From contig CP126202.1 in the NCBI GenBank assembly GCA_030272155.1, positions 744,001-808,000 on the forward strand: a DNA stretch of 64,000 nt, in the 5' to 3' direction. How positions within the stretch are numbered: the stretch's first letter is position 1; each line of letters begins with the position of its first letter. This DNA is from Tetradesmus obliquus (taxonomy: Eukaryota; Chlorophyta; Chlorophyceae; Sphaeropleales; Scenedesmaceae). The notes under the pieces were generated by a model, which ran no database searches, was not told where the DNA came from, and worked only from the letters and a program-made list of their open reading frames with translations. The translations under genes and the position numbers were made by a program. This document shows, piece by piece, positions 1 through 64,000 of this stretch.

Positions 1-687
1 AACGAAAAAAATGTGATGTGAAAGGTGCGTCATTACATCAACACTCCAGGTACTGTCGCGCTGGCAAAAAAAACGCATAGACAGCGGCTGAGCCTGAGCA
101 CTGCATGGCATGCAACCCTGGACTGCTCTGGGCAGCTCAACCGCAAGCAGACACAACACGGCGCGCACCCTGACAACAAAAACACTACCTATATGGAATG
201 CATGCGATCGACATGATCATGACCAGGTGATCCTGCAAGGCAGCGGTCTGCATCGCAACGCCAGCAGCATCGCTTCCTGCAACATCCTGCAACATCCTGC
301 AAACATACCACCTGCCACACCACCACCAGGAAGCCCCCCATCACAGCACCGCCAGTCAGTCACAACGCACGATTGCCGCCGCCGCTATTGGCGTTGATGC
401 TATGGCTTGATGGGTAATATGATGATGATGATTGCCAGGCACTCGAACACCATGACCCCTTCACCCAGGAAGCTGAAAGCAACACACCAGCAGCAGCAGC
501 AGCACGCGCAGCTCTGCAGCAATGCATGCATTTCCACTGTCCTGCAGTAGTTCTAGTTGAGCTATCCATCAATTGATCACACACTGCTGCCGCTGCTGCT
601 TGCAAACTGCTGCTTTACACGTACGGCTCTGCTGCCAACAGGAGCTGCGCCGCTGCATTACACCTCAGGCAATTGATCAAAAAGAAA
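1..687. other. 3' flank of the S1P lyase gene, no gene seen
   Basis: No convincing coding exon. On the minus strand this is downstream of the lyase and of its duplicated last exon. Minus-strand TGTAA motifs (plus-strand TTACA) at about 657-661 and 612-616 lie within 80 bases of the duplicate's stop and resemble the chlorophyte polyadenylation signal. The stretch near 455-515 resembles 1135-1195, so the duplication of the last exon also carried some downstream flank. Confidence 0.5.
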
Positions 688-690
688 TTA

Positions 691-1050
691 TGGCGCCAGC
701 ACTACATCCTGGTACGCCACCAGAAACTCCCCAATCAGCCCCCAATCAGGGCTCACACCCGCTAAACCATACAGCGGCGCTGACCCCTGCGCCCCTAAAC
801 CCCCCGGATCCTTCGCCAAAACTGCCAGCGCCGCCTTGATATCCGCAATCAGCCCTGGCACCACATCCACGTGCTGCGCAGTGAAGCAGAAGTGCAGCGC
901 AGCCGGCCGCTGCAGCGCATTCAAATGCCACCCCTTTTGCGTCAACAGGTCATTCAAACAATACACATTCAGCTTGGCAGGATCAGCGGCCGCAAACGCA
1001 ACCACTGAGGCATGCGGCTGCCCTAACACGCGAAGCTCTGGAAGCTGCAG
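691..1050 (-). repeat. Second copy of the S1P lyase terminal coding exon
   Basis: A 360-bp block that aligns without gaps to 1263-1622 (the C-terminal part of the real last exon), offset 572 bp. The reading frame is open, differs by only a few residues (for example DI for DV, DWG for DRG) and ends in its own stop (TAA against TGA). On its 5' side it begins at an internal CTGCAG that could act as a splice acceptor. It could be an alternative last exon or an unused duplicate; the sequence alone does not decide. Confidence 0.8.
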
Positions 1051-1259
1051 CGCCAGAAAGCCCCCAATCAATACGATACATACATACGATACACCGAGTC
1101 AGCCGCAACGCACAACAACCAGCCACTCATCATCATGCCGCGCCGAACCAGGAAGCTAGAAGCAACTCACCAGCAGCAGCACGTGCATCTCAGCCGCGCT
1201 GCATGCAGGCCAACAAACTGTTGCGTGATGTTGACCCCAGGCGACCGATCACACAAAGA

Positions 1260-3193
1260 TCAAGGCGCCAGCACTGCATCCTGGTACGCCACCAGAAACT
1301 CCCCAATCAGCCCCCTGTCAGGACTCACACCCGCTAAACCATACAGCGGCGCTGACCCCTGCGCCCCTAAACCCCCCGGATCCTTCGCCAAAACCGCCAG
1401 CGCCGCCTTGACATCCGCAATCAGCCCTGGCACAACATCCACGTGCTGCGCAGTGAAGCAGAAGTGCAGCGCAGCCGGCCGCTGCAGCGCATTCAAATGC
1501 CACCCCTTTTGTGTCAGCAGGTCATTCAAACAATACACATTCAGCTGTGCAGGATCAGCCGCTGCAAACGCAACCACTGAGGCATGCGGCTGCCCCAGCA
1601 CCCGCAGCTCCGGAAGCTGCAGGGACAGCTGCCGTTTGAAGTCCCGTGCCGCCCGCATGATGCCATCTGCTGCATTCAGCAAGCCGTCGTGTCCTAGAGC
1701 CACCAGGCTGGCCCATGCTGTGGCAATGACTGCGCCTGATCGTGACCCTGCCATGGTAGGTGAGATGTAGAGGCCGCCGCTCCAATCTGTAACACTCGTG
1801 TACTGGTGCTGCCGCAGCTCTGCAGGCAGCATTGAACACACAAAGAGGCAGTCGTGAACACGACGGTTGTGCAGTCGGTGAACTAGTGGCTCCGCAGCTC
1901 TGCAGTTTCAGTGACATTGAATATTGAGCCAGCAAATGTAGTGGGTGGTTTGAATGACTGCGCCTGAGCGTGAGCCTGCCATGGTGGGTGAGATGTAGAG
2001 GCCGCCGCTCCAGTCGGTGACGCTGGTGAACTGGTGCCGCCGCAGCTCTGCAAGCAAAAAATCACAGCCAACAACACACTCACTAGTGACGAGGTTGTCA
2101 ACCACATGGTGACCTGGTGACGCCGAAAGCGCTGCAATTGCGATTGTGATGCCAGTGAAACGGTGGGCGGGCAAAATGTTTTAGTTGATGACTGCGCCTG
2201 AGCGTGACCCTGCCATGGTGGGTGAGATGTAGAGGCCGCCGCTCCAATCTGTAACACTTGTGAACTGGTGCCGCCGCAGCTCTGCAACAGCGAAAGGCAG
2301 TCAAACAAAGAGGCCGGATGGCCCTTGTCGTTCAATGCGCTCGCAAGGCAACGATGAGATGGTGGCTTCGCAGATTTGCAATTGCAGTTGCAGGAACAAA
2401 GGGGCAGAAAGTTTCAGTTTGATGTTGGATGACTGCGCCTGAGCGTGAGCCTGCCATGGTGGGTGAGATGTAGAGGCCGCCGCTCCAATCTGTGACACTC
2501 GTAAACTGGTGCCGCCGCAGCTCTGCAGACAGCATTGAACAACACACAAAGAGGCAGTTGTGAACATGACGGTTGTTCAGTTGGTGAACTAGTGGCGCCG
2601 CAGCTCTGCAGTTGCAGTGGCAGCGAAAAAAAGGGGGCAGAAAGTTTTGATTTGTTGTTGGATGACTGCGCCTGAGCGTGAGCCTGCCATGGTGGGTGAG
2701 ATGTAGAGGCCGCCGCTCCAGTCTGTAACACTTGTGAACTGGTGCCGCCGCAGCTCTGCGATACAATACAACAGTGCCAGACAGTTTACCGCTATAAGTT
2801 TGCAGCACGTCAGACAGTACACAGCTGCAGCTGTGCATATCGTGGTATTGCTGCTGCTGCTGAAGCAGCAGCAGCTTTTGTGTAGCCGTTGATCACATCC
2901 TTACTCACCTGGGCTCCTGTACAGCACCACGCTGGTGCCCTTGTGCGCCATGCCTAGTAGTAGGACAGAATACAAACATAAATTCGAAACAAAATCAAAC
3001 ATCTGCTCGCCTGGCGACCTGAACAGCACCACGCTGGTGCCCTTGTGTGCCATGCCTAGTGAAAGGACAGTGTACAAACATGTATTTGAAACAAAATCAC
3101 ACATCTCACTCACCTGGGCTCCTGTACAGCACCACGCTGGTGCCCTTGTGCGCCATGCCAAACTTGTGCGTGTCAACGCTCATGGAGGTGACG

Positions 3194-3224
<31 letters not shown>

Positions 3225-6200
3225 CCGGACAGGTGAAGCATAGGTAGGCAGCTGTCAGGGTGTGTGGTGTTTGTTTGAGGGGTACGAAGGCAGGCCAAGG
3301 GGCGCTGAGCGGCAGCAGCAGCAAACAGGCATGTCACAACCTAGCCGCTTTCGACCTGGAACCTTGAAAGCTCAAGAAACATGTGCGCACTGTCCCATGC
3401 TAACGCTGTCGCAGCCTGTTACAGCAGCCACACCTGGCACCCTCGAGTTAAGGGCAGGCACGTCATAGCCCAGCTACTCCATAACTTTAAACACAGAAAC
3501 TGTAAAACCTGCAGCAAAACACTACACGTGCCGCACCTGGCACCCTGAAGTCGAAGACAGGCACATCATAACCCAGCTGCTCCACAAAAGGCAGCAGGAA
3601 GCCCCCTAGGCAGCCATCCACGTGGCAGGGCACGAAACAAACCAGACACAACAGCACATTGTGGCTTCAACCACCTTCAGATGGCTTTAGCACATGCAAA
3701 TACCATTTCAGAAGCACAATCACACTGTAGCCACTAAAAGATCCTGCAGAAGCAGCCGCACCTGGCACCCTGAAGTCAAAGACAGGCACATCATAACCCA
3801 GCTGCTCCACAAAAGGCAGCAGGAAGCCCCCTAGGCAGCCGTCCACGTGGCAGGGCACGCCTCTCCGAGCAGCAGCAGCAGCAATGCCTGCCACGTCATC
3901 TACAACGCCATGCGGGAAGCCTGGTGCGCTTGCAACCACGAGCACTGTGTTGCGGCTGATGCAGCGCGCGACAGACGCGCCATGCAGCCTGCAAGTAAAG
4001 TACAGCAGGGGAAAATACGTCAGCAGCAGGAGCAGCAGCGGCAGGTAGGTGCAACGGGCGACAGAGGACTTACGCCACCCGCAAGTGTAAGTGCAGCAGG
4101 GAAGGTTACATGTCAGCAGCAGCAGCAGCAGCAGCGGCAGCAGCGGCAGCGATGCCTGCCACGTCATCTACAACCCGTGAGGGAAGCCAGGTGCAGATGC
4201 GACTACCAGGACTGTGTTGCGGGTGATGCAGCGCGCAACAGGCGCGCCATGCAGCCTACCGTGCATTGAGTGTGCAAAGCAGGAGTGCACGGCGTCAGCA
4301 GCAGCAGCAGCAGCAATCGATGCAGTGCAACAAACCAGCTTGCAGGGGGCCCGCAGCTTACAGGAGGCCCGCACTTGCAGGAAGACCGCAGCCTGCAAGA
4401 ATCCTGCAGCTTGCAGAAGTTCCGCAGCTTGCAGGAATTCCGCAGCTTGCAGGAAACAGACTGCTTGCAGACATTAACGGCTGCAGCCACCCACCTGAAG
4501 TCCTTGCCCAGGGGCGCCTGCACCAGCTTGAGGTTGATCAATCATGAAATAAACCACCACACGAGCCCCTTTCGTAATATAACAATATAACACCAAAATC
4601 AGCCCCGCCTGAAGTCCTTGCCCAACGGCGCCTGCACCAGCTTGATGTTGATTCATCATGACATACACCATCAGCCACAACACAGTGACATGAGCGCAGT
4701 TTGTACCACATGATTCATAACAGAAATACCAGCAGCCCCACCTGAAGTCCTTGCCCAATGGTGCCTGCACCAGCTTGATGTTGAAGTACTCTGCAGCCTT
4801 CCAGTAGGCAGCATGCGCGGAGGGGCCCACCACCATCTCAGGGCAGGTGATGCCTCTGCTTTCAGCCATGTAGTCGCGAGCTGCCTTGATGGCAAGCAGG
4901 ATGCTCTCAGTGCCGCCTGCATACACAAACACGTGCATCGTCCACTGTCATTGAGCAGAACCCATCTTGTTTGCAGCTATGAATTCGCTGACACCTGCCC
5001 TTCCCGCACACCAGCGCCGCCCACCTGAGGTCATTGAACGGCACACACCAGACACTGTGGTCCGTAGCCCACCATGCAGCAGGCCCGCTGCCACATGTAC
5101 AACACAGCCCATGCAGCCGACCTGAGGTCATCGCGCCGCAGTGCCCGGCCCGCCGCGCAGCAATTTTGCAGTCATGGCGATGACCTCCGCCTCCACCTTG
5201 ACACACACAACACAACAAATTGTATATAACTAATCATCCGCCCGGCGCTCACGGGGACCCAGGCGCTCACGGGGACCAAAGCAGGACCCATCAACTGCAG
5301 CTCACCTGAGGTCACTGCGCCGCACACTTGTGGAGCATTTGTCCCTGGCCCGCCGTGCAGCATGTTTGCAGTCATGGCGATCACTTCTGCCTCCATCTGG
5401 CGCACGCTAGGGAAGATGTCGCCGTGCAGCGGGTTGGTCCAGCTGAAGAGGCAGAACACATCGTCCAGCAGCTGCTTGTGCTCTTTGTCTAGAGATGTTG
5501 CAAAGGCAACAAGGCAACAAGGCAGCAAGGCAACAGTGATGATGGAGGTACAGCTCGCATTAATGTATTTCTGTGCAGCGGGTTGGTCCAGCTGAAGAGG
5601 CAGAAGATGTCATCAGCAGCTGCTTGTGCTCCTCATCTGCAGAGTGTGACACCAACAGGTTCATGTCAACAGTTGCACACGTGTTGCCCAAGCATCGGTA
5701 TTGCTGTGCGGCAGTGCAGCGGTGTCCCTGGCAGCGCCAGCTTGCCACCACAGTTCCCACAGCCACGCACGCAATTCAGTCCAAAACTGCCCACATGCTG
5801 ATAGTGCGTTGTAATACTTGCGTGGCGCAAGACTTGGTCAATTTATAGTAGAATTGTCCCGCAGTTGCGACACGCACCCTTGATGTAGACCACCCCCGAC
5901 ATGCTGTTGGTGCCGGGCGCCACGCGCACGTTGCGCGACTCCTTGGCTGCACGGCACATACGGCGGCGGCAGCAGCAGCAGCAGCAGTGGCAGCAGCAGC
6001 AGTGGCAGCAGCAGCAGCATGCACAATAGTAATGAGTTAATGAATTGGCCAGCAGGCAGTAGCATCAGCACAGTACAACAGCACAGACCTAGCTGATGCT
6101 GCTGCCTGATGCTGCTGGCCGGTGCTTATTGAATATGTTATGTATGTTACGTATGTTTATTGATGACGTGTCGGCCAGCGCCTCACCTTTCAGCAGCTCC

Positions 6201-8318
6201 AGCACTGCTGCTGCAGGACTGCCCTGCTTGGGCAGGTGCGCCATTGCCAAGCCATCCCGCTGGATGCCTGCTGCAGTTTTCACATTTAGTTCAAAACATG
6301 TTACATAACATGTCAGCCGTCTCCTCACCTTTCAGCAGCTCGAGTACTGCTGCTGCAGGCCGGCCCTGCTTTGGCAGGCGCGTTATCGCCAAGCCATCCC
6401 TCTGGATGCCTGCTGCTGCCTGGTGCTAATATAACATGTTACATGTGTTACATAACATGCAATTCAAACGCTCACCTTTCAGCAGCTCCAGGACTGCTGC
6501 TGCAGGCCGGCCCTGCTTAGGCAGGCGCGTCATTGCAAGGCCATCCCTCTGGATGCCTGCTGCTATCTTGGCTGCGATCTTTGCCTTCTCCTTAGCCAGC
6601 AGTCCCCGGATGATGGGTGCTGACCGCAGGCAGGCGCAGGCCCAGTTGACGACGCCTTGGCGGCGGATGCGCTCTAGCTTGGCTGCTGCTGCCTGCTCCA
6701 ACAGCAGCAAAGGCAGCAGGAGTGAGCACAGATGTCACACAACAAGGTGTTTGCAGGCAGGCGCAGGCCCAGTTGATCGGCCCCTGGCGGCAGATACGCT
6801 CGACCTTGGCTGCTGCTGCCTGCAGGCGCAGAAAAAGCAGGTATAAGGCAAGGGACCTTAGCAGCAGTCTTGGCCGTCTCTGTTCTTCCAGCAGGCCGCA
6901 GATGATGGGTGCTGCGCGCAGGCAGGCGCAAGCCCAGTTGACGACGCCTTGGCGGCGGATGCGCTTGACCTTTGCTGCTGCTGCCTGCGCGAATCGAGGA
7001 CCAACAACAGCAAGAGTGAGGACAAATGCACAAATGTTATACCAAAAGGGTTTGCAGGCAGGCGCAGGCCCAGTTGACAAGTCCCTGGCGGCAGATGCGC
7101 TCGAGCTTTGCTGCTGCTGCCTGCAGGAGCACATTGAAGAGCAGAAATGACTGCTGAATCATACAGGCGTGGGGGTGTGCTGCCTTGCAGGCCCAGTTGA
7201 CCACTCCCTGGCGGCGGATGCGCTCCAGCTTCGCTGCTGCTGCCTGCAGGAGTAGGATAATGGAGCATGGTTGGCAGCATGAACGAGCATGTGATACATA
7301 CGTGCACTGGGACTTGATGCTGTGCAGGCCCAGTAAAATTATGTGCTGCTGCTGTTGACTGCTGCAACATGATGCAGGCACACACAGCAGTCTGTCCAGC
7401 ACCACAGTGCATAGCTCTTCTGCTGCTGCTCCTGCTATCCATAGTAGGCTGTGTCATCGTACTGCTGGTTACTGTTGCACCGTTGCCTGCTGCAGCAGCC
7501 AGATGCAGTAATGTGTAGTGCACCACAATGCTGACCTGTGCTGCGGTGACCAGCAGCAGTGTGGCTCCCGCTGCCAGCAGCAGCACCTGCCAGGGCCGGA
7601 AGCGGCCCAGGGCTGCATCCACTGCTGCTGCAGAGGCCTGCAAGAACAAACACATCAAAGGCGATTGCAGCACACACGGTTGAGGCAACAGCTGTTGTGG
7701 GCATGCTGCTGCTTGCTGGCTGGCTGCGATGCGCTGGCTGAATGTTGCGGGCAGCTGCAGCTGCTGTCGCATGTTGTGCTGCCATGCATGCTGCTGGCTG
7801 CCACGCACTGCCGCTGGAGTGTGGCCTGCAGCGCAGCCCTCCAGCCGACCAGCAGAATGCTACTCTGTCGCAACCAAAACTGTGGAATGCCTAACAAACG
7901 TAGTAGAGGCCATGCCAAGCATGCAGATGCTGCTGGCTGCCATGCATAAGGCTGTGCTGCAGCTGCAGTGCCTCCAATGAGCACACACACGCTAAAGCAT
8001 GGCTGACGCGCAACATATGATTACAATACATTGAATCATGTGCTGAACAGATAAAAAGGGCTGATATATCTGTGATTATGCCGTTCTTAAGCTGACATTC
8101 TGCAGGTATCTGCGGCAACAGCAGCGCACCTGCAACTGCGGCAGGAGAGGGTCCACCAGCCGGTGTAGCAGCGGCCCAAGCGGCCTCGCCAGGTTGTCCA
8201 GTGCTGCTACCAACGCCCTCATTATCTTATGGAACTCGGGGCCTATCTGCTGCGCTATGGGAGTGAGGAATTTGAGGTAGGGTGCCAGCAGCTGCTGCAG
8301 CCCAGCAGGCAGGCCCAT
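1260..8318 (-). CDS. DPL1: Sphingosine-1-phosphate lyase, PLP-dependent
   Basis: Cleaves phosphorylated long-chain bases to phosphoethanolamine and a fatty aldehyde at the ER membrane, the exit step of sphingolipid breakdown. Exons (plus coordinates, read right to left): 8130-8318, 7536-7637, 6476-6692, 5878-5946, 5306-5488, 4742-4916, 3762-3988, 3114-3194, 1260-1819. They total 1803 nt, 600 residues, with matching phases throughout; animal lyases are about 570. An N-terminal membrane helix lies in exon 2 ([19 protein letters not shown]). Family blocks follow in order: [41 protein letters not shown], the PLP lysine in DTHKFG (about Lys398), [17 protein letters not shown] and [11 protein letters not shown]. 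The start is the only good ATG before exon 1. All introns except the first contain echoes of neighbouring exon edges. Identity is firm; the first two exons are less certain. Confidence 0.93.
1888..2765 (-). repeat. Acceptor-edge echoes of S1P lyase exon 9
   Basis: Upstream of the real exon 9 acceptor lie four long copies (about 1960-2050, 2190-2285, 2430-2525, 2670-2760) of its first 95 or so bases, coding [20 protein letters not shown], and shorter remnants near 1888-1905 and 2588-2610. Most keep GCAG before the exon sequence. The copies stop just after the codons for SGAV, where the true exon runs on into ATAWASLV, so none replaces the real exon. Confidence 0.9.
2905..3070 (-). repeat. Donor-edge echoes of S1P lyase exon 8
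   Basis: Two copies (about 2905-2960 and 3005-3060) of the last 50 or so bases of exon 8, coding [16 protein letters not shown]. The 2905 copy ends in GTGAG like the real donor; in the 3005 copy the sequence after the exon match is CGAGC. Both begin at a CTAG that is absent from the true exon, so the 2905 copy looks like a complete mini-exon bounded by AG and GT. Neither contains the PLP lysine. Confidence 0.88.
3425..3640 (-). repeat. Donor-edge echoes of S1P lyase exon 7
   Basis: A long copy (about 3535-3640) repeats the last 100 or so bases of exon 7, coding [18 protein letters not shown], with a GT donor. A shorter, more diverged copy lies at about 3425-3475, and a third trace may be present near 3355. 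Confidence 0.85.
4150..4257 (-). repeat. Acceptor-edge echo of S1P lyase exon 7
   Basis: Copy of the first 90 or so bases of exon 7 (coding [19 protein letters not shown]) preceded by an AG, upstream of the real exon. It breaks down after FPHG and runs into a CTG tract. Confidence 0.85.
4335..4475. repeat. Short minisatellite around CAGCTTGCAGGAA
   Basis: About seven imperfect units of 16-20 bp built on CCGCAGCTTGCAGGAA, in intron 6 of the lyase. It is not an obvious copy of an exon edge. Confidence 0.7.
4494..4660 (-). repeat. Donor-edge echoes of S1P lyase exon 6
   Basis: Two copies (about 4494-4540 and 4608-4655) of the end of exon 6, coding [14 protein letters not shown]. The 4494 copy is followed by GTGGGT and the 4608 copy by GCGGGG. 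Just upstream of the match both carry TGATCAA or TGAATCAA in place of the true exon sequence. Confidence 0.85.
5025..5200 (-). repeat. Donor-edge echoes of S1P lyase exon 5
   Basis: Two diverged copies (about 5105-5195 and 5030-5100) of the end of exon 5. The better one still reads EAEVIAMTA and GGPGT, and both end in a CAG|GT junction like the real donor. Confidence 0.75.
5573..5645 (-). repeat. Acceptor-edge echo of S1P lyase exon 5
   Basis: Copy of the first 70 or so bases of exon 5 (EHKQLL and the SWTNPLH coding stretch, the latter out of frame) after a CTGCAG acceptor, upstream of the real exon. Confidence 0.8.
6180..6420 (-). repeat. Donor-edge echoes of S1P lyase exon 3
   Basis: Two copies (about 6184-6270 and 6325-6415) of the last 80-90 bases of exon 3, coding [14 protein letters not shown] and [10 protein letters not shown], each followed by GTGAGG. 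Confidence 0.9.
6755..7245 (-). repeat. Acceptor-edge echoes of S1P lyase exon 3
   Basis: Four copies (about 6755-6823, 6905-6988, 7055-7123, 7187-7243) of the first 55-75 bases of exon 3, coding [20 protein letters not shown] with substitutions, each after a GCAG. With the two copies on the other side, this exon has both edges multiplied. Confidence 0.92.
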
Positions 8319-10449
8319 CGTGTTTCTTTGTATGTGCGACCACTCTATGCTGTATAGTAAGATGGATCAGTTCATTTGCAGCACGACGTGTGCCAGCTGC
8401 AGAGGAGCTTGCCTCGGTCTTGACAAACACGTGGCTTGGTGAACACAGGATCGCCAACACACGACCACTGCGGTACGCGACAGTAAAAAGCACTGAAGAC
8501 TACTAGGTGCGTTGTTTCTGCATTGACCTCCGTATGCACAGTGAACATTGCTCGATCAGGACCCTGTAGAGCATCATTCAAGAACCCTTGTGTTACGACA
8601 ACTGGTGGTTGATCAGCAGTTGCAGCCTTGGAGGAGATGCTGAGCGCGTGACGCTTTAATGAATAAATAAATACCCCTTGCGTTGTTCGAGGAGGGCTGC
8701 ATGGCTGCTGCAGCGTGCACACTCAGCGTAATACATGCACTGCATCATGCACATGTGCATCATGTCCAAGCATACCTGGAGATCGTGAGCTCTCATGTGA
8801 AGCATGCTGCATGCATACGCTGGAGGATCAGTTTCAAAACACAGTAAACGAATGTCTTCTTCTTCAGCTGAAGGCTTCCATATATATTAAGGCGCCGTGC
8901 AGCTGCAGATCTGCAATGGCAATGCTGATGGTTGACCAGCTGCAGGGGCGCCCCTTGGCAACCCAAGAAAAAGACCAGGCTGCGGGCTACATACAGATGT
9001 ACACAGTACATAGGTATCTCTTTGTATCGCTGGTCCATGCCCAGGTGTTGCCAACGCCTTGATAGTGCCATGGACATAATGTCAACCCAACAGTCGAAAC
9101 ATCGGACAGCAATATCGATGCAGGAGTACCAAAGCAACTTCTACTTACACAACAGCTGCAACACGCCCTGCACAGGGCTGGCTTGCCTGGAGCAGGCCAC
9201 ACTCTTTGCATGTTGAGCGCCGACAAGAACTACAGCACAGCACCTCACCCAGTGACTAAATTGATATCATATTGTTGTGCATAACCAGTGGCAATGTTTC
9301 AGCATGCAGCTCTGCAGACAGGCGTGCAACACGCACAACAGCCTAGAACACTTGTCCGCAATCCAACACGGCACAGCACAACCCAGGCATGCAGTGCGCA
9401 CGCACCAAACATGATTTGTACGTATGCTTCCATTACCAACACCACTTGGATGCCCTCACTGCCACAGAGAGTATTTCAGGACAAAAAACTCAACAACATA
9501 TGGGTGTAAGCATGGTGCACACTGTAACCTTGTATGTTCAACAAACACAAGACCATCACAGGGCTAGCACCAGCAGCAGCTGCTGCAGCAGATGACCTCC
9601 AAACACTCAGCTACTACCTGATAACACTACTACCAGCAGCATGTCACCTGCCGCAACTGACAGCATAATGATGCTGGTGAAGCGACTTGCAACATGCGTA
9701 CGACCAAAGCAGATGGGTGCAGCAGAACTGTACTCCGTGCAGCATAAACACTCGGTGCCACCTCGGGCACTGCACTGCGCCAGCAAAGCATACTAGGGCA
9801 GCTGCACCGGCAGCCAGAGTCCAAACTGGCAGTCAAAGACGCTCCAACACTGCAGCGCAATCCCAGATCTTGTGCGGCAATTCAAGAGCAACATCGTTGA
9901 ATAGATGTTGCTTCCGCAGCGTGTGGTGCTGCACTGCCGATTCAGCCTTCAGCAGCTAGCACCAGTCACCAGTCTTCACCAGTCAGCAAAGCATCATGCC
10001 GGCTCATTCGCTTGCGCTCATCATGCTGGCAGCGGTGTTATCACACCACAAAACCGCCAGCACTCATGCGCAGTGACAGCCCAGAACCTTACCTGGCAGC
10101 ACTGCAGGATAGAACCTTGCCAAAAGCATGCAACACACAAGCAAGCTGCAAGTTGCACCCAGTGAACAGATTGCACACAGGTCGATAGATGCGCGCTGAT
10201 CCCAGGGCAGGTGCATTCCACTGGCCAGCAGCAGCTGTTGCTGCCACTTTGCAAAACTCGTAAACATTCCTCGACTGTGTGTGACGTGTGTGTATATAGA
10301 ACGCCAGGAGTGACCATACAGCATGGCTGCTGATTCTGTCAGTGCAACTGCTGGTTTTAGTGGTGCTGCAGTTGCACCTGCAAAGCGCCTGCTGCTGCTG
10401 CCACAGCATGCCTAGCTGCAGCCCTTGCCCCATACTAGATAACTTTTGG
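8319..10449. other. Intergenic: S1P lyase 5' side and PAP2 gene 3' side
   Basis: No gene recognised in about 2.1 kb. Short open frames here lack family resemblance and splice support. The lyase promoter should lie just above 8318; I see no clear TATA box next to it. An AT-rich TATATATT lies near 8880, far from the start. Confidence 0.5.
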
Positions 10450-11118
10450 CTACTTCTTCATGCTCTGCAGGGAGTCCAGTGTAGGTTGGTCCAGCTCAGC
10501 TGGCGCTGCTGCCACAACAGCAGCAGGTGCGGGCACCACAACCCTTGGCGGCCCCGCTGCTGCTGTGGCAGCGCTGCCGTAGCCGCCGTTAGCAGCGCCA
10601 GCACTGGCAGCAGCAGGTGGCACGAGCTGTGACTCCAGATCATGCTGCTGCTGCTGCTGCTGCAGTGGTGTGCTCTCAGGCAGCTCAACAGAGAGGCCCT
10701 GCTTCTCCTCGGCAATGTAGTCTGCTGCTGCATACTCCGCCTCCTCTTCTTCTGCAATCTTGGCGTGGTAGAATGTGAGCTGCCCGATGGTGATGAGGGA
10801 CACTGGCGTCATCCACAGCAGCGCTGCCACAAAGCCACCCTGCGGCAGCAGCAGCAGCAGCAGCGGCAGCAGCAGCATACAACACATCAGAAAGCAGGTG
10901 GTTAAGATTCCTTTCAGAGAGTCTCACGGACGTCATCCACAGCAGCGCTGCCACAAAGCCACCTTGCGCCAAAAATGGAGGCACAAACACACATGTGAAG
11001 TAGTACAACACACACAGTCTGCGACCAGAGGCAACGCACGCTACGCTGTACAGGCTGTTCATCGGTGGATGGGCGCCTACTGTTACAGGCAAGACATGCA
11101 CAAGCTATAACATGCAAG

Positions 11119-11155
<37 letters not shown>

Positions 11156-11983
11156 CTCACCAAGATGTCATCAATGTTGTGGCGGTGGTCTGTGTAGCGA
11201 CTGACACCAATCCACCTGCAGCATGCAGCAGTCAGCACGTAACAGTCAGCAACAGCAGCCGCAACGATGGCTAGCGCAGCAGCCGACTGGTGTGTGGTGT
11301 CTGCAACTTCACAGCAGAGCTGTGAGGTAATTACGCCTGCAGAATCACCCTATGAAGTTCACACTCATCAGCCCATGCACATCTTCACACCAGCACTATG
11401 CGATGCACAGCACCCTAAACTTCATACTCAACATACCATACACAACACACCTTGAAGTTCACACTTACTCACCATGGGAAGTTCACAGTCAGGACAGCAA
11501 AAGATACTATGAAGTTCACACCCGCTCACCAGGCGATGCACAGCAAGGTGAAGCCCCACACCATCAGCAGCCCCTGCAGCAGCTCCAGCAGCGCGCTCGG
11601 CTCGACAACACCCCATTGTGAACTTCACAGTCCTCCGAACACATCACACCGTGAAGTTCCCATTCGCTCACCAGGCAATGCACAGCACCGTGAAGCCCCA
11701 CACCATCAGCAGGCCCTGCAGCAGCTCCAGCAGCCCGATCCCTTAACCAAACACCCCATTGTTCACTTCACAGTCCTCGGGTGACACATGTCACCATGAA
11801 GTTCACGCTCACTCACCAGGCGATGCACAGCACCGTGAAGCCCCACACCATCAGCAGCCCCTGCAGCAGCTCCAGCAGGGCCCGCCACCAGAAGCTGCGA
11901 GCGCCACGCCGCCACAGCCCGCCCATGTATGAGTAACCGCCACGGAAGTACAGCGCGTGCGTGAGGTACAGGATGCAGAACCT

Positions 11984-12030
<47 letters not shown>

Positions 12031-12124
12031 GTGAGCAGCCCGCCCATGTAGGAGTAGCCGCCACGGAAGTAAAGCGCATGCGTCAGGTACAGGATGCAGA
12101 ACCTGCAGCAGCAGCAGCATTGGA

Positions 12125-12155
<31 letters not shown>

Positions 12156-12348
12156 TCAGCAGCAGCGTGAGCAGCCCGCCCATGTAGGAGTAGTTGCTGC
12201 GGAAGTACAGCGCGCGTGTGAGGTACAGGATGCAGGACCTGCGGCGGCAGCAGCAGCAGCAGCGGCAGCAGCGCTGTGAGCAGCCCACCCATGTATGATT
12301 AGCCGCGCGGAAGTACAGCGCATGCGTGAGGTACAGGATGCAGAACCT

Positions 12349-12382
<34 letters not shown>

Positions 12383-12482
12383 CAGCAGCAGCAGCATCAG
12401 CAGCAGCGTGAGCAGCCCACCCATGTAGGAGTAGCCGCTGCGGAAGTACAGCGCGTGTGTGAGGTACAGGATGCAGAACCTG

Positions 12483-12527
<45 letters not shown>

Positions 12528-14557
12528 CAGCGGCAGCAGCAGCAGCAGCGGAAGCAGCAGCGTGAGCAGCACGCCCATGTATGAATAGCCGCCACGGAAG
12601 TACAGCGCACGTATCAGGTACAGGATGCAGAACCTGCAGCAGCAGCAGCAGCAGCAGCAGCAGCGGCGTGATTGGTTGTGTAGATATGTGACAGATTAAT
12701 GCGGCTGGCAGCTGAGACCCGCCAACAGCGTTTTGAGTACAGGATTTCCACTGGACTAGCAGGCCAGCGTCCTACATAACGCCCCAAAACACTGGGTACA
12801 CATCAGTCCAAGCCCCGTCAAAGCCCCTGGCAACTCACCAGCAGGTGCTGAGCGTGTTGCTGCTGTGTCCAGACGGGAACGATTTGCGGCCGTCCTCGAT
12901 CACCGCCTTGTTGTTGGTCAAACAGTCCTTATAGATATCCAGCCTCTTGCCGACGTCTGCTGCTCCAATCTGCGAGTCTGCGCCCTTGCAGCGAGCCAAG
13001 AAATCTGGCCTAAACCGCGAGGCGATGGGTTTGGTGGCTTCCGTAACTGCCAAAACCACTCCAAAGCCCACCACTGCCATGAAAAAGACATGGATGGCGG
13101 CTTGGACTGATGCTGTTGCGGACTGCTTGCCGCGCATGACACAGAACTCAACCAGCACGATGGTGATGATGAGCGCGACAAAAGGCAGCGCTGCAAGCAA
13201 GCAAACATGCCAGGCAGGCAGACAGGCAGGCAGGCGGTTAGTATGCATCGTTGCTGTTGTTGGCGACAGCGGAGGAGTGCGGAGTGGTGGTTGGGTGAGG
13301 GGCAGGGGCAAAGCCCACCACTGCCATGAAGAAGACATGGATGGCTGCTTGCACTGATGCCGTGGCGGGCTGCTTGCCGCACATCACGACGATTGCGGCG
13401 GTGTGGCTGCACAACTGTGTGCGTGCGCCAGGGCGATAGTAATGATGATGGCCACAAAAGGCAGCGCTACGAGGGATGTGTCGACTAGGCGCGGGCGCAT
13501 GCGTGCGAAAGCAGCAAGGGTTAAAAACTTGCGACAAGGTGGTTGCAGCGACTGTGTGCGCACAGAGTTGTGTGTATGTGTTGTTAATGCATCGCTGGCA
13601 GTGCTACTGCGGTTACTGTCTCATGAGGGGTGCATGGCGGTCTATGGTATACAAGGTTACACACCCTGATGCTGTAGGGGCTCCTATGAGGAGTTCCCGC
13701 TCATCCTCCCACTATAGGCAGCAGCAGTCACTCTTGCGACAGCAGCGCCTGCAGCAAATGTACCCGGCTTCTAATGAGCCATTCATGATTTGTGGTGTGG
13801 GTTGGCAGTGCCCTTGTGGAAGGATCCACCCAACACGGGAGTGCACTGACGCTGTGGTCCAGCTCAGGGCCATCAGCCATTGAGAGACATGCCAAGCAAG
13901 TGCTTTTGTGTTTAAGGTTTTGGCTGTATCTGGCCCTGGCTTGTGGGTTTGCACTCACTGGTTAGGAATCACCTAAGGTGGTTTGGGAGTGGCTCCCTCC
14001 TCTGGGTTCACCTCTTGCTAGAAAAAACGTGTAATTGATTGATTGATTGGCAGTGCTACTGCTGCGGAACTGGCTATATGTAGGTATGGCACACACTTGA
14101 CCTTCAAGCACGCCCAGCTGCATGGATACGGCACTACGTGGTTGCGGTACCAGATCCAGCAGTACAGCACCACACACGCATGCCAAAAGCGTGACACCGA
14201 TTGCACTGTGCACTGCCTGGGCCTGCGCTGTCTGGTCAACTCGCAGCAACTGCCTTACAACTGCCTTGCAACTATCACTTGCATCATCCCAGTCCCACCT
14301 GCAGCTTCCGCCATGGGCACTGTGTCTTTTGGTGCTGAGGGCAGGCTGATGGTCGGGTCATATGCTGGCAGGGGCCTCACAGCTGGCTCTTTGAAGAAAT
14401 GAGACACGCCTGTGACGATAGCAGCAACCAGCAGCACCACCAGGGCTCCATACGTCTGGTGCTTGCCCACTGATCGCCAGTTGACGCTGCTGCAGCCCCT
14501 ACGGGGCTTCCTGCGAGAGGGAGATGCCGATGAATGCATCTCTATGACTGGGCCCAT
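10450..14557 (-). CDS. LPP: PAP2-family lipid phosphate phosphatase
   Basis: Membrane phosphatase expected to dephosphorylate phosphatidate or related lipid phosphates. Exons: 14279-14557, 14102-14222, 12839-13190, 11817-11981, 11161-11215, 10450-10839. They total 1362 nt, 453 residues, phases consistent. All three catalytic motifs are present: KPIASRFRP (K-x6-RP), FPSGHSS, and SRYTDHRHNIDD (SR-x5-H-x3-D). Hydrophobic helices include GALVVLLVAAIVTGV, FVALIITIVLVEF, HVFFMAVVGFGVVLAV and a segment ending GFTVLCIAW. The C-terminal 100 or so residues are an acidic then Q/A-rich tail. The start is uncertain: ATGs at 14710, 14557 and 14539 are all in frame. Exon 2 (an extra hydrophobic segment) rests mainly on phase agreement. 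Which lipid is used cannot be read from the sequence. Confidence 0.9.
10920..10972 (-). repeat. Acceptor-edge echo of PAP2 exon 6
   Basis: A near copy of the first 40 bases of the last exon, coding GFVAALLWMT, sits in intron 5 after CGCAAG instead of CGCAG. Confidence 0.85.
11526..11745 (-). repeat. Donor-edge echoes of PAP2 exon 4
   Basis: Two near-identical copies (about 11526-11605 and 11665-11740) of the last 70 or so bases of exon 4 (ELLQGLLMVWGF and FTVLCIAW), each with its GTGAG donor. GAAGTTCAC motifs recur between the units from 11352 to 11806. Confidence 0.9.
12032..12660 (-). repeat. Five acceptor-edge echoes of PAP2 exon 4, each with a CTG-run acceptor
   Basis: Units near 12032-12102, 12169-12238, 12279-12342, 12411-12480 and 12564-12634 copy the first 65 or so bases of exon 4 (LHPVPH in one frame, ILYLTHALYFR in the real one). 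On the minus strand each is preceded by a CTG run ending in an AG-type acceptor, as is the true exon at 11981. All five leave the exon at the same point, GGGCTG, next to a GT in the real exon. Confidence 0.93.
13285..13475 (-). repeat. Acceptor-edge echo of PAP2 exon 3
   Basis: Copy of the first 160 or so bases of exon 3, including AIHVFFMAVVGF, with an AG acceptor near 13469. The first part has drifted; the second half is almost unchanged. Confidence 0.88.
13596..14062 (+). mobile_element. Short non-LTR or SINE-like retroelement with 15-bp target-site duplication
   Basis: The 15-mer TGGCAGTGCTACTGC occurs at 13596-13610 and again at 14048-14062 as a perfect direct repeat flanking about 437 bp. 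The 3' end is an ATTG-type simple tail (TGATTGATTGATT), so the insert lies on the plus strand, antisense to the PAP2 gene, inside its intron 2. A plus-strand open frame runs to 13883 and ends with a cysteine-rich stretch spaced C-x-C-x3-H-x4-C (CPCGRIHPTREC). That may be the C-terminal zinc knuckle of a 5'-truncated LINE, but I do not recognise the family. The intact target duplication suggests a fairly recent insertion. Confidence 0.75.
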
Positions 14558-14710
14558 GCTGCCAAGGGGAGGCCTGCCTGGGTAGCTGCTGCTGCTGCTG
14601 TTGTGCAGCAGGAGGTGCCGTATGGGACTGCCGCAATCGGTTATGGAGTCGCTCAAGGCTAATCCTATGTTGTTTGCACGGCTGATCAAACACACAAGAG
14701 TCGGGAGCAA

Positions 14711-16507
14711 GTCCCGTGATTGTGTCCTTGGCCTTGGCCGCGAAGGTAGTCAGTTCGATGCAGCGTATCCCGCTAAAAGCGCATCAGACTATGAGACCAT
14801 TAGCAGCGTGTTCCCCGCATAAATGATACGCCTTTGCCGCTGCAACCAAACACACGCGCAGCTGACTCAACCTTCGCCTGCCCGACAGTGCCGGGAACGT
14901 CAGTCCCATCCATTGGCTGCAAACATAATTGAAAAAGGTCCCAAACAACATGTTGTCTGTTACCAGAAGCAGCTCTGTGTGAACAAGGGCACATCGGGCC
15001 CAACAAAAGCTGGAACGGTGGCCAGGCAGTACTGCTCGCACACAAGACCGAGCACAGCAGCTGCAGGCACAGCCTACATGATGACTACCAGAAATAAAAG
15101 CTAATACACTGGGCTCTGAAAGCAGCAAACAATGGCCCAGTATAGATGTACTGCATGGTGTGCAATCAACATCAGCTCATGCAGTACAGAAACATGCTCG
15201 CCATCAAGCTGCTTGCTAGCACCGCCACACCACAGCCTGCAACTTTAAACAATGCGTGAGTATAGCAAACAAAACACACAGAGGGCATGCGTACACACAG
15301 TGTTAATCAATGCTACTGGCATGTCCATCGCAGCGAGCCAACATGTGTACACCATTCCAGGGACCTAAGAGGCTGCAACTGTCGGACTACGCAACGGTCA
15401 ATTGCTGTCAACTGAAAACACTGCTTCTGAGTGCAGCACCTAAAACTGCAACAGCCCTCCAACCACCTGCACTGGATGGGTTGTTTGTTGGCACTACAAC
15501 GGCACCTCTACATCTAGCTGCAATGATTGAGGTCTAATATACATGCAAGCACAAGTCCCTTGATACACCCGCTCAACCAGCAAAATGTACAAGGAAATGC
15601 AACCCAATACTGTAGCTATGTTAGCCATGCAGCATGTGCATGTTCAGCAGTGCACGCTGGCACGCTGACGCGCCGCACTGAAGCTGCAGGGACCTGCACC
15701 AGGAACAACACCCCACACAGCGCAAAATCGGCAGTCTCACAGCCAAAATACACACCATTGAACACTGTCACACAGTCACACAAGGCAGCCTTGCCAGCAC
15801 AGTACTTGCACTTGCACACAGAGCATACCCCAGACCCACACACAAGACAGCATGCACAAGGAATACTGTCATATTACACAAGGAATACAATCGTAGATCA
15901 ATACACACACACATTTCAGCAGCAGCTGCCACTAATACAGCTGTGTGCTGCATTGAAAGCAGCCCAACTCCTCAAGAACACATCGTACATGTCAAACAGT
16001 GCACGCTGCTGCACATGACAGTAAGACAAAGAGCTACTGTATCATAGTAAATATGGGTACACGACGAGTTTCCTGCACTGCAAATTGAATCCTGGGGTCA
16101 ACCCATTCATGTCAAGGCAGTTGGAGCAGCAGCTAGAGTACACACAAGGCAGCCACTGCATATCCTGCATGTGCAAACCTGCTGCGTACATGCTGTTTTA
16201 CAAACAGTCGGGCAACCATTGGTAGAAGTACACACAAATAACACACACTCCTGACTCAGCACAAAGATGTCTCTGCAACGCAAGGCGCCACTAAGATTAA
16301 AACTGTCAGAGCTGCTCACACTTTACGCGGGGGAGGTACATGTCAACAAAAGAGGCGCTATACAGATCGCTCCCATCTCCTGAGTACAAACGGCAGTCCT
16401 CAACACACCCAAATCCCAAGCAGTCAAATGATACACACAACACAACAAAGAGGGTTGTCGGTGCACAATCTGTCTTCCACACACGCCAAACACCCATTAT
16501 ATGTACA
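14711..16507. other. Intergenic: PAP2 5' side and OPR-like gene 3' side
   Basis: About 1.8 kb without a supported gene. Low CAG content and scattered ACACA-rich stretches. A minus-strand TGTAA (plus TTACA near 16196) might serve the 3' end of the gene to the right. Open frames here have no family resemblance. Confidence 0.5.
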
Positions 16508-16901
16508 TCAGCACAGCGTGAACTCCTCCAGCTGCGCAGTCGCATCCCGCAAGAACCCTGCACGCCCCGCACGCGTTCCGAAAAACCTAAACCCTTCCAC
16601 AAAGCCCTGCACGTCCTTCGGGGGCATCTCCTGAGCCCTAAACCGCACCATGTCCACACACGCACGCAGCCAGGGCTCAGGCGGTACAGTGCCCAGGAAC
16701 AAGCAGCCCCTGATCAAACCCTGAACCTGGTCTACTGTGAATAGTTTGGTCAGCTCCGGAGCAGTGTCCTCAAAAAAGGATGCCAGCAGCGGCCGCGGCG
16801 GCGGCAGCAGCAGCAGCAGCATAGCGTAGGTGAGCCTATGCGCATAGCTGCCTGCCAGGGCCAGCTTCGCATCGTGCTGCTGCTGCTGCTCGTGTGCGGG
16901 C

Positions 16902-16937
<36 letters not shown>

Positions 16938-18569
16938 AGTACGCGCAGCACCTGCTGCTTGAAGTCTGACGCCTGCAGACGGTCGTCGTTCACGTTCACG
17001 TTGGCCCACCTGCGTGGCCACGCATACACAAGCAGCGGCATGTAGGGACCACAGCATTGTCAGAATGCATGCATTGCTGCTCACAAATCAGGAGTCAAAG
17101 CTGCAGAACTGCCCTGGAGTGTGCGTTACATAATAGAGTGCATGCAATGCACTGCACTGCACTGCATGATGTGCACCGTATCCCATTGCCCCGCTTACAA
17201 ATCATCACCAGGCTCAGGGCAGAGCGCTGCAGATCTGTCGAGGCTGCCCTGGGTGCAATGTATAGTGGCTATCACACATACATTTTAACGCCAGATGGCA
17301 GCTGCAGCTTCAGTCCAATGCTTGCATGTATCTAAACCATGCAAACTCTCTGTCAACATCCCCTGCTCACCGCATGGCGCATGCCAGGCTGACTGTGAAG
17401 TCCGCCAGCTGCTCAAGCACAGGCTGCTGCTGCTGCTGCTGCTGCTGATTGTTGAGTCCATTTGCCTCAGCCTGCTGCTGCAGCTGTGCGGTGTACACTG
17501 CTGCCATGTCAGCCAGCCAGGCCTCCCATTCTGCCGGGTCTGCTGCTGCCAGGGGCCGGCTCCACCGCGGGGTGCCAAAGCCTGCAGGAAACACAGCAGG
17601 CGGGAGGCCTCACGTCATGTGGAGCTTTCCTGCAAGGCACGCCTGTCCTGCAAGCTGTTCCTGCGAAGTTCTGGTGATGTGCAGTGGATGCTGCCCGCCA
17701 CGAGCCACTACCTCTGTAAGCACTGCTGAGGGTGCATTGTGCAAGCAGAGCTGCAGGGAACTGCCTACTGTATGATTTGCTGGCTATGCAGCTTGCAAAT
17801 GGCTGCTGTAGCCCCACCTGACGACAGCGGCTGAATGACCATGATGGGCAGGCTCGCACATTGCTGCTGCAGCCAATCCTATTGCTGGTGCAATGCCGCT
17901 GTTGCTGCTAATGCTGAATTTCTGCCTTCCTAGTGCTGCTGCAGGCTCACCTATTGGCAGCGGCTGCACGACCATGATGGGCAGGCTTGCGACAGATGCC
18001 AAAATCTTTGCAAGGTGAGCCGGGTTGCACGCGCTGCACGCCACTTGACTCTGCTCGCTGCCTGCTGCATCTGCGTCAGCTGCAGCTGCAGCAGCTGCTG
18101 CGAATGTAAATGACGCTGGGTGCTGTGCCAAGTACTCTCCCACTGTGTTGCGAAAGGTGAGCAGGAAGGATTGGTCTGGGAAGGATTCATTGTAGAAGTC
18201 AACAATGGCGTGTGGGTCTGCTGCTGCTGCACTTCCTGCAAGCTGCCCGCTGTTGCTGAGGCCTGTTCCGGCTTCGCAGCTGAGGTTGGCTGCTTGATAT
18301 GTCAGGGCTAAGCTGGAAAGCGTGTTCGCCAGCTGGCTGCAGCTTAGACTAGGCAGCACCCTTTCCAGGTCAGCAAGGTGCTGCTGCAGCTGCTGCCTGC
18401 AGATCGTGCTGCCGGACTGCTGCGGCTGCTCGCTCGCCTGGAAAGCTGTGTCTGTTTGTATTGCGCGTGCTGGCATCGGAGACACAGCCGGGGCGCGGCT
18501 CCATAGGAAGTGCGGAGGGCGAGAGCATTGAAACTGCTGAACGCCTGCGAGGCCTTTGCGGCCCAGCAT
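16508..18569 (-). CDS. OPR-like helical-repeat protein, probably organellar
   Basis: Exons: 17951-18569, 17371-17581, 16508-17009; 1332 nt, 443 residues, phases 1 and 2 agree. The N-terminus (MLGRKGLAGVQQFQC then Arg/Ser/Pro-rich) looks like a chloroplast or mitochondrial transit peptide. The body has short helical-repeat signatures such as LANTLSSLAL, HLAKILASVASLP, LADFTVSLACAMR and VPPEPWLRACVDMV, and the last resembles the PPPEWL core of octotricopeptide (OPR) repeats, which bind organellar RNA in chlorophytes. A polyQ run interrupts exon 3. I see no RAP domain. Upstream in-frame codons to 18710 lack an ATG, so 18569 is the best start. It could be another alpha-helical repeat family; the RNA-binding role is inferred. 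Confidence 0.6.
17814..17862 (-). repeat. Donor-edge echo of OPR-like exon 1
   Basis: Copies the last 35 or so bases of exon 1 (PIMVVQPL, here PIMVIQPL) with a CAG|GT donor, about 130 bases downstream of the real donor at 17950. Confidence 0.85.
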
Positions 18570-19590
18570 CTTGCTTAATGGCTTATGACAGGCACTTATG
18601 GTGCTACAACCACAGATGACCCAGTTAGTCACTTGCAGGCACGATGCAAGAGCACTAGGCGGTATGGGGTGTGCAGCAGTTGCGTGGAAGTCCACGGCAG
18701 CAAGCGACAAGCATAGATAAGAAACACAAGAGCATCGCGCTGCCTCATGACACTACCGCATGATGATGCGGACGGATTACTCCGAAACCTTTCAGATTAC
18801 GTAAAGTAACAGTGCCATGTCAGCAAATTAGGGAGTCTTCCACTCCGTATCCCGGACGATTGTTTCCTTGCTTGTGTGCGAGGCACGCATGTGTGCAAGT
18901 GCTGAGCTACTGTAACAGCTGTTGTTGCGTGGGATGGAGTCCGGCCACCCACCCACCCCTCCCAGCCCCCACGAGGCACTTCATTACCTTTGTTTACATT
19001 GTGAAGTATCTTTTCGTGACGTGCTACGGTGAAACACCTGCACGTAACCTCTTGCAAATTAAAAACCCCACGACCAAGAACACCAGAAGCCACTGAACCT
19101 GGCGAAGAGGCAGAACTGGACATCTAAAAATGCACATTTGCTGAAATAAATTGTTGGATAAATTAAGCGGCAGTGGTTCCGCCCTGATTCGACGTATTCC
19201 GAGACTGCCACTGCTCCACGATGCTCTGCAATGCCTGCGCCTCGCGCGCTCAAAGTTCAGCTATAATTGCGGATCAATCGTTGCAACACGCTGAGCTTTC
19301 TGACATTGTCATAGGCAGCATATTTGTCCTGAATCGACGTATTCAAAGACTGTTACTGCTCCGCGACGCTCTGCAATGCCTGCGCCTCGCGCGCTCAAAG
19401 TTCAGCTATATTTGCGGGTAAGCACTTGCGTTGCTCTGAGACCTTGGGCGCCGTCACAGCCTGAGCTGAGCCAGAGCTATTGGAGGTGAAAGAGCTGGTG
19501 TAACACAAAAAATAACTGGCCGGAAGGCGACAGTCTCCGTCCTCATTCTATTCGTCCGGGTACAACAGCCCTACCCATGTAATGGGTGTG
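18570..19590. other. Intergenic with a 90-bp direct repeat
   Basis: No gene seen. Bases about 19172-19270 and 19327-19420 are diverged direct copies sharing GCTCTGCAATGCCTGCGCC and CTCAAAGTTCAGCTAT. The OPR-like gene's promoter lies at the left end and GPI8's 3' end at the right. Confidence 0.65.
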
Positions 19591-19773
19591 CTATGACAGC
19601 CGGGGCGCCACAGTGTGCGCAGCTACCACAGAAGCGACAAACACCATGGATGCAACAGCTGCCATGCCCAGATATACGCCTGTCCCGATAGCGCTGCTTG
19701 GCAACCCTTGCACAGGCCCTGCAGCTACGGCTGAGGATCCCATACTGCAGCTGCAATCGCTGAAGCCGTCTTG

Positions 19774-19807
<34 letters not shown>

Positions 19808-20220
19808 GACACTTGCTGTGTGTTGACAACTGCTGCAGGTGGCCTCACATAAAGCTCCTGTGCAGCTCTGCTGCTATTACTGCTATAACTCCAGCTGTCG
19901 CTGTCGCCAGCAGTGCTGTTGAGGGCTGGGGTCGGCTGTATGCTGCTCACGCTGCCAAAGAAATCTGTCACCGGCACTGTGTCAAGCGGCCTGGGGTAGT
20001 GCGAGGCGTCATAGTGGAAGTGGGAGTCGAGAACTTCATACCTGCAGTATAAAAGTTCAGTGTGAAGATGGGGGATGCCTGTGCGTCAGGTCTCAACACC
20101 TTTGAGGTTCAAGCTTGGCATGATTTCTAAAAGTGGATTCTGTAAGTAGGCAGGCCCTGCCCCGGCTGCGCCTGCTTGCATGCAGCCCACTGCATTCCCT
20201 CTGTCAACAAGCACCACGCC

Positions 20221-20255
<35 letters not shown>

Positions 20256-20891
20256 TCTGTCAGTCGGCGTGCTGGACACAACATGTCATCGCAGCTAGGC
20301 ATCATACACGTCAGTTGCAGCTCACCTGTAGATCTGCATCAGCTGTGCCAGGCTCAGCCTGCTGTGGATGTCAACCTTTTCAAAAAAGTCAAGCGTTGAC
20401 CAGGTGAAGCGGTCAATCAGGGACAGCCCCACGTCCATGTCTGTCAGGTAGCTGTAGCTGCTCTCGCCCTTGAGGCTGGAAGCCATAGCAAGCACATTTG
20501 GAGACCTGATAGAGCAGCAGCAGCAGCACAGCAGCAGCACAGCAGCAGCAGCAGCAGTAGCAGCAGCCATGTCCGTCAGGTAGAAGTGGCTTTTCTCGCC
20601 CTCAAGGATGGATCTGTTCGGCATCAATCAAAGCGCTGGTGTGATGAGTGCATGTGGGCCCGCACTACTGCCTCACACAACGTTGCAGTCTCGTGTTGCC
20701 ACCTGGCAGGTCTGCGGTCTGTTGGAAGGGCCTGATGCCACAAAACACTACTGCTGCTGCTGGTGCCGCTGCCGCTGGTGTGTGCTCACGTGATCTTGGA
20801 GTAGAGTGTGGCCGCCTGGCAGGTCTCCGCCACCAGCAGCAGCTCCCGGTAGCGGCCCTTCTCATGCATCTGCTGGATGGCGTCAGCCACA

Positions 20892-20927
<36 letters not shown>

Positions 20928-21209
20928 GCAGCAGCAGCAGCAAGCAGCTTAACATCCCCAGTTGTCAGACAGTTTGCCTGCATGCATCACCTACAAGGCA
21001 CAGTTGTGGTGGGGCCATGAAGAAGCAGCGGTTGCTGCTGCTGCTGCTGCTGCTGCCAGTGCTGTTAGCTTTTCCTGAACTACACCTACACTGTGCCTTG
21101 GGGTCTCGAGAGCCTGCTGCTGCTGCTGCTGCTGCCGCACCTGTGCCATCAGCTCCTCCACATCTTGAAACTTCATGAACTCATTGCCGCCATGCCCCGA
21201 GATGTAGAT

Positions 21210-21244
<35 letters not shown>

Positions 21245-22915
21245 TGTCAGCCATGCAGGCAAGCAGTATTTGCGTAAAAGCAGCATGCTGCAGTGCAGAG
21301 CTGCTGCACTACGCTTCCTAGATCAGAGCGGAAGCCTTGACCGCAGGTGCTGGCCTGCTGCAGCAGGCTTGCTGTGTCACAGAACACGCCCAGCATGCTG
21401 CTGCCCTCGCTGCATCGCCTCACCAGCACGTTGCTGCCCTTGTCAGAGAGCACATCACGTTGCCCTACACACTGCGTCCACATACATGTATGTGCACACA
21501 AAGTGCAGCATATCACACTGCAGCGCAGAGTAACTGCATGCAGGTGCTCACCAGCATGTTGCTGCCCTTGTCACACAACACATCACGTTGCCCTACACAC
21601 TGCGTCCACATACCGGTATTTGCACACAAAGTGCAGCACATCACACTGCAGCACAGAGTCACTGCATGCATCGCCTCACTGTGCTGGTGAAAATGTTGCT
21701 GCCCTTGTCACACAACACATCACATTGTCATACACGCTGCGTCCACACCATGTGCAGCTAATCATATGATACTGCAGCGTAGAGTTACTGCATGCCTTCC
21801 CTCACCAGCACGTTGCTGCCCTTGTCAGAGAGCATGCGCTTGGGGCGGGGCACGGCTGGGTCGTGGCGGCCTGGCAGCAGCAGCGGCAGCAGCAGCAGCG
21901 AAGACTGCATTGTCATCCCTAGCACGTAGACAACTCCTTTGACACCTGTTAATCTGACTTGTACCGGCAAGAATCACACCGCTGCAGCAGCTGCTGCTGC
22001 TGCTGCTGCTGCTGCTGCAGCAGCCATGACGGCAAGCAAGGAGGGAAGCCGTACGCCACCAGCTGCACTGTTCACACTGAGCTTCACACTGAATGTCGCC
22101 AGTGCACGCTGCACTTCACACCTGTGAGCACGCGTATGAAGTTCTCCACTGTCACCTCGCTGCCCCTGTAGTCCACCTCCACGTTGCTGCCGTACACGTT
22201 GAGCCGATGAGACTCATCATTGAACACCTGCGCATGCACAGGGGCCAGGTTGTTGCTGCTTAGCAAATCATTCCTGGTAATAAACGTTGCTGCCGTACAC
22301 ATTGAGCCGGTGGCTCTCATTACTGAACACCTGCGTGCATACAGCAAGGCAAACTGGATACAATGTGAGGTGCTATGTGGTTCATTTCTGCCGTATTGTT
22401 GAGCCGGTGGCTCTCATCATTAGCACCTGCGCAAGAATAAGATCAGTGGCAAATTCACAGTGTGCGCTGGGTGCATGAGGCTGCAGCTGGCTACGCCTTT
22501 TGAGCAAGCAGAGCAGCGCTACATAAGCTGCCAACTGCCATACAGAGCCCTGACCTGGCCCATGCAGGCGTTGCACAGGTTGCAGCATACTCACAATCAG
22601 AGCAGCAGCTACTTGGGCAGTGCCGCACCTGGCCACATCTTCTGCCAGCATCAAGATTATGCTGCAGCTAGCTGTGCCGTTCAAGCAGCAGCAGCGCTGC
22701 AAAAGCCTGCCAATTGCCAAACAGAGCCCTCACCTGGCCCGGGTAGGCGTTGCGCGGGTTGCAGGCCACATCCTCTGCCAACATTAGGATGATGTTGCTG
22801 TCTGGTATGCCCAAGCGCTTCACTGTACGATAGAAAGACAGCGCGTTCGCGATGTGGCGGTAGTTGTACCAGTACTTGCTGGTTGCCACCAGCACCGCCC
22901 AGTTGCTGGTGTGAG

Positions 22916-22947
<32 letters not shown>

Positions 22948-23048
22948 TGTTGGTGGTGTTGTTGTTGCTGATGGGCTAGGGTCTGAGCTGCTGCTGCTAA
23001 GCATGCCAGCAGGGCCAGCAGCAAGACAGCTGATCGCGGCTGCAGCAT
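19591..23048 (-). CDS. GPI8: GPI-anchor transamidase catalytic subunit (GPI8/PIG-K)
   Basis: Cysteine peptidase (C13 family) that cuts the C-terminal signal of proproteins and attaches the GPI anchor in the ER lumen, as part of a multi-subunit membrane complex. Exons: 22734-23048, 22122-22227, 21806-21870, 21141-21209, 20790-20893, 20326-20505, 19591-20041; 1290 nt, 429 residues, all phases match (human about 395). A signal peptide ([18 protein letters not shown]) is followed by a polyQ run, then [37 protein letters not shown], the catalytic His in SGHGGN (about His168) and catalytic Cys in ETCQAA (about Cys210; the family more often has DTCQ). The His-Cys spacing of 42 equals the human one. 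A C-terminal membrane helix ([17 protein letters not shown]) ends the protein. Divergent from VPS13. Confidence 0.95.
20568..20628 (-). repeat. Echo of GPI8 exon 6 within intron 5
   Basis: Copies about 55 bases of exon 6 around SYLTDM (here HFYLTDM) upstream of the real exon. Diverged, and its acceptor is not obvious. Confidence 0.7.
21415..21735 (-). repeat. Three donor-edge echoes of GPI8 exon 3
   Basis: Copies near 21418-21460, 21548-21590 and 21662-21715 of the end of exon 3 (DKGSNVL). The two left copies end in GTGAG at the donor; in the third the donor has changed. Longer flanks (CACTGCGTCCACATAC, GCAGCATATCACACTGCAG) are repeated too, so the duplicated unit is about 130 bp. Confidence 0.9.
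22262..22436 (-). repeat. Acceptor-edge echoes of GPI8 exon 2
   Basis: Two copies (about 22270-22333 and 22385-22430) of the start of exon 2, coding [10 protein letters not shown]. The first keeps GCAG|GTGTTC at its start and leaves the exon exactly at CAAC|GT. Confidence 0.88.
22540..22672 (-). repeat. Donor-edge echoes of GPI8 exon 1
   Basis: Two copies (about 22545-22600 and 22620-22665) of the end of exon 1. The second still reads [10 protein letters not shown] and then GT; the first keeps the GGGCCAG|GT junction. Confidence 0.82.
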
Positions 23049-23509
23049 AGCCGCTGCTGCTGTGGCTCCTGCTGGCAGCTAGATGCTCAGCTTGCAGATA
23101 TAGTTCTAGTTCTTGACAAAAGCAATTGCAGGAACGTGTGCATATGAATCGGGACCCTTGTAGGCACCCGGACCCAGTTGTTGCCAACAGTAGTCAGCAG
23201 TGTAGTGTACTGCTGACGAGACCGTCTCCGTCTGTGTGGCTGACCTGCAATCAAATGTGGTTGCGATCGTACTGAGATCATTAGGTGCTTACTAGACTAC
23301 ACACGGCCTGATGTGCGAACCCAATACTCCAATTTGTTAGGGGTTCCCAAGGTAACAAAGGCGACAAGGGGTCGTGCTTCATGGCCCATTGCAGTATTCA
23401 AACATGGAAGACAGCTTGGATCAGAGATAACAAGGGCCTGCCAGGGGCCTGAGCCAGGCACTCTTCACTATGCTCAAAATGGGCCAGCAACTGTGAAAAC
23501 GGAGCAGAG
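23049..23509. promoter_or_regulatory. Divergent promoter region between GPI8 and VPS13
   Basis: 461 bases between two head-to-head ATGs. It must hold the 5' leaders and promoters of both genes. I see no TATA box or clear shared motif, and unlike its surroundings it is almost free of CAG/CTG repeats. Confidence 0.6.
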
Positions 23510-25153
23510 ATGCTAGAAGGCTACGCAGCCGACCTGCTGGCGAGCACTATCGGCAAGTTTGTCGATGTGCAGCGCGACCGGCTGCGGATCTCTCTGTGGG
23601 GAGGTGGGTGCAATGCTACTGCTGCTCTGCAACATGGGCACAACCATCTGCAGCTGTTGCTGCTCCAACGCTGCAGAAGGCACTGGCTAGCCACCATTCT
23701 CTTATTATGTGCTGACTGAAGCACCGGACGATGCTGCAAGTGGCGAGGACGGCCCCTGCTCCCTGCTCTGCTGCAGTCAGAGTTTGCTTTCGCTTGTGAA
23801 CTGCTTTCACTTGCAGGAGAGGCAGTGCTGGAGAACGCACAGCTGCGGGTGGAGGCCTTTGACTATCTGCAGCTGCCATTTGTTATCAAGGAGGGCTCTA
23901 TAGGCCGCCTGAGGCTGCAGGTGTGCATGTTTCCTGCAAGCAGCGGAGCAGCAGCGCTGTGACAGCTGCAGCCAATCAAGGTAGCTACTGTGCCGCACAC
24001 ATGCAAAGCACCAGCCATGCAAGCAAGGACGCATCAGCTGCTGCAGTGGCTGTCTGAGACTGCAAGCGCAAAGAGTGTCCTGCAAGCAGCAGAGCAGCAG
24101 CATTGTAGCCAGCAGGTCCCTGCAGTAATGCACACACATGCAGGGACAGCAGCTGTCCTTGCACAGCAGCTGCTCCATTGGTCCCCTGAAACTGCAGCAG
24201 CAGCTGGCATGGCTTGCAAGTAGCAGCGCTGGAAGCAACAGAAAGCAGGCTGTTGCTGCTGCGCAGCTGCTGCACATGCATTGCTGCAAGGAAAGGCACA
24301 GCAGCTGCTGTGCCTGCTGCCTGCCATGCGGCTTTGTGCATCAGCACAGTTGCCTTGCAGGAACAGTAAACGCTGCTGTGGGCATCCTTGTTTGCACCTG
24401 CCTTGGCCAGACCACAAACCATTATGCACAAGGAGAGCTTCTCTTAGCACCATTGCGCACAAGCTGCATGCTGCACGCTGCCGTTGCAACGCAACACTGT
24501 AACAAAGTAACATGTTGTATAACATTGTGTGCCCGCAGATCCCATGGGGCCGCTGGCGTGGAGGGGCCCTGGTGGTGGAGCTGTCAGATGTGCTGCTGAC
24601 AGTTTCCTCCCGGGAAGAAACAGATTGGGAGGAGGGCCCTGCGCTGCGCAGAGCGCAAGCAGCCAAACAGGCACAGCTGGCAGCAGCAGAATTTGCAAAG
24701 CTGGGCAGCCGCGTCGCAGCCACCGGCAGCAGCAGCAGCAGTGCGGCCGGCGGCGGCCAGCAGCAGGCCGAGCAGGCGGCTGCGGCGGCAGCAGCGGCGG
24801 GGGTTGCAGCTACTGCAGGCAGCAGCGGCAGCAGCAGCAGCTGGGCGTGGTCCATCCTGGATTACATCATGAGCTTTCTGCTGAACCGGCTACATATTGA
24901 AGTCAAGAACGTGCATGTGTCGTTCCAGGTAAGCTGCAATGCAGTGCAAACACACAACCATCACTAGCCTCTCCATCAATGCTAGGTGCAGTTGTGTAAG
25001 TGCAGTTCCTGCAGCCAGCCAGCTGAGCAGCTAGGAGTGCTTGCAGAGGTTTGGCGTTCCAATCACACAACGCAAGCAGCAGCTGTCCAGCCATAACACT
25101 TGCTCACACCAAACTCCAGCCGCACGACATGTCCAACAACGCGCCAGTATCTC

Positions 25154-25221
<68 letters not shown>

Positions 25222-26114
25222 AGGCGCCTGCCGGCAGCGCCAGCGAGTATGAAGCCTTTGGAGTACAGCTTGCCAGCCTGGCCACAGTCAAGCCAGGCAA
25301 GCGGCCTGACCTGCTTGCTGCATTTGCAGGCTTGCATCGCTCCGCAGAATCGCAGTTGGCAGCAAAGGTGGTGCGGCAGCTGCATGTGCAGGGAGTGAGC
25401 TGCTACTGGAAGCCAAGGAGAGCTCCCTGGCAGCAGCAGCAGCAGCAGCAGCAGTGGATGGCAGCAGCAGCTGCAGGGGGCAAGGCAGGGCCGTCTGTGG
25501 CGCCTGCATTGGATCCCTCGGACTTCTTGTTGGCTCCTATGGAGGCTGTGATGGAGATCACTGTGCACAGCAGCAGCAGCAGCAGCGATGCGGCAGCAGC
25601 AGCAGCAGACGCCCGCAGCAGCAGCAAGGGAGGGTTGTCCTGTGAGGTGTTCATCGGTGCGTCCGAGGTTGCGCTGCAGCTGAGCAGCCAGCAGCTGCTG
25701 GGCACAGCACGCTTGGCAGATGATGCTGCAGTGTGGGGCAAACGCAACAGGTATGGGCGGTACCGCCCGCCCGGCTGGATCACTGTACTGCAGGCGGTAC
25801 GGCAGCGGCGGGCGTACCACTCGTACTGGGGCAGTACAACAGGCAGTACATCAGGCAGTACACCTGTCACCGGCTGGGAGATGGCTGATGCAATGCAGGA
25901 GGCTGGCAGTACATCTGGCGGCAAGTGCGGCGGCGGCAGCAGCAGCAGCACTGTGGTGCCGACAGGCAGGCGTGGTGTCGGGGCACCTGTGACGTGGCTG
26001 CAGGTGTGGCAGTGTGCTGTGCGTGCTGTGCTGGCTGATGTGCGGCGGAGGCGGCGCCAGCAGGGCGGCGGCTGGGCGCTGCACAAGGCAGAACTGATGG
26101 CACGGAGGTGAGCG

Positions 26115-26148
<34 letters not shown>

Positions 26149-28760
26149 GCAATTTGTGGCGGCTTGCAGCAGCAGGGCGGCGGCTGGGCGCTGCACAGGG
26201 GGGAGCTCACGCCAGGGAGGTGAGCGGCAGCAGCAGCAGCAGCAGCAGCAGGCGATCTGAGTGTCCAAGTGGAGACGAGGAGCATTGCGGGATCATGCCA
26301 TACACAGAGGCACCTGAGATGTGTGCTTACGCATGTGACGCATGTGTCTTCTCATTGCATGTACCTTGTTGTTGCTGTCGCCACCAGCGCAGAAGATTGG
26401 GGACATGCTGCATTGGCCGCTCATTTCTGGGTTTTTGTGCGTTGTCCTGCAGGCGGTACGTGCACCTGTACCAGCTGAAGCTGGACTCCCTGCAGGCTAC
26501 AGCCACCACAGCTGCTACAGCCAGCAGCAGCAGCAGCAGCAGCAGCAGCACAACTCCACCACCACCAGCAGCAGCAGCGGGCAGTACAGATGCAGCCGCC
26601 ACCGCAGCACCAGCAGGCGAAGGCAGCAGCAGCAGCTTGGAGGCAGAGTCCTCCTGCCTCAGCAGCAGCAGCAGCCATGACGGCGAAATCCCTACCCCTG
26701 CTGGCAGCAGCAGCACTGCGGCGGCAGCAGCAGCGGCAGCAGCAGCAGCAGCAGCGGGTGTGCTGGCTGAGCTGTGTCATCTGGAGGCTGAGCTGGATGT
26801 GGATGACATCCTGCTGTGCAGGTCACTCGCTGAGCTGGCTCTGGACAGGCGAAACGCCAGCTCCACAGGTGTGAGGGTACTGACTGTTGTGTTTTTGTTT
26901 GGTGAATGAAATGTCACATGCTGAGCTGGCACTGGACAGGAGGAGCGCCAGCTCCACAGGTATGAGGTTTGTGTGGGCAAGGGAGGGTGCCAGGGTATAT
27001 ATGTTTGGCTGTATCGCCTGGTGCCTTGCCAGGTCACTCGCTGAGCTGGCACTGGACAGGAGGAGCGCCAGCGCTACAGCTGTGAGGGTGTGTGAGCCAT
27101 GGGGTGAGGTATTGATCACAACGTTGATGCTTGTTTGCTGTCGTGTGTGGATGTTGTGGAAGGCCACTTTTTGAGGCAGCACTTGACAGAAAGATAACTG
27201 GCCTCATGTTTAGGCGGCGAGAGGACAGCGGTGGCAAGAGTCAGCGCTGTGCACTAGGACACTTGCTGTGGTGTGCCCCTGGTATCCTGCTGCGTGCTTA
27301 TATAAACGTCAATCCCCGTGTGCATGCTGATGTGCTGTACATTTGCTGCTGCAGAGGCTGAGCGCTGCCGCAGCTGGTTTGCCTGGGGCACCTCAGGCAT
27401 AACCGGCTTCCTGTACCCTGCAGCAGCAGCAGCAGCGCAGCAGCAGTTCGCGGCTGGCAGCAGCAAGGCAGCAGCAGCAGCAGCAAAAGCTGGCAGCAGC
27501 AGCAGCAGCAGCAGCAGTAGCAGTGCGCCTAGCATGCCTACTGAAGCAGATTACAAGGAGCTGCTAGCTCTACTGCATGGCAAGGCAACAGCAGGAGAAG
27601 GCAGCTTCTCTGCAGGCGTGGCAGCAGCAGCAGCCGCTGCTACCGCTGCTGCTGCCGCTGCTGGCGGCGCGACTGGCATACAGGCCGCAGCAGCCGGCGC
27701 AGCAGCAGCAGCAACTGATGCTAGCAGCAGCACAAGCCCACCCCCAGCCGCCAGGCTTGCACCGGCAGTGAGCTTCAATTTGCAGCTGCTGCGGCTACGA
27801 GCCGTACTGCAGGACTGCCCAAAGCGCAGCATTCGCAGGGAGCTGCTGGTGCTGGATATAGAAGGCACCAGCACCACAGGCAGTTTGCGCGGCAACCGGC
27901 TCAATGCACAGCTGCAGCTGCAAGATCTGCGGCTGTTTGACTGCTGCAGCGACCCTGGGGTGCACGAGTGTGTGCTGCAGCGGTTACAGCCTGGGTCTCC
28001 AATCGCTGCACTTGCTGGGGCGGGGTTTAGCCCCAGCCAGGGCTGGGGTGCAGGGCTTAGCGGCTTAGGGCTTAGCCAGGGCGAGGGTTTGCAGCAGCAG
28101 AGCCCTGAGGTGTTTGGTTGGTCAGGGAATGCTATGCCTGCTGTTTCCAGCAGTGCAGGCCGGCAAGCAGCAGCAGCAGCAGGTGGTGGTGGTTCCAGTG
28201 GTGCAGTGCGTGCACTAAAGCAGCCGCTGCTGACAGTTGGTGTTGAGTTCAAAGGCAGCAGCAAACATTTGCGTGTGCAGTTGGAGCAGTTGCAGCTGTT
28301 GGCGAGGCCTGGTGTTGCTGTTGGTGTGCTGAGTATGCTGCAGCAGCTTCCAAAGGATACGCTGCAGCAGCAGCTGAAGGCAGCAGCAGCAGAGATCAAG
28401 GCCGCACAAGATGATGCAGCTGGTCACAACAGCAGCAGCCAGCTGCCGCACCAGCAGCAGCAGCAGCAGTTCAAGCTACCTGCTGAGCTGCTGCAGCTAC
28501 AACTGAGCTTCCGTGTTCAGGAATTGCTGGTGGTGGTGCCAACTGAGCTCAATTATGCAGCAGGGTTGAGTGCAATGGTTCAGCTGCAGGGCTTAAGGCT
28601 AAGCCCTAGCTCGCCAGCTGTAAATCCTGATGCTGTTCGAGGCCGCAGCGCAGCAGCAGCAGCAGCAGATGAGGACATAGTGCTGCAATCATCTGGGGAG
28701 TCATCAGATGAGGAGTCAGCATCTCAGTACCGCAGCAGTGACAGTGGCGGCGGCGGCGGC

Positions 28761-28800
<40 letters not shown>

Positions 28801-29001
28801 CAGGCCTCTCAGCAGGCCCTGGCACTGCTGCTGGAGCAGGCAATAGTTGCAAGCAGCAGGCAGAGCAATCTAAGGCAGACCATACACAGCAGCAGCAGCA
28901 GTACAGCTTAGAGGTGGCAATGGTGTCTGTGGCAGTACACCGGCCTGGAGCAGCAGAAGCAGCGGCAGCGGCGCCCCCGAAGAGCTACAGCCAAGCGGTC
29001 C

Positions 29002-29037
<36 letters not shown>

Positions 29038-29376
29038 CTCACCTGCAGGAGCTTATCAAGCTGCCTGCATTGCAGGGACTGGTGACCGTTACATGCCCAG
29101 CAGCAGGTACAACTACCGCTGCTGCTGCTGCTGCTGCTGCAGGCAGCAGCCAGGGCAGAAACAAGGCATCACACCAGCATCATCAGCAGCAGCAGCCGCT
29201 CGTGAAAGTAGGGTTGCAGCTGCCGCCCATCAGCTGCACACTGACTGCTTCGCTGCTGGCTGCGCTGCAGCAGTTTGCTGCTGCGCTGAAGTTCCAGCTG
29301 CAACTGCCACTGGCAGACCTAGTGGCGTGCTACCACCTTCGCCTGGATAAGCAGCCGGCAGCAGCGGCCGCAGCGC

Positions 29377-29454
<78 letters not shown>

Positions 29455-31987
29455 CTGCATCCCACCGGCAGCAGCAGCAGCAGCATGACAGCAGCTCCAC
29501 CCCTGCAGCAGCAGACGCTGCTGCTGCTGTTGCAGCAGCTGATCTGCTTGCTGCTGCTGCCGATGCCGGTGTGATCAGCAGGCAAGACTCCTCTCCGCCT
29601 TCGCCTACGGACTCGGAAGTAGCACGCTGGATGGCTGCACCCGCAGCGCTGCAACCACCGCCAGCAGCAGCAGCAGCGGCGGATGAAGATTCAAGCCAAT
29701 TTTTGTTTGACGATGCTTCAGATCTCGATCATCAGTGGAACCAGTACAGCACTGGTACTAGTGCTGGCAGCAGCGGCACCGGCACGCTGCAACAGCAGCA
29801 GCTCAAGCGCTGCGACTCTGACAGGCTTCTGCAGAGCATGTCGCTGTCACCACCATCGCTGCTACAGCTGCCGCCACAGCAGCAGCAGCAGCAAGTGGAA
29901 GATACCAGCAGCCATCAGCAGCACCAGCAACGGCAGCAGCAGCGGCGGCAGCGAGCTGGTGCAAGCAGCGCTGCTGCAGCTGCTGCACTGGCATCGCCGG
30001 AGCTGCAGCTGCTGGCAGTCGACCTACTGTTAGAAGAGCTGGACATACAGTATGTACAGGACTTGCCCCTTACTCAGCAGCAGCACAGCAGCAGCAGCAG
30101 TCCTGAGCTGCACTTGAGGCTGCAAGCGACCTTGCTGCAGATCTGTTTCAGGCACAGCAGCCACGGCAGCAGCGCAGAGCTCTCACTGAATGACCTGGTA
30201 CTGCAGGATGCACTGCCAGCGCCCACAGCGACACCACCAGCAGCAGCAGCAGCAGCAGCGCCTGACTGGCGGCGGCTGCTGAGTCATCTGCTGTTGGACC
30301 GTGTGCAGCTGGCATGGCGCTCTCAGCTGCGGCTGTCAGGGGTGCAGCAGGATGTGCAGGCAGCACTGGTGGGACTGCAGGTGCAGGTGAGGGGTCCTTG
30401 TTAAACCTGCTGCCTGGAAATCTTGTAATCCGTGTTCAATGTTTTGGTGATGCCGTGTGGGGCGTGACAGGCATGTGCAGGCAGCACTGGTGGGACTGCA
30501 GGTGCAGGTGAGAGTGGCTCAGTTGGGTGAGTCTGCAAATAGCATCACACCGACCATTACTGATCAACAGCTGTGTGATTCTAAATGCATGCCGTCAATG
30601 TTAAGAGGTGAGGATGTAGCATACAAGCGCTGAGCATCCTTTGCACGGAAGCAGCGACTAGCTGTTTTTTTGCTGTGTTGTTTTGCTGTTGCTGCTTACA
30701 TTGCTGCTACCTGCGCTGCTGCTGCTGCAGGGCCAGCCAGGTGAGACTAGCCTGTTCCTGCTGCCTGCTGCTGCTGATGCCCCCGCCAGCATCACAGCCA
30801 GCCTCAACATGCAGCAGCAGCACTCGCCAGCAGCAGCAGCAGGCTCAAAGCCTGCAGTGCAGGCATCAGTGCAAGTGCATAACCTCGCCATTGGGTTGGA
30901 CGGCATCTTGAAGATTGTGGCAGCAGTGGAAGCAGCCACTGCATCGTCCCCTAAGGCTGCTGCTGCTGCCACTGGGTCAAGCAGTGCGCAAAACCAACAA
31001 CAGCCTTCTCAGCAGCACAGTCAAGCAGCACCAGCAACTGGCAACAGCAGCAGCAGCAGCAGCAGCTTGGCGCTGCATGTTGAGCTGCTGCAGTGCCAGC
31101 TGCTGTCTTGCAGGGCAGCAGCAGCAGCTGCAGCAGCAGCCGGCGCCAATCACAGCACAGCAGACCCACTGATGCCCTGGGATGTGCCCTTGCAGCAGCT
31201 GCCGACAGTCACCGCAGCAGATGGCGTGCTGTGTGATCTGCTGCTTGATCTGCCGTATGTTGCCTTGAACCTCGGACCACCAACACCAGCAGCAGCAGCG
31301 GCAGCAGCAGCGGCAGCGAGTCATTTGGAAGCATCAGCTGCGGCTAAGCCGCCGCCGCCGCCCATGGTTGTGGTTCAGGGTGTAGGGCTCTACCTGCCAG
31401 AGGGACCAGGGTCTGGGGTTCTGCTGCCGGTGCTGAGCATACCCAGCATTCTGTTCAGGGAACAACAGCAGCAGCAGCTGCAAGTGGTAGTGCTTCAGGA
31501 GTTGCACATTCCAGCTGTTGGTGCTTCGCTGCGGCCGCCGCAGCTGCAGCACATCGTGCAGCTAGTAGATCGGCAGCAGCTGCAGTGGCAGCAGTGGACT
31601 TGTAACATCCCACCAAAGCAGCCAAAGCAGCAGCAGCAGTCAAAGCAGCAGCAACAGCAGCAGCAGCAGCAGCTGAGTGTGGTGCTGGATGACATGCAGC
31701 TGCTGCTGCTGCCAGCACACGGCACTTCAGACAAGGGTGTGCTGCTGCACCTGCAGCAGCTGCAGCTGCAGCACGAGCAGCACCCCCTGCAGCAGCATAT
31801 CCTGCCTAGCAGCTCATCAGATGCATGCAGCAGCAGCAGGGTGTTGCAGGAAGCCAAAGTGTCCTGGTCTGATCTCACAGTGAGTGCAGTGCAGCAGCAG
31901 CAAGACGAGGAGCTTGCAGGCCCCCACAGCAGTGATTGGTATGCGCCAGACAACACTGCCACCTCAACATTAAACACAGCTAGTCCC

Positions 31988-32020
<33 letters not shown>

Positions 32021-33438
32021 AACCACAGTGCAGGTTTGCAGCAGCAGCAGCGAGGGGAGTTCCGGCTACCAGCCGCCTCACTGCCCGCAGTCAGCTGGCT
32101 CTCCCGTACCGGCAGCAGCACCCGCAGCAGCGCCACAGGCCAGCAGCAGCAGCAGCAGTACCCGCTGCTGCCGCTGCCATCTGGTGCATTTGCAGCAGCA
32201 GCGGCGGCTGCTGCTGCAGCAGGGGCTGCGCCGCGGCTGCCAGCTGCTGCACTGCCACGCAGCTCCAGTGGGGCTTTGAGGGAAGCCCTGAGCACACAGG
32301 CCACACTGACTCGGTTTCTCTCCGCTAGAGATTCCTGGCATGCCAGTGCTCTGGGCAGCAGCTTGGGCTTGGGGAGTACCATGTCAGTAGATGGCAGTTA
32401 CCTGTCTGCCCACGGCAGCAGCAGCGCACTGCTTGGCAGCAGCAGCGGCAGCTGGGTCACTGCAGGCGCCGGCAGCAGCCAGAGCTCCGCAGCAGCAGCA
32501 GCAGCAGCAGCAGTGCCGCTGCTGGATGCTCAGAGCAGCATCATTGCAGCTTCCTGGCAGCTGGATCCCCCGGGTGCCTCGCCGCCAGCTGGTTTAGGAC
32601 TTTGTGGGTCTCTGCCGGCATCAGTTGCACCCTCACCCTCAGGAGGTCGGCCCAACACAGCAGCAGCAGCACCAGCAGGCAGAGCTGCAGTGCAGCAGAT
32701 AGCCAGCAGCAGCAGCAGCAGCAGCAGCAAAGCACGCCAGCAGCAGCAGGGCTTTGCAACACCTCAGGCCACCACGCCGCGGGCAAGCCATGCTGCAAGC
32801 AGCCGCGGCTTCAGTTTCACTGGCGGAGGTTTAGGAGGCGGCCCACATGGCGGTTTAGCCGGCACTGGGGGTTTAGGGGCTCCTAACCTGTGGCGCAGAT
32901 CAGCTAGCCCGCCTGGGCTGTTATCTACATCTTTACGCAGCAGTGTGCATGCAGTTAGCGGCCTGGGTTTAGGTCAGCTGCAGGGTTCAGGGTTAGCAGG
33001 TCATAGCTTCGGCAGCCACTGGCAGGATGATGATGCCGAGTTTTACTCGATTGCCGGTGACAGCTCAGCAGCAGATGATGCCAGCACAGCTGGTGATGAT
33101 GAGGAGCAGCAGCAGCCACCCAGCAGGAGGTGCAGCAGCACTGGCGGCGCTGCTGCTGCTGCTGCTGCTGCTAGTGGTGCAGCAGGGGAAGATGGAAGCC
33201 TGCTGCTGCGAGAGCTGCTGCCACTGGCTGGGTTTGATGGCAGCGGCTGTCTCTCAACTGCCAGGTGGCTCCTGCTGTCCTTGTCAGCAGCCGGCAGCAG
33301 CAGCAGCAGCAGCAGCAATGATTCTGCTGCAGCAGCAGTGCAGGTGACCGTAGCAGAAGGGCAGCCGTCATGCGCAGCAGCAGCAGTGGGTGGTGCTGGT
33401 GGCAGTGAGGGCAACAGCAGCAGCCAGCTGGCAGTGCT

Positions 33439-33505
<67 letters not shown>

Positions 33506-34072
33506 CGCAGCATATGTGTGCTGCTGCAGGGCTGGCAGCTGGCTGTCAGTGCCAAGTCTTGGGACATGGCGGCTGCATGCATCATGCAGGCAGTCAATGC
33601 AGCAGCAGGATCCGGGGTACACAGCAAACCCAGAACAGCGCTGCCAGCCAGGTCTATCCAACAGCAGCACCCTTCCAGCAGCAGCAGTAGCAGCGCAGCT
33701 GTGCCACCACACAAACAGCAGCAGCAGCACGTGCAGCTGCTGATAGATGTGCAGCAGCTGCAGGCAACGCTGTTCCTAGCGCCGGAAGGAGCAGCACCAG
33801 CAAATCCCCGGCAACAGCAGCGGCAGCAGCAGCAACAGCAGGAGGACACGTCACGCCGCAGCAGAGACTGTGGGCCTTGGCAGGACCCTGGCGACTCACC
33901 TACAGCAGCAGCAGCAGCGGCCGCCAGCAGCAGCAGCTATGTTGACAGCCGCACTGGTGCCTGCCCCCCTTTCCTGGGAGCACAGCAACAACAGCAGCAG
34001 CAGCAGGGGTCTCAACAGCTGGCAGCTCAGACAGTCACCATTGAGCTCTCTGCTGCTGCTGAGCTCAAAACA

Positions 34073-34105
<33 letters not shown>

Positions 34106-36536
34106 GGTGAACGTACAGCTGGCCACAAGCAGCAGCAGCAGCAGCAGCTGGTGCTCAAGAGTGTCAGGGTGCCTGCATTGTCAGTGGGCGTGGGTGCTGC
34201 CCTGTGGGATGCAGCAGCAGCTAGACCAGCATGCAGCGCTGCCGGCAACACCACTAGCAGTGCTGCTGCTGCTGCTGCTGCTGCTGCAGCCACAGCTGCT
34301 AGTACAAAGGAGCAGCAGCCGCTGCAGTTGCTACTGCTGAAGGGACTGGAGCTACAGCATGCAGCATCAGGCCAACGCGGCACAGCAGCAGCTGCAGCAG
34401 CAGCATCGAATCTGCCCAGAGAGGCTCATCAGCAAGCTGCAGGACAGCAGCTGTTACATCCGTCACCAGATGTGTTGCATTCGCCAAGCTCACCTGCGGC
34501 TGCTGCTGCTGATTCAGCAGTATCATCACTGGGCTTTGAGGTGCATGTGGGCAGTATCAGTGGTTGGGTTTCCACCACTCGGCTGTCGCTGCTGCTGCAC
34601 CTGCAGCAGCAGCTGCTGGCGCAGCTCCCCGCCATCTCTGCTGCTGCTGACCTGGCAGGCGCGCCTGCGAGATACAGGGGCGATGCCGCTGCTGCTGCCG
34701 CTGCTGCTGCTGCCGATGCGGCAGCAGCAAGTGTGGCAGCAGCAGGTGTAGCGTCCGCTGACAGTGTGCTGTTTTCAGAGGCTTTTAAAAGTAAGGCAAG
34801 CATGCCGGCTGCATCTGGAGTGCTTGCAGCAGCAAGCAGCAGCGGCATCGGCAGCAGCAGCAGCAGTGAGAGAGCACAAGGCGGCAGCAGCAGGGCGGCT
34901 GCAGCTTTGCAGGAAGTTGTTTCCTGCAGCCTGACGGTACACAAGCTGGCAGTACTGTGCAGCACAGACGAGCCAGATCCATGGCTGCTGCAGCAGCACA
35001 GCAGCAGAGGCACGACCAACACTGCTGCTGCTGCTGTTGGTACAGCAGGTTTCGGCAGTAAAGGTGCTGCTGCCGCTGGCAGCAGTACAGCTGCAGCCGC
35101 TGTCAGTGCCCCTTTCACTGCCTGTGCAACTCCCTTGCTAGAGCTCGCACTGCTGCCACTGCAAGTTGATGTGCAGCTCGCATCAACAGCAGTACCTGCG
35201 GCATCACGCCGCACCAAAAGCAACAGCAGCAGCAGCAGCAGCAGGCGTGTGCTGGGTGTGTCTGTGCGTGGCAGCTGCTGTGCTGACGTGTACAGTGTGG
35301 ACAAGCTGGGCTGGGAGCCGCTGCTCGACCCCTGGGAGTTCAAGGTGCGAACATGGCCCTGAAGTTTCTTCGAATAGTTGCATGAACTTGAAAGAACTTC
35401 ATGGGAGTGTGATGTTCAGGCAATGGGGTGGACAAGCTGGGCTGGCAGCCTCTGCTGGACCCCTGGGAGTTGAAGGTAGGTCTTCAAACTAAGCTGTGTA
35501 GATGTTGTCAGTAGATTATGTCAGTGATGAAGTTTGTGTACAAGAGTTTGAGAGGCGCCTGCTGGACCCCTGGGAGTTTAAGGTAGGTCTTCTTTCAAAC
35601 TCAGCCGTGTAGATGATGCCAGTGATGAAATTTGTTTACAAAAGTTTGAGAGGCGCCTGCTAGGACCCTGGGTGCAAATTTGGCCCTGCAATGTGCTCAA
35701 GTACTGTGTGTTGCAACTGCTTTTCAAGGAGTTGTTGTTTTTGTCGATGGGTGGAGAAGCTGGGCTGGGACCCCTGGGAGTTCAAGGTGCAAAGTTCCTG
35801 AGAACCTGGAGCTGTTGCAGTGTTTTGTTTGGCTGGTACGTCCATGCCTCTTTTTTCTGCTTCATCCATGCAACTCTGTGCCCTAAATTCTTGCATAAGC
35901 ATGGTCTGTTCGCTTGGTCTTAACACCCCTTGTTTTGATTCTGCTTCCACGCTGCAGGCTGCCGTGCAGCTGGCGCCAGCAGCAGCAGCCTCAGGCCCTG
36001 CCACGTCAGCGCAGAAGCTGCTCACTGCCTCCCTGACCTCACCCGCCATGCTGGACCTGACAGTCGCCCCCAGCTGCATTGCAGCAGCACGCCAGCTGGC
36101 AGCCCTGGCAGCAGCAGCAGCAGCATGGCAGGCCGACCCGCTGCTGCTGCAGCAGCTGCTGGCCAGCTTAGCTAGCCCTGGCGGCGGCTGCAGCCTCACT
36201 GCTAGCGGTCAATGCTGCTGGCTGATCAATCAGACGGGTGTGGCGCTGAGTTATGTTGTGGCAGACGCTGCAACAGGACCTGCCGCTGCTGCTGCTGCCA
36301 TGGGTGCTGCTGCACCATCGCCTGTTGCCGGCAGCAGTAGTGCGGCAGCAGCAGCGCCGCCGGCGCTTCCTGGCGGCAGCCTTCGCGGCAGGGCAGCGCA
36401 TCAGCTGCCTGTGCCGCTGCAGGTACTGGACATGGCTGCTGCAGGATACTACGGACGCTATGTCGAGTCACTCACCACCAGCAGCAGCAGCGGCAGCAGC
36501 AGCAGCAGTGACACTGGCAGTGGTGCAACTGATGGC

Positions 36537-36567
<31 letters not shown>

Positions 36568-36791
36568 GCAGCAGCAGCAGCGTGAAGCGCTGCCAGCTGC
36601 TGTACCTGCAGGCTGCTGGGCAGTCCAATGTTGCGGGGCCCATTGCACTTGAGCAGCTGGGCTGCAGCATCCACAGCATACGGGTGCCTGGGGGGCTGGC
36701 AGGTGCAGGTGGTGCTGCTGGTGCTGCAGCAGGCGTTGCTGGCTTGATGTCGCCTGGCAGCGGACTTGGGAGCAGGTGAGTTGTGCTGCTA

Positions 36792-36825
<34 letters not shown>

Positions 36826-38582
36826 ATCTAGTGTTGCGATTGCAACTGCTGCTGCTGCTGCTGCGTTGCGCTTGCTTTTGGTAAACATCATGCGAACAGC
36901 TGCCAGCAGCGGCTGAGCAACAGCAATCGCACAAGTACGCAATTTCTTCTGCTTCATCTATGATGTGTTCGGACTGCTGCTGCCACCGCACGCAGCCGCT
37001 GCTGCAGCGCCCGCTGTCGCTGGTGTGGCAAGTCACCCAGCACCGCTGCGGCAGCTGCCCATCATAGCACCTGCCTGCCTGAACCATGCCATATCATGTG
37101 TGACTGTTGTTGCGGCAGGCGGCCCTTGCTGTCGCTGGTATCATTCAATCATCAACTGCGTGGCTTATAATCACTAGGTCAATGTGTTTGGTCTATGATT
37201 GCAGGCGGCCGCTGCTGCAGCGCCCGCTGTCGCTGGTGGCGGAGGTTACTCGGCACCGGTATGGCGGCCGACTCGTGTCGCTGCACAGCTGCGTGCAGCT
37301 GGTCAACGCGACAGCGCTGCCGCTGCAGTTCGGCTGTGTGAGCGCCAGTGGTGTCGGTGTTGCTGCTGCTGCTGCTGCTGGGGAGCCGCTGCTGCTGGAA
37401 GTGCTGGCGCCTGGCGATTCAGTGTGGCTGCCGCTGCAGGTGAGAAGTGTGTTCAGATTGGGAGGCATTGGCTGCGTTTGGCAGCAGCTGTGCGTGATGC
37501 ATTGCTTTTGAGTCGGGCTCCTACGTCTGTGTTGTTGGGTGATGTTGAGCATGCCAAGAGGTTTGCATGTAAGGCATTGTGAGGGCATCCTGCTCTACCA
37601 TGCAGAAGTGCCTGGGATCCAAGCCATGCATTTGGATTCGTTGCTCTGATCAAGAGCTCATCAATAGTTGGTTTAGCCATAATGAATGCATTTCACAGCA
37701 TGGCTGCTTTTCTGCATGTTGTGTATGTGTGTTGCAGGTGCTGCAATCCGGCGCCCCAGGTCTGAGCCTCAAGCCAGTTGGTCCAGCTTGCAGCTACTCC
37801 TGGTGCAAGCCCCTGGATGTGCTGTCACTGCTGCCAAACACGCCAGCTGGCAGCAGCAGCAGCAGCAGCAATGCGCGGCTCGCTGCCGCACGCAACAAGG
37901 CAGCAGCTGATCCAGATGTGGAAGGGTTCTGGTACTGCCCTAGCCCTACCGGTGGGAGCAGCAGCAGCAGCAGGGCTGGCAAGCTCACCTCCCGTTGCAT
38001 CAGTTTCATGGCTGGTGCTGCCTGCATTAGGGGCGCAGGAGAGGCTCTGAGCAGCAGCAGCAGCAGCAGCAGCAGTGGGAGTCCAGATGCGGCAGCAGCA
38101 GCAGAGGCAGCAGGCGAGATTGTGCTGTGCTTGGGGTGCCGTGCAAAGCCATGGCCCGGCACTGCTGCTGCTCCTGCAGAGTCAGGTACAACATCAGCTA
38201 CGGCTGGTGCAAAATCGGACTCAATATCAGCAGCGGCAACAGCAGCAGCAGCAGCAGCAGTAGGGAGCTCCAGTGGGATGTGGCAGCTGGTGATAGAGCC
38301 GCCAGCAGTGTTCATCAACCAACTGCCAGTGCCTGTTCAGGTCTTAGTGGTGGCGGGCAGGTCTCAACAGCAGCAGAAGCAGCAGCAGCAGCAGGGGCTG
38401 CATGCTGTGGTAGGCAGCCGGCAAAGCCTGCCACTGTATGGGTGTGAGGCAGGTGCAGTGAGCAAGATCAAAGTAAAGGCACTGGGCTTCCAGAGCAGCA
38501 GGTGGATCTCTGTCTCACTCAGCAGCAGCAGCAGCAGCAGCGGCGGCGGCGGTTACAGAGTACCCCCTTGGGAGGCTGCCGC

Positions 38583-38628
<46 letters not shown>

Positions 38629-39610
38629 CAGCAGGTGCTTGTGTCTGGACTGCAGTCTGATCAGCCGCCGCAGCTGCTGCGCATTTGCAGCAGCCGCAGC
38701 GCTCTAACCGGCAGCTTGTCGGTTAGTGTCAGTTGCTCACTGTGGCTTTTCAACTGCCTGGGCTTCCAAGTTGCAGTGCGGCAGCCAGCCACTGCAGCAC
38801 CTGGCACAGCAGCAGACGGTTATGATGCAGCGGCGGCTGCTGCGTCTGCTGCTGACATGCTGCACCCCAGCAGTGCAGCAGCACGGCATACAGTTGGTGG
38901 AAGCTCCACCATCAGCAGCAGCAGCAGCGCTCAGGCGCTGTGGCTGCAACCTTTCCCATGGCAGGCTGGCAGCAGCAGCAGCAGCAGCAGCAGCTACGCA
39001 GATCAGTTGCAGGGTGCTGCTGCAGCAGCGGACGGCTCCATGCCAGCTGGCAGCAGCAGCAGCATGCTGACTGGATCAGCGGCACAGCATAGCAGCGGCA
39101 TCTCGCTGACTAGATCACTGTCAACCCCTGCACTCAACTTCAACTGTGGTTTAGGAGCTCTGACCAGCCCTCAACCGCAGGGAGCAGCAGCAGCAGGAGG
39201 AGGTAGCATTGCGGCAGCAGCAGCAGCAAATGCAGGGCAGGGTAGGGTGAGGTTTGACCTCTACCCTGGAGCAGCGCCTTGCAGTGCCGATGCGACAATG
39301 GCAGCAGCATGTGCACTGCCTCAGCATCAGCAGCAGCAGCAGCAGCAGGATGAGGAACAGCACTTGCGACCCCGCAGGTCTTTTAGCGCTTCATCACTGC
39401 TGGCAATGCAGCAGCAGGAGCAAGCATCTGCAGCAGCAGCAGCAGCTGACGACAGTGATGCCGCAACACAGGATGCTCTAGCTCAGCAGCGGCAGCAGCA
39501 GATGCGCCTGCAGCTGCCTCCACGGCCGCATTCTGTCCAAGGTACAGCACATGCAGCAGCACTCCGCAGGGGAGGCTTGTACGACATGCCTTCCGCAGGT
39601 CTGACCCCCG

Positions 39611-39648
<38 letters not shown>

Positions 39649-42600
39649 GCACAGGCAGCAGTTAGGGGCAGCAGCAGCAGGCGGCGGCGCTACTCTTCCG
39701 GCCTGCACATGCTAGCCAGCGGCAAGCTGCCGCAGCTGCTGATGCAGGAGCACCAGCACCTCGGTCAAACGTTTGACTCGGTCAACGGTCAACGTTTGAC
39801 CGAGTTTGACCTGCTGAGCCCCACACATCAGCAGCGGCTGCAACAGCTGCAAGCTCAGACTGCTGACTACCAGGCTCTGGCAGTAGCAGTTGCTGACTCA
39901 CAGCAGCAAGGGCGGCAGGAACAGCAGGGCGGCCTAGGGCCTGTGGTTTTGCCGCTGCTGAGACCCGATGGCTTGGGATGGCTGCCTCTGCTGGCAGCAG
40001 GTGACCTCAACCAATTGGGGACTGCTGCATCTCCTCCTGTAAGCATGGAGATGCATAGCCGGCAGGAGCCAAGCCCACCAGTGGCAGCCGTGCAGCCGCC
40101 AGCAGCAGCGGCAGCGTCAGCTGCTGCCGGCGACGCTGGATGCAGCAGCAGCAGCAATGCTGCGCAGCGCTCTGCTTTTGCAGCAGCAGCAGCCGATCAG
40201 CTGCTGCAGGACATTGCCATGCAGCAGGAGCAGCAGCAGCAGCAGCATCTGCTGCGGCACTCGGCGGCAGGTTTCATGGCTGCAGCACACCAAACCTCAC
40301 CGCGTCTATCCAGTGGCAGTGCTGCAGGTGTTATGGGTGCTCAAACAGCCGTGGGTTTAGGTGCATTGACAGCCTCAGCAGCAGCAGCAGCAGCAGCAGC
40401 AGCGGTGGGCGGAGGGGTTGCTGCTGGTGGCATGCAGCAGCCAATGCGTCACTCCGGTCTGCTGTTTAACACAGGCGTAGGGCTGTCTGGGCTTGCAGGA
40501 AACCGTCCTGCAGGGGTTCCTGCAAGCTATGGCAGCAGCATAGGCAGGGCAGCAGCAGCAGCAGCAGGCAGCAGCTCTCCCCCTGCAAGTACTGTGCAGT
40601 ACGCAGCCTCTCATCACAGCGGCGGCAGGCTGTCAGAAGCACCGGCAGCAGGTGCAGCAGGCACAGCTGCTGCGGTGCTGTGTGGCTGGCCGCAGCAGCA
40701 GGCAGCAGGCAGCAGCACGGCAAGCTCCCCTGCACCCAGCAGCACTGACAGCAGCAGCTGCATTGAACTGCAGCTGTGTGCTGCGCCAGCAGCAGTGGCA
40801 GCGGCTGTAGCAAGCCGCGGTATACAGCAGCTGCCAGTCAGCTGGTCGCTTCCTGCAAAGGTGGAGCTGCGAAAAGGCGGCTCTGGTCCTGCAGACGTGC
40901 TGAAGCTCCCGCTGATACTTCACAGTGCTGAGGCGGGAACTTCACCAGGAAGAACAAGCTCTGCAGAAGCAGCAGCAGCAGCAGCAGCAGGAGTTGGGGA
41001 TGGCACTGGTGGGGGCATGCGTGCCAGCAGCAGTGCGAGTGTGCTTTCAAATCTGGCAGGCAGTACAGGTGGCGGCCCACCTGCAGTACAGGCAGTACAA
41101 ATGCCAGGTCAGCGCGGCGGTACAGGCAGTACATGGGGCGGATGGCCTCGCAGCAGCCAGCGGCAGCAGCAGCAGCAGCAGCAGGGTGTGTGCTTTGTGT
41201 CGGTGCACACAGCACAGGTCCATGGAGGCGGCGGTGCCTGGGCGGTACATCTGCTGCCAACATACCTTCTAGTCAACACACTTCACTGTGAAGTTCAGCT
41301 TCGGCAGTACGGCAGTGAACTTGTACTGCAGAGTGTACCGCCTGGCGGCCGCTGCTGCGTGCTGTGGCCTGATGCATCAGCAGCACTCAAGCTGCAGTTC
41401 CGAGTGGCTGAACCCGGATGGTCCTGGTCTGGTGCTGCTGCTGTTGAAGCTCCTGGGGAATTCCTAGTGAAGATCAGGCACAGGAACAGAGGAGAGACGC
41501 TGCTGCTGCAGCTGGACGTTGCTGCTGCCAGCAGCGGCAGCAGCATCGTGGCCACGCTGTCGGGCAGGCAGGGCGGCTTTGCGCCGTACCGGCTGGACAA
41601 CTGCAGCTGCGAGACGATCCACGTGCAGCAGGCGAGTGCTTGTGACCTGATTTGCTTGCATTCTTGACATTGTTGAAGCCTGATCAAGGATGTTGCAGCG
41701 CACCAGAAAATGTGTTGCTTTGTGTAATGTGTCAGACTAACCAGCCGGGAAACTTGCTGAACTGTGCCACAGCATCAACGCAGCAGTAACCAGTGGCAAA
41801 CCCAGTTTTCTGTTGTGTCGCAACATTTGTTTGGTCACAAAACCAATTGTTTGTCGTTGCTGTCCTGCAGGCGGGCTGTGTGGAGCAGGAGGACGTGCTG
41901 CAGCCGTACAGCAGCCTGCCCTTCGCCTGGGACGAGCCCTCAGCGCCACACCGGGTGAGCGCAAGCTGCAGCACTTACTCAACTGCAGCCTGTGGCAGCA
42001 CTTATCTTCACTTATCTCAGTTGCTACAGCTGCATGTTGATGGGTTTGAGTGGTTTTCACTGCTTTCGCCACCATGCCTGCACTGACATTGCTCCTGCAC
42101 CTGCGGCCCCACTGCTGCAGGTGCTGCTATTCCTGCCTGGCCACCGCCCACTGGGGGAGTTTGCCCTAGAGCAAGTCGGCCAGTCACGCCTAGTACCAGT
42201 CCCCAGCAGCAGCAGGGACAACACGCTGTCCCACAAGTCACACCACAAGCGCCGAGCGCTGCTGATCAGCACCTATGCAGAGGGCCCTATGAGGGTGCTG
42301 CGGGTGCTGGATACACGCAGCCATCTGCTGCAGCAGCCGGGCGCAGGAGGCTTGAGCGGTCTGTTCAGCTACTATGGCGCTAGATCTGCTGCTGCTGCTG
42401 CTGGGGGTGCGGTAGGGGTTAGCAGCAGCATTGGGTTTGGGTTGGATGGTTGGGGTAGCCAGGGATCGCTTGCAGGGCCACTTTCGAGGTCAAGCAGCGG
42501 CGTGCTGACCCAGCAGCAGCAGCAGCAGCAGCAGGTGATGAGCAGGAGCAGCAGCACAGCGAGCTTGGTGGGCAAGGCTGCTGCAGGCCAGCAGCAGCAG

Positions 42601-43178
42601 CAGCACAGCGCTGGCAGCAGCAGCAGCAGCAGCATGCAGGTTACGGCTGCAGCAGCAGCAGGGTTACCTGGCAGGGTTGCTGCAGGCGACAAGCATCAGA
42701 TGCTTCGCAAGCTTGCTGCATACCTGCTGTCACCACAGCAGGCATCCACAGCCTCTTCGCTGCTGTCACCGGGCCCTGGCAGCAGCAGCAGCAGCAGCGC
42801 AGTGGTCAACATCCCAAGCCCTAGCATCGACATTCAGGTGCAGCTGCAGGGTTTTGGCATCTCCCTGGTGTCTGACACGCGCGAGCTGCTGTACGGCTGC
42901 TGCCGCGGTTGGAATGCGCGGTTTAGCCAGGACGCGGTGCGGCGCGCGGTGGGGTTTAGCATCGGCAGCATCAGGGTTGAGAACACGCTGTATGGCTGTC
43001 AGTACCCGCTGCTGCTGGCAAGCCCAGTCAGTAGGTCGGTGTTTGGGGTAGTGGTGCATTCACCGACAGGCCTTGCAGGGGGCGCTGACGCAGCAGCAGC
43101 AGCAGCAGCAGCAGGCGGTGCTGCTGGCAGTAGCACAGCAGCACAGCTGTTAGCTCCTGCTGAGCTCAGTGGCACTAG

Positions 43179-43215
<37 letters not shown>

Positions 43216-43716
43216 AGCGTAGCAGTTGAGGTTGATGGTACGGCTGTGCAGCAGCAAGACGCTGCTGCAAGTCAGGCTGTCAGTGATGCTGCTGCTGCAG
43301 CTGCAGCTGCTACAAGCCTCAGAGACACAGCTGCAGCTGCCGAGGGTGCGACCCATGCAGCTGCAGCAGCAGCGTCAGCCTTTGCCGCTGCTGCACAGCT
43401 CTTGCAGCAGCAGCAGCTTGATCACCCGCCGCACCACCAGCAGCAGCAGCCTCCAATGCTGCTGCCGCACCAGCTGGCTTTGGGTGTGCTTGCTACTGTG
43501 TGGCGCACCCAGCCGTCAGGTGTTATTTGTGTTGAGCAGCTCGGGGTTCAGGTTTCACCCTGCGCCCTTAGCCTCGAAGGCAAGCACCTAAAGCAGCTGG
43601 TGGACTTTGTGCAGAGCTTGCAGGCTGCTGCAGCAGATGCAGCAGCAAGCAGCTACCCCTTGAGCAGCAGCAGCAGCAGCAGCAGCAGGGGTAGCATGTC
43701 GCAGCTGAAGCCTCCC

Positions 43717-43748
<32 letters not shown>

Positions 43749-46614
43749 GCTTGCACCAGTGCTGCCGCCAAGCCTGCCTGCAGTCTCTGCAGGGCGGCGT
43801 GGGCTCAAGCTGTACTTTGAGCAGTGGCAGATGTCTGCGATCACGCTGTGTGTCAGCTTTGCACCGGACTCCTGGTTTGACCCGCTGCCAGGAGGCGCTA
43901 CTGCTGCTGCTGCTGCTGCCGCTGCTGGCAAGGGACTGGATAGCAGCAGTAATGCGGCAGACGCTGGCAGCAGCAACAGCAGCAGCGGTAGAGACACTAG
44001 GAGTGTCTTGGCGGGGCTTGCGGTGGCTTCTGATGGTGCTGCTGCTGCTGCTGCTGCTGGGTCAGCTGCACTCACCAGCAGCAGCAGCAGCAGCACTGTG
44101 CAGGAGCAGGAGGCAGCTGCAGCCTCAACAGATGACACAAGCAAGCAGGCAGCTGATTCAGCGGACGCCACTGCTACCAGCACCACCACCAGCAGCCTTA
44201 ACAGCAGCACACCAGCCGTGCTGGCAGCGCAGTATGCCAGCAACAGCAGCAGCAATGGTGTTTCTGCTGCTGCTGCTGCTGCCGCGCCGCTGCCGGTGTG
44301 GCTGCAGATGGCTCTAGCCTTAGCGCATGCGGAGGAGGGAGCCTGGCTGACGCTAGGGTCCTTTGAGCGGGCCCACACCATGGTCAACACAGACGCACTG
44401 GTGCAGGTGCGGCAGCTGCATCTGGAAATCCTGCACTCTGTGCTGCCTGCTGCACTGACCCTTGTCCTGCCTCGAGTACTGCCTGCTGTACTGCTGGTGC
44501 TTGGCCGGCACTACATTCCTGGAAGCCTACCAGGAGCTGCCTTTGTACTTCTCATATACTGTTGCTGCCCTGCCCCCAGTAAAACCCTTGTACTGCCTTT
44601 TGTACTGCCTGCTGTACTGCAGGTGCTTGGCCGGCACTACATCCTGGAAGCCTACCAGGAGCTTCCCAAAGTGCTGGCCTCCCTGGACATCTTTGGAGAC
44701 CCTGCAAGGCTCCTGCAAGCCCTGGGTTTAGGGTTCTGGCACCTGCTGACCCTCCCTGCACACTCGGCACGGTGGGGACCCTACCGCAGCCTGCAGCGCC
44801 TGGTGCGAGGCGTGAGGGTTATGGCTTACGGGATTAGTAATAGTATTGCCAAGGGGAGTAAGAGGAGCAAGGCCGCGCTGCTGCCGCTGGTGCCGCCTGG
44901 CCTGCCGTGGCAGCACCAAGGCAGCAGCAGCAGCAGTGGATCTGGCCGGCTGCATCAGGACCGGCCTGGGCACTGGCTGCTGCTGCAGCAGCAGCAGCAA
45001 CAGCGCCACGGAGGCAGCAGCAGCAGCAGCTTAGTGGCAAGCGCTGGCAGCGCTGCGCAGCAAGCGGCTGATGGCGCCGGCAGCAGCAGCAGCAAAACCA
45101 ACGCTGCTACTGCTGCTGCTGCTGTAGTCACGGCTGGCAGCAGCAGCAGCAGCAGCAGCAATGCTCACACAAGCGATGCGCAGGGCGGCCAGGATCTGCT
45201 GCATGTGTTGGTAGCTGGCTACAGCCTGGCATTCCAGCAGATGCTACGCAGCATACAGACAGGCCAGCCGCTGCGCGGCGCATTACGAGCAGCCACGCAG
45301 GCATTAGTCCTGCCGGCGCTGCTGCTGCTGGAGGTTTGTGAGTCTACTGCTGCCAGCTTCCGGCGGCTGCTAGTGGAGCAGGTGGCAGGGGCAGCGCCGC
45401 TGCGGGTGCCACGCTATGTTGCTACTGGGCAGGTGTTACGGCGGTACGATCGGCTGGAGTCACTCGGCAGAGCACTACTGTATCACACACCCGGGCCCTT
45501 TATGGCTGAGGAGTTTTTGGGTTGTGCAGAGCTGGGGCTAGGGCTGTATGCGGTTGTTACTGTGGGGCACCTGCTGCTGCTGGGGTGCAGTGTGTTGCCG
45601 CCTCCTGCAGCAGCAAGCACTGCAGCAGGCACCACAGCAGCAGCAGCAGCAGCAGCAGCTGGTGTGTCTCCTGCAGCTGGCGCTGCAGCACCTCAGCAGC
45701 AGCAGGGTGCGGTGCATGTGCAGTACAAGCGTCCTGAGCTGCTGCTGGTGCTTGATGTGCGGGATGTCATGATGGTGTCTGTTGAGGGGGTCAGCGTGAG
45801 GCTGCTGTGTATGGCAGGGGACCACCCTGGGCATGCAGTTGCCAGCAGTATGGCAGCAGCAGCAGCAGCAGCAGCAGCATGGGAAGATGATTCAGCAGCT
45901 GGCGGCAGCAGCGATGATATGGACACAGAGGATGAGTTTGGTGGGGGCGGTAGAGGTGGAGGGTCATCTGCTGTTTCCAGGCGAGCAAAGGCAGCGGCAG
46001 CGGCAGCAGCACAAGAGGCAGCTGCGGCGGCAGGGTCTGCTGCTGATGCTGCAGCAGCAGCGGCGGCAGCGGGGCCTGAAGGTGAAGCAGCAGCAGCAGC
46101 AGCAGCAGCAGCGGCGGCGGCTGGTGGCGGGCTGCGGGAGCTGGTTGCAGCTGCACCACTGCAGCAGCAGCAGCAGCAGCAGCTAGATGTTGGGGGTGCT
46201 GCTGGGGGTAATGTAGGACCGGGTAGTGTGGTAGAGCTGGCAGATAGTAGCGTTGGCAGTAGAAACAGGCCTAGCAGTAGACTAGGTAGCAGCAGGATGG
46301 TAGGATTGGCAGCACAGGCTGCTGCACCTGCTGTTGCTGACGTGGCAGCGGCAGCAGCAGCAGCAGGCGCTGCAGCGGCGGCCAGCAGCAGCAGCACAGT
46401 AGAGCTGCTTGGGGGCCAGGCTGCTGCAGACGGAGAGGAGGATTTAGGGTTTGGAGCGGCGTTTGCTGGTGGCGGCAAATGGTTTGTGGGGCACACTGTG
46501 CCCTGCGGTAGCGAGGCTGGGGCGCGGCAGCTGCAGCAGCTGCTGCAGCAGGCCTGTCAGCGGCTGGACAGCTTGATCGCCAGCAGTGCATGGCAGCGGC
46601 AGCTGCTGCTGTGA
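23510..46614 (+). CDS. VPS13: Giant VPS13 bridge-like lipid transfer protein
   Basis: Forms a hydrophobic groove that moves bulk phospholipid between membranes at contact sites. Exons: 23510-23603, 23817-23920, 24539-24928, 25224-26107, 26453-26868, 27355-30386, 30731-35344, 35958-36775, 37205-37439, 37738-41631, 41871-41954, 42121-46614; 19059 nt, about 6352 residues, every phase matched. The chorein N-terminus is clear (MLEGYAADLLASTIGKFVD, RISLWGG, then NRLHIEVKNVHVSFQ and YEAFGVQL), as is ELDVDDILLCRSLAEL near 620. WEPLLDPWEF (about 3168) leads into the VAB/SHR-binding region (to about 4880, with LEPY-like LQPYSSLPFAWDEP). The C-terminus has the ATG2-like part (SLDIFGDPARLL, YGISNSIAKGSKRSK) and a PH-like end. 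It is nearly twice the usual length, the excess being polyA, polyQ and polyS. Intron 10 uses a GC donor. Confidence 0.95.
25157..25223 (+). repeat. (CTG)22-type tract forming the acceptor of VPS13 exon 4
   Basis: An uninterrupted run of about 22 CTG triplets ends in CAG at the splice acceptor of exon 4, replacing the usual pyrimidine tract. Its complement would be polyCAG. Confidence 0.9.
26150..26240 (+). repeat. Donor-edge echo of VPS13 exon 4
   Basis: Copies the end of exon 4 (CAGCAGGGCGGCGGCTGGGC and onward) with its GTGAGC donor about 115 bases downstream of the real one. Confidence 0.88.
26910..27090 (+). repeat. Donor-edge echoes of VPS13 exon 5
   Basis: Two copies (about 26918-26962 and 27031-27085) of the end of exon 5, coding AELALDRRSAS. 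The first has GT at the donor position and the second has CTGTGAGG there. A weak third may lie near 27160-27200. Confidence 0.88.
29388..29454 (+). repeat. Polyglutamine tract in VPS13 exon 6
   Basis: About two dozen CAG codons in a row encoding glutamine, nearly pure at the DNA level. Confidence 0.95.
30465..30512 (+). repeat. Donor-edge echo of VPS13 exon 6
   Basis: Almost perfect copy of the last 40 bases of exon 6 (QAALVGLQVQ) with its GTGAG donor, 129 bases downstream of the real donor. Either donor could be used. Confidence 0.88.
33438..33502 (+). repeat. Polyglutamine tract in VPS13 exon 7
   Basis: About 21 CAG/CAA codons in a row encoding glutamine. Confidence 0.95.
35428..35792 (+). 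repeat. Donor-edge echoes of VPS13 exon 7
   Basis: Copies of the end of exon 7 (DKLGWEPLLDPWEFK) near 35430-35475, 35553-35582, 35657-35675 (partial) and 35750-35788. The first, second and fourth are followed by GTAGG or GTGCA donors. Flanking AAGTTTG and GATGATGCCAGTGATGAA blocks are duplicated as well. Confidence 0.9.
36995..37142 (+). repeat. Acceptor-edge echoes of VPS13 exon 9
   Basis: A copy of about 75 bases at 36997-37072 and a shorter one at 37115-37140 repeat the start of exon 9 (RPLLQRPLSLV). The shorter one begins after GGCAG and stops exactly at CTG|GT. Confidence 0.85.
39760..39804. repeat. Inverted repeat inside VPS13 exon 10
   Basis: Perfect 12-base arms CTCGGTCAAACG (39760-39771) and CGTTTGACCGAG (39793-39804), separated by 21 bases. 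The surrounding GTTTGACC motif recurs in the 51.1-51.5 kb array. Confidence 0.85.
44475..44671 (+). repeat. Tandem duplication making a candidate 126-bp intron in VPS13 exon 12
   Basis: Segments about 44475-44545 and 44601-44671 are near-identical copies containing GTACTGC(A/T)GGTGCTTGG and the codons for VLGRHYI. Splicing from GT at 44497 to AG at 44622 removes exactly 126 bases, restoring an uninterrupted VLGRHYILEAYQELPK as in other VPS13 proteins. Retention is also open and in frame. The first copy has CTG|GT and the second CAG|GT. Confidence 0.85.
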
Positions 46615-47613
46615 GCCTGTCTTGTTGAGCTGCATGTTGCCGTCAAGGGCGCAGCCTATGCAACTGCGAAGTTTGCCCATTCATACCAGTGTTGAGTTGA
46701 GATCGGTTTCCTTTGTCTTGCTGGTTATCCGGTGATGCTACTGGTGTTGCAGCTGTTGCCCAGCAGGTGCCAGGCCTTAGCAGCCTGAGGGCTTTTGGGG
46801 TTTGACGAAACGTTTGAAAGCGCTGAATGATGCTACTCGTGGTCAAGCTGGCAGCGCTTTTACCAGGAATAGACACCACGCGTACAGCTGCAGCAAACCA
46901 CTGGTGATGCACAGAATGCAAGTCATTGCGCACAAAGCATCTGTTCTTCGTTGTAGCTACAGGACACGATGTTGCAAACCTATTGCCAACCGTCGCAGCG
47001 TATGTACCTGGAATCGCTGTGTGCGCCCCACTCTGCTCGAAAGAATTGACCGGGCGCCAGGATGTCAAGACCTGACTGTTACATGCAATTCATCGAAACA
47101 ATCTATAAATTTCACTGCATTTCCGCACCAATGCTATGTATTCGTCAGCGTGAGCAGAAAGTAAAGCAGAGTCCGCTACACTCGCGGTACGGCCCATTCT
47201 GTCAGCTGTACGCTGCACTTGTCTATCTTGTCTCGAATACAAATTACGTTGAACGCGTTGTTCGGTATTGTTGCGACGTTTGTGGCTGTGCACAACGCTG
47301 GCAGCTGCGGGTTCGGCGCCACTGGGTGAGCTGCTGCGCGCCTTGCCTCTGGAGCGAACACAACCTGCTCACAGTACGCCATGCTGCATCAAGCTATTTA
47401 AGTATGCTCAAAATGGAGTTAGACATTTGGACAAACAACATGCAGAACGAAGCACTTCCAGCAGGTTCAATGTACAGCTCATGACTCCCTCCACCACTGC
47501 ACAATGTATGATGCCTACAGGGACCCTCATCAAGCATCAGCTGCCGCTGAGTTTCGAATAGAGACAGCACTACCAGCAGCGACAGCAGCGGCAGCAGCAG
47601 CAGCAGCAGCAGC
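46615..47613. other. Intergenic between VPS13 and the myristoylation-motif gene
   Basis: No supported gene in about 1 kb. A 141-codon minus-strand frame at 46643-47068 has no recognisable features. A CAG run (47585-47613) directly precedes the next ATG. Confidence 0.5.
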
Positions 47614-47973
47614 ATGGGTGGCAAGAACAGCAAGCCTGCCTTCTCCCGCTTTGATGACCTGGTCGGGGACCACAGCGATGTGTTTGCCAAGCTGAAAGAG
47701 GTGCGGCAACATTATAAGCTGATATTTGTTTTCTTTAGAGCTGGCTACAGCAGCGCTGGTGGGTTTGTTTTGATGACCTGGTGGGGGAACACAGCGATGT
47801 CTTCGCCAAGCTGAAAGAGGTGATGAAACAGCATCTGCCCTGGATTGTTGTTTATTTATCAACTGGCTGCCGCAGTACTGATTAGTTGGGAAGTAGGTGA
47901 TCTTGTGGGGGACTACAGCAATGTCTTCGCCAAGCTGAAAGAGGTACGGCAATACATCACCTGCCTGAAATTT

Positions 47974-48029
<56 letters not shown>

Positions 48030-48572
48030 GCCAATTCTGCAGCAATGCAAGCAAAGGTCTGCAGACACCACCAGCAGCAGCTGCGTCATTTTCAGTTGCT
48101 GCACAACTCTTACCACAGCCCTCTGCTTTGCCCAGCCGCTTACATGCAGAAAGCAATCCCTGCGTTTGTAATTGCTGCTGTTTTTCTCTTTGTAGGTGCT
48201 AGTAGCACTGGGCCTCAAGCAGCCCAGTGCAGCCAAGAAGCAGAAGCAAAGGCAGAAGGCAGCACCAGAGCTTGCCACCTGCAGCAGCAGCAGCGGCAGC
48301 AGCGACCCCGTCACAATAGTCGTGCACTGCGATGACGCACAGACACCCCCAGCAGCAGCAGCAGCAGCTAGTGCACACACCTTTGCAGGGGAAGCAGAAG
48401 CAGCAGAAGCAGAAGCTGCAGCTGCAGTTGATGCAGACACATGGCGTGCCGCCCAATCAACACCTCAATGGTGTAGCGATGACAGCAGAGCAGCACAAGC
48501 AGTGTTACTGACACCGGTGTCACCAACGGTTGCACCATCAGCAGCGGAGCTCACCTCAGCAGTCACACAAGG

Positions 48573-48642
<70 letters not shown>

Positions 48643-51124
48643 CAGCGAGAAGCACCAGCCGCCAAGCCGTGCGTGCCGCTGGTGCCGCTGCTGCAGCTGT
48701 CTGCTGTGGTGCCCCCGCTCAACCCTATCATGCGCATCAGTGTGTCATCTGCTGCCAGCACAGCGCGGGGAGAAGCCGAGAGCATCTTTGCCTGCGTGGA
48801 TCAGGAGCAGCAGCGGCGGGTGAGTGGTGTAAGCGCAATTTGATGCATGCACAGTATTGCTACACAGCAGACTCCAATTTGAGTCAAATTTAGGTTTTGA
48901 TTGCACACATTGTCTGCCCACAATGTCTGCCAGGAAAAGCGGCGGCGGGTGAGCGCTGCAGCTTCTTCAATGCAGAATCACTGTGCAGTAAGTGTAGTTG
49001 GGCTGGGAGTGCAGGTTAAGTCAATTGCTTGGCCGGCGTGGACCAGGAGCAGCAGCGTCGGGTGAGCAATGCCTTGCATGCGCATTAGTGCTGAAGTTAC
49101 ATCATAGCGTTATGATGCAAGGGGTGCAAATAGCGCGGGGAGAAGCCGAGAGCATCTTTGCCTGCGTGGATCAGGAGCAGTAGCGGCGGGTGAGTACTCC
49201 CGCCCCTTGAATGTTGCATGTAATGGCACAGGTGCTGCGGGGGGCAACCGCAAACGACGCTAGCGGTGCAACCACATGGGATCAGCAGCATTGCGTTGTC
49301 GTGCAGATCCGCAGCACAGCAGGCGCAGCCCAATGCACGATCCGCAAGGCTGTTGCATAGCCACTGGCTGCTGTGGCTGCGACTGCTGCTGCTGCTGTCA
49401 CCAACAGTGCTTCCTGGATGCCACCCTGCACATGCTGCTGCTACTCCTGCTGATGTCGCTGCTCTTCCGTAACAACCGCACACGTTGCTGCTTGCAGGAC
49501 AAAGAGGAGGCCTTGCATGCACTAGCAGCAGCAGCAGCAGCAGCAGAGCGTTATACAGACAGCAGCAGCAGCAGCAGTGGAGGCTGCCGGCAGCGCTTCA
49601 CCGAAGACGAGAAGCAGGCTCTAAGGGACAGCGGCAAGGCAGCTAGGGAGGCAGACAGTCAGCAGCTGGCGGCCCGGGTGGAGCAGAGTGATGCGGCACT
49701 GCGGCGGCTGAGCCAGCAAGGGCGCGAGCAGTGGTTCCAGGTGGGTTGAGGGGCTTCTGATGATATACTTGTCTTGTAGGTGTTGGGTTTGTTGACACAA
49801 GTGACTCAGCGGTGCGCCTGATGCAGCACGGGTGGCAGCTGTGGTTCCAGGTGGGTTGAGGGGGTCAGAGCAGTCTGTTATGTAGGCATTTGGTTTGTTG
49901 ACGGGCACTGATGCAGCATTGCGGCGGCTGAGCCAGCAGGGCCGGGAGCAGTGGTCCAGGTGGGTTGAGGGGTCTAGATCAAAGAGATGCTGAAGCAATG
50001 GCGGATCGTTCTTCATTCATCGGCACCGTTGAAATGAATGGGTTACCTCATGTGATGCCTTGCAGGACGACGCGCAGCAGCAACAACCTGATGCTCTTGA
50101 GGAGGTGCTGAGTAACAAAAATAACCCTGAGGCCCTTTGCTTGCATGCCACGTCCATGCTTTGCAGGACAACGTTCAACAGCACAGTTCTCAACCTCAAA
50201 TCCTTTGATTGCTTACTTTCGCTATGCTTTGCAGGACCATCTACAGCAGCAGCAATGTGCTGCCCTCAAAAAGGGCTTTGAGCAAGTGCTTGATGAATAA
50301 CTGCCACTTTGAAACCTGTTGTTTGCTTGCCGTTAATGTACCTTGCAGGACAACGCTCAGCAGCAACAAACACATGCTCCTGAAGAGGTGCTTTGTGACA
50401 AAAGTAACCCTGAAACCATTTGCTTGCATACCACGTCCGTGCCCTGCTGGACCACGCTCAGCAGCAGCAGACAGATGCTCCTGAGGAGGGCTTTGAGGAG
50501 GAGTGTTCTGCATTCAACTGCAATGTTGAATGACAGAATGCCCTCTAGTGATGCCTTGCAGGACTGCGCCCTGATGCCCTGGCAGAGACATTTGAGGAGG
50601 TGTTGCGTAAAGCTCAACCACAAAACACTTTGCTTGCTCGTCCTTGTCGTGCCTTGCAGGACCACGCTCAGAAACAGCACAATGATGCTCCTGAGGGGGG
50701 CTGTAATGAGGAGTGTCATGCAACCATCTGCGATGCTGACAGATCTCAGTGTTCACTTGTGCTGTGTTTGTTTTCCGCGCAGGACAACCCACAGCAGCAG
50801 CAGCAGAGCGAATCCCCAAAGAGGGCTGTGTGCATACCTTGACCTCACAACCTTTTGCTGCTTGCCATTCAGCCCGCAGAACCCTGCCTTGCAGGACCAT
50901 GCACTGCAGCAGCAGTATGATCCCAATGAGTGCTACGAGGAGGAGGTTGGAAAAATGAGAGAACGGAACCCTGAAACCATTTTTTTGCTTGCCATTACCG
51001 TGCCTTGCAGGACAATGCTCAGCAGCAGCAGACAGATGCACCCGAAGAGGGATTTGAGGAGGAATGGGCAGCATTGCCGCCTGAGGTGCTTGAAATGGTG
51101 GCACAGCTGCAGGCCAGGGGATGA
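47614..51124 (+). CDS. Unknown protein with N-terminal myristoylation motif
   Basis: I do not recognise the family. Exons 47614-47700, 48196-48819, 49498-49740, 51011-51124; 1068 nt, 355 residues, all junctions phase 0. It begins MGGKNSKPAFSRFDDLV, a good N-myristoylation signal (Gly2, Lys/Ser at 5-7), so it may sit on membranes. Exon 2 is alanine-rich with a polyA tract coded by a 60-odd base GCA run. Exon 3 looks like a charged helix or coiled coil (DEKQALRDSGKAAREADSQQ, then LAARVEQSDAALRRLSQQGR). The end is acidic (EEGFEEEWAALPPEVLEMVA). All three introns hold exon-edge echoes, so extra mini-exons might be used; the last intron has nine candidate acceptors before the chosen one. I chose the final copy because it alone runs through to a longer conserved-looking end. 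Confidence 0.7.
47755..47945 (+). repeat. Donor-edge echoes of exon 1, myristoylation-motif gene
   Basis: Two copies (about 47766-47820 and 47896-47943) of the end of exon 1 (DDLVGDHSDVFAKLKE). The second begins after GTAG and both end at GAG|GT, in the same reading phase as the real donor. Confidence 0.92.
48578..48640 (+). repeat. Polyalanine-coding GCA run
   Basis: About 20 GCA triplets in exon 2 read as alanine; the same run would be Q or S in the other frames. Confidence 0.93.
48930..49195 (+). repeat. Donor-edge echoes of exon 2, myristoylation-motif gene
   Basis: Copies of the end of exon 2: the longest at 49131-49190 (coding RGEAESIFACVDQEQ, then a stop codon), shorter ones near 49039-49062 and 48933-48950. 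All three are followed by GGG TGAG, that is a GTGAG donor. Confidence 0.9.
49808..49975 (+). repeat. Donor-edge echoes of exon 3, myristoylation-motif gene
   Basis: Two copies (about 49810-49852 and 49908-49960) of the end of exon 3 (ALRRLSQQGREQW), each followed by the same GTGGGTTGAGGG as the real donor. Confidence 0.9.
50064..50960 (+). repeat. Nine acceptor-edge echoes of exon 4, myristoylation-motif gene
   Basis: Exon-like starts at about 50066, 50167, 50235, 50349, 50449, 50562, 50660, 50783 and 50895 repeat the beginning of the last exon (DNAQQQQTDAPEE). Eight are preceded by GCAG; the copy at 50449 has CTG. Spacing is about 70-125 bp. Several continue for 40-60 bases before losing similarity. 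Confidence 0.9.
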
Positions 51125-51545
51125 GTTTGACCAGAGTTTGACCGTTGTCAGTTTGACCTGGTTGACTTTGACCAGAAGGATTGACTTTGACCAGGTGGAT
51201 TGGCGGCACTGCTGGCGGAGGTGATGAAAGTGGTGGCGCAGCTGCAGGCCAGGGTGTGACACTAGCTGGTTTGACCTGGTTGACCTTGACGCAATGGGTG
51301 GGCGGCACTGCCGCCTTTAGGTGCTGCACATGGTGGCGCATGCGCAGTTACAGGCCAGGGGATGCGCTTGACCAAAGTTCGACCTTTCTCAATTTGACCT
51401 GGTCCACGTGGACACGTGCGCGCGCACTTTCACCAAGATAATGGGCAGCACCGCCGCCCGAGGTGATGGAAGTGGCGCAGCTGTAGGCCAGGGTGTGACA
51501 CCTTCTGGTTATGAAACGGTTGACTTCGACTCAACAACGTACACC
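51125..51545 (+). repeat. Echoes of the last exon's 3' end and UTR, with TTTGACC motifs
   Basis: Three further copies (near 51205-51258, 51303-51362, 51449-51500) of the end of exon 4 (GCACAGCTGCAGGCCAGGG), each followed by GTTTGACC/TTTGACC motifs that are also tandemly repeated. Confidence 0.85.
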
Positions 51546-51569
51546 GGTCAGCAGCACTGCAACGGACGT

Positions 51570-53082
51570 TTTGGCACTGGTGGCACAGATGCAGACCTGT
51601 CAGCCCTACTCCTTGTCCTGTGCAAAAATAGAAGCAAGTTCCAACGCACAAAGTCACGTCCAAAGCAACGTTTGGGCTGCAGGAAAGCTCATCTACATGC
51701 ATATGGTGCACCAGGCATGCCGGCTTCAGCACGCTTCACCGCATCTTCAACGCATCTTTACCGCATAGAGGCAGACCTGTAAGCCCCCAACCCCCTGCCT
51801 GTTTCCACAATAGAAGCAAGTTCCAACACACCAATATACATCCAAAGCAACATTTGGGCTGCAGGGAAACTCATCTACATGCATAGGGTGCACCAGGCAT
51901 GCCGGCTTCAGTACGCTTCACCGCATTTTCACCGCATCTACACCGCATCTTCACCGCATGGCTGCAGGCCTGTTAGCCCGACTCCCTGCCTGTTTCAGAA
52001 ATAGAAGCAAGAGCCAACACACCATTATACATCCAAAGCAACATTTGGGCTGCAGTGAAGCTCATCTACATGCATAGGGTGCACCAGGCATGCCGGCTTC
52101 AGCAAACTTCACCACATGTTCACCGCATCTTCAAGATGAAGTTCACCGCATCTTCACCGCATGGCTGCAGGCCTGTTCGCCCGACTCCCTGCCTCTGTCA
52201 AAGATAGAAGCAAGTGCCAACACACCAATTTACATCCATGGCAACGTTTGGGCTGCAGGGAAGCTCATCTACATGCATAGGATGCACCAGGCATGCCTGC
52301 TTCAGCAAACTTCACTGCATGTTCACCGCATCTTCGCCGCATCTTCACCGCATGGCGGCAAACCTGTAAGCTCAACCCCCTGCCTGTTTCAAACCTAGAA
52401 GCAAGTTCTAACACACCAATATACATCCAAAGCAACGTTTGGGCTGCAGTGAAGCTCATCTACATGCATAGGGTGCACCAGGCATGCCGGCTTCAGCAAA
52501 CTTCACCGCATGTTCACCGCATGTTCACCGCAACTTCACCGCATGGCTGCAAACCTGTAAGCCCGACTCCCTGTCTGTTTCAAAAATAGAAGCAAGTTCC
52601 ACGACATCAATATACATCCAAAGCAACATTTGGGCTGCAGGGAAGCTCATCTACATGCATCGGACGCACCGGACATGCCTGGTCCAGCGCGCTTCACCGC
52701 ATCTTCACCGCATGGCTGCAGGCCTGTTCGCCCGACTCCCTGCCTGTTTCTAAAATAGAAGCAAGTTCCAACACACCAAAATACATCCATGGCAACGTTT
52801 CGGCTGCAGGGAAGCTCATCTACATGCATAGGAAGCACCAGGCATGCCTGCTTCAGTGCGCTTCACCGCATGTTCACCGCACCTTCACAGCATGGCCGCC
52901 GGCCTGTTAGCCCGACTCCCTGCCTGTTTCAAAAATAGAAGCAAGTGCCAACACACCAATATACATCCATGGCAACGTTTGGGCTGCAGGGAAGCTCATC
53001 TACATGCATAGGAAGCACCATACATGCCTGCTTCAGCGCGCTTCACCGCATCTTCACCGCATCTTCACCGCATGGCCGCCGG
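51570..53082. repeat. Satellite of about eight 165-200-bp units
   Basis: Units start near 51708, 51890, 52082, 52284, 52477, 52668, 52836 and 53013, marked by GCACCAGGCATGCCGGCTTC. Each holds a nested 11-bp TTCACCGCATC repeat in varying number, then a block around AGAAGCAAGTTCCAACACACC and GGGAAGCTCATCTACATGCA. No gene is recognised in either strand. Confidence 0.93.
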
Positions 53083-54555
53083 CAGACCTCTCAGCTCAAT
53101 GCACTGCATCGGCGATGTTTTCTTTGCAAGCAAAACACCACAAATCACCACTATCTACTTTCACTTTCCACTATCCTCTCTCTACTCGAAACATCTGACT
53201 GCTGTAGGATTTGATATTGCCAGGGGTTGTACGTGGTGCTGTTGGCTGCACAGGTACTGTCAGATGCCTCTTGACCAGCGACCGTTGGATTAGCATAACC
53301 TCGGCTGGTGATGGTGTTGTTGCTACGGCTTGGGTTGTCATGTTCAAGAGGGTTGGTTGACAGTATACAAGGGGTATAACGTGCATGCAGGTTGACAGTG
53401 ATGGCTGATACAGCTGCTGATGCTACAAGTACAGTATCCTTGCAGGATACTTTGTCTGATGGACTAAAAATGGACTGATGGACTCATAATGGTCTGAGGG
53501 ACGTCTGAGGGACGTGTCAACAGGCACTCTGGCGGCAATAGCAAACTTTGCCTGAGGCCTCAGCATGCGTCCTTGTTACAAAACAGACAAACCAACAAGC
53601 AGCATGCGTAGGTTTGACGTGTACGTACAAATGTATACATGCCATACCCTGCATCCCTTACAAACCTTTTTGTACATGCCGCAATCTTCCTGATGCTTCG
53701 CTAGTTTCAACTTCTCAACCCTATGCAACAACATACAACAGCCCGACAACCGCGTTGATAATGCAGTCGAGAAACTCAGAAACATACCACAAGCATTTGG
53801 TATGTACCACAAGCATGTGACATATATGTCAAACGTGCCGGCTGCATGATGCTGGCTGGCTGCATCAACTGCTGCTGTGTGCAGCAAAGTGCATTGCCAA
53901 ATTGGCACTGAGTGGCCGGCCGAATGCCGCACACCGCCTAACAGCAGCAGCAGCAGCAGCAGCTCAACTTCGAAATAGCCCAAATGATCCCCATGCCCGC
54001 GCCGCCATGGCCTAGAGTTGAGTGTGCACACTCATCACATGCGATCATGGGTTCAGTAGCAAAACCATCGCTGATCACTCAGCTGCGCTGAGTCAACTAG
54101 TTAACCACAGCGAATGACACAGACAGTATAGAATCTGTACAGCAAAGTGCAAAGCCAGCCGCCGCTGCAGCCTGCACATACAGCACACAGCTGTAGCAGC
54201 CAAACCACAGCATGGCACAGCAAACCGCACTGTGCTGTGTCACACAGCATATCTCTTTATGGTAATTATCTCCTTTCGGTTAATATCTCTTTGTGGTGCA
54301 GCACATCTCTTTACGGTAAAAATATGTGCTGCACCTTGCAGCTGCTGTATGTGCTCCCGTAATGCTGATGCAGCAAGGGTGTGGCAACTCGCCGCAAAAA
54401 AAAAAACTAACAACGCCCAGGCTGAGCAACACGCTGCCACAAAACCCCAGGACAACTTCTGTCAGGAGTTGTTCCTGTGCTGCTTAACTTACTACCACAC
54501 CCAGTGCACGATATGAAAGATCGATGAAGAGTGACAATGTAACAGTTCGAGTGCA
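53083..54555. other. Intergenic, no gene seen
   Basis: Mostly unique sequence. Short repeats around GATGGACT/GTCTGAGGGACGT near 53460-53515 and TATGTCA/GGTATGTACC near 53795. No coding resemblance. Confidence 0.5.
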
Positions 54556-54559
54556 AGTT

Positions 54560-56985
54560 TCGCAGCACGTGCCAGATGTGGCGGCAGCAGCACCTGTATG
54601 AGTTGCCTGGTGATGTTTGTATGGCAACAGATGCCACACGCACAGAACCACCGGATTCGAATTTGTCGTGTTCCCTGCATGCGACAATGTGATGTGCCAT
54701 TAACAGGCAATGCAGCCCAGAAAAGCACAGTGCTGTGATGCACCCACACGTGCATAGCCCAAGGCGCATTTCACAACGCATGTCACAACTGCTGCTGCGG
54801 CGGCGGCAGCAGCAACTGTATGAGTCGCCTGGTGCTGCCTGTATGGCAACAGATGCCGCACGCGCAGCACCACTGGTTTCGAGTTTGTGGTGTTCCCTGC
54901 ATGCGACAGTGTGATGCGCATTAACCGGCAATGCAGCCCAGCAAAACACATTGCTGTGATGCGCCCACACGACAATGCCCAATGGCACATTTCACGACGC
55001 ATGTCGCAACCACTGCTGCTGTTGCGGCGGCGGCAGCAGCAACAAGTGCATGAGTCGCATGGTGCTGCCTGTATGGCAACAGATGCCACACGCGCAGCAC
55101 CACTCGTTTCGAGTTTGTGGAGTTCCCGGCATGCGACAGTGTGATGCGCATTCACCGGCAATGCAGCCCAGCAAAGCACAGTGCTGTGATGCACCCACAC
55201 AAGCATAGCCAAGGGCACATTTCACGATGCATGTCACAACCGCTGCTGCTCCTGCTGCTGCGGCGGCGGCGGCAGCAGCAACTGTATGAGTCGCCTGGTG
55301 CTGCCTGTATGGCAACAGATGCCACTCGCACAGCACCACTGGTTCCGAGTTTGTGGTGTTCACCGCATGCGACAGTGTGATGCGCCATTACCCGACAATG
55401 CAAACCCAGCAAAGCACAGTGCTGTGATGCACTCTCGTTACCTTGGCCAAAGGCACATTTTTGAACGCATGTAACCCCTGCCGTCGCCGCAGCACCGCAG
55501 CGGTGGCAGATACACAGCTGAAGGCTCCTGGTGCTGCCTATATGGCAACAGAGCCATGCAAACAGCAAACTTCCGCGCATGCGACAGTGTGATGTGCACC
55601 AATCGGCAATGCAGACCAGCAAAGCACAGTGCTGTGATGCGCCCACGCGACCATAGCCAAAGGCACACCTATAAACGCATGTAACCCCTTCCGCCGCCGC
55701 CGCCGCCGTCGCCGCAGCACCGCGGCGGTGGCAGATACACAGCTTAAGGCTCCTGGTGCTGCCTGTATGGAAACAGATGCCACGCGCACAGCACCACAAC
55801 TGTTTAAACGTGTAGTGCTCCCAAAATGCAACAACGCTGGGTGCATCACAATACAGCAGTGCAAAACCTTCAAGACACAGTGCTGTGTCCAATGCAGCCT
55901 CGCTCGTGCCAGGCAGCAAGCGCCCTCAAGCTGCTGCGGCAGCTGCAGCATCAGTCCCCTACAGAGGCCTGTGTGTCGCCTGCACAATCGCTTTTGTATA
56001 TTGGAAGTGCTCCCTGCATGCGACAGTGCGATGCACCACATTACGGCAGTGCAGCAGGCACAGTGCTGCGTGTGATGCAGGCATATGCAATGGCTCCCCA
56101 TGCAGCATGCAGCCACAGGTTCCCACCAAGGCCCAATTCACAAGCAGGCTGCTGCGACTCAAATCTTGAGTCACAGTGCTGCGTGTGATGCGCCCACATG
56201 CATGCTCCACCCTACAGCAACATTGCCTGTGTATATTGTAAGTGCTCTCTGCATGCAACAGTGCGATGCACCGCATTGCAGCAGTGCTGCATGCACAGTG
56301 CTGCGTGTGATGCGCCCAGCCCACATGCATGCTCCGCCCTACAGCATAATTGCTTCTGTACATTGGAAGTGCTCCCTGCACGCGAGAGTGTGATGCACCA
56401 CATTACAGCAGTGCTGCATGCACAGTGCTGCGTGTGATGCGCCCACATGCATGCTCCACCCTACAGCATGCGCCCTCAAGCTGCTGCGGCAGCTGCAGCA
56501 TCAGTCCCCTACACAGGCCTGTCTGGCGTCAGCACAAGCGCTTTTGTGAATTGGAAGTGCTCCCTGCATTGCAACAGTGTGATGCACCGCATTACAGCAG
56601 TGCAGCAGCTCCGCCAGGCAGCGTGCACCCACACATTCACAATTCCAGCTGCTGTTGCCCCTACACCACACACACCGCACCACCGCTGTTGAGTCGGTGG
56701 TGTTTTTGAGTGCAAAGCCCTGCCGCACTGCAGAATGGCCCTGTAAGACACAGTGCTGTGTGTGATGCACCCACATGCATGCTCCACCCCTACAGCAACA
56801 TTGCCTGTGTACATTGGAAGTGCTCTCTGCATGCAACAGTCTGATGCATCACAATGCAGCAGTGTAGCAGGCACAGTGCTGCGTGTGATGCAGGCATATG
56901 CATGCTCCGCCAGGCAGCTTGCACCCACACATTCACAGTTCCAGCTGCTGCTGCGCCTGCAATTGAGGCACGCGGCGTAGTAACA
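54560..56985. repeat. Composite tandem array with two related monomer types
   Basis: Left half (to about 55800): five or six units of about 185-235 bp, each with a GC-rich CGGCGG/CAG part, GGCAACAGATGCCAC, GCATGCGACAGTGTGATG and GCACAGTGCTGTGATG. Right half (55860-56985): about five units of 120-270 bp sharing GCATGCAACAGTGCGATGCA and GCACAGTGCTGCGTGTGATG. The shared cores suggest one ancestral monomer. A larger block at about 55918-56030 recurs at 56468-56575. The frames inside are not convincing as genes. Confidence 0.85.
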
Positions 56986-57814
56986 GTATTGACAATCCTG
57001 CAAGGCAGCAGCAGCAGCCATCAGGCTGCAAGCAGGGCATGAAGCTCCTTCTGAACTCCCCCAAAGGACTCACACAGGTTGCAGCTAGCTGCTGTCACAG
57101 CAGCACCAACACCTTTGTTGTGTCCTGACACAGCACGCAACAAAGCAGCTAAGCAACAGGCTGTTTTCTAACAAGCAACATGAGCAAAGCTACACTGAGA
57201 GTAACGCGTGCTGCACTGAAGAGCCAGAACGCGCATAACGCACCCAAGCAAGGACACCAAAGTTCCGTGCGATTCTTGGCCTGTGATTGAAAAGGACATG
57301 GGTCAGGTGCCAGCCCTAAAGCCAATATATATAGCTGTGCAACTTTGGAATCTACAGCACACCACCACGTTTAACCACCCACGACGGCTGTTTGCAGCCT
57401 TACATACGAGGAACAGCAGATGATTTTCAAGAAGTGTGTATATATAGCTGTCAGGTTCCTAACAGCCACACACGTATACACACAGCCACACACAACATCC
57501 ACACAGAGGGTTGAGTGTTTAGGATTTAAACCCTCATCCATAACTTGTACACCCAGCCACACACATGTTTTGAATCTACGCAACAACCTTCAAGTGCAGT
57601 GTGGCTCATGCATTGGATGAGCTGAGGAATGCATCGGAATGCACCAAAATGCATTAGATGAGCAATGGAGTGCATTTGCATGCAAAGTGCCCCCAGTCTC
57701 GCACAATGCAAGCACAATGCTTCAAACCTAACCTCACAGAGAGTAGCTGCTTCAGCAGTAGTCTGCGACACAGCCACAATGCAGCTCTAAACGCAAGTGT
57801 GGACTTCACTGCAA
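56986..57814. other. Intergenic with two TATATATAG sites
   Basis: No gene seen. TATATATAGCTGT-like sequences at about 57329 and 57437 could be TATA boxes, but no open frame with support follows. ATGCA-rich stretch near 57630-57680. Confidence 0.45.
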
Positions 57815-57817
57815 CGG

Positions 57818-58222
57818 TGTCACTTGACTGCAGGGATGTTACTTTGACTGCACGAGTGTCACTTGCACTGCAGGGGTGTCACTTGCACTGCAGGAGTGTC
57901 ACTTGCACTGCAGGAGTGTCACTAGCACTGCAAATGTGTCACTTGCACTGCGGAAGTGTCACTTGCACTGCCGAAGTGTCACTTGCACTGCCGAAGTGTC
58001 ACTTGCACTGCAGGAGTGTCACTGGCACTGCAAGAGTGTCACTGGCATTGCAGGAGTGTCACTCTGACTTGCAGGCCTGCCTGGCCTGCCGTAGTTGCAC
58101 CTTGCTGCAGGCTGACACGCATGGCCCATCAGCGTAGGCCTTCTGCTGCTGCAGGAGTGTCACTTGCACTGCAGGGGTGTCACTTGCACTGCAGGAGTGT
58201 CACTCTGACCTGCAGGCCTGCC
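57818..58222. repeat. 20-bp minisatellite
   Basis: About 12 units of GTGTCACTTGCACTGCAGGA between 57818 and 58070, and three more at 58155-58210. The two blocks are separated by a copy of the adjacent gene's last exon, so a longer segment including that exon was duplicated after the minisatellite formed. Confidence 0.93.
58085..58152 (-). repeat. Echo of the last exon of the right-hand gene
   Basis: Near copy of the last exon ([14 protein letters not shown] coding) beyond its stop codon, starting in a CTGCAG; the stop itself is altered. Confidence 0.88.
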
Positions 58223-58235
58223 TGGCCTAATGTAG

Positions 58236-58318
58236 TCACACCTTGCTGCAGGCTGACACGCAGGGCCCATCAGCGTAGGCCTCCTGCTGCTGCCGCCACA
58301 CGTACTCACACACTGCAG

Positions 58319-58357
<39 letters not shown>

Positions 58358-60792
58358 CGACATCAGGTGACTGAGTAGCAACTGCCAAGCGGCAGACTAG
58401 CTGTTGCTTCAGGAAGACCTCAGCTGCAGGATCGCTTTGCTGACTAGGTCTGCGGATACGTACTAGGCATGTCAGCAGCAGCAGCAGCAGCAGCAGCGTG
58501 GCAAGGGCACCCAGTAGAGGAAGCTCATGGTGATGCTGGCAGCCAAATAAATGGTAACACACTAATCTTACATGTACATGCGTACTAAAGAAGGCAGCAG
58601 CAGCAGCAGCAGCAGCAGCAGCGTGCTTACGTGGCACGGGCTGCACCCAGTAGGGGAAGCTCATGGTGATGCTGGCAGCCATCTAAATGGTAACACACTA
58701 ATCTTACATGTACATGCGTGCTAAAGAAGGCAGCAGCAGCAGCAGCAGCAGCGTGCTTACGTGGCACGGGCTGCACCCAGTAGGGGAAGCTCATGGTGAT
58801 GCTGGCAGCCATCTAAATGGTAACACACTAATCTTACATGTACATGCGTACTAAAGAAGGCAGCAGCAGCAGCAGCAGCAGCAGCGTGCTTACGTGGCAC
58901 GGGCTGCACCCAGTAGGGGAAGCTCATGGTGATGCTGGCAGCCATCTAAATGGTAACACACTAATCTTACATGCACATGCGTGCTAAAGAAGGCAGCAGC
59001 AGCAGCAGCAGCAGCAGCGTGCTTACGTGGCATGGGCTGCACCCAGTAGGGGAAGCTCATGGTGATGCTGGCAGCCATCTAAATGGTAACACACTAATCT
59101 TACATGTACATGCGTACTAAAGAAGGCAGCAGCAGCAGCAGCAGCAGCAGCGTGCTTACGTGACACGGGCTGCACCCAGTAGGGGAAGCTCATGGTGATG
59201 CTGGCAGCCATCTAAGTGGTAACACACTAATCTTACATGTACATGCGTACTAAAGAAGGCAGCAGCAGCAGCAGCAGCAGCGGCAACTCACGTGGCACGG
59301 GCTGCACCCAGTAGGGGAAGCTCATGGTGATGCTGGCAGCCATCTGCTCCGTGTTGAACGTGTTGACCCAGTGGAAGATCAGGTGCCTGCAAGAAAATGA
59401 CAAAATAACATGTGTTAGTAACACATAGTAACAATGTTTGGTGACGCACCAAAGCTAGGAGCATGTCCTTGAGTCTGACAAGGGGGCAGCTGCAACTTGC
59501 TCCAATATGCTGAAATGGGGCGAGTCAGTTGAGTACAGAGCATCCGCCTGCTGCCAATGATAGTGTTGCTACCCTTGCTGTAACCTTGTACAAAACGCCG
59601 TTGCTGCTGCCAGCGCTGCTGTCTTGCTTAGACACCTCCCAGAGTTGTGCAGTGCACACTGACAGCTGCTGCAGCAACGTGTTCGTCTCAACTGGACAAC
59701 AAGTGCATGTGCTGCTGCTGCTGAGGATGCTGCCGCCTCACCTGGACACCTCCCAGAGTTGTGTCGTGCACAACGACAGCTGCTGCAGCACGGAGTCTAA
59801 CTGTAAGTAAATAGCAAGCAAATGCGCTGCTGCTGCTGCTGCTGCTGCCGCCCCACCTTGACACCTCCCACAGTTGTGTCGTGCACACCGACAGCTGCTG
59901 CAGCAGGGAGTGTAACTGTAACTAAATAGCAAGCAAATGCGCTGCTGCCGCTGCTGCTGCTGCCGCCCCACCTTGACACCTCCCACAGTTGTGTCGTGCA
60001 CACCGACAGCTGCTGCAGCAGGGAGTCTAACTGTAACCAAATAGCAAGCAAATGCGCTGCTGCTGCTGCTGCCACCTCACCTTGACACCTCCCACAGTTG
60101 TGTCGTGCACACCGACAGCTGCTGCAGCAGGGAGTCCAACTGCTCTGGGCTGCTCACATCACCCAGCAGCAGCTGCTCCAGCTGCCGCGCACACTGCAGC
60201 GAGTCGCCGCTGCTGCTGCTGCTGTTGCCGCCACCACCACCACCCTGCTGCTGCTGCAGCAGGTCATTCGGCTGTGGGTTATTCTGCTGCAGTGCCACGT
60301 CATGGTTTTCAAACCCTAAACCTTCAGGGTTTAGGGCTGCCAGGTTGCTGGCAGCAGAGGCTCTGCTGTTGCTGCTGCTGTGGTGCTGCTGCTGGCTGTG
60401 CTGGCTTGCGCCTGGGCATGTGGTCCCTCCATCTTCTGCTGCTGAGTAGCCCAGCCGGCGCTGCAGCTGACTCACAATCTCCTGAGACTTGGAGACAAGG
60501 GGTGCACGCTGCATTCACAAAACCAACAGCAGCAGCAGCAACAGCTTTGAGTGTTACGCACAGGGCAGCTGGTTCACAATCCCCTGAGACTTGGAGACAG
60601 GGGTTGCACGCTGCATTCACAGAACCAGCAGCGTCAGCAGCAGCAACAGCAGCATGAACGTCACGCCTGGGCATGTGGTCCCTCCATCTTCTGCTGCTGA
60701 GTAGCCCAGCCGGCGCTGCAGCTGACTCACAATCTCCTGAGACTTGGAGACAAGGGGTGCACGCTACATGTGCAAAACCAACAGCAGCAACA

Positions 60793-60836
<44 letters not shown>

Positions 60837-62129
60837 TTTGGTGTTACACACAGGGCAGCTGGTTTACAATCTCCTGAGATTTGGAGACAAGGGGGGCACG
60901 CTACATGCACAGAATTACCACCCAGCAGCAGCAGGAGCAGCAGTAGCAGCAGCATGGAGTGTCACGCCTGGCAGCTGCTGCACAACGTCACATTACTTGG
61001 ATAGAAAAGGCGCACTGCATGCATGCCGCCTCGCAGCAGTAAACAGGTGCTACAGAGCCACCACGAGCAGCAGCAGCAGCAGTAGCAGCAGCAGCAGCAG
61101 CCTGCTTGCATACTGCAAATGCGGCCTCTGTGTGTCACAGGACCTGCACCTTCACCATCCAGGTTCTGCATGCGCTGTGCTGTATGCAGGCCATCCATGG
61201 TCAGCCGCAAACAAGGTGCCTCAAACGAATCATGCTGTGATAATGCGTTCAAGGAAAGTTATTGGCGGCTAATCATGGATGACCTGGACACAGCACAGTA
61301 CCTGCAGACGCGGTGCACATGACGCGCACATATATTTGTTATAATCCTAGCGGGATATTTCCTTTCGACGCCCACTTCGTTCGTCTACTTCCATCTGCTT
61401 TACATGCTAAAACACTCTGAAAACTCCATGTTAACAGATGAAAATGCGTGTCCTCGTCCTTTCATGAGGTCTTGAACGCAACAGAGGCGACCTGCTGACA
61501 CTCACAATATCAGCCTTACAAATGCTTATTCTTACCAACGAAACATGTAACACCCACTTCTTCAAGGTACACCTGGAAGCCAACAGCCAGCGGCTCCACC
61601 TGCTCCGTGGTGAGGCTAGGCTGGATGCACTTTTGTTGCAAAAGTGCATGTTGTTTGAAATGAGTTTCAGGACACATGCATGTTTTTTCAAATAACAAGT
61701 CGTTTGTTACAAACGTAGCGAAAAACACCTGCTCACCTTTTCAAGGTACACCTGGAAGCCAAAAGCCAGCCGCTCCACCTGCTCCGTGGTGAGGCTGGGC
61801 TGGATGCACTCGGCAATGGACGCCCAAAACCCTGCAGCACAAGCAACAAATGACATGTCAATAACATATCACGCACACGGCATACAGATCAGACAAACTC
61901 AGGGTCAGTTGCTGTAACCTCAGTGTTACAGCGCTGTTGGCAACGCACCCTGCACATTTGTGTTTGGGATGTTGAAGCTGCTGAACCTCACCTGGCGGCG
62001 GCTGCTCCCTGCACATGGTCTCCAGGTTGATGCTGGACAGCTGTACCGACTGCTGGTTCTTGCCCATGTGCACGCGCATGCACAGCTTGCCGTACTCCAT
62101 GACACAGTCCTCTAGGGTGCCTGTTGGTG

Positions 62130-62181
<52 letters not shown>

Positions 62182-62251
62182 AAAGGTGAAGCGCATGCAC
62201 AGCTTGCCGTACTCCATGAACCAGTCCTCTAGGGTGCCTGTTAATAACAAT

Positions 62252-62313
<62 letters not shown>

Positions 62314-62376
62314 AGAGGTGAAGCGCATGCACAGCTTGCCGTATTCCATGACCCAGTCCTCAAGGGTGCCTGTTAG

Positions 62377-62412
<36 letters not shown>

Positions 62413-63033
62413 TCACGCTGACTGGATGGTACAGCGTTTCTGCTCAACAGCTCTGCTGTCTGGTGTATGCATTACTGGTCCACCAAACTGCTGGCCTCAT
62501 GAAGCGCTGCTTCAGTTTCCCCGCTGCCGCATTGCTGCAGTTCCTGGCTGCTGCTGCTTCTGAGAGCTGGTGGCTCCGCAACAGTCATCGCAAATCCACG
62601 TGCTCGGCACTTCAATTGCCTGACTGCATGCAATTGCCACTGCCGGGCACTTCAGTTGCCTGACTGCATGCAATTGCCACGTGCTTGGAACTTCAGTTGC
62701 CTGACTGCATGCATTTGCGGGTGGCGCCTCACCAGACACGCTGGCACCCTCTCCACTGCAGGGCACTGCAGTTGCCTGACTGCATGCATTTGCCACTGCC
62801 GGGCACTTCAGTTGCCGGGCTGCATGCATGTGCGTGGCGCCTCACCAGACACGCTGGCACCCTCTCCACTGCAGGGCACTGCAGTTGCCTGACTGCATGC
62901 ATTTGCCACTGCCGGGCACTTCAGTTGCCGGGCTGCATGCATTTGCGTGGCGCCTCACCAGACACGCTGGCACCCTCTCCACTGCCGGGCAGCCGCAGCA
63001 GCGCCATGCGCTTTGTTATGTCCCGAAGCTCCT

Positions 63034-63067
<34 letters not shown>

Positions 63068-63550
63068 AACAATATCTCCGCAACACATTTGCATATCTAA
63101 TCGCTCACTGAGTGTACTGCACCGCTCCAGCTGCTGCTGCACTGCTGGTAGCTATGCTGGTCTGCGCTTGTGCGGTGCCTCACCTGATACAGCGCTGCCC
63201 TCGCCAGCAGCAGCAGCAGCAGCGCCACTCCCGGCCAGCCGCAGCAGTGCCATACGCTTTGTTATCTCCCGCAGCTCAACCACGATCTGTTCAAGCGGCG
63301 CCGATGAGACTTGCAGCACTGTTTCAGGCGCAACTGCTGCGCGCAGCCGCTGCGTTGTGACAACAGCACCCTCTCCACCGTCCTCCGGCTCGTCCTGCTG
63401 CTGCTGCTGCTGCTGTTGCTGTCCAAAAGACAGAGGTTCGGCATGTGAGGTGCACCTGCCGCTGCTGCTGATGGGGTGCTGGGCGTGCGCGGCAGCTGTA
63501 GGTGTTGGGGCGGCTGTATGGCAGCTGCTGGCGTTGCTCGGCGGCTGCAC
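58236..63550 (-). CDS. Unrecognised protein, C-terminal part; 5' end outside the window
   Basis: Exons visible: 63184-63550, 61992-62120, 61737-61831, 60081-60487, 59292-59386, 58236-58312; 1170 nt, 389 residues plus stop, all phases agree. The first visible exon starts at a phase 0 acceptor, so earlier exons lie to the right of the window. It is helix-rich: [54 protein letters not shown], then a Q/S/G-rich linker, [18 protein letters not shown], and [20 protein letters not shown]. The layout loosely recalls the C-terminal helical tails of algal bZIP-type regulators, but no DNA-binding region is in view and I would not assign a function. Every intron but one has exon-edge echoes. Confidence 0.72.
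58480..59280 (-). repeat. 133-bp array: six donor-edge echoes of the HLIFHW exon
   Basis: Five regular units of about 129-134 bp plus a truncated one repeat the last 54 or so bases of exon 59292-59386 ([16 protein letters not shown]), a GTAAGC donor, a CTG run of variable length and 60 bases of intron. In each unit the exon part is preceded by ATTTAG (true exon: GAGCAG), so each is a complete AG-to-GT mini-exon. Confidence 0.95.
59620..60055 (-). repeat. Four donor-edge echoes of exon 60081-60487
   Basis: Copies near 59627-59680, 59747-59800, 59852-59912 and 59969-60033 of the end of the exon ([17 protein letters not shown]). The three at higher coordinates end at a CAAG or CCAG|GT junction; some begin at a TTAG not present in the real exon. 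Confidence 0.93.
60306..60340. repeat. Telomere-like palindrome in an exon
   Basis: CCCTAAACC (60314-60322) and GGTTTAGGG (60328-60336) face each other across five bases, inside the exon and in frame. Confidence 0.8.
60540..61012 (-). repeat. Four acceptor-edge echoes of exon 60081-60487
   Basis: Starts of the exon (SQEIVSQLQ) recur near 60555-60602, 60666-60757, 60855-60893 and 60965-61005. The 60666 copy is identical to 60412-60510 over about 99 bases, so this duplication is recent; the others are strongly diverged. Confidence 0.92.
61150..61312. repeat. Inverted repeat in the intron after exon 61737-61831
   Basis: Plus-strand 61265-61300 (GCGGCTAATCATGGATGACC and onward) matches the complement of about 61175-61212 with roughly 80 percent identity. 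It is the only inverted copy of this kind noticed among the otherwise direct duplications. Confidence 0.75.
61550..61640 (-). repeat. Donor-edge echo of exon 61737-61831
   Basis: Copy of the last 75 or so bases ([20 protein letters not shown]) with a weakened GAAG|TGGG in place of the AAG|GTGAGC donor. Confidence 0.9.
62184..62380 (-). repeat. Two acceptor-edge echoes of exon 61992-62120
   Basis: Copies at about 62186-62239 and 62321-62374 of the first 50 bases ([16 protein letters not shown]), each preceded by an AACAG or AACAAG-type intron end and a CTG run. Both leave the exon at the same base, where the true exon has GT. Confidence 0.93.
62715..63050 (-). repeat. Three donor-edge echoes of exon 63184-63550
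   Basis: Copies near 62727-62765, 62838-62882 and 62953-63040 of the end of the exon; the longest reads [20 protein letters not shown] and begins after CCAG. All end in TCTG|GTGAGG. Spacer blocks around TTCAGTTGCC and CTGACTGCATGCA repeat many times from 62610. Confidence 0.92.
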
Positions 63551-63599
63551 CTGCACACAGCAGTTGGTGAAATGAAGTTGGAAATCAGGCATGCAGAGC

Positions 63600-63920
63600 A
63601 TCGGAAACTTGTTGTGTTGACGCGGCAGCATGGCAGCTGCTGGCGTTGCTGGGCGGCTGCACCTGCACACAGCAGTTGGTGAAATGAAGTTGAAAATCAG
63701 GCATGCAGAGCATCGGAAGCTTGTTGTTGTGTTAACGCGGCAGCATGGCAGCTGCTGGCGTTGCTGGGCGGCTGCACCTGCATGCAGCAGTTGGTGAAGT
63801 GGACATGAGACATGCAGCAGCATTGTCAGCTGCTGTTTGGGTGAAGGCTCTGCCACTGCAGCATGGCAGCTGTTGGCGTTGCTGGGCGGCTGCACCTGCA
63901 TGCAGCAGTTGATAAATTGT
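63600..63920 (-). repeat. Three acceptor-edge echoes of exon 63184-63550
   Basis: Copies at about 63630-63663, 63745-63780 and 63862-63900 of the first 35-40 bases of the exon (VQPPSNA), each after a TGCAG and a CACCAACTGCTG-like branch region. They sit in the intron that leads out of the window. Confidence 0.9.
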
Positions 63921-64000
63921 AGCAAAACAGGCTTGCAGCAGCATTGTCAGCTGGCTTGTGTGCCACAGCGGCTGCTTGCTCTGCATGATGTTATGTTGAC

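What the first reader, a model, noticed from the sequence alone, without database searches (positions are those of the whole stretch)
1..64000. Exon-edge echoes: introns filled with tandem copies of the neighbouring splice junction
All seven genes have introns that carry tandem copies of the adjacent exon's edge with a splice site: the 3' end plus GT donor of the upstream exon, or AG acceptor plus 5' end of the downstream exon. I count roughly 30 arrays with 1 to 9 copies. Each array copies only its own exon, so this is not one mobile introner family. Copies range from identical over about 99 bases to barely alignable, which points to a continuing process. Intron gain by duplicating an AG|GT segment is an established model; a locus where nearly every intron shows it is, as far as I know, unusual. 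Whether the extra sites act in splicing is open.
Basis: partly seen in the sequence, partly recalled or inferred. Interest (0 to 1): 0.88.

Follow-up and report, generated by a model that had tools for sequence, protein, structure and literature searches.

The report
Exon-edge copies crowd algal introns
In the green alga Tetradesmus obliquus, many introns contain extra copies of the end of the neighbouring exon together with its splice signal, spaced about 120 bases apart, and the exon part stays strangely intact while the DNA beside it drifts.

Summary
The window fits chromosome-scale Tetradesmus obliquus DNA (104.66 Mb, 17 contigs). Of 26 introns in three window genes, 16 hold a copy of their own exon edge at or above the 99th percentile of cross-gene pairs. 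Of 211 introns from six loci, 63 do; same-intron reverse complements give 1.5% and 1.6%. "Nearly every intron" is therefore too strong. Averaged over arrays, similarity runs through the exon edge and the splice consensus (GTRAG or YAG) and fades within about 10 bp of intron. Successive copies lie 91-313 bp apart, median 124. Repeats outside predicted genes show the same spacing peak, so the source looks like general ~120-bp tandem duplication, tolerated where splicing removes the extra copy. Plain duplication and neutral decay fails: a simulation predicts a lost flank in 3% of the best-matching copies; I see 9 of 12. Differences are mostly synonymous, yet stops and frameshifts occur. Best reading: the exon part keeps exchanging with, or descends from, functional exon edges of other haplotypes. 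Selection on the copies is not excluded.

The parts
1949..2755 (-). four intronic copies of the 5' edge of the last SPL exon region (in-place exon 1263-1823); acceptor AG kept in all four
   Evidence: 99-bp edge 90-96% identical among copies; all 8 variable columns among them at third codon positions; spacers 0.54-0.69 except c3/in-place 0.89 (shuffled 0.57)
2909..3056 (-). two copies of the 3' edge + donor of SPL exon 3115-3183
3537..3634 (-). 98-bp copy of the 3' edge + donor of SPL exon 3762-3990, two synonymous differences; spacers on either side unrelated by eye (flank 0.61)
4157..4255 (-). copy of the 5' edge + acceptor of SPL exon 3762-3990
4495..4651 (-). two copies of the 3' edge of SPL exon 4741-4916
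5112..5198 (-). copy of the 3' edge of SPL exon 5304-5489 with a 16-bp deletion (reading frame broken)
5573..5614 (-). copy of the 5' edge of SPL exon 5304-5489
6187..6409 (-). two copies of the 3' edge + donor of SPL exon 6477-6695; the one at 6187-6270 matches an extra segment in the annotated T. obliquus protein P0001
6745..7250 (-). four copies of the 5' edge + acceptor of SPL exon 6477-6695
21419..21710 (-). three copies of the 3' edge of PIGK exon 21803-21880, graded decay (9, 7 and 6 of 10 residues)
22283..22335 (-). copy of the 5' edge of PIGK exon 22120-22230
22480..22585 (-). copy of the 3' edge of PIGK exon 22734-23048, mostly its intron flank
26170..26219 (+). copy of the 3' edge of the VPS13 exon ending near 26108 (exon end set by eye)
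   Evidence: read
26913..27079 (+). two copies of the 3' edge of VPS13 exon 26453-26868
30468..30506 (+). copy of the 3' edge + GTGAG of VPS13 exon 27355-30386, spacers unrelated by eye
35428..35786 (+). three copies of the 3' edge + donor of the VPS13 exon ending 35344
36992..37045 (+). copy of the 5' edge of VPS13 exon 37205-37439 (no AG in front)
44497..44541 (+). copy of the 5' edge of the VPS13 exon starting 44623 (CTG in place of CAG)
47769..47952 (+). two copies of the first-exon 3' edge + donor of the gene starting near 47613 (exon end read by eye; the gene finder placed it elsewhere)
49028..49189 (+). two copies of the 3' edge + donor of predicted exon 48196-48819; one has a stop codon
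58473..59275 (-). six units of about 133 bp, each with a copy of the 3' edge of predicted exon 59292-59386; five keep GTAAG at the junction
59600..60085 (-). four copies of the 3' edge of predicted exon 60081-60514; three keep GT

Best explanation
T. obliquus undergoes frequent local tandem duplication with a unit near 120 bp. Duplications inside exons are largely weeded out by selection [inferred]. Those that straddle an exon-intron junction survive because splicing removes the extra copy, so introns collect copies of their exon's edge with its splice site [origin: supported]. Afterwards the exon-derived part does not decay like the spacer beside it [shown in the sample]. I infer that units keep being exchanged by unequal crossing-over or conversion, between array units and between diverged haplotypes, so that today's intronic copies were, in recent ancestry, functional exon edges and carry coding-like, mostly synonymous differences, while spacers drift freely [inferred]. 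Most copies are now untranslated intron sequence with usable-looking but mostly skipped splice sites [inferred].
For: Own-edge excess in 211 introns and 16 of 26 in three window genes. Distance between 83 successive copies: median 124, none under 91, no frame preference (23/36/24), and a 100-140 peak also for intron-only repeats and repeats outside predicted genes. Spacer homology is still detectable in 22 of 48 arrays, 36 of 99 pairs at or above the 99th percentile of unrelated flanks, which supports a tandem unit of edge plus spacer. Mean similarity drops just beyond GTRAG/YAG. A pure decay simulation gives flank identity under 0.75 in 3% and 14% of copies with edge identity >=0.97 and 0.90-0.97; observed 9 of 12 and 21 of 30. 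Synonymous fraction parent-copy 0.60 (0.54-0.65, 31 arrays) and 0.65 (0.57-0.74, 27 arrays), against 0.31 fully neutral and 0.45-0.47 half-constrained; yet stops 6 against 7.2 expected and 21 of 27 indels frameshifting. SPL array: edge and spacer similarities disagree (c3 spacer 0.89 to the in-place exon's, c3 edge 0.96 to c4 but 0.88 to the in-place exon), as exchange predicts. At three SPL residues the in-place exon is derived while a copy keeps the residue of relatives.
Against: No mosaic clustering of mismatches within copies (3 of 41 at p<0.05), which partial-tract conversion would predict. Copy-copy synonymous fractions (0.53, CI 0.38-0.70; 0.58, CI 0.40-0.79) do not exclude the half-constrained null, nor clearly does the curated SPL/PIGK set (parent-copy 0.55, copy-copy 0.52, no interval computed). 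The SPL array has 8 of 8 changes at third positions and four identical peptides in copies whose spacers have largely diverged, which looks like selection on the copies themselves. In 26 of 48 arrays spacer homology is not detectable at that threshold, so a tandem origin is inferred there. In one C1 array the spacers are identical while the edges differ. Exon bases are covered by local repeats at 11.4% (introns 19.4%, outside genes 14.5%), so weeding-out in exons is not clean; part of this is parents of edge copies and copies that my finder took as exons. No population or sister-strain DNA was available, so haplotype exchange is untested.
Confidence: 0.5

Rival explanations
1. Plain neutral tandem duplication across junctions: copy and spacer decay at the neutral rate; the apparent exon boundary only reflects purifying selection on the in-place exon.
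For: Spacing and geometry; residual spacer homology in 22 of 48 arrays; stops and frameshifts at about neutral frequency; copies with a stop or frameshift have synonymous fraction 0.52 (0.44-0.61), compatible with half-constrained decay; partial-unit similarity also occurs in intron-only and outside repeats (48% of 29 and of 40 cover at most 0.6 of the unit).
Against: Simulated decay does not reproduce intact edges beside lost flanks; copy-copy pairs, both intronic, also have edge more alike than flank in 35 of 38; clean copies have synonymous fraction 0.67 (0.61-0.72).
Confidence: 0.2
2. The copies are under direct selection: they are alternative exon edges, in-frame extra exons, or decoy/backup splice sites that the alga uses.
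For: SPL array with 8 of 8 third-position changes and identical peptides in four intronic copies; donor or acceptor kept in most copies; an annotated T. obliquus SPL protein includes one copy as an extra segment; clean copies look constrained.
Against: Outer edges lack splice sites beyond chance (copies that look like complete exons were partly absorbed as exons by my gene finder, which leans against this rival); spacing shows no multiple-of-three preference; stops 6 vs 7.2 expected and 21 of 27 indels frameshifting; the proteins that I read for SPL (P0002, P0003) and PIGK (P0121, P0122) have one copy only.
Confidence: 0.2
3. Edge-only copying: a repair or template-switch process, or insertion with a long target-site duplication, inserts the exon edge plus new filler rather than a tandem unit.
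For: Edges with few differences beside unrelated spacers (98-bp SPL copy 3537-3634 with two differences; VPS13 30468-30506); in the C1 array the last copy is followed by a spacer unlike the identical spacers of the others.
Against: Spacer homology in about half of the testable arrays; the same spacing peak in intron-only repeats and repeats outside predicted genes; ten spacers searched in the 314 kb gave, beyond their own array, only short or CAG-like hits, so no filler source was found.
Confidence: 0.08
4. Assembly artefact (haplotype pieces interleaved or collapsed repeats).
For: I could not see reads.
Against: Copies are diverged and numerous, follow splice boundaries, and recur on six contigs; a T. 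obliquus protein record that differs from the window at several residues, so probably from another strain or haplotype, contains one of the copies.
Confidence: 0.02

Closest known systems
[quoted passage not shown] potato RdRp case, PMC4974935; Drosophila cases, PMC2891723; passages seen)
   Same: Local tandem duplication that involves exon sequence and splice sites; the potato duplication also crosses an intron-exon boundary.
   Different: Here the copies that I read sit inside existing introns, often in arrays, and 63 of 211 sampled introns have them; the exon part is maintained while the spacer is not; no new intron is needed.
Introners / introner-like elements (Micromonas, PMC3488318 passage; fungi, PMC4457414 listing and abstract start only)
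   Same: Repeated sequences filling many introns of one genome.
   Different: Introners share one family between genes; here each array copies its own exon edge, and the one array searched is unique in the genome.
Tandem exon duplication and mutually exclusive exons (recalled)
   Same: Repeated exon sequence with coding-like divergence in an intron.
   Different: As a rule copies are exon edges with one splice site, not whole exons with two.
Minisatellites in introns (recalled)
   Same: Tandem units of about 100-140 bp with copy-number change.
   Different: Mostly only the exon-derived part of the unit is kept: 68% of 59 edge pairs have similarity covering at most 0.6 of the unit, against 48% of 29 intron-only and 48% of 40 outside pairs (the last group includes missed genes).

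Membership tests
Introner elements | One sequence family shared by introns of different genes | tested here: not met
   Exon edges match own introns far more often than introns of other genes; one SPL array found only itself in the genome (that search skips very common words); ten spacers gave no family in 314 kb
Introner elements | Element spans nearly from donor to acceptor of the intron | tested here: not met
   Copies read by eye are internal, with spacers on both sides
AG|GT tandem-duplication intron gain | Local tandem duplication including exon sequence | tested here: met
   (spacer homology detectable in 22 of 48 arrays)
AG|GT tandem-duplication intron gain | The duplicated copy supplies both ends of a new intron | tested here: inconclusive
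   Examples read by eye have internal copies in longer introns; no outgroup gene structure was compared for intron gain
Mutually exclusive / tandem duplicated exons | Each copy has acceptor and donor | tested here: not met
   Outer-edge sites at or below random over 83 copies. Exceptions by eye: arrays 58473-59275 and 59600-60085 have AG before several copies; copies with both sites in frame may have been absorbed as exons by the gene finder
Mutually exclusive / tandem duplicated exons | Alternative inclusion in mRNA | not testable with these tools
   No RNA data; one annotated protein (P0001) has one extra copy
Minisatellite / tandem repeat array | Whole unit repeated head to tail | tested here: inconclusive
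   Met for some arrays (58473-59345, 95% matches); only 19% of 59 edge pairs cover >=0.85 of the unit

The most novel reading that the evidence does not exclude
Introns of T. obliquus act as cassette stores: arrays of silent exon edges, kept coding-competent, that are swapped by unequal exchange with the expressed edge across much of the genome, so that exon ends evolve in concert with, and draw variation from, intronic copies.
Probability: 0.25. Interest if true: 0.92.

Novelty: new variant of a known kind. Interest (0 to 1): 0.72.

Why it matters
Intron gain and splice-site duplication are usually argued from a handful of cases. Here one alga offers very many: 63 of 211 sampled introns in 314 kb. 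The arrays run from identical to decayed, so the birth, spread and decay of duplicated splice junctions could be measured directly, and the choice between duplicate splice sites tested with ordinary RNA reads. The unexpected persistence of the exon part calls for an explanation by exchange or selection. Practically, gene predictors can take copies for exons: my own gene finder did so, and the annotated SPL protein P0001 contains one.

Tried and rejected
Mini-exon idea: two early alignments (arrays near 59 kb) showed AG|copy|GT, so I suspected complete small exons; the outer-edge test over 83 copies rejected it as a rule. In-frame insertion: spacing mod 3 is 23/36/24. Current coding selection on all copies: stops and frameshifts are not avoided. 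Dead versus clean copies (18 and 65) did not separate exchange from selection, because age confounds it. Mosaic conversion: no clustering of mismatches (3 of 41). Source of spacers: none found in 314 kb for ten spacers. The first gene-finder run crashed; a later version drifted to too many small introns and was replaced by a stricter one (57 genes, 313 introns). Of these, the edge test used 211 (both exons >=45 bp, intron >=70 bp); edges more than half masked were dropped, leaving 194 and 190. One search found 153 copies; the tests used the 83 that reach within 3 bp of the junction and are >=28 bp long, so 70 were left out there (the edge-length figure uses 89). 'Validated' frames mean genes that I recognised from sequence (ClpP, ALDH6, STT3, COX15, CEBPZ, GCL, APC2: recalled, not from a call) plus SPL and VPS13 (Pfam). 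In one search, three copies under 60% peptide identity, among them the frameshifted 5112-5198 copy, were dropped before counting.
Full report
WHAT THE WINDOW IS. The window is G000:C12:744001-808000 of a 104,662,953-bp genome in 17 contigs. The size, contig number and GC match the T. obliquus assembly GCA_030272155.1 listed in PMC12571836 (passages seen); this identification is by inference. Its SPL and PIGK exons match T. obliquus proteins closely (P0001, P0121). P0001 differs from the window at several residues, so it probably comes from another strain or haplotype; I could not read the window contig's length to check further. Window genes named here: SPL, PIGK, VPS13 (PF12624, E 4.9e-27; the C-terminal VPS13_C match was below its cutoff and three other VPS13 pieces had no match), and a PAP2 phosphatase (PF01569, E 3.5e-15). 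Three further pieces, from two other genes, had no Pfam match, and other genes were left unnamed.

IS IT REAL. Low-complexity CAG tracts were masked before the repeat searches. The window has 39 clusters of local direct repeats (<=2 kb); four 50-kb blocks on other contigs have 17, 31, 16 and 28; a 5th-order Markov control gave no pair in any. Without gene models, where both copies carry an aligned GTRAG, the 40 bases upstream are more alike than the 40 downstream (mean +0.139 in the window, 25 clusters; +0.117 in the sample, 44 clusters), against +0.035 and +0.033 for intermediate and +0.010 and +0.013 for other GT sites. With a self-trained gene finder (57 genes, 313 introns in 314 kb), 211 introns passed length filters. 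Upstream-edge copies were found in 41 of 194 and downstream-edge copies in 37 of 190 at the 99th percentile of shuffled pairs; 36 and 33 exceeded the maximum of 970 and 950 shuffled scores. Controls: same intron reverse-complemented 1.5% and 1.6%; exon pieces 110-160 bp from the junction 4 of 92 and 3 of 97 (their reverse-complement controls 0% and 6.2%). Introns with either edge: 63 of 211; window 13 of 29. With exon models for SPL and PIGK supported by homologous proteins, and VPS13 from the gene finder and reading, 16 of 26 introns are positive.

ANATOMY. Copies come in two kinds: 3' exon edge with donor, and acceptor with 5' exon edge (87 and 66 copies in 93 introns); 55 and 28 of them reach the junction and were used below. 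The copied edge has median 48 bp (n 89). Counting the first intron base as 0, identity to the in-place exon in 39 upstream arrays is 0.81-0.95 over the last ten exon bases, 0.83, 0.90, 0.87, 0.73 and 0.86 at 0 to +4, 0.62 at +5, 0.50 at +6 and 0.37 at +11. In 19 downstream arrays it is 0.79-0.95 over the last four intron bases and 0.56 at -5. The boundary is a mean, not a rule: when the query spans the junction, of 66 upstream alignments 31 end near the junction (up to +10), 18 run further into the intron, 10 stop inside the exon and 7 are intron only; of 54 downstream alignments these numbers are 18, 19, 14 and 3. Successive copies are 91-313 bp apart, median 124, with no frame bias. Outer edges of copies have no more splice sites than random intron; copies that look like complete exons may have been taken as exons by the gene finder, so this test leans against mini-exons.

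ORIGIN. Spacing peaks at 100-140 bp for edge repeats (35 of 72), intron-only repeats (21 of 36) and repeats outside predicted genes (32 of 68), less so for exon-exon repeats (10 of 40); the outside group includes genes that my finder missed, in the window above all. Spacers of the same array are recognisably related in 22 of 48 arrays. The simplest source is tandem duplication of about 120 bp anywhere. In short introns most harmless placements cross a junction, which could by itself explain why edges dominate (inference from geometry). Local repeats cover 19.4% of intron bases, 14.5% of bases outside genes, 13.7% near genes and still 11.4% of predicted exon bases, so removal from exons is inferred and incomplete. 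Recent amplification is plain in some arrays: 58473-59345 has 6.6 units at 95% matches, and a C1 array has four identical 50-bp spacers, there with edges that differ more than the spacers.

WHY PLAIN DECAY FAILS. After a tandem duplication the intronic edge should diverge from the constrained exon at somewhat more than half the rate of the two spacers, so young copies should have well-preserved flanks. A simulation of that model with a similar detection rule gives flank identity below 0.75 in 3% of copies with edge identity >=0.97 and in 14% at 0.90-0.97. Observed: 9 of 12 and 21 of 30. Pairs of two intronic copies also have edge above flank in 35 of 38. So the exon part is specifically kept.

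WHAT KEEPS IT. The differences are coding-like: synonymous fraction 0.60 (95% bootstrap 0.54-0.65) in 31 arrays of genes that I could name and 0.65 (0.57-0.74) in 27 others. Expectations are 0.31 if all is neutral and 0.45-0.47 if only the in-place exon is constrained, using the spectrum at second codon positions. Copy-copy values, 0.53 (0.38-0.70) and 0.58 (0.40-0.79), do not exclude that null, and a hand-curated SPL/PIGK set gives 0.55 and 0.52. Copies with a stop or frameshift have 0.52, clean ones 0.67. The copies carry stops (6, against 7.2 expected from their nonsynonymous changes) and 21 of 27 indels break frame. These facts fit if much of the divergence built up while both sequences were functional, and the copy became intronic later. 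The SPL array at 1.9-2.8 kb is the clearest case: four intronic copies encode the same 32 residues, all 8 variable columns among them are third positions, and the in-place exon differs at two residues. One differing residue (R to Q) is R in P0001-P0004; the other (F or Y) varies among relatives. Edge and spacer similarities disagree in this array. Two further SPL sites show a derived in-place exon and a copy with the residue of relatives: copy 4157-4255 (T where the exon has S; P0001 also has S) and copies of the 5304-5489 edge (ATG where the exon has GTG). At other sites it is the copies that changed, for example in the four copies at 6745-7250. I read this as exchange among units and haplotypes. 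Long-term selection on the copies would explain the SPL array as well, but not the stops and frameshifts elsewhere; the two may be mixed. I found no mosaic pattern within copies, which counts against short-tract conversion.

USE IN SPLICING. The proteins of relatives that I read for SPL (P0002, P0003) and PIGK (P0122), and the T. obliquus PIGK record P0121, contain the repeated segments once; P0003 and P0122 bear transcript-assembly-style names. The annotated T. obliquus SPL protein P0001 contains one intronic copy as an added 28-residue segment, identical in peptide to the window copy at 6187-6270. That may be a real in-frame exon or an annotation error.

COMPARISON. [quoted passage not shown] passages seen). 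Introners are a different thing, being one family across genes (PMC3488318 passage). Nine paper searches listed no paper whose title or abstract start describes introns filled with copies of their own exon edges; the lists were capped and the library lacks most subscription journals. The Sphaeropleales comparison PMC12571836 does not contain the word intron in its main text.

VERDICT. Real, present at all six sampled loci, and not an introner by the tests made. Origin by ~120-bp tandem duplication is likely; the maintenance of the exon part is the new and unsettled point.

Noticed in passing
window 662-1056 and 1234-1628: 395 bp of the SPL last-exon tail are duplicated 572 bp away at 92% identity, so the gene's C-terminal coding part exists twice.
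   Followed up: partly
window 51591-53073: Intergenic-looking minisatellite, unit about 190 bp with an inner 11-bp repeat (CTTCACCGCAT), 7.9 copies.
   Followed up: no
window 54580-56961: Second minisatellite-like field with units of about 230 and 127 bp.
   Followed up: no
window 57817-58216: 20-bp tandem repeat (GTGTCACTTGCACTGCAGGA), 20 copies, next to an exon-echo array.
   Followed up: no
window 23510-46614: VPS13 gene whose large exons are packed with CAG/GCA tracts; of the pieces scanned only the N-terminus passed a Pfam cutoff.
   Followed up: partly
window 50000-51534: Several diverged repeats of an exon-like block starting near TTGCAG|GACCACGCTCAGCAGCAG at the 3' end of the gene from 47.6 kb.
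   Followed up: no
window 6187-6270: The annotated T. obliquus SPL protein P0001 contains this intronic copy as an added 28-residue segment.
   Followed up: partly
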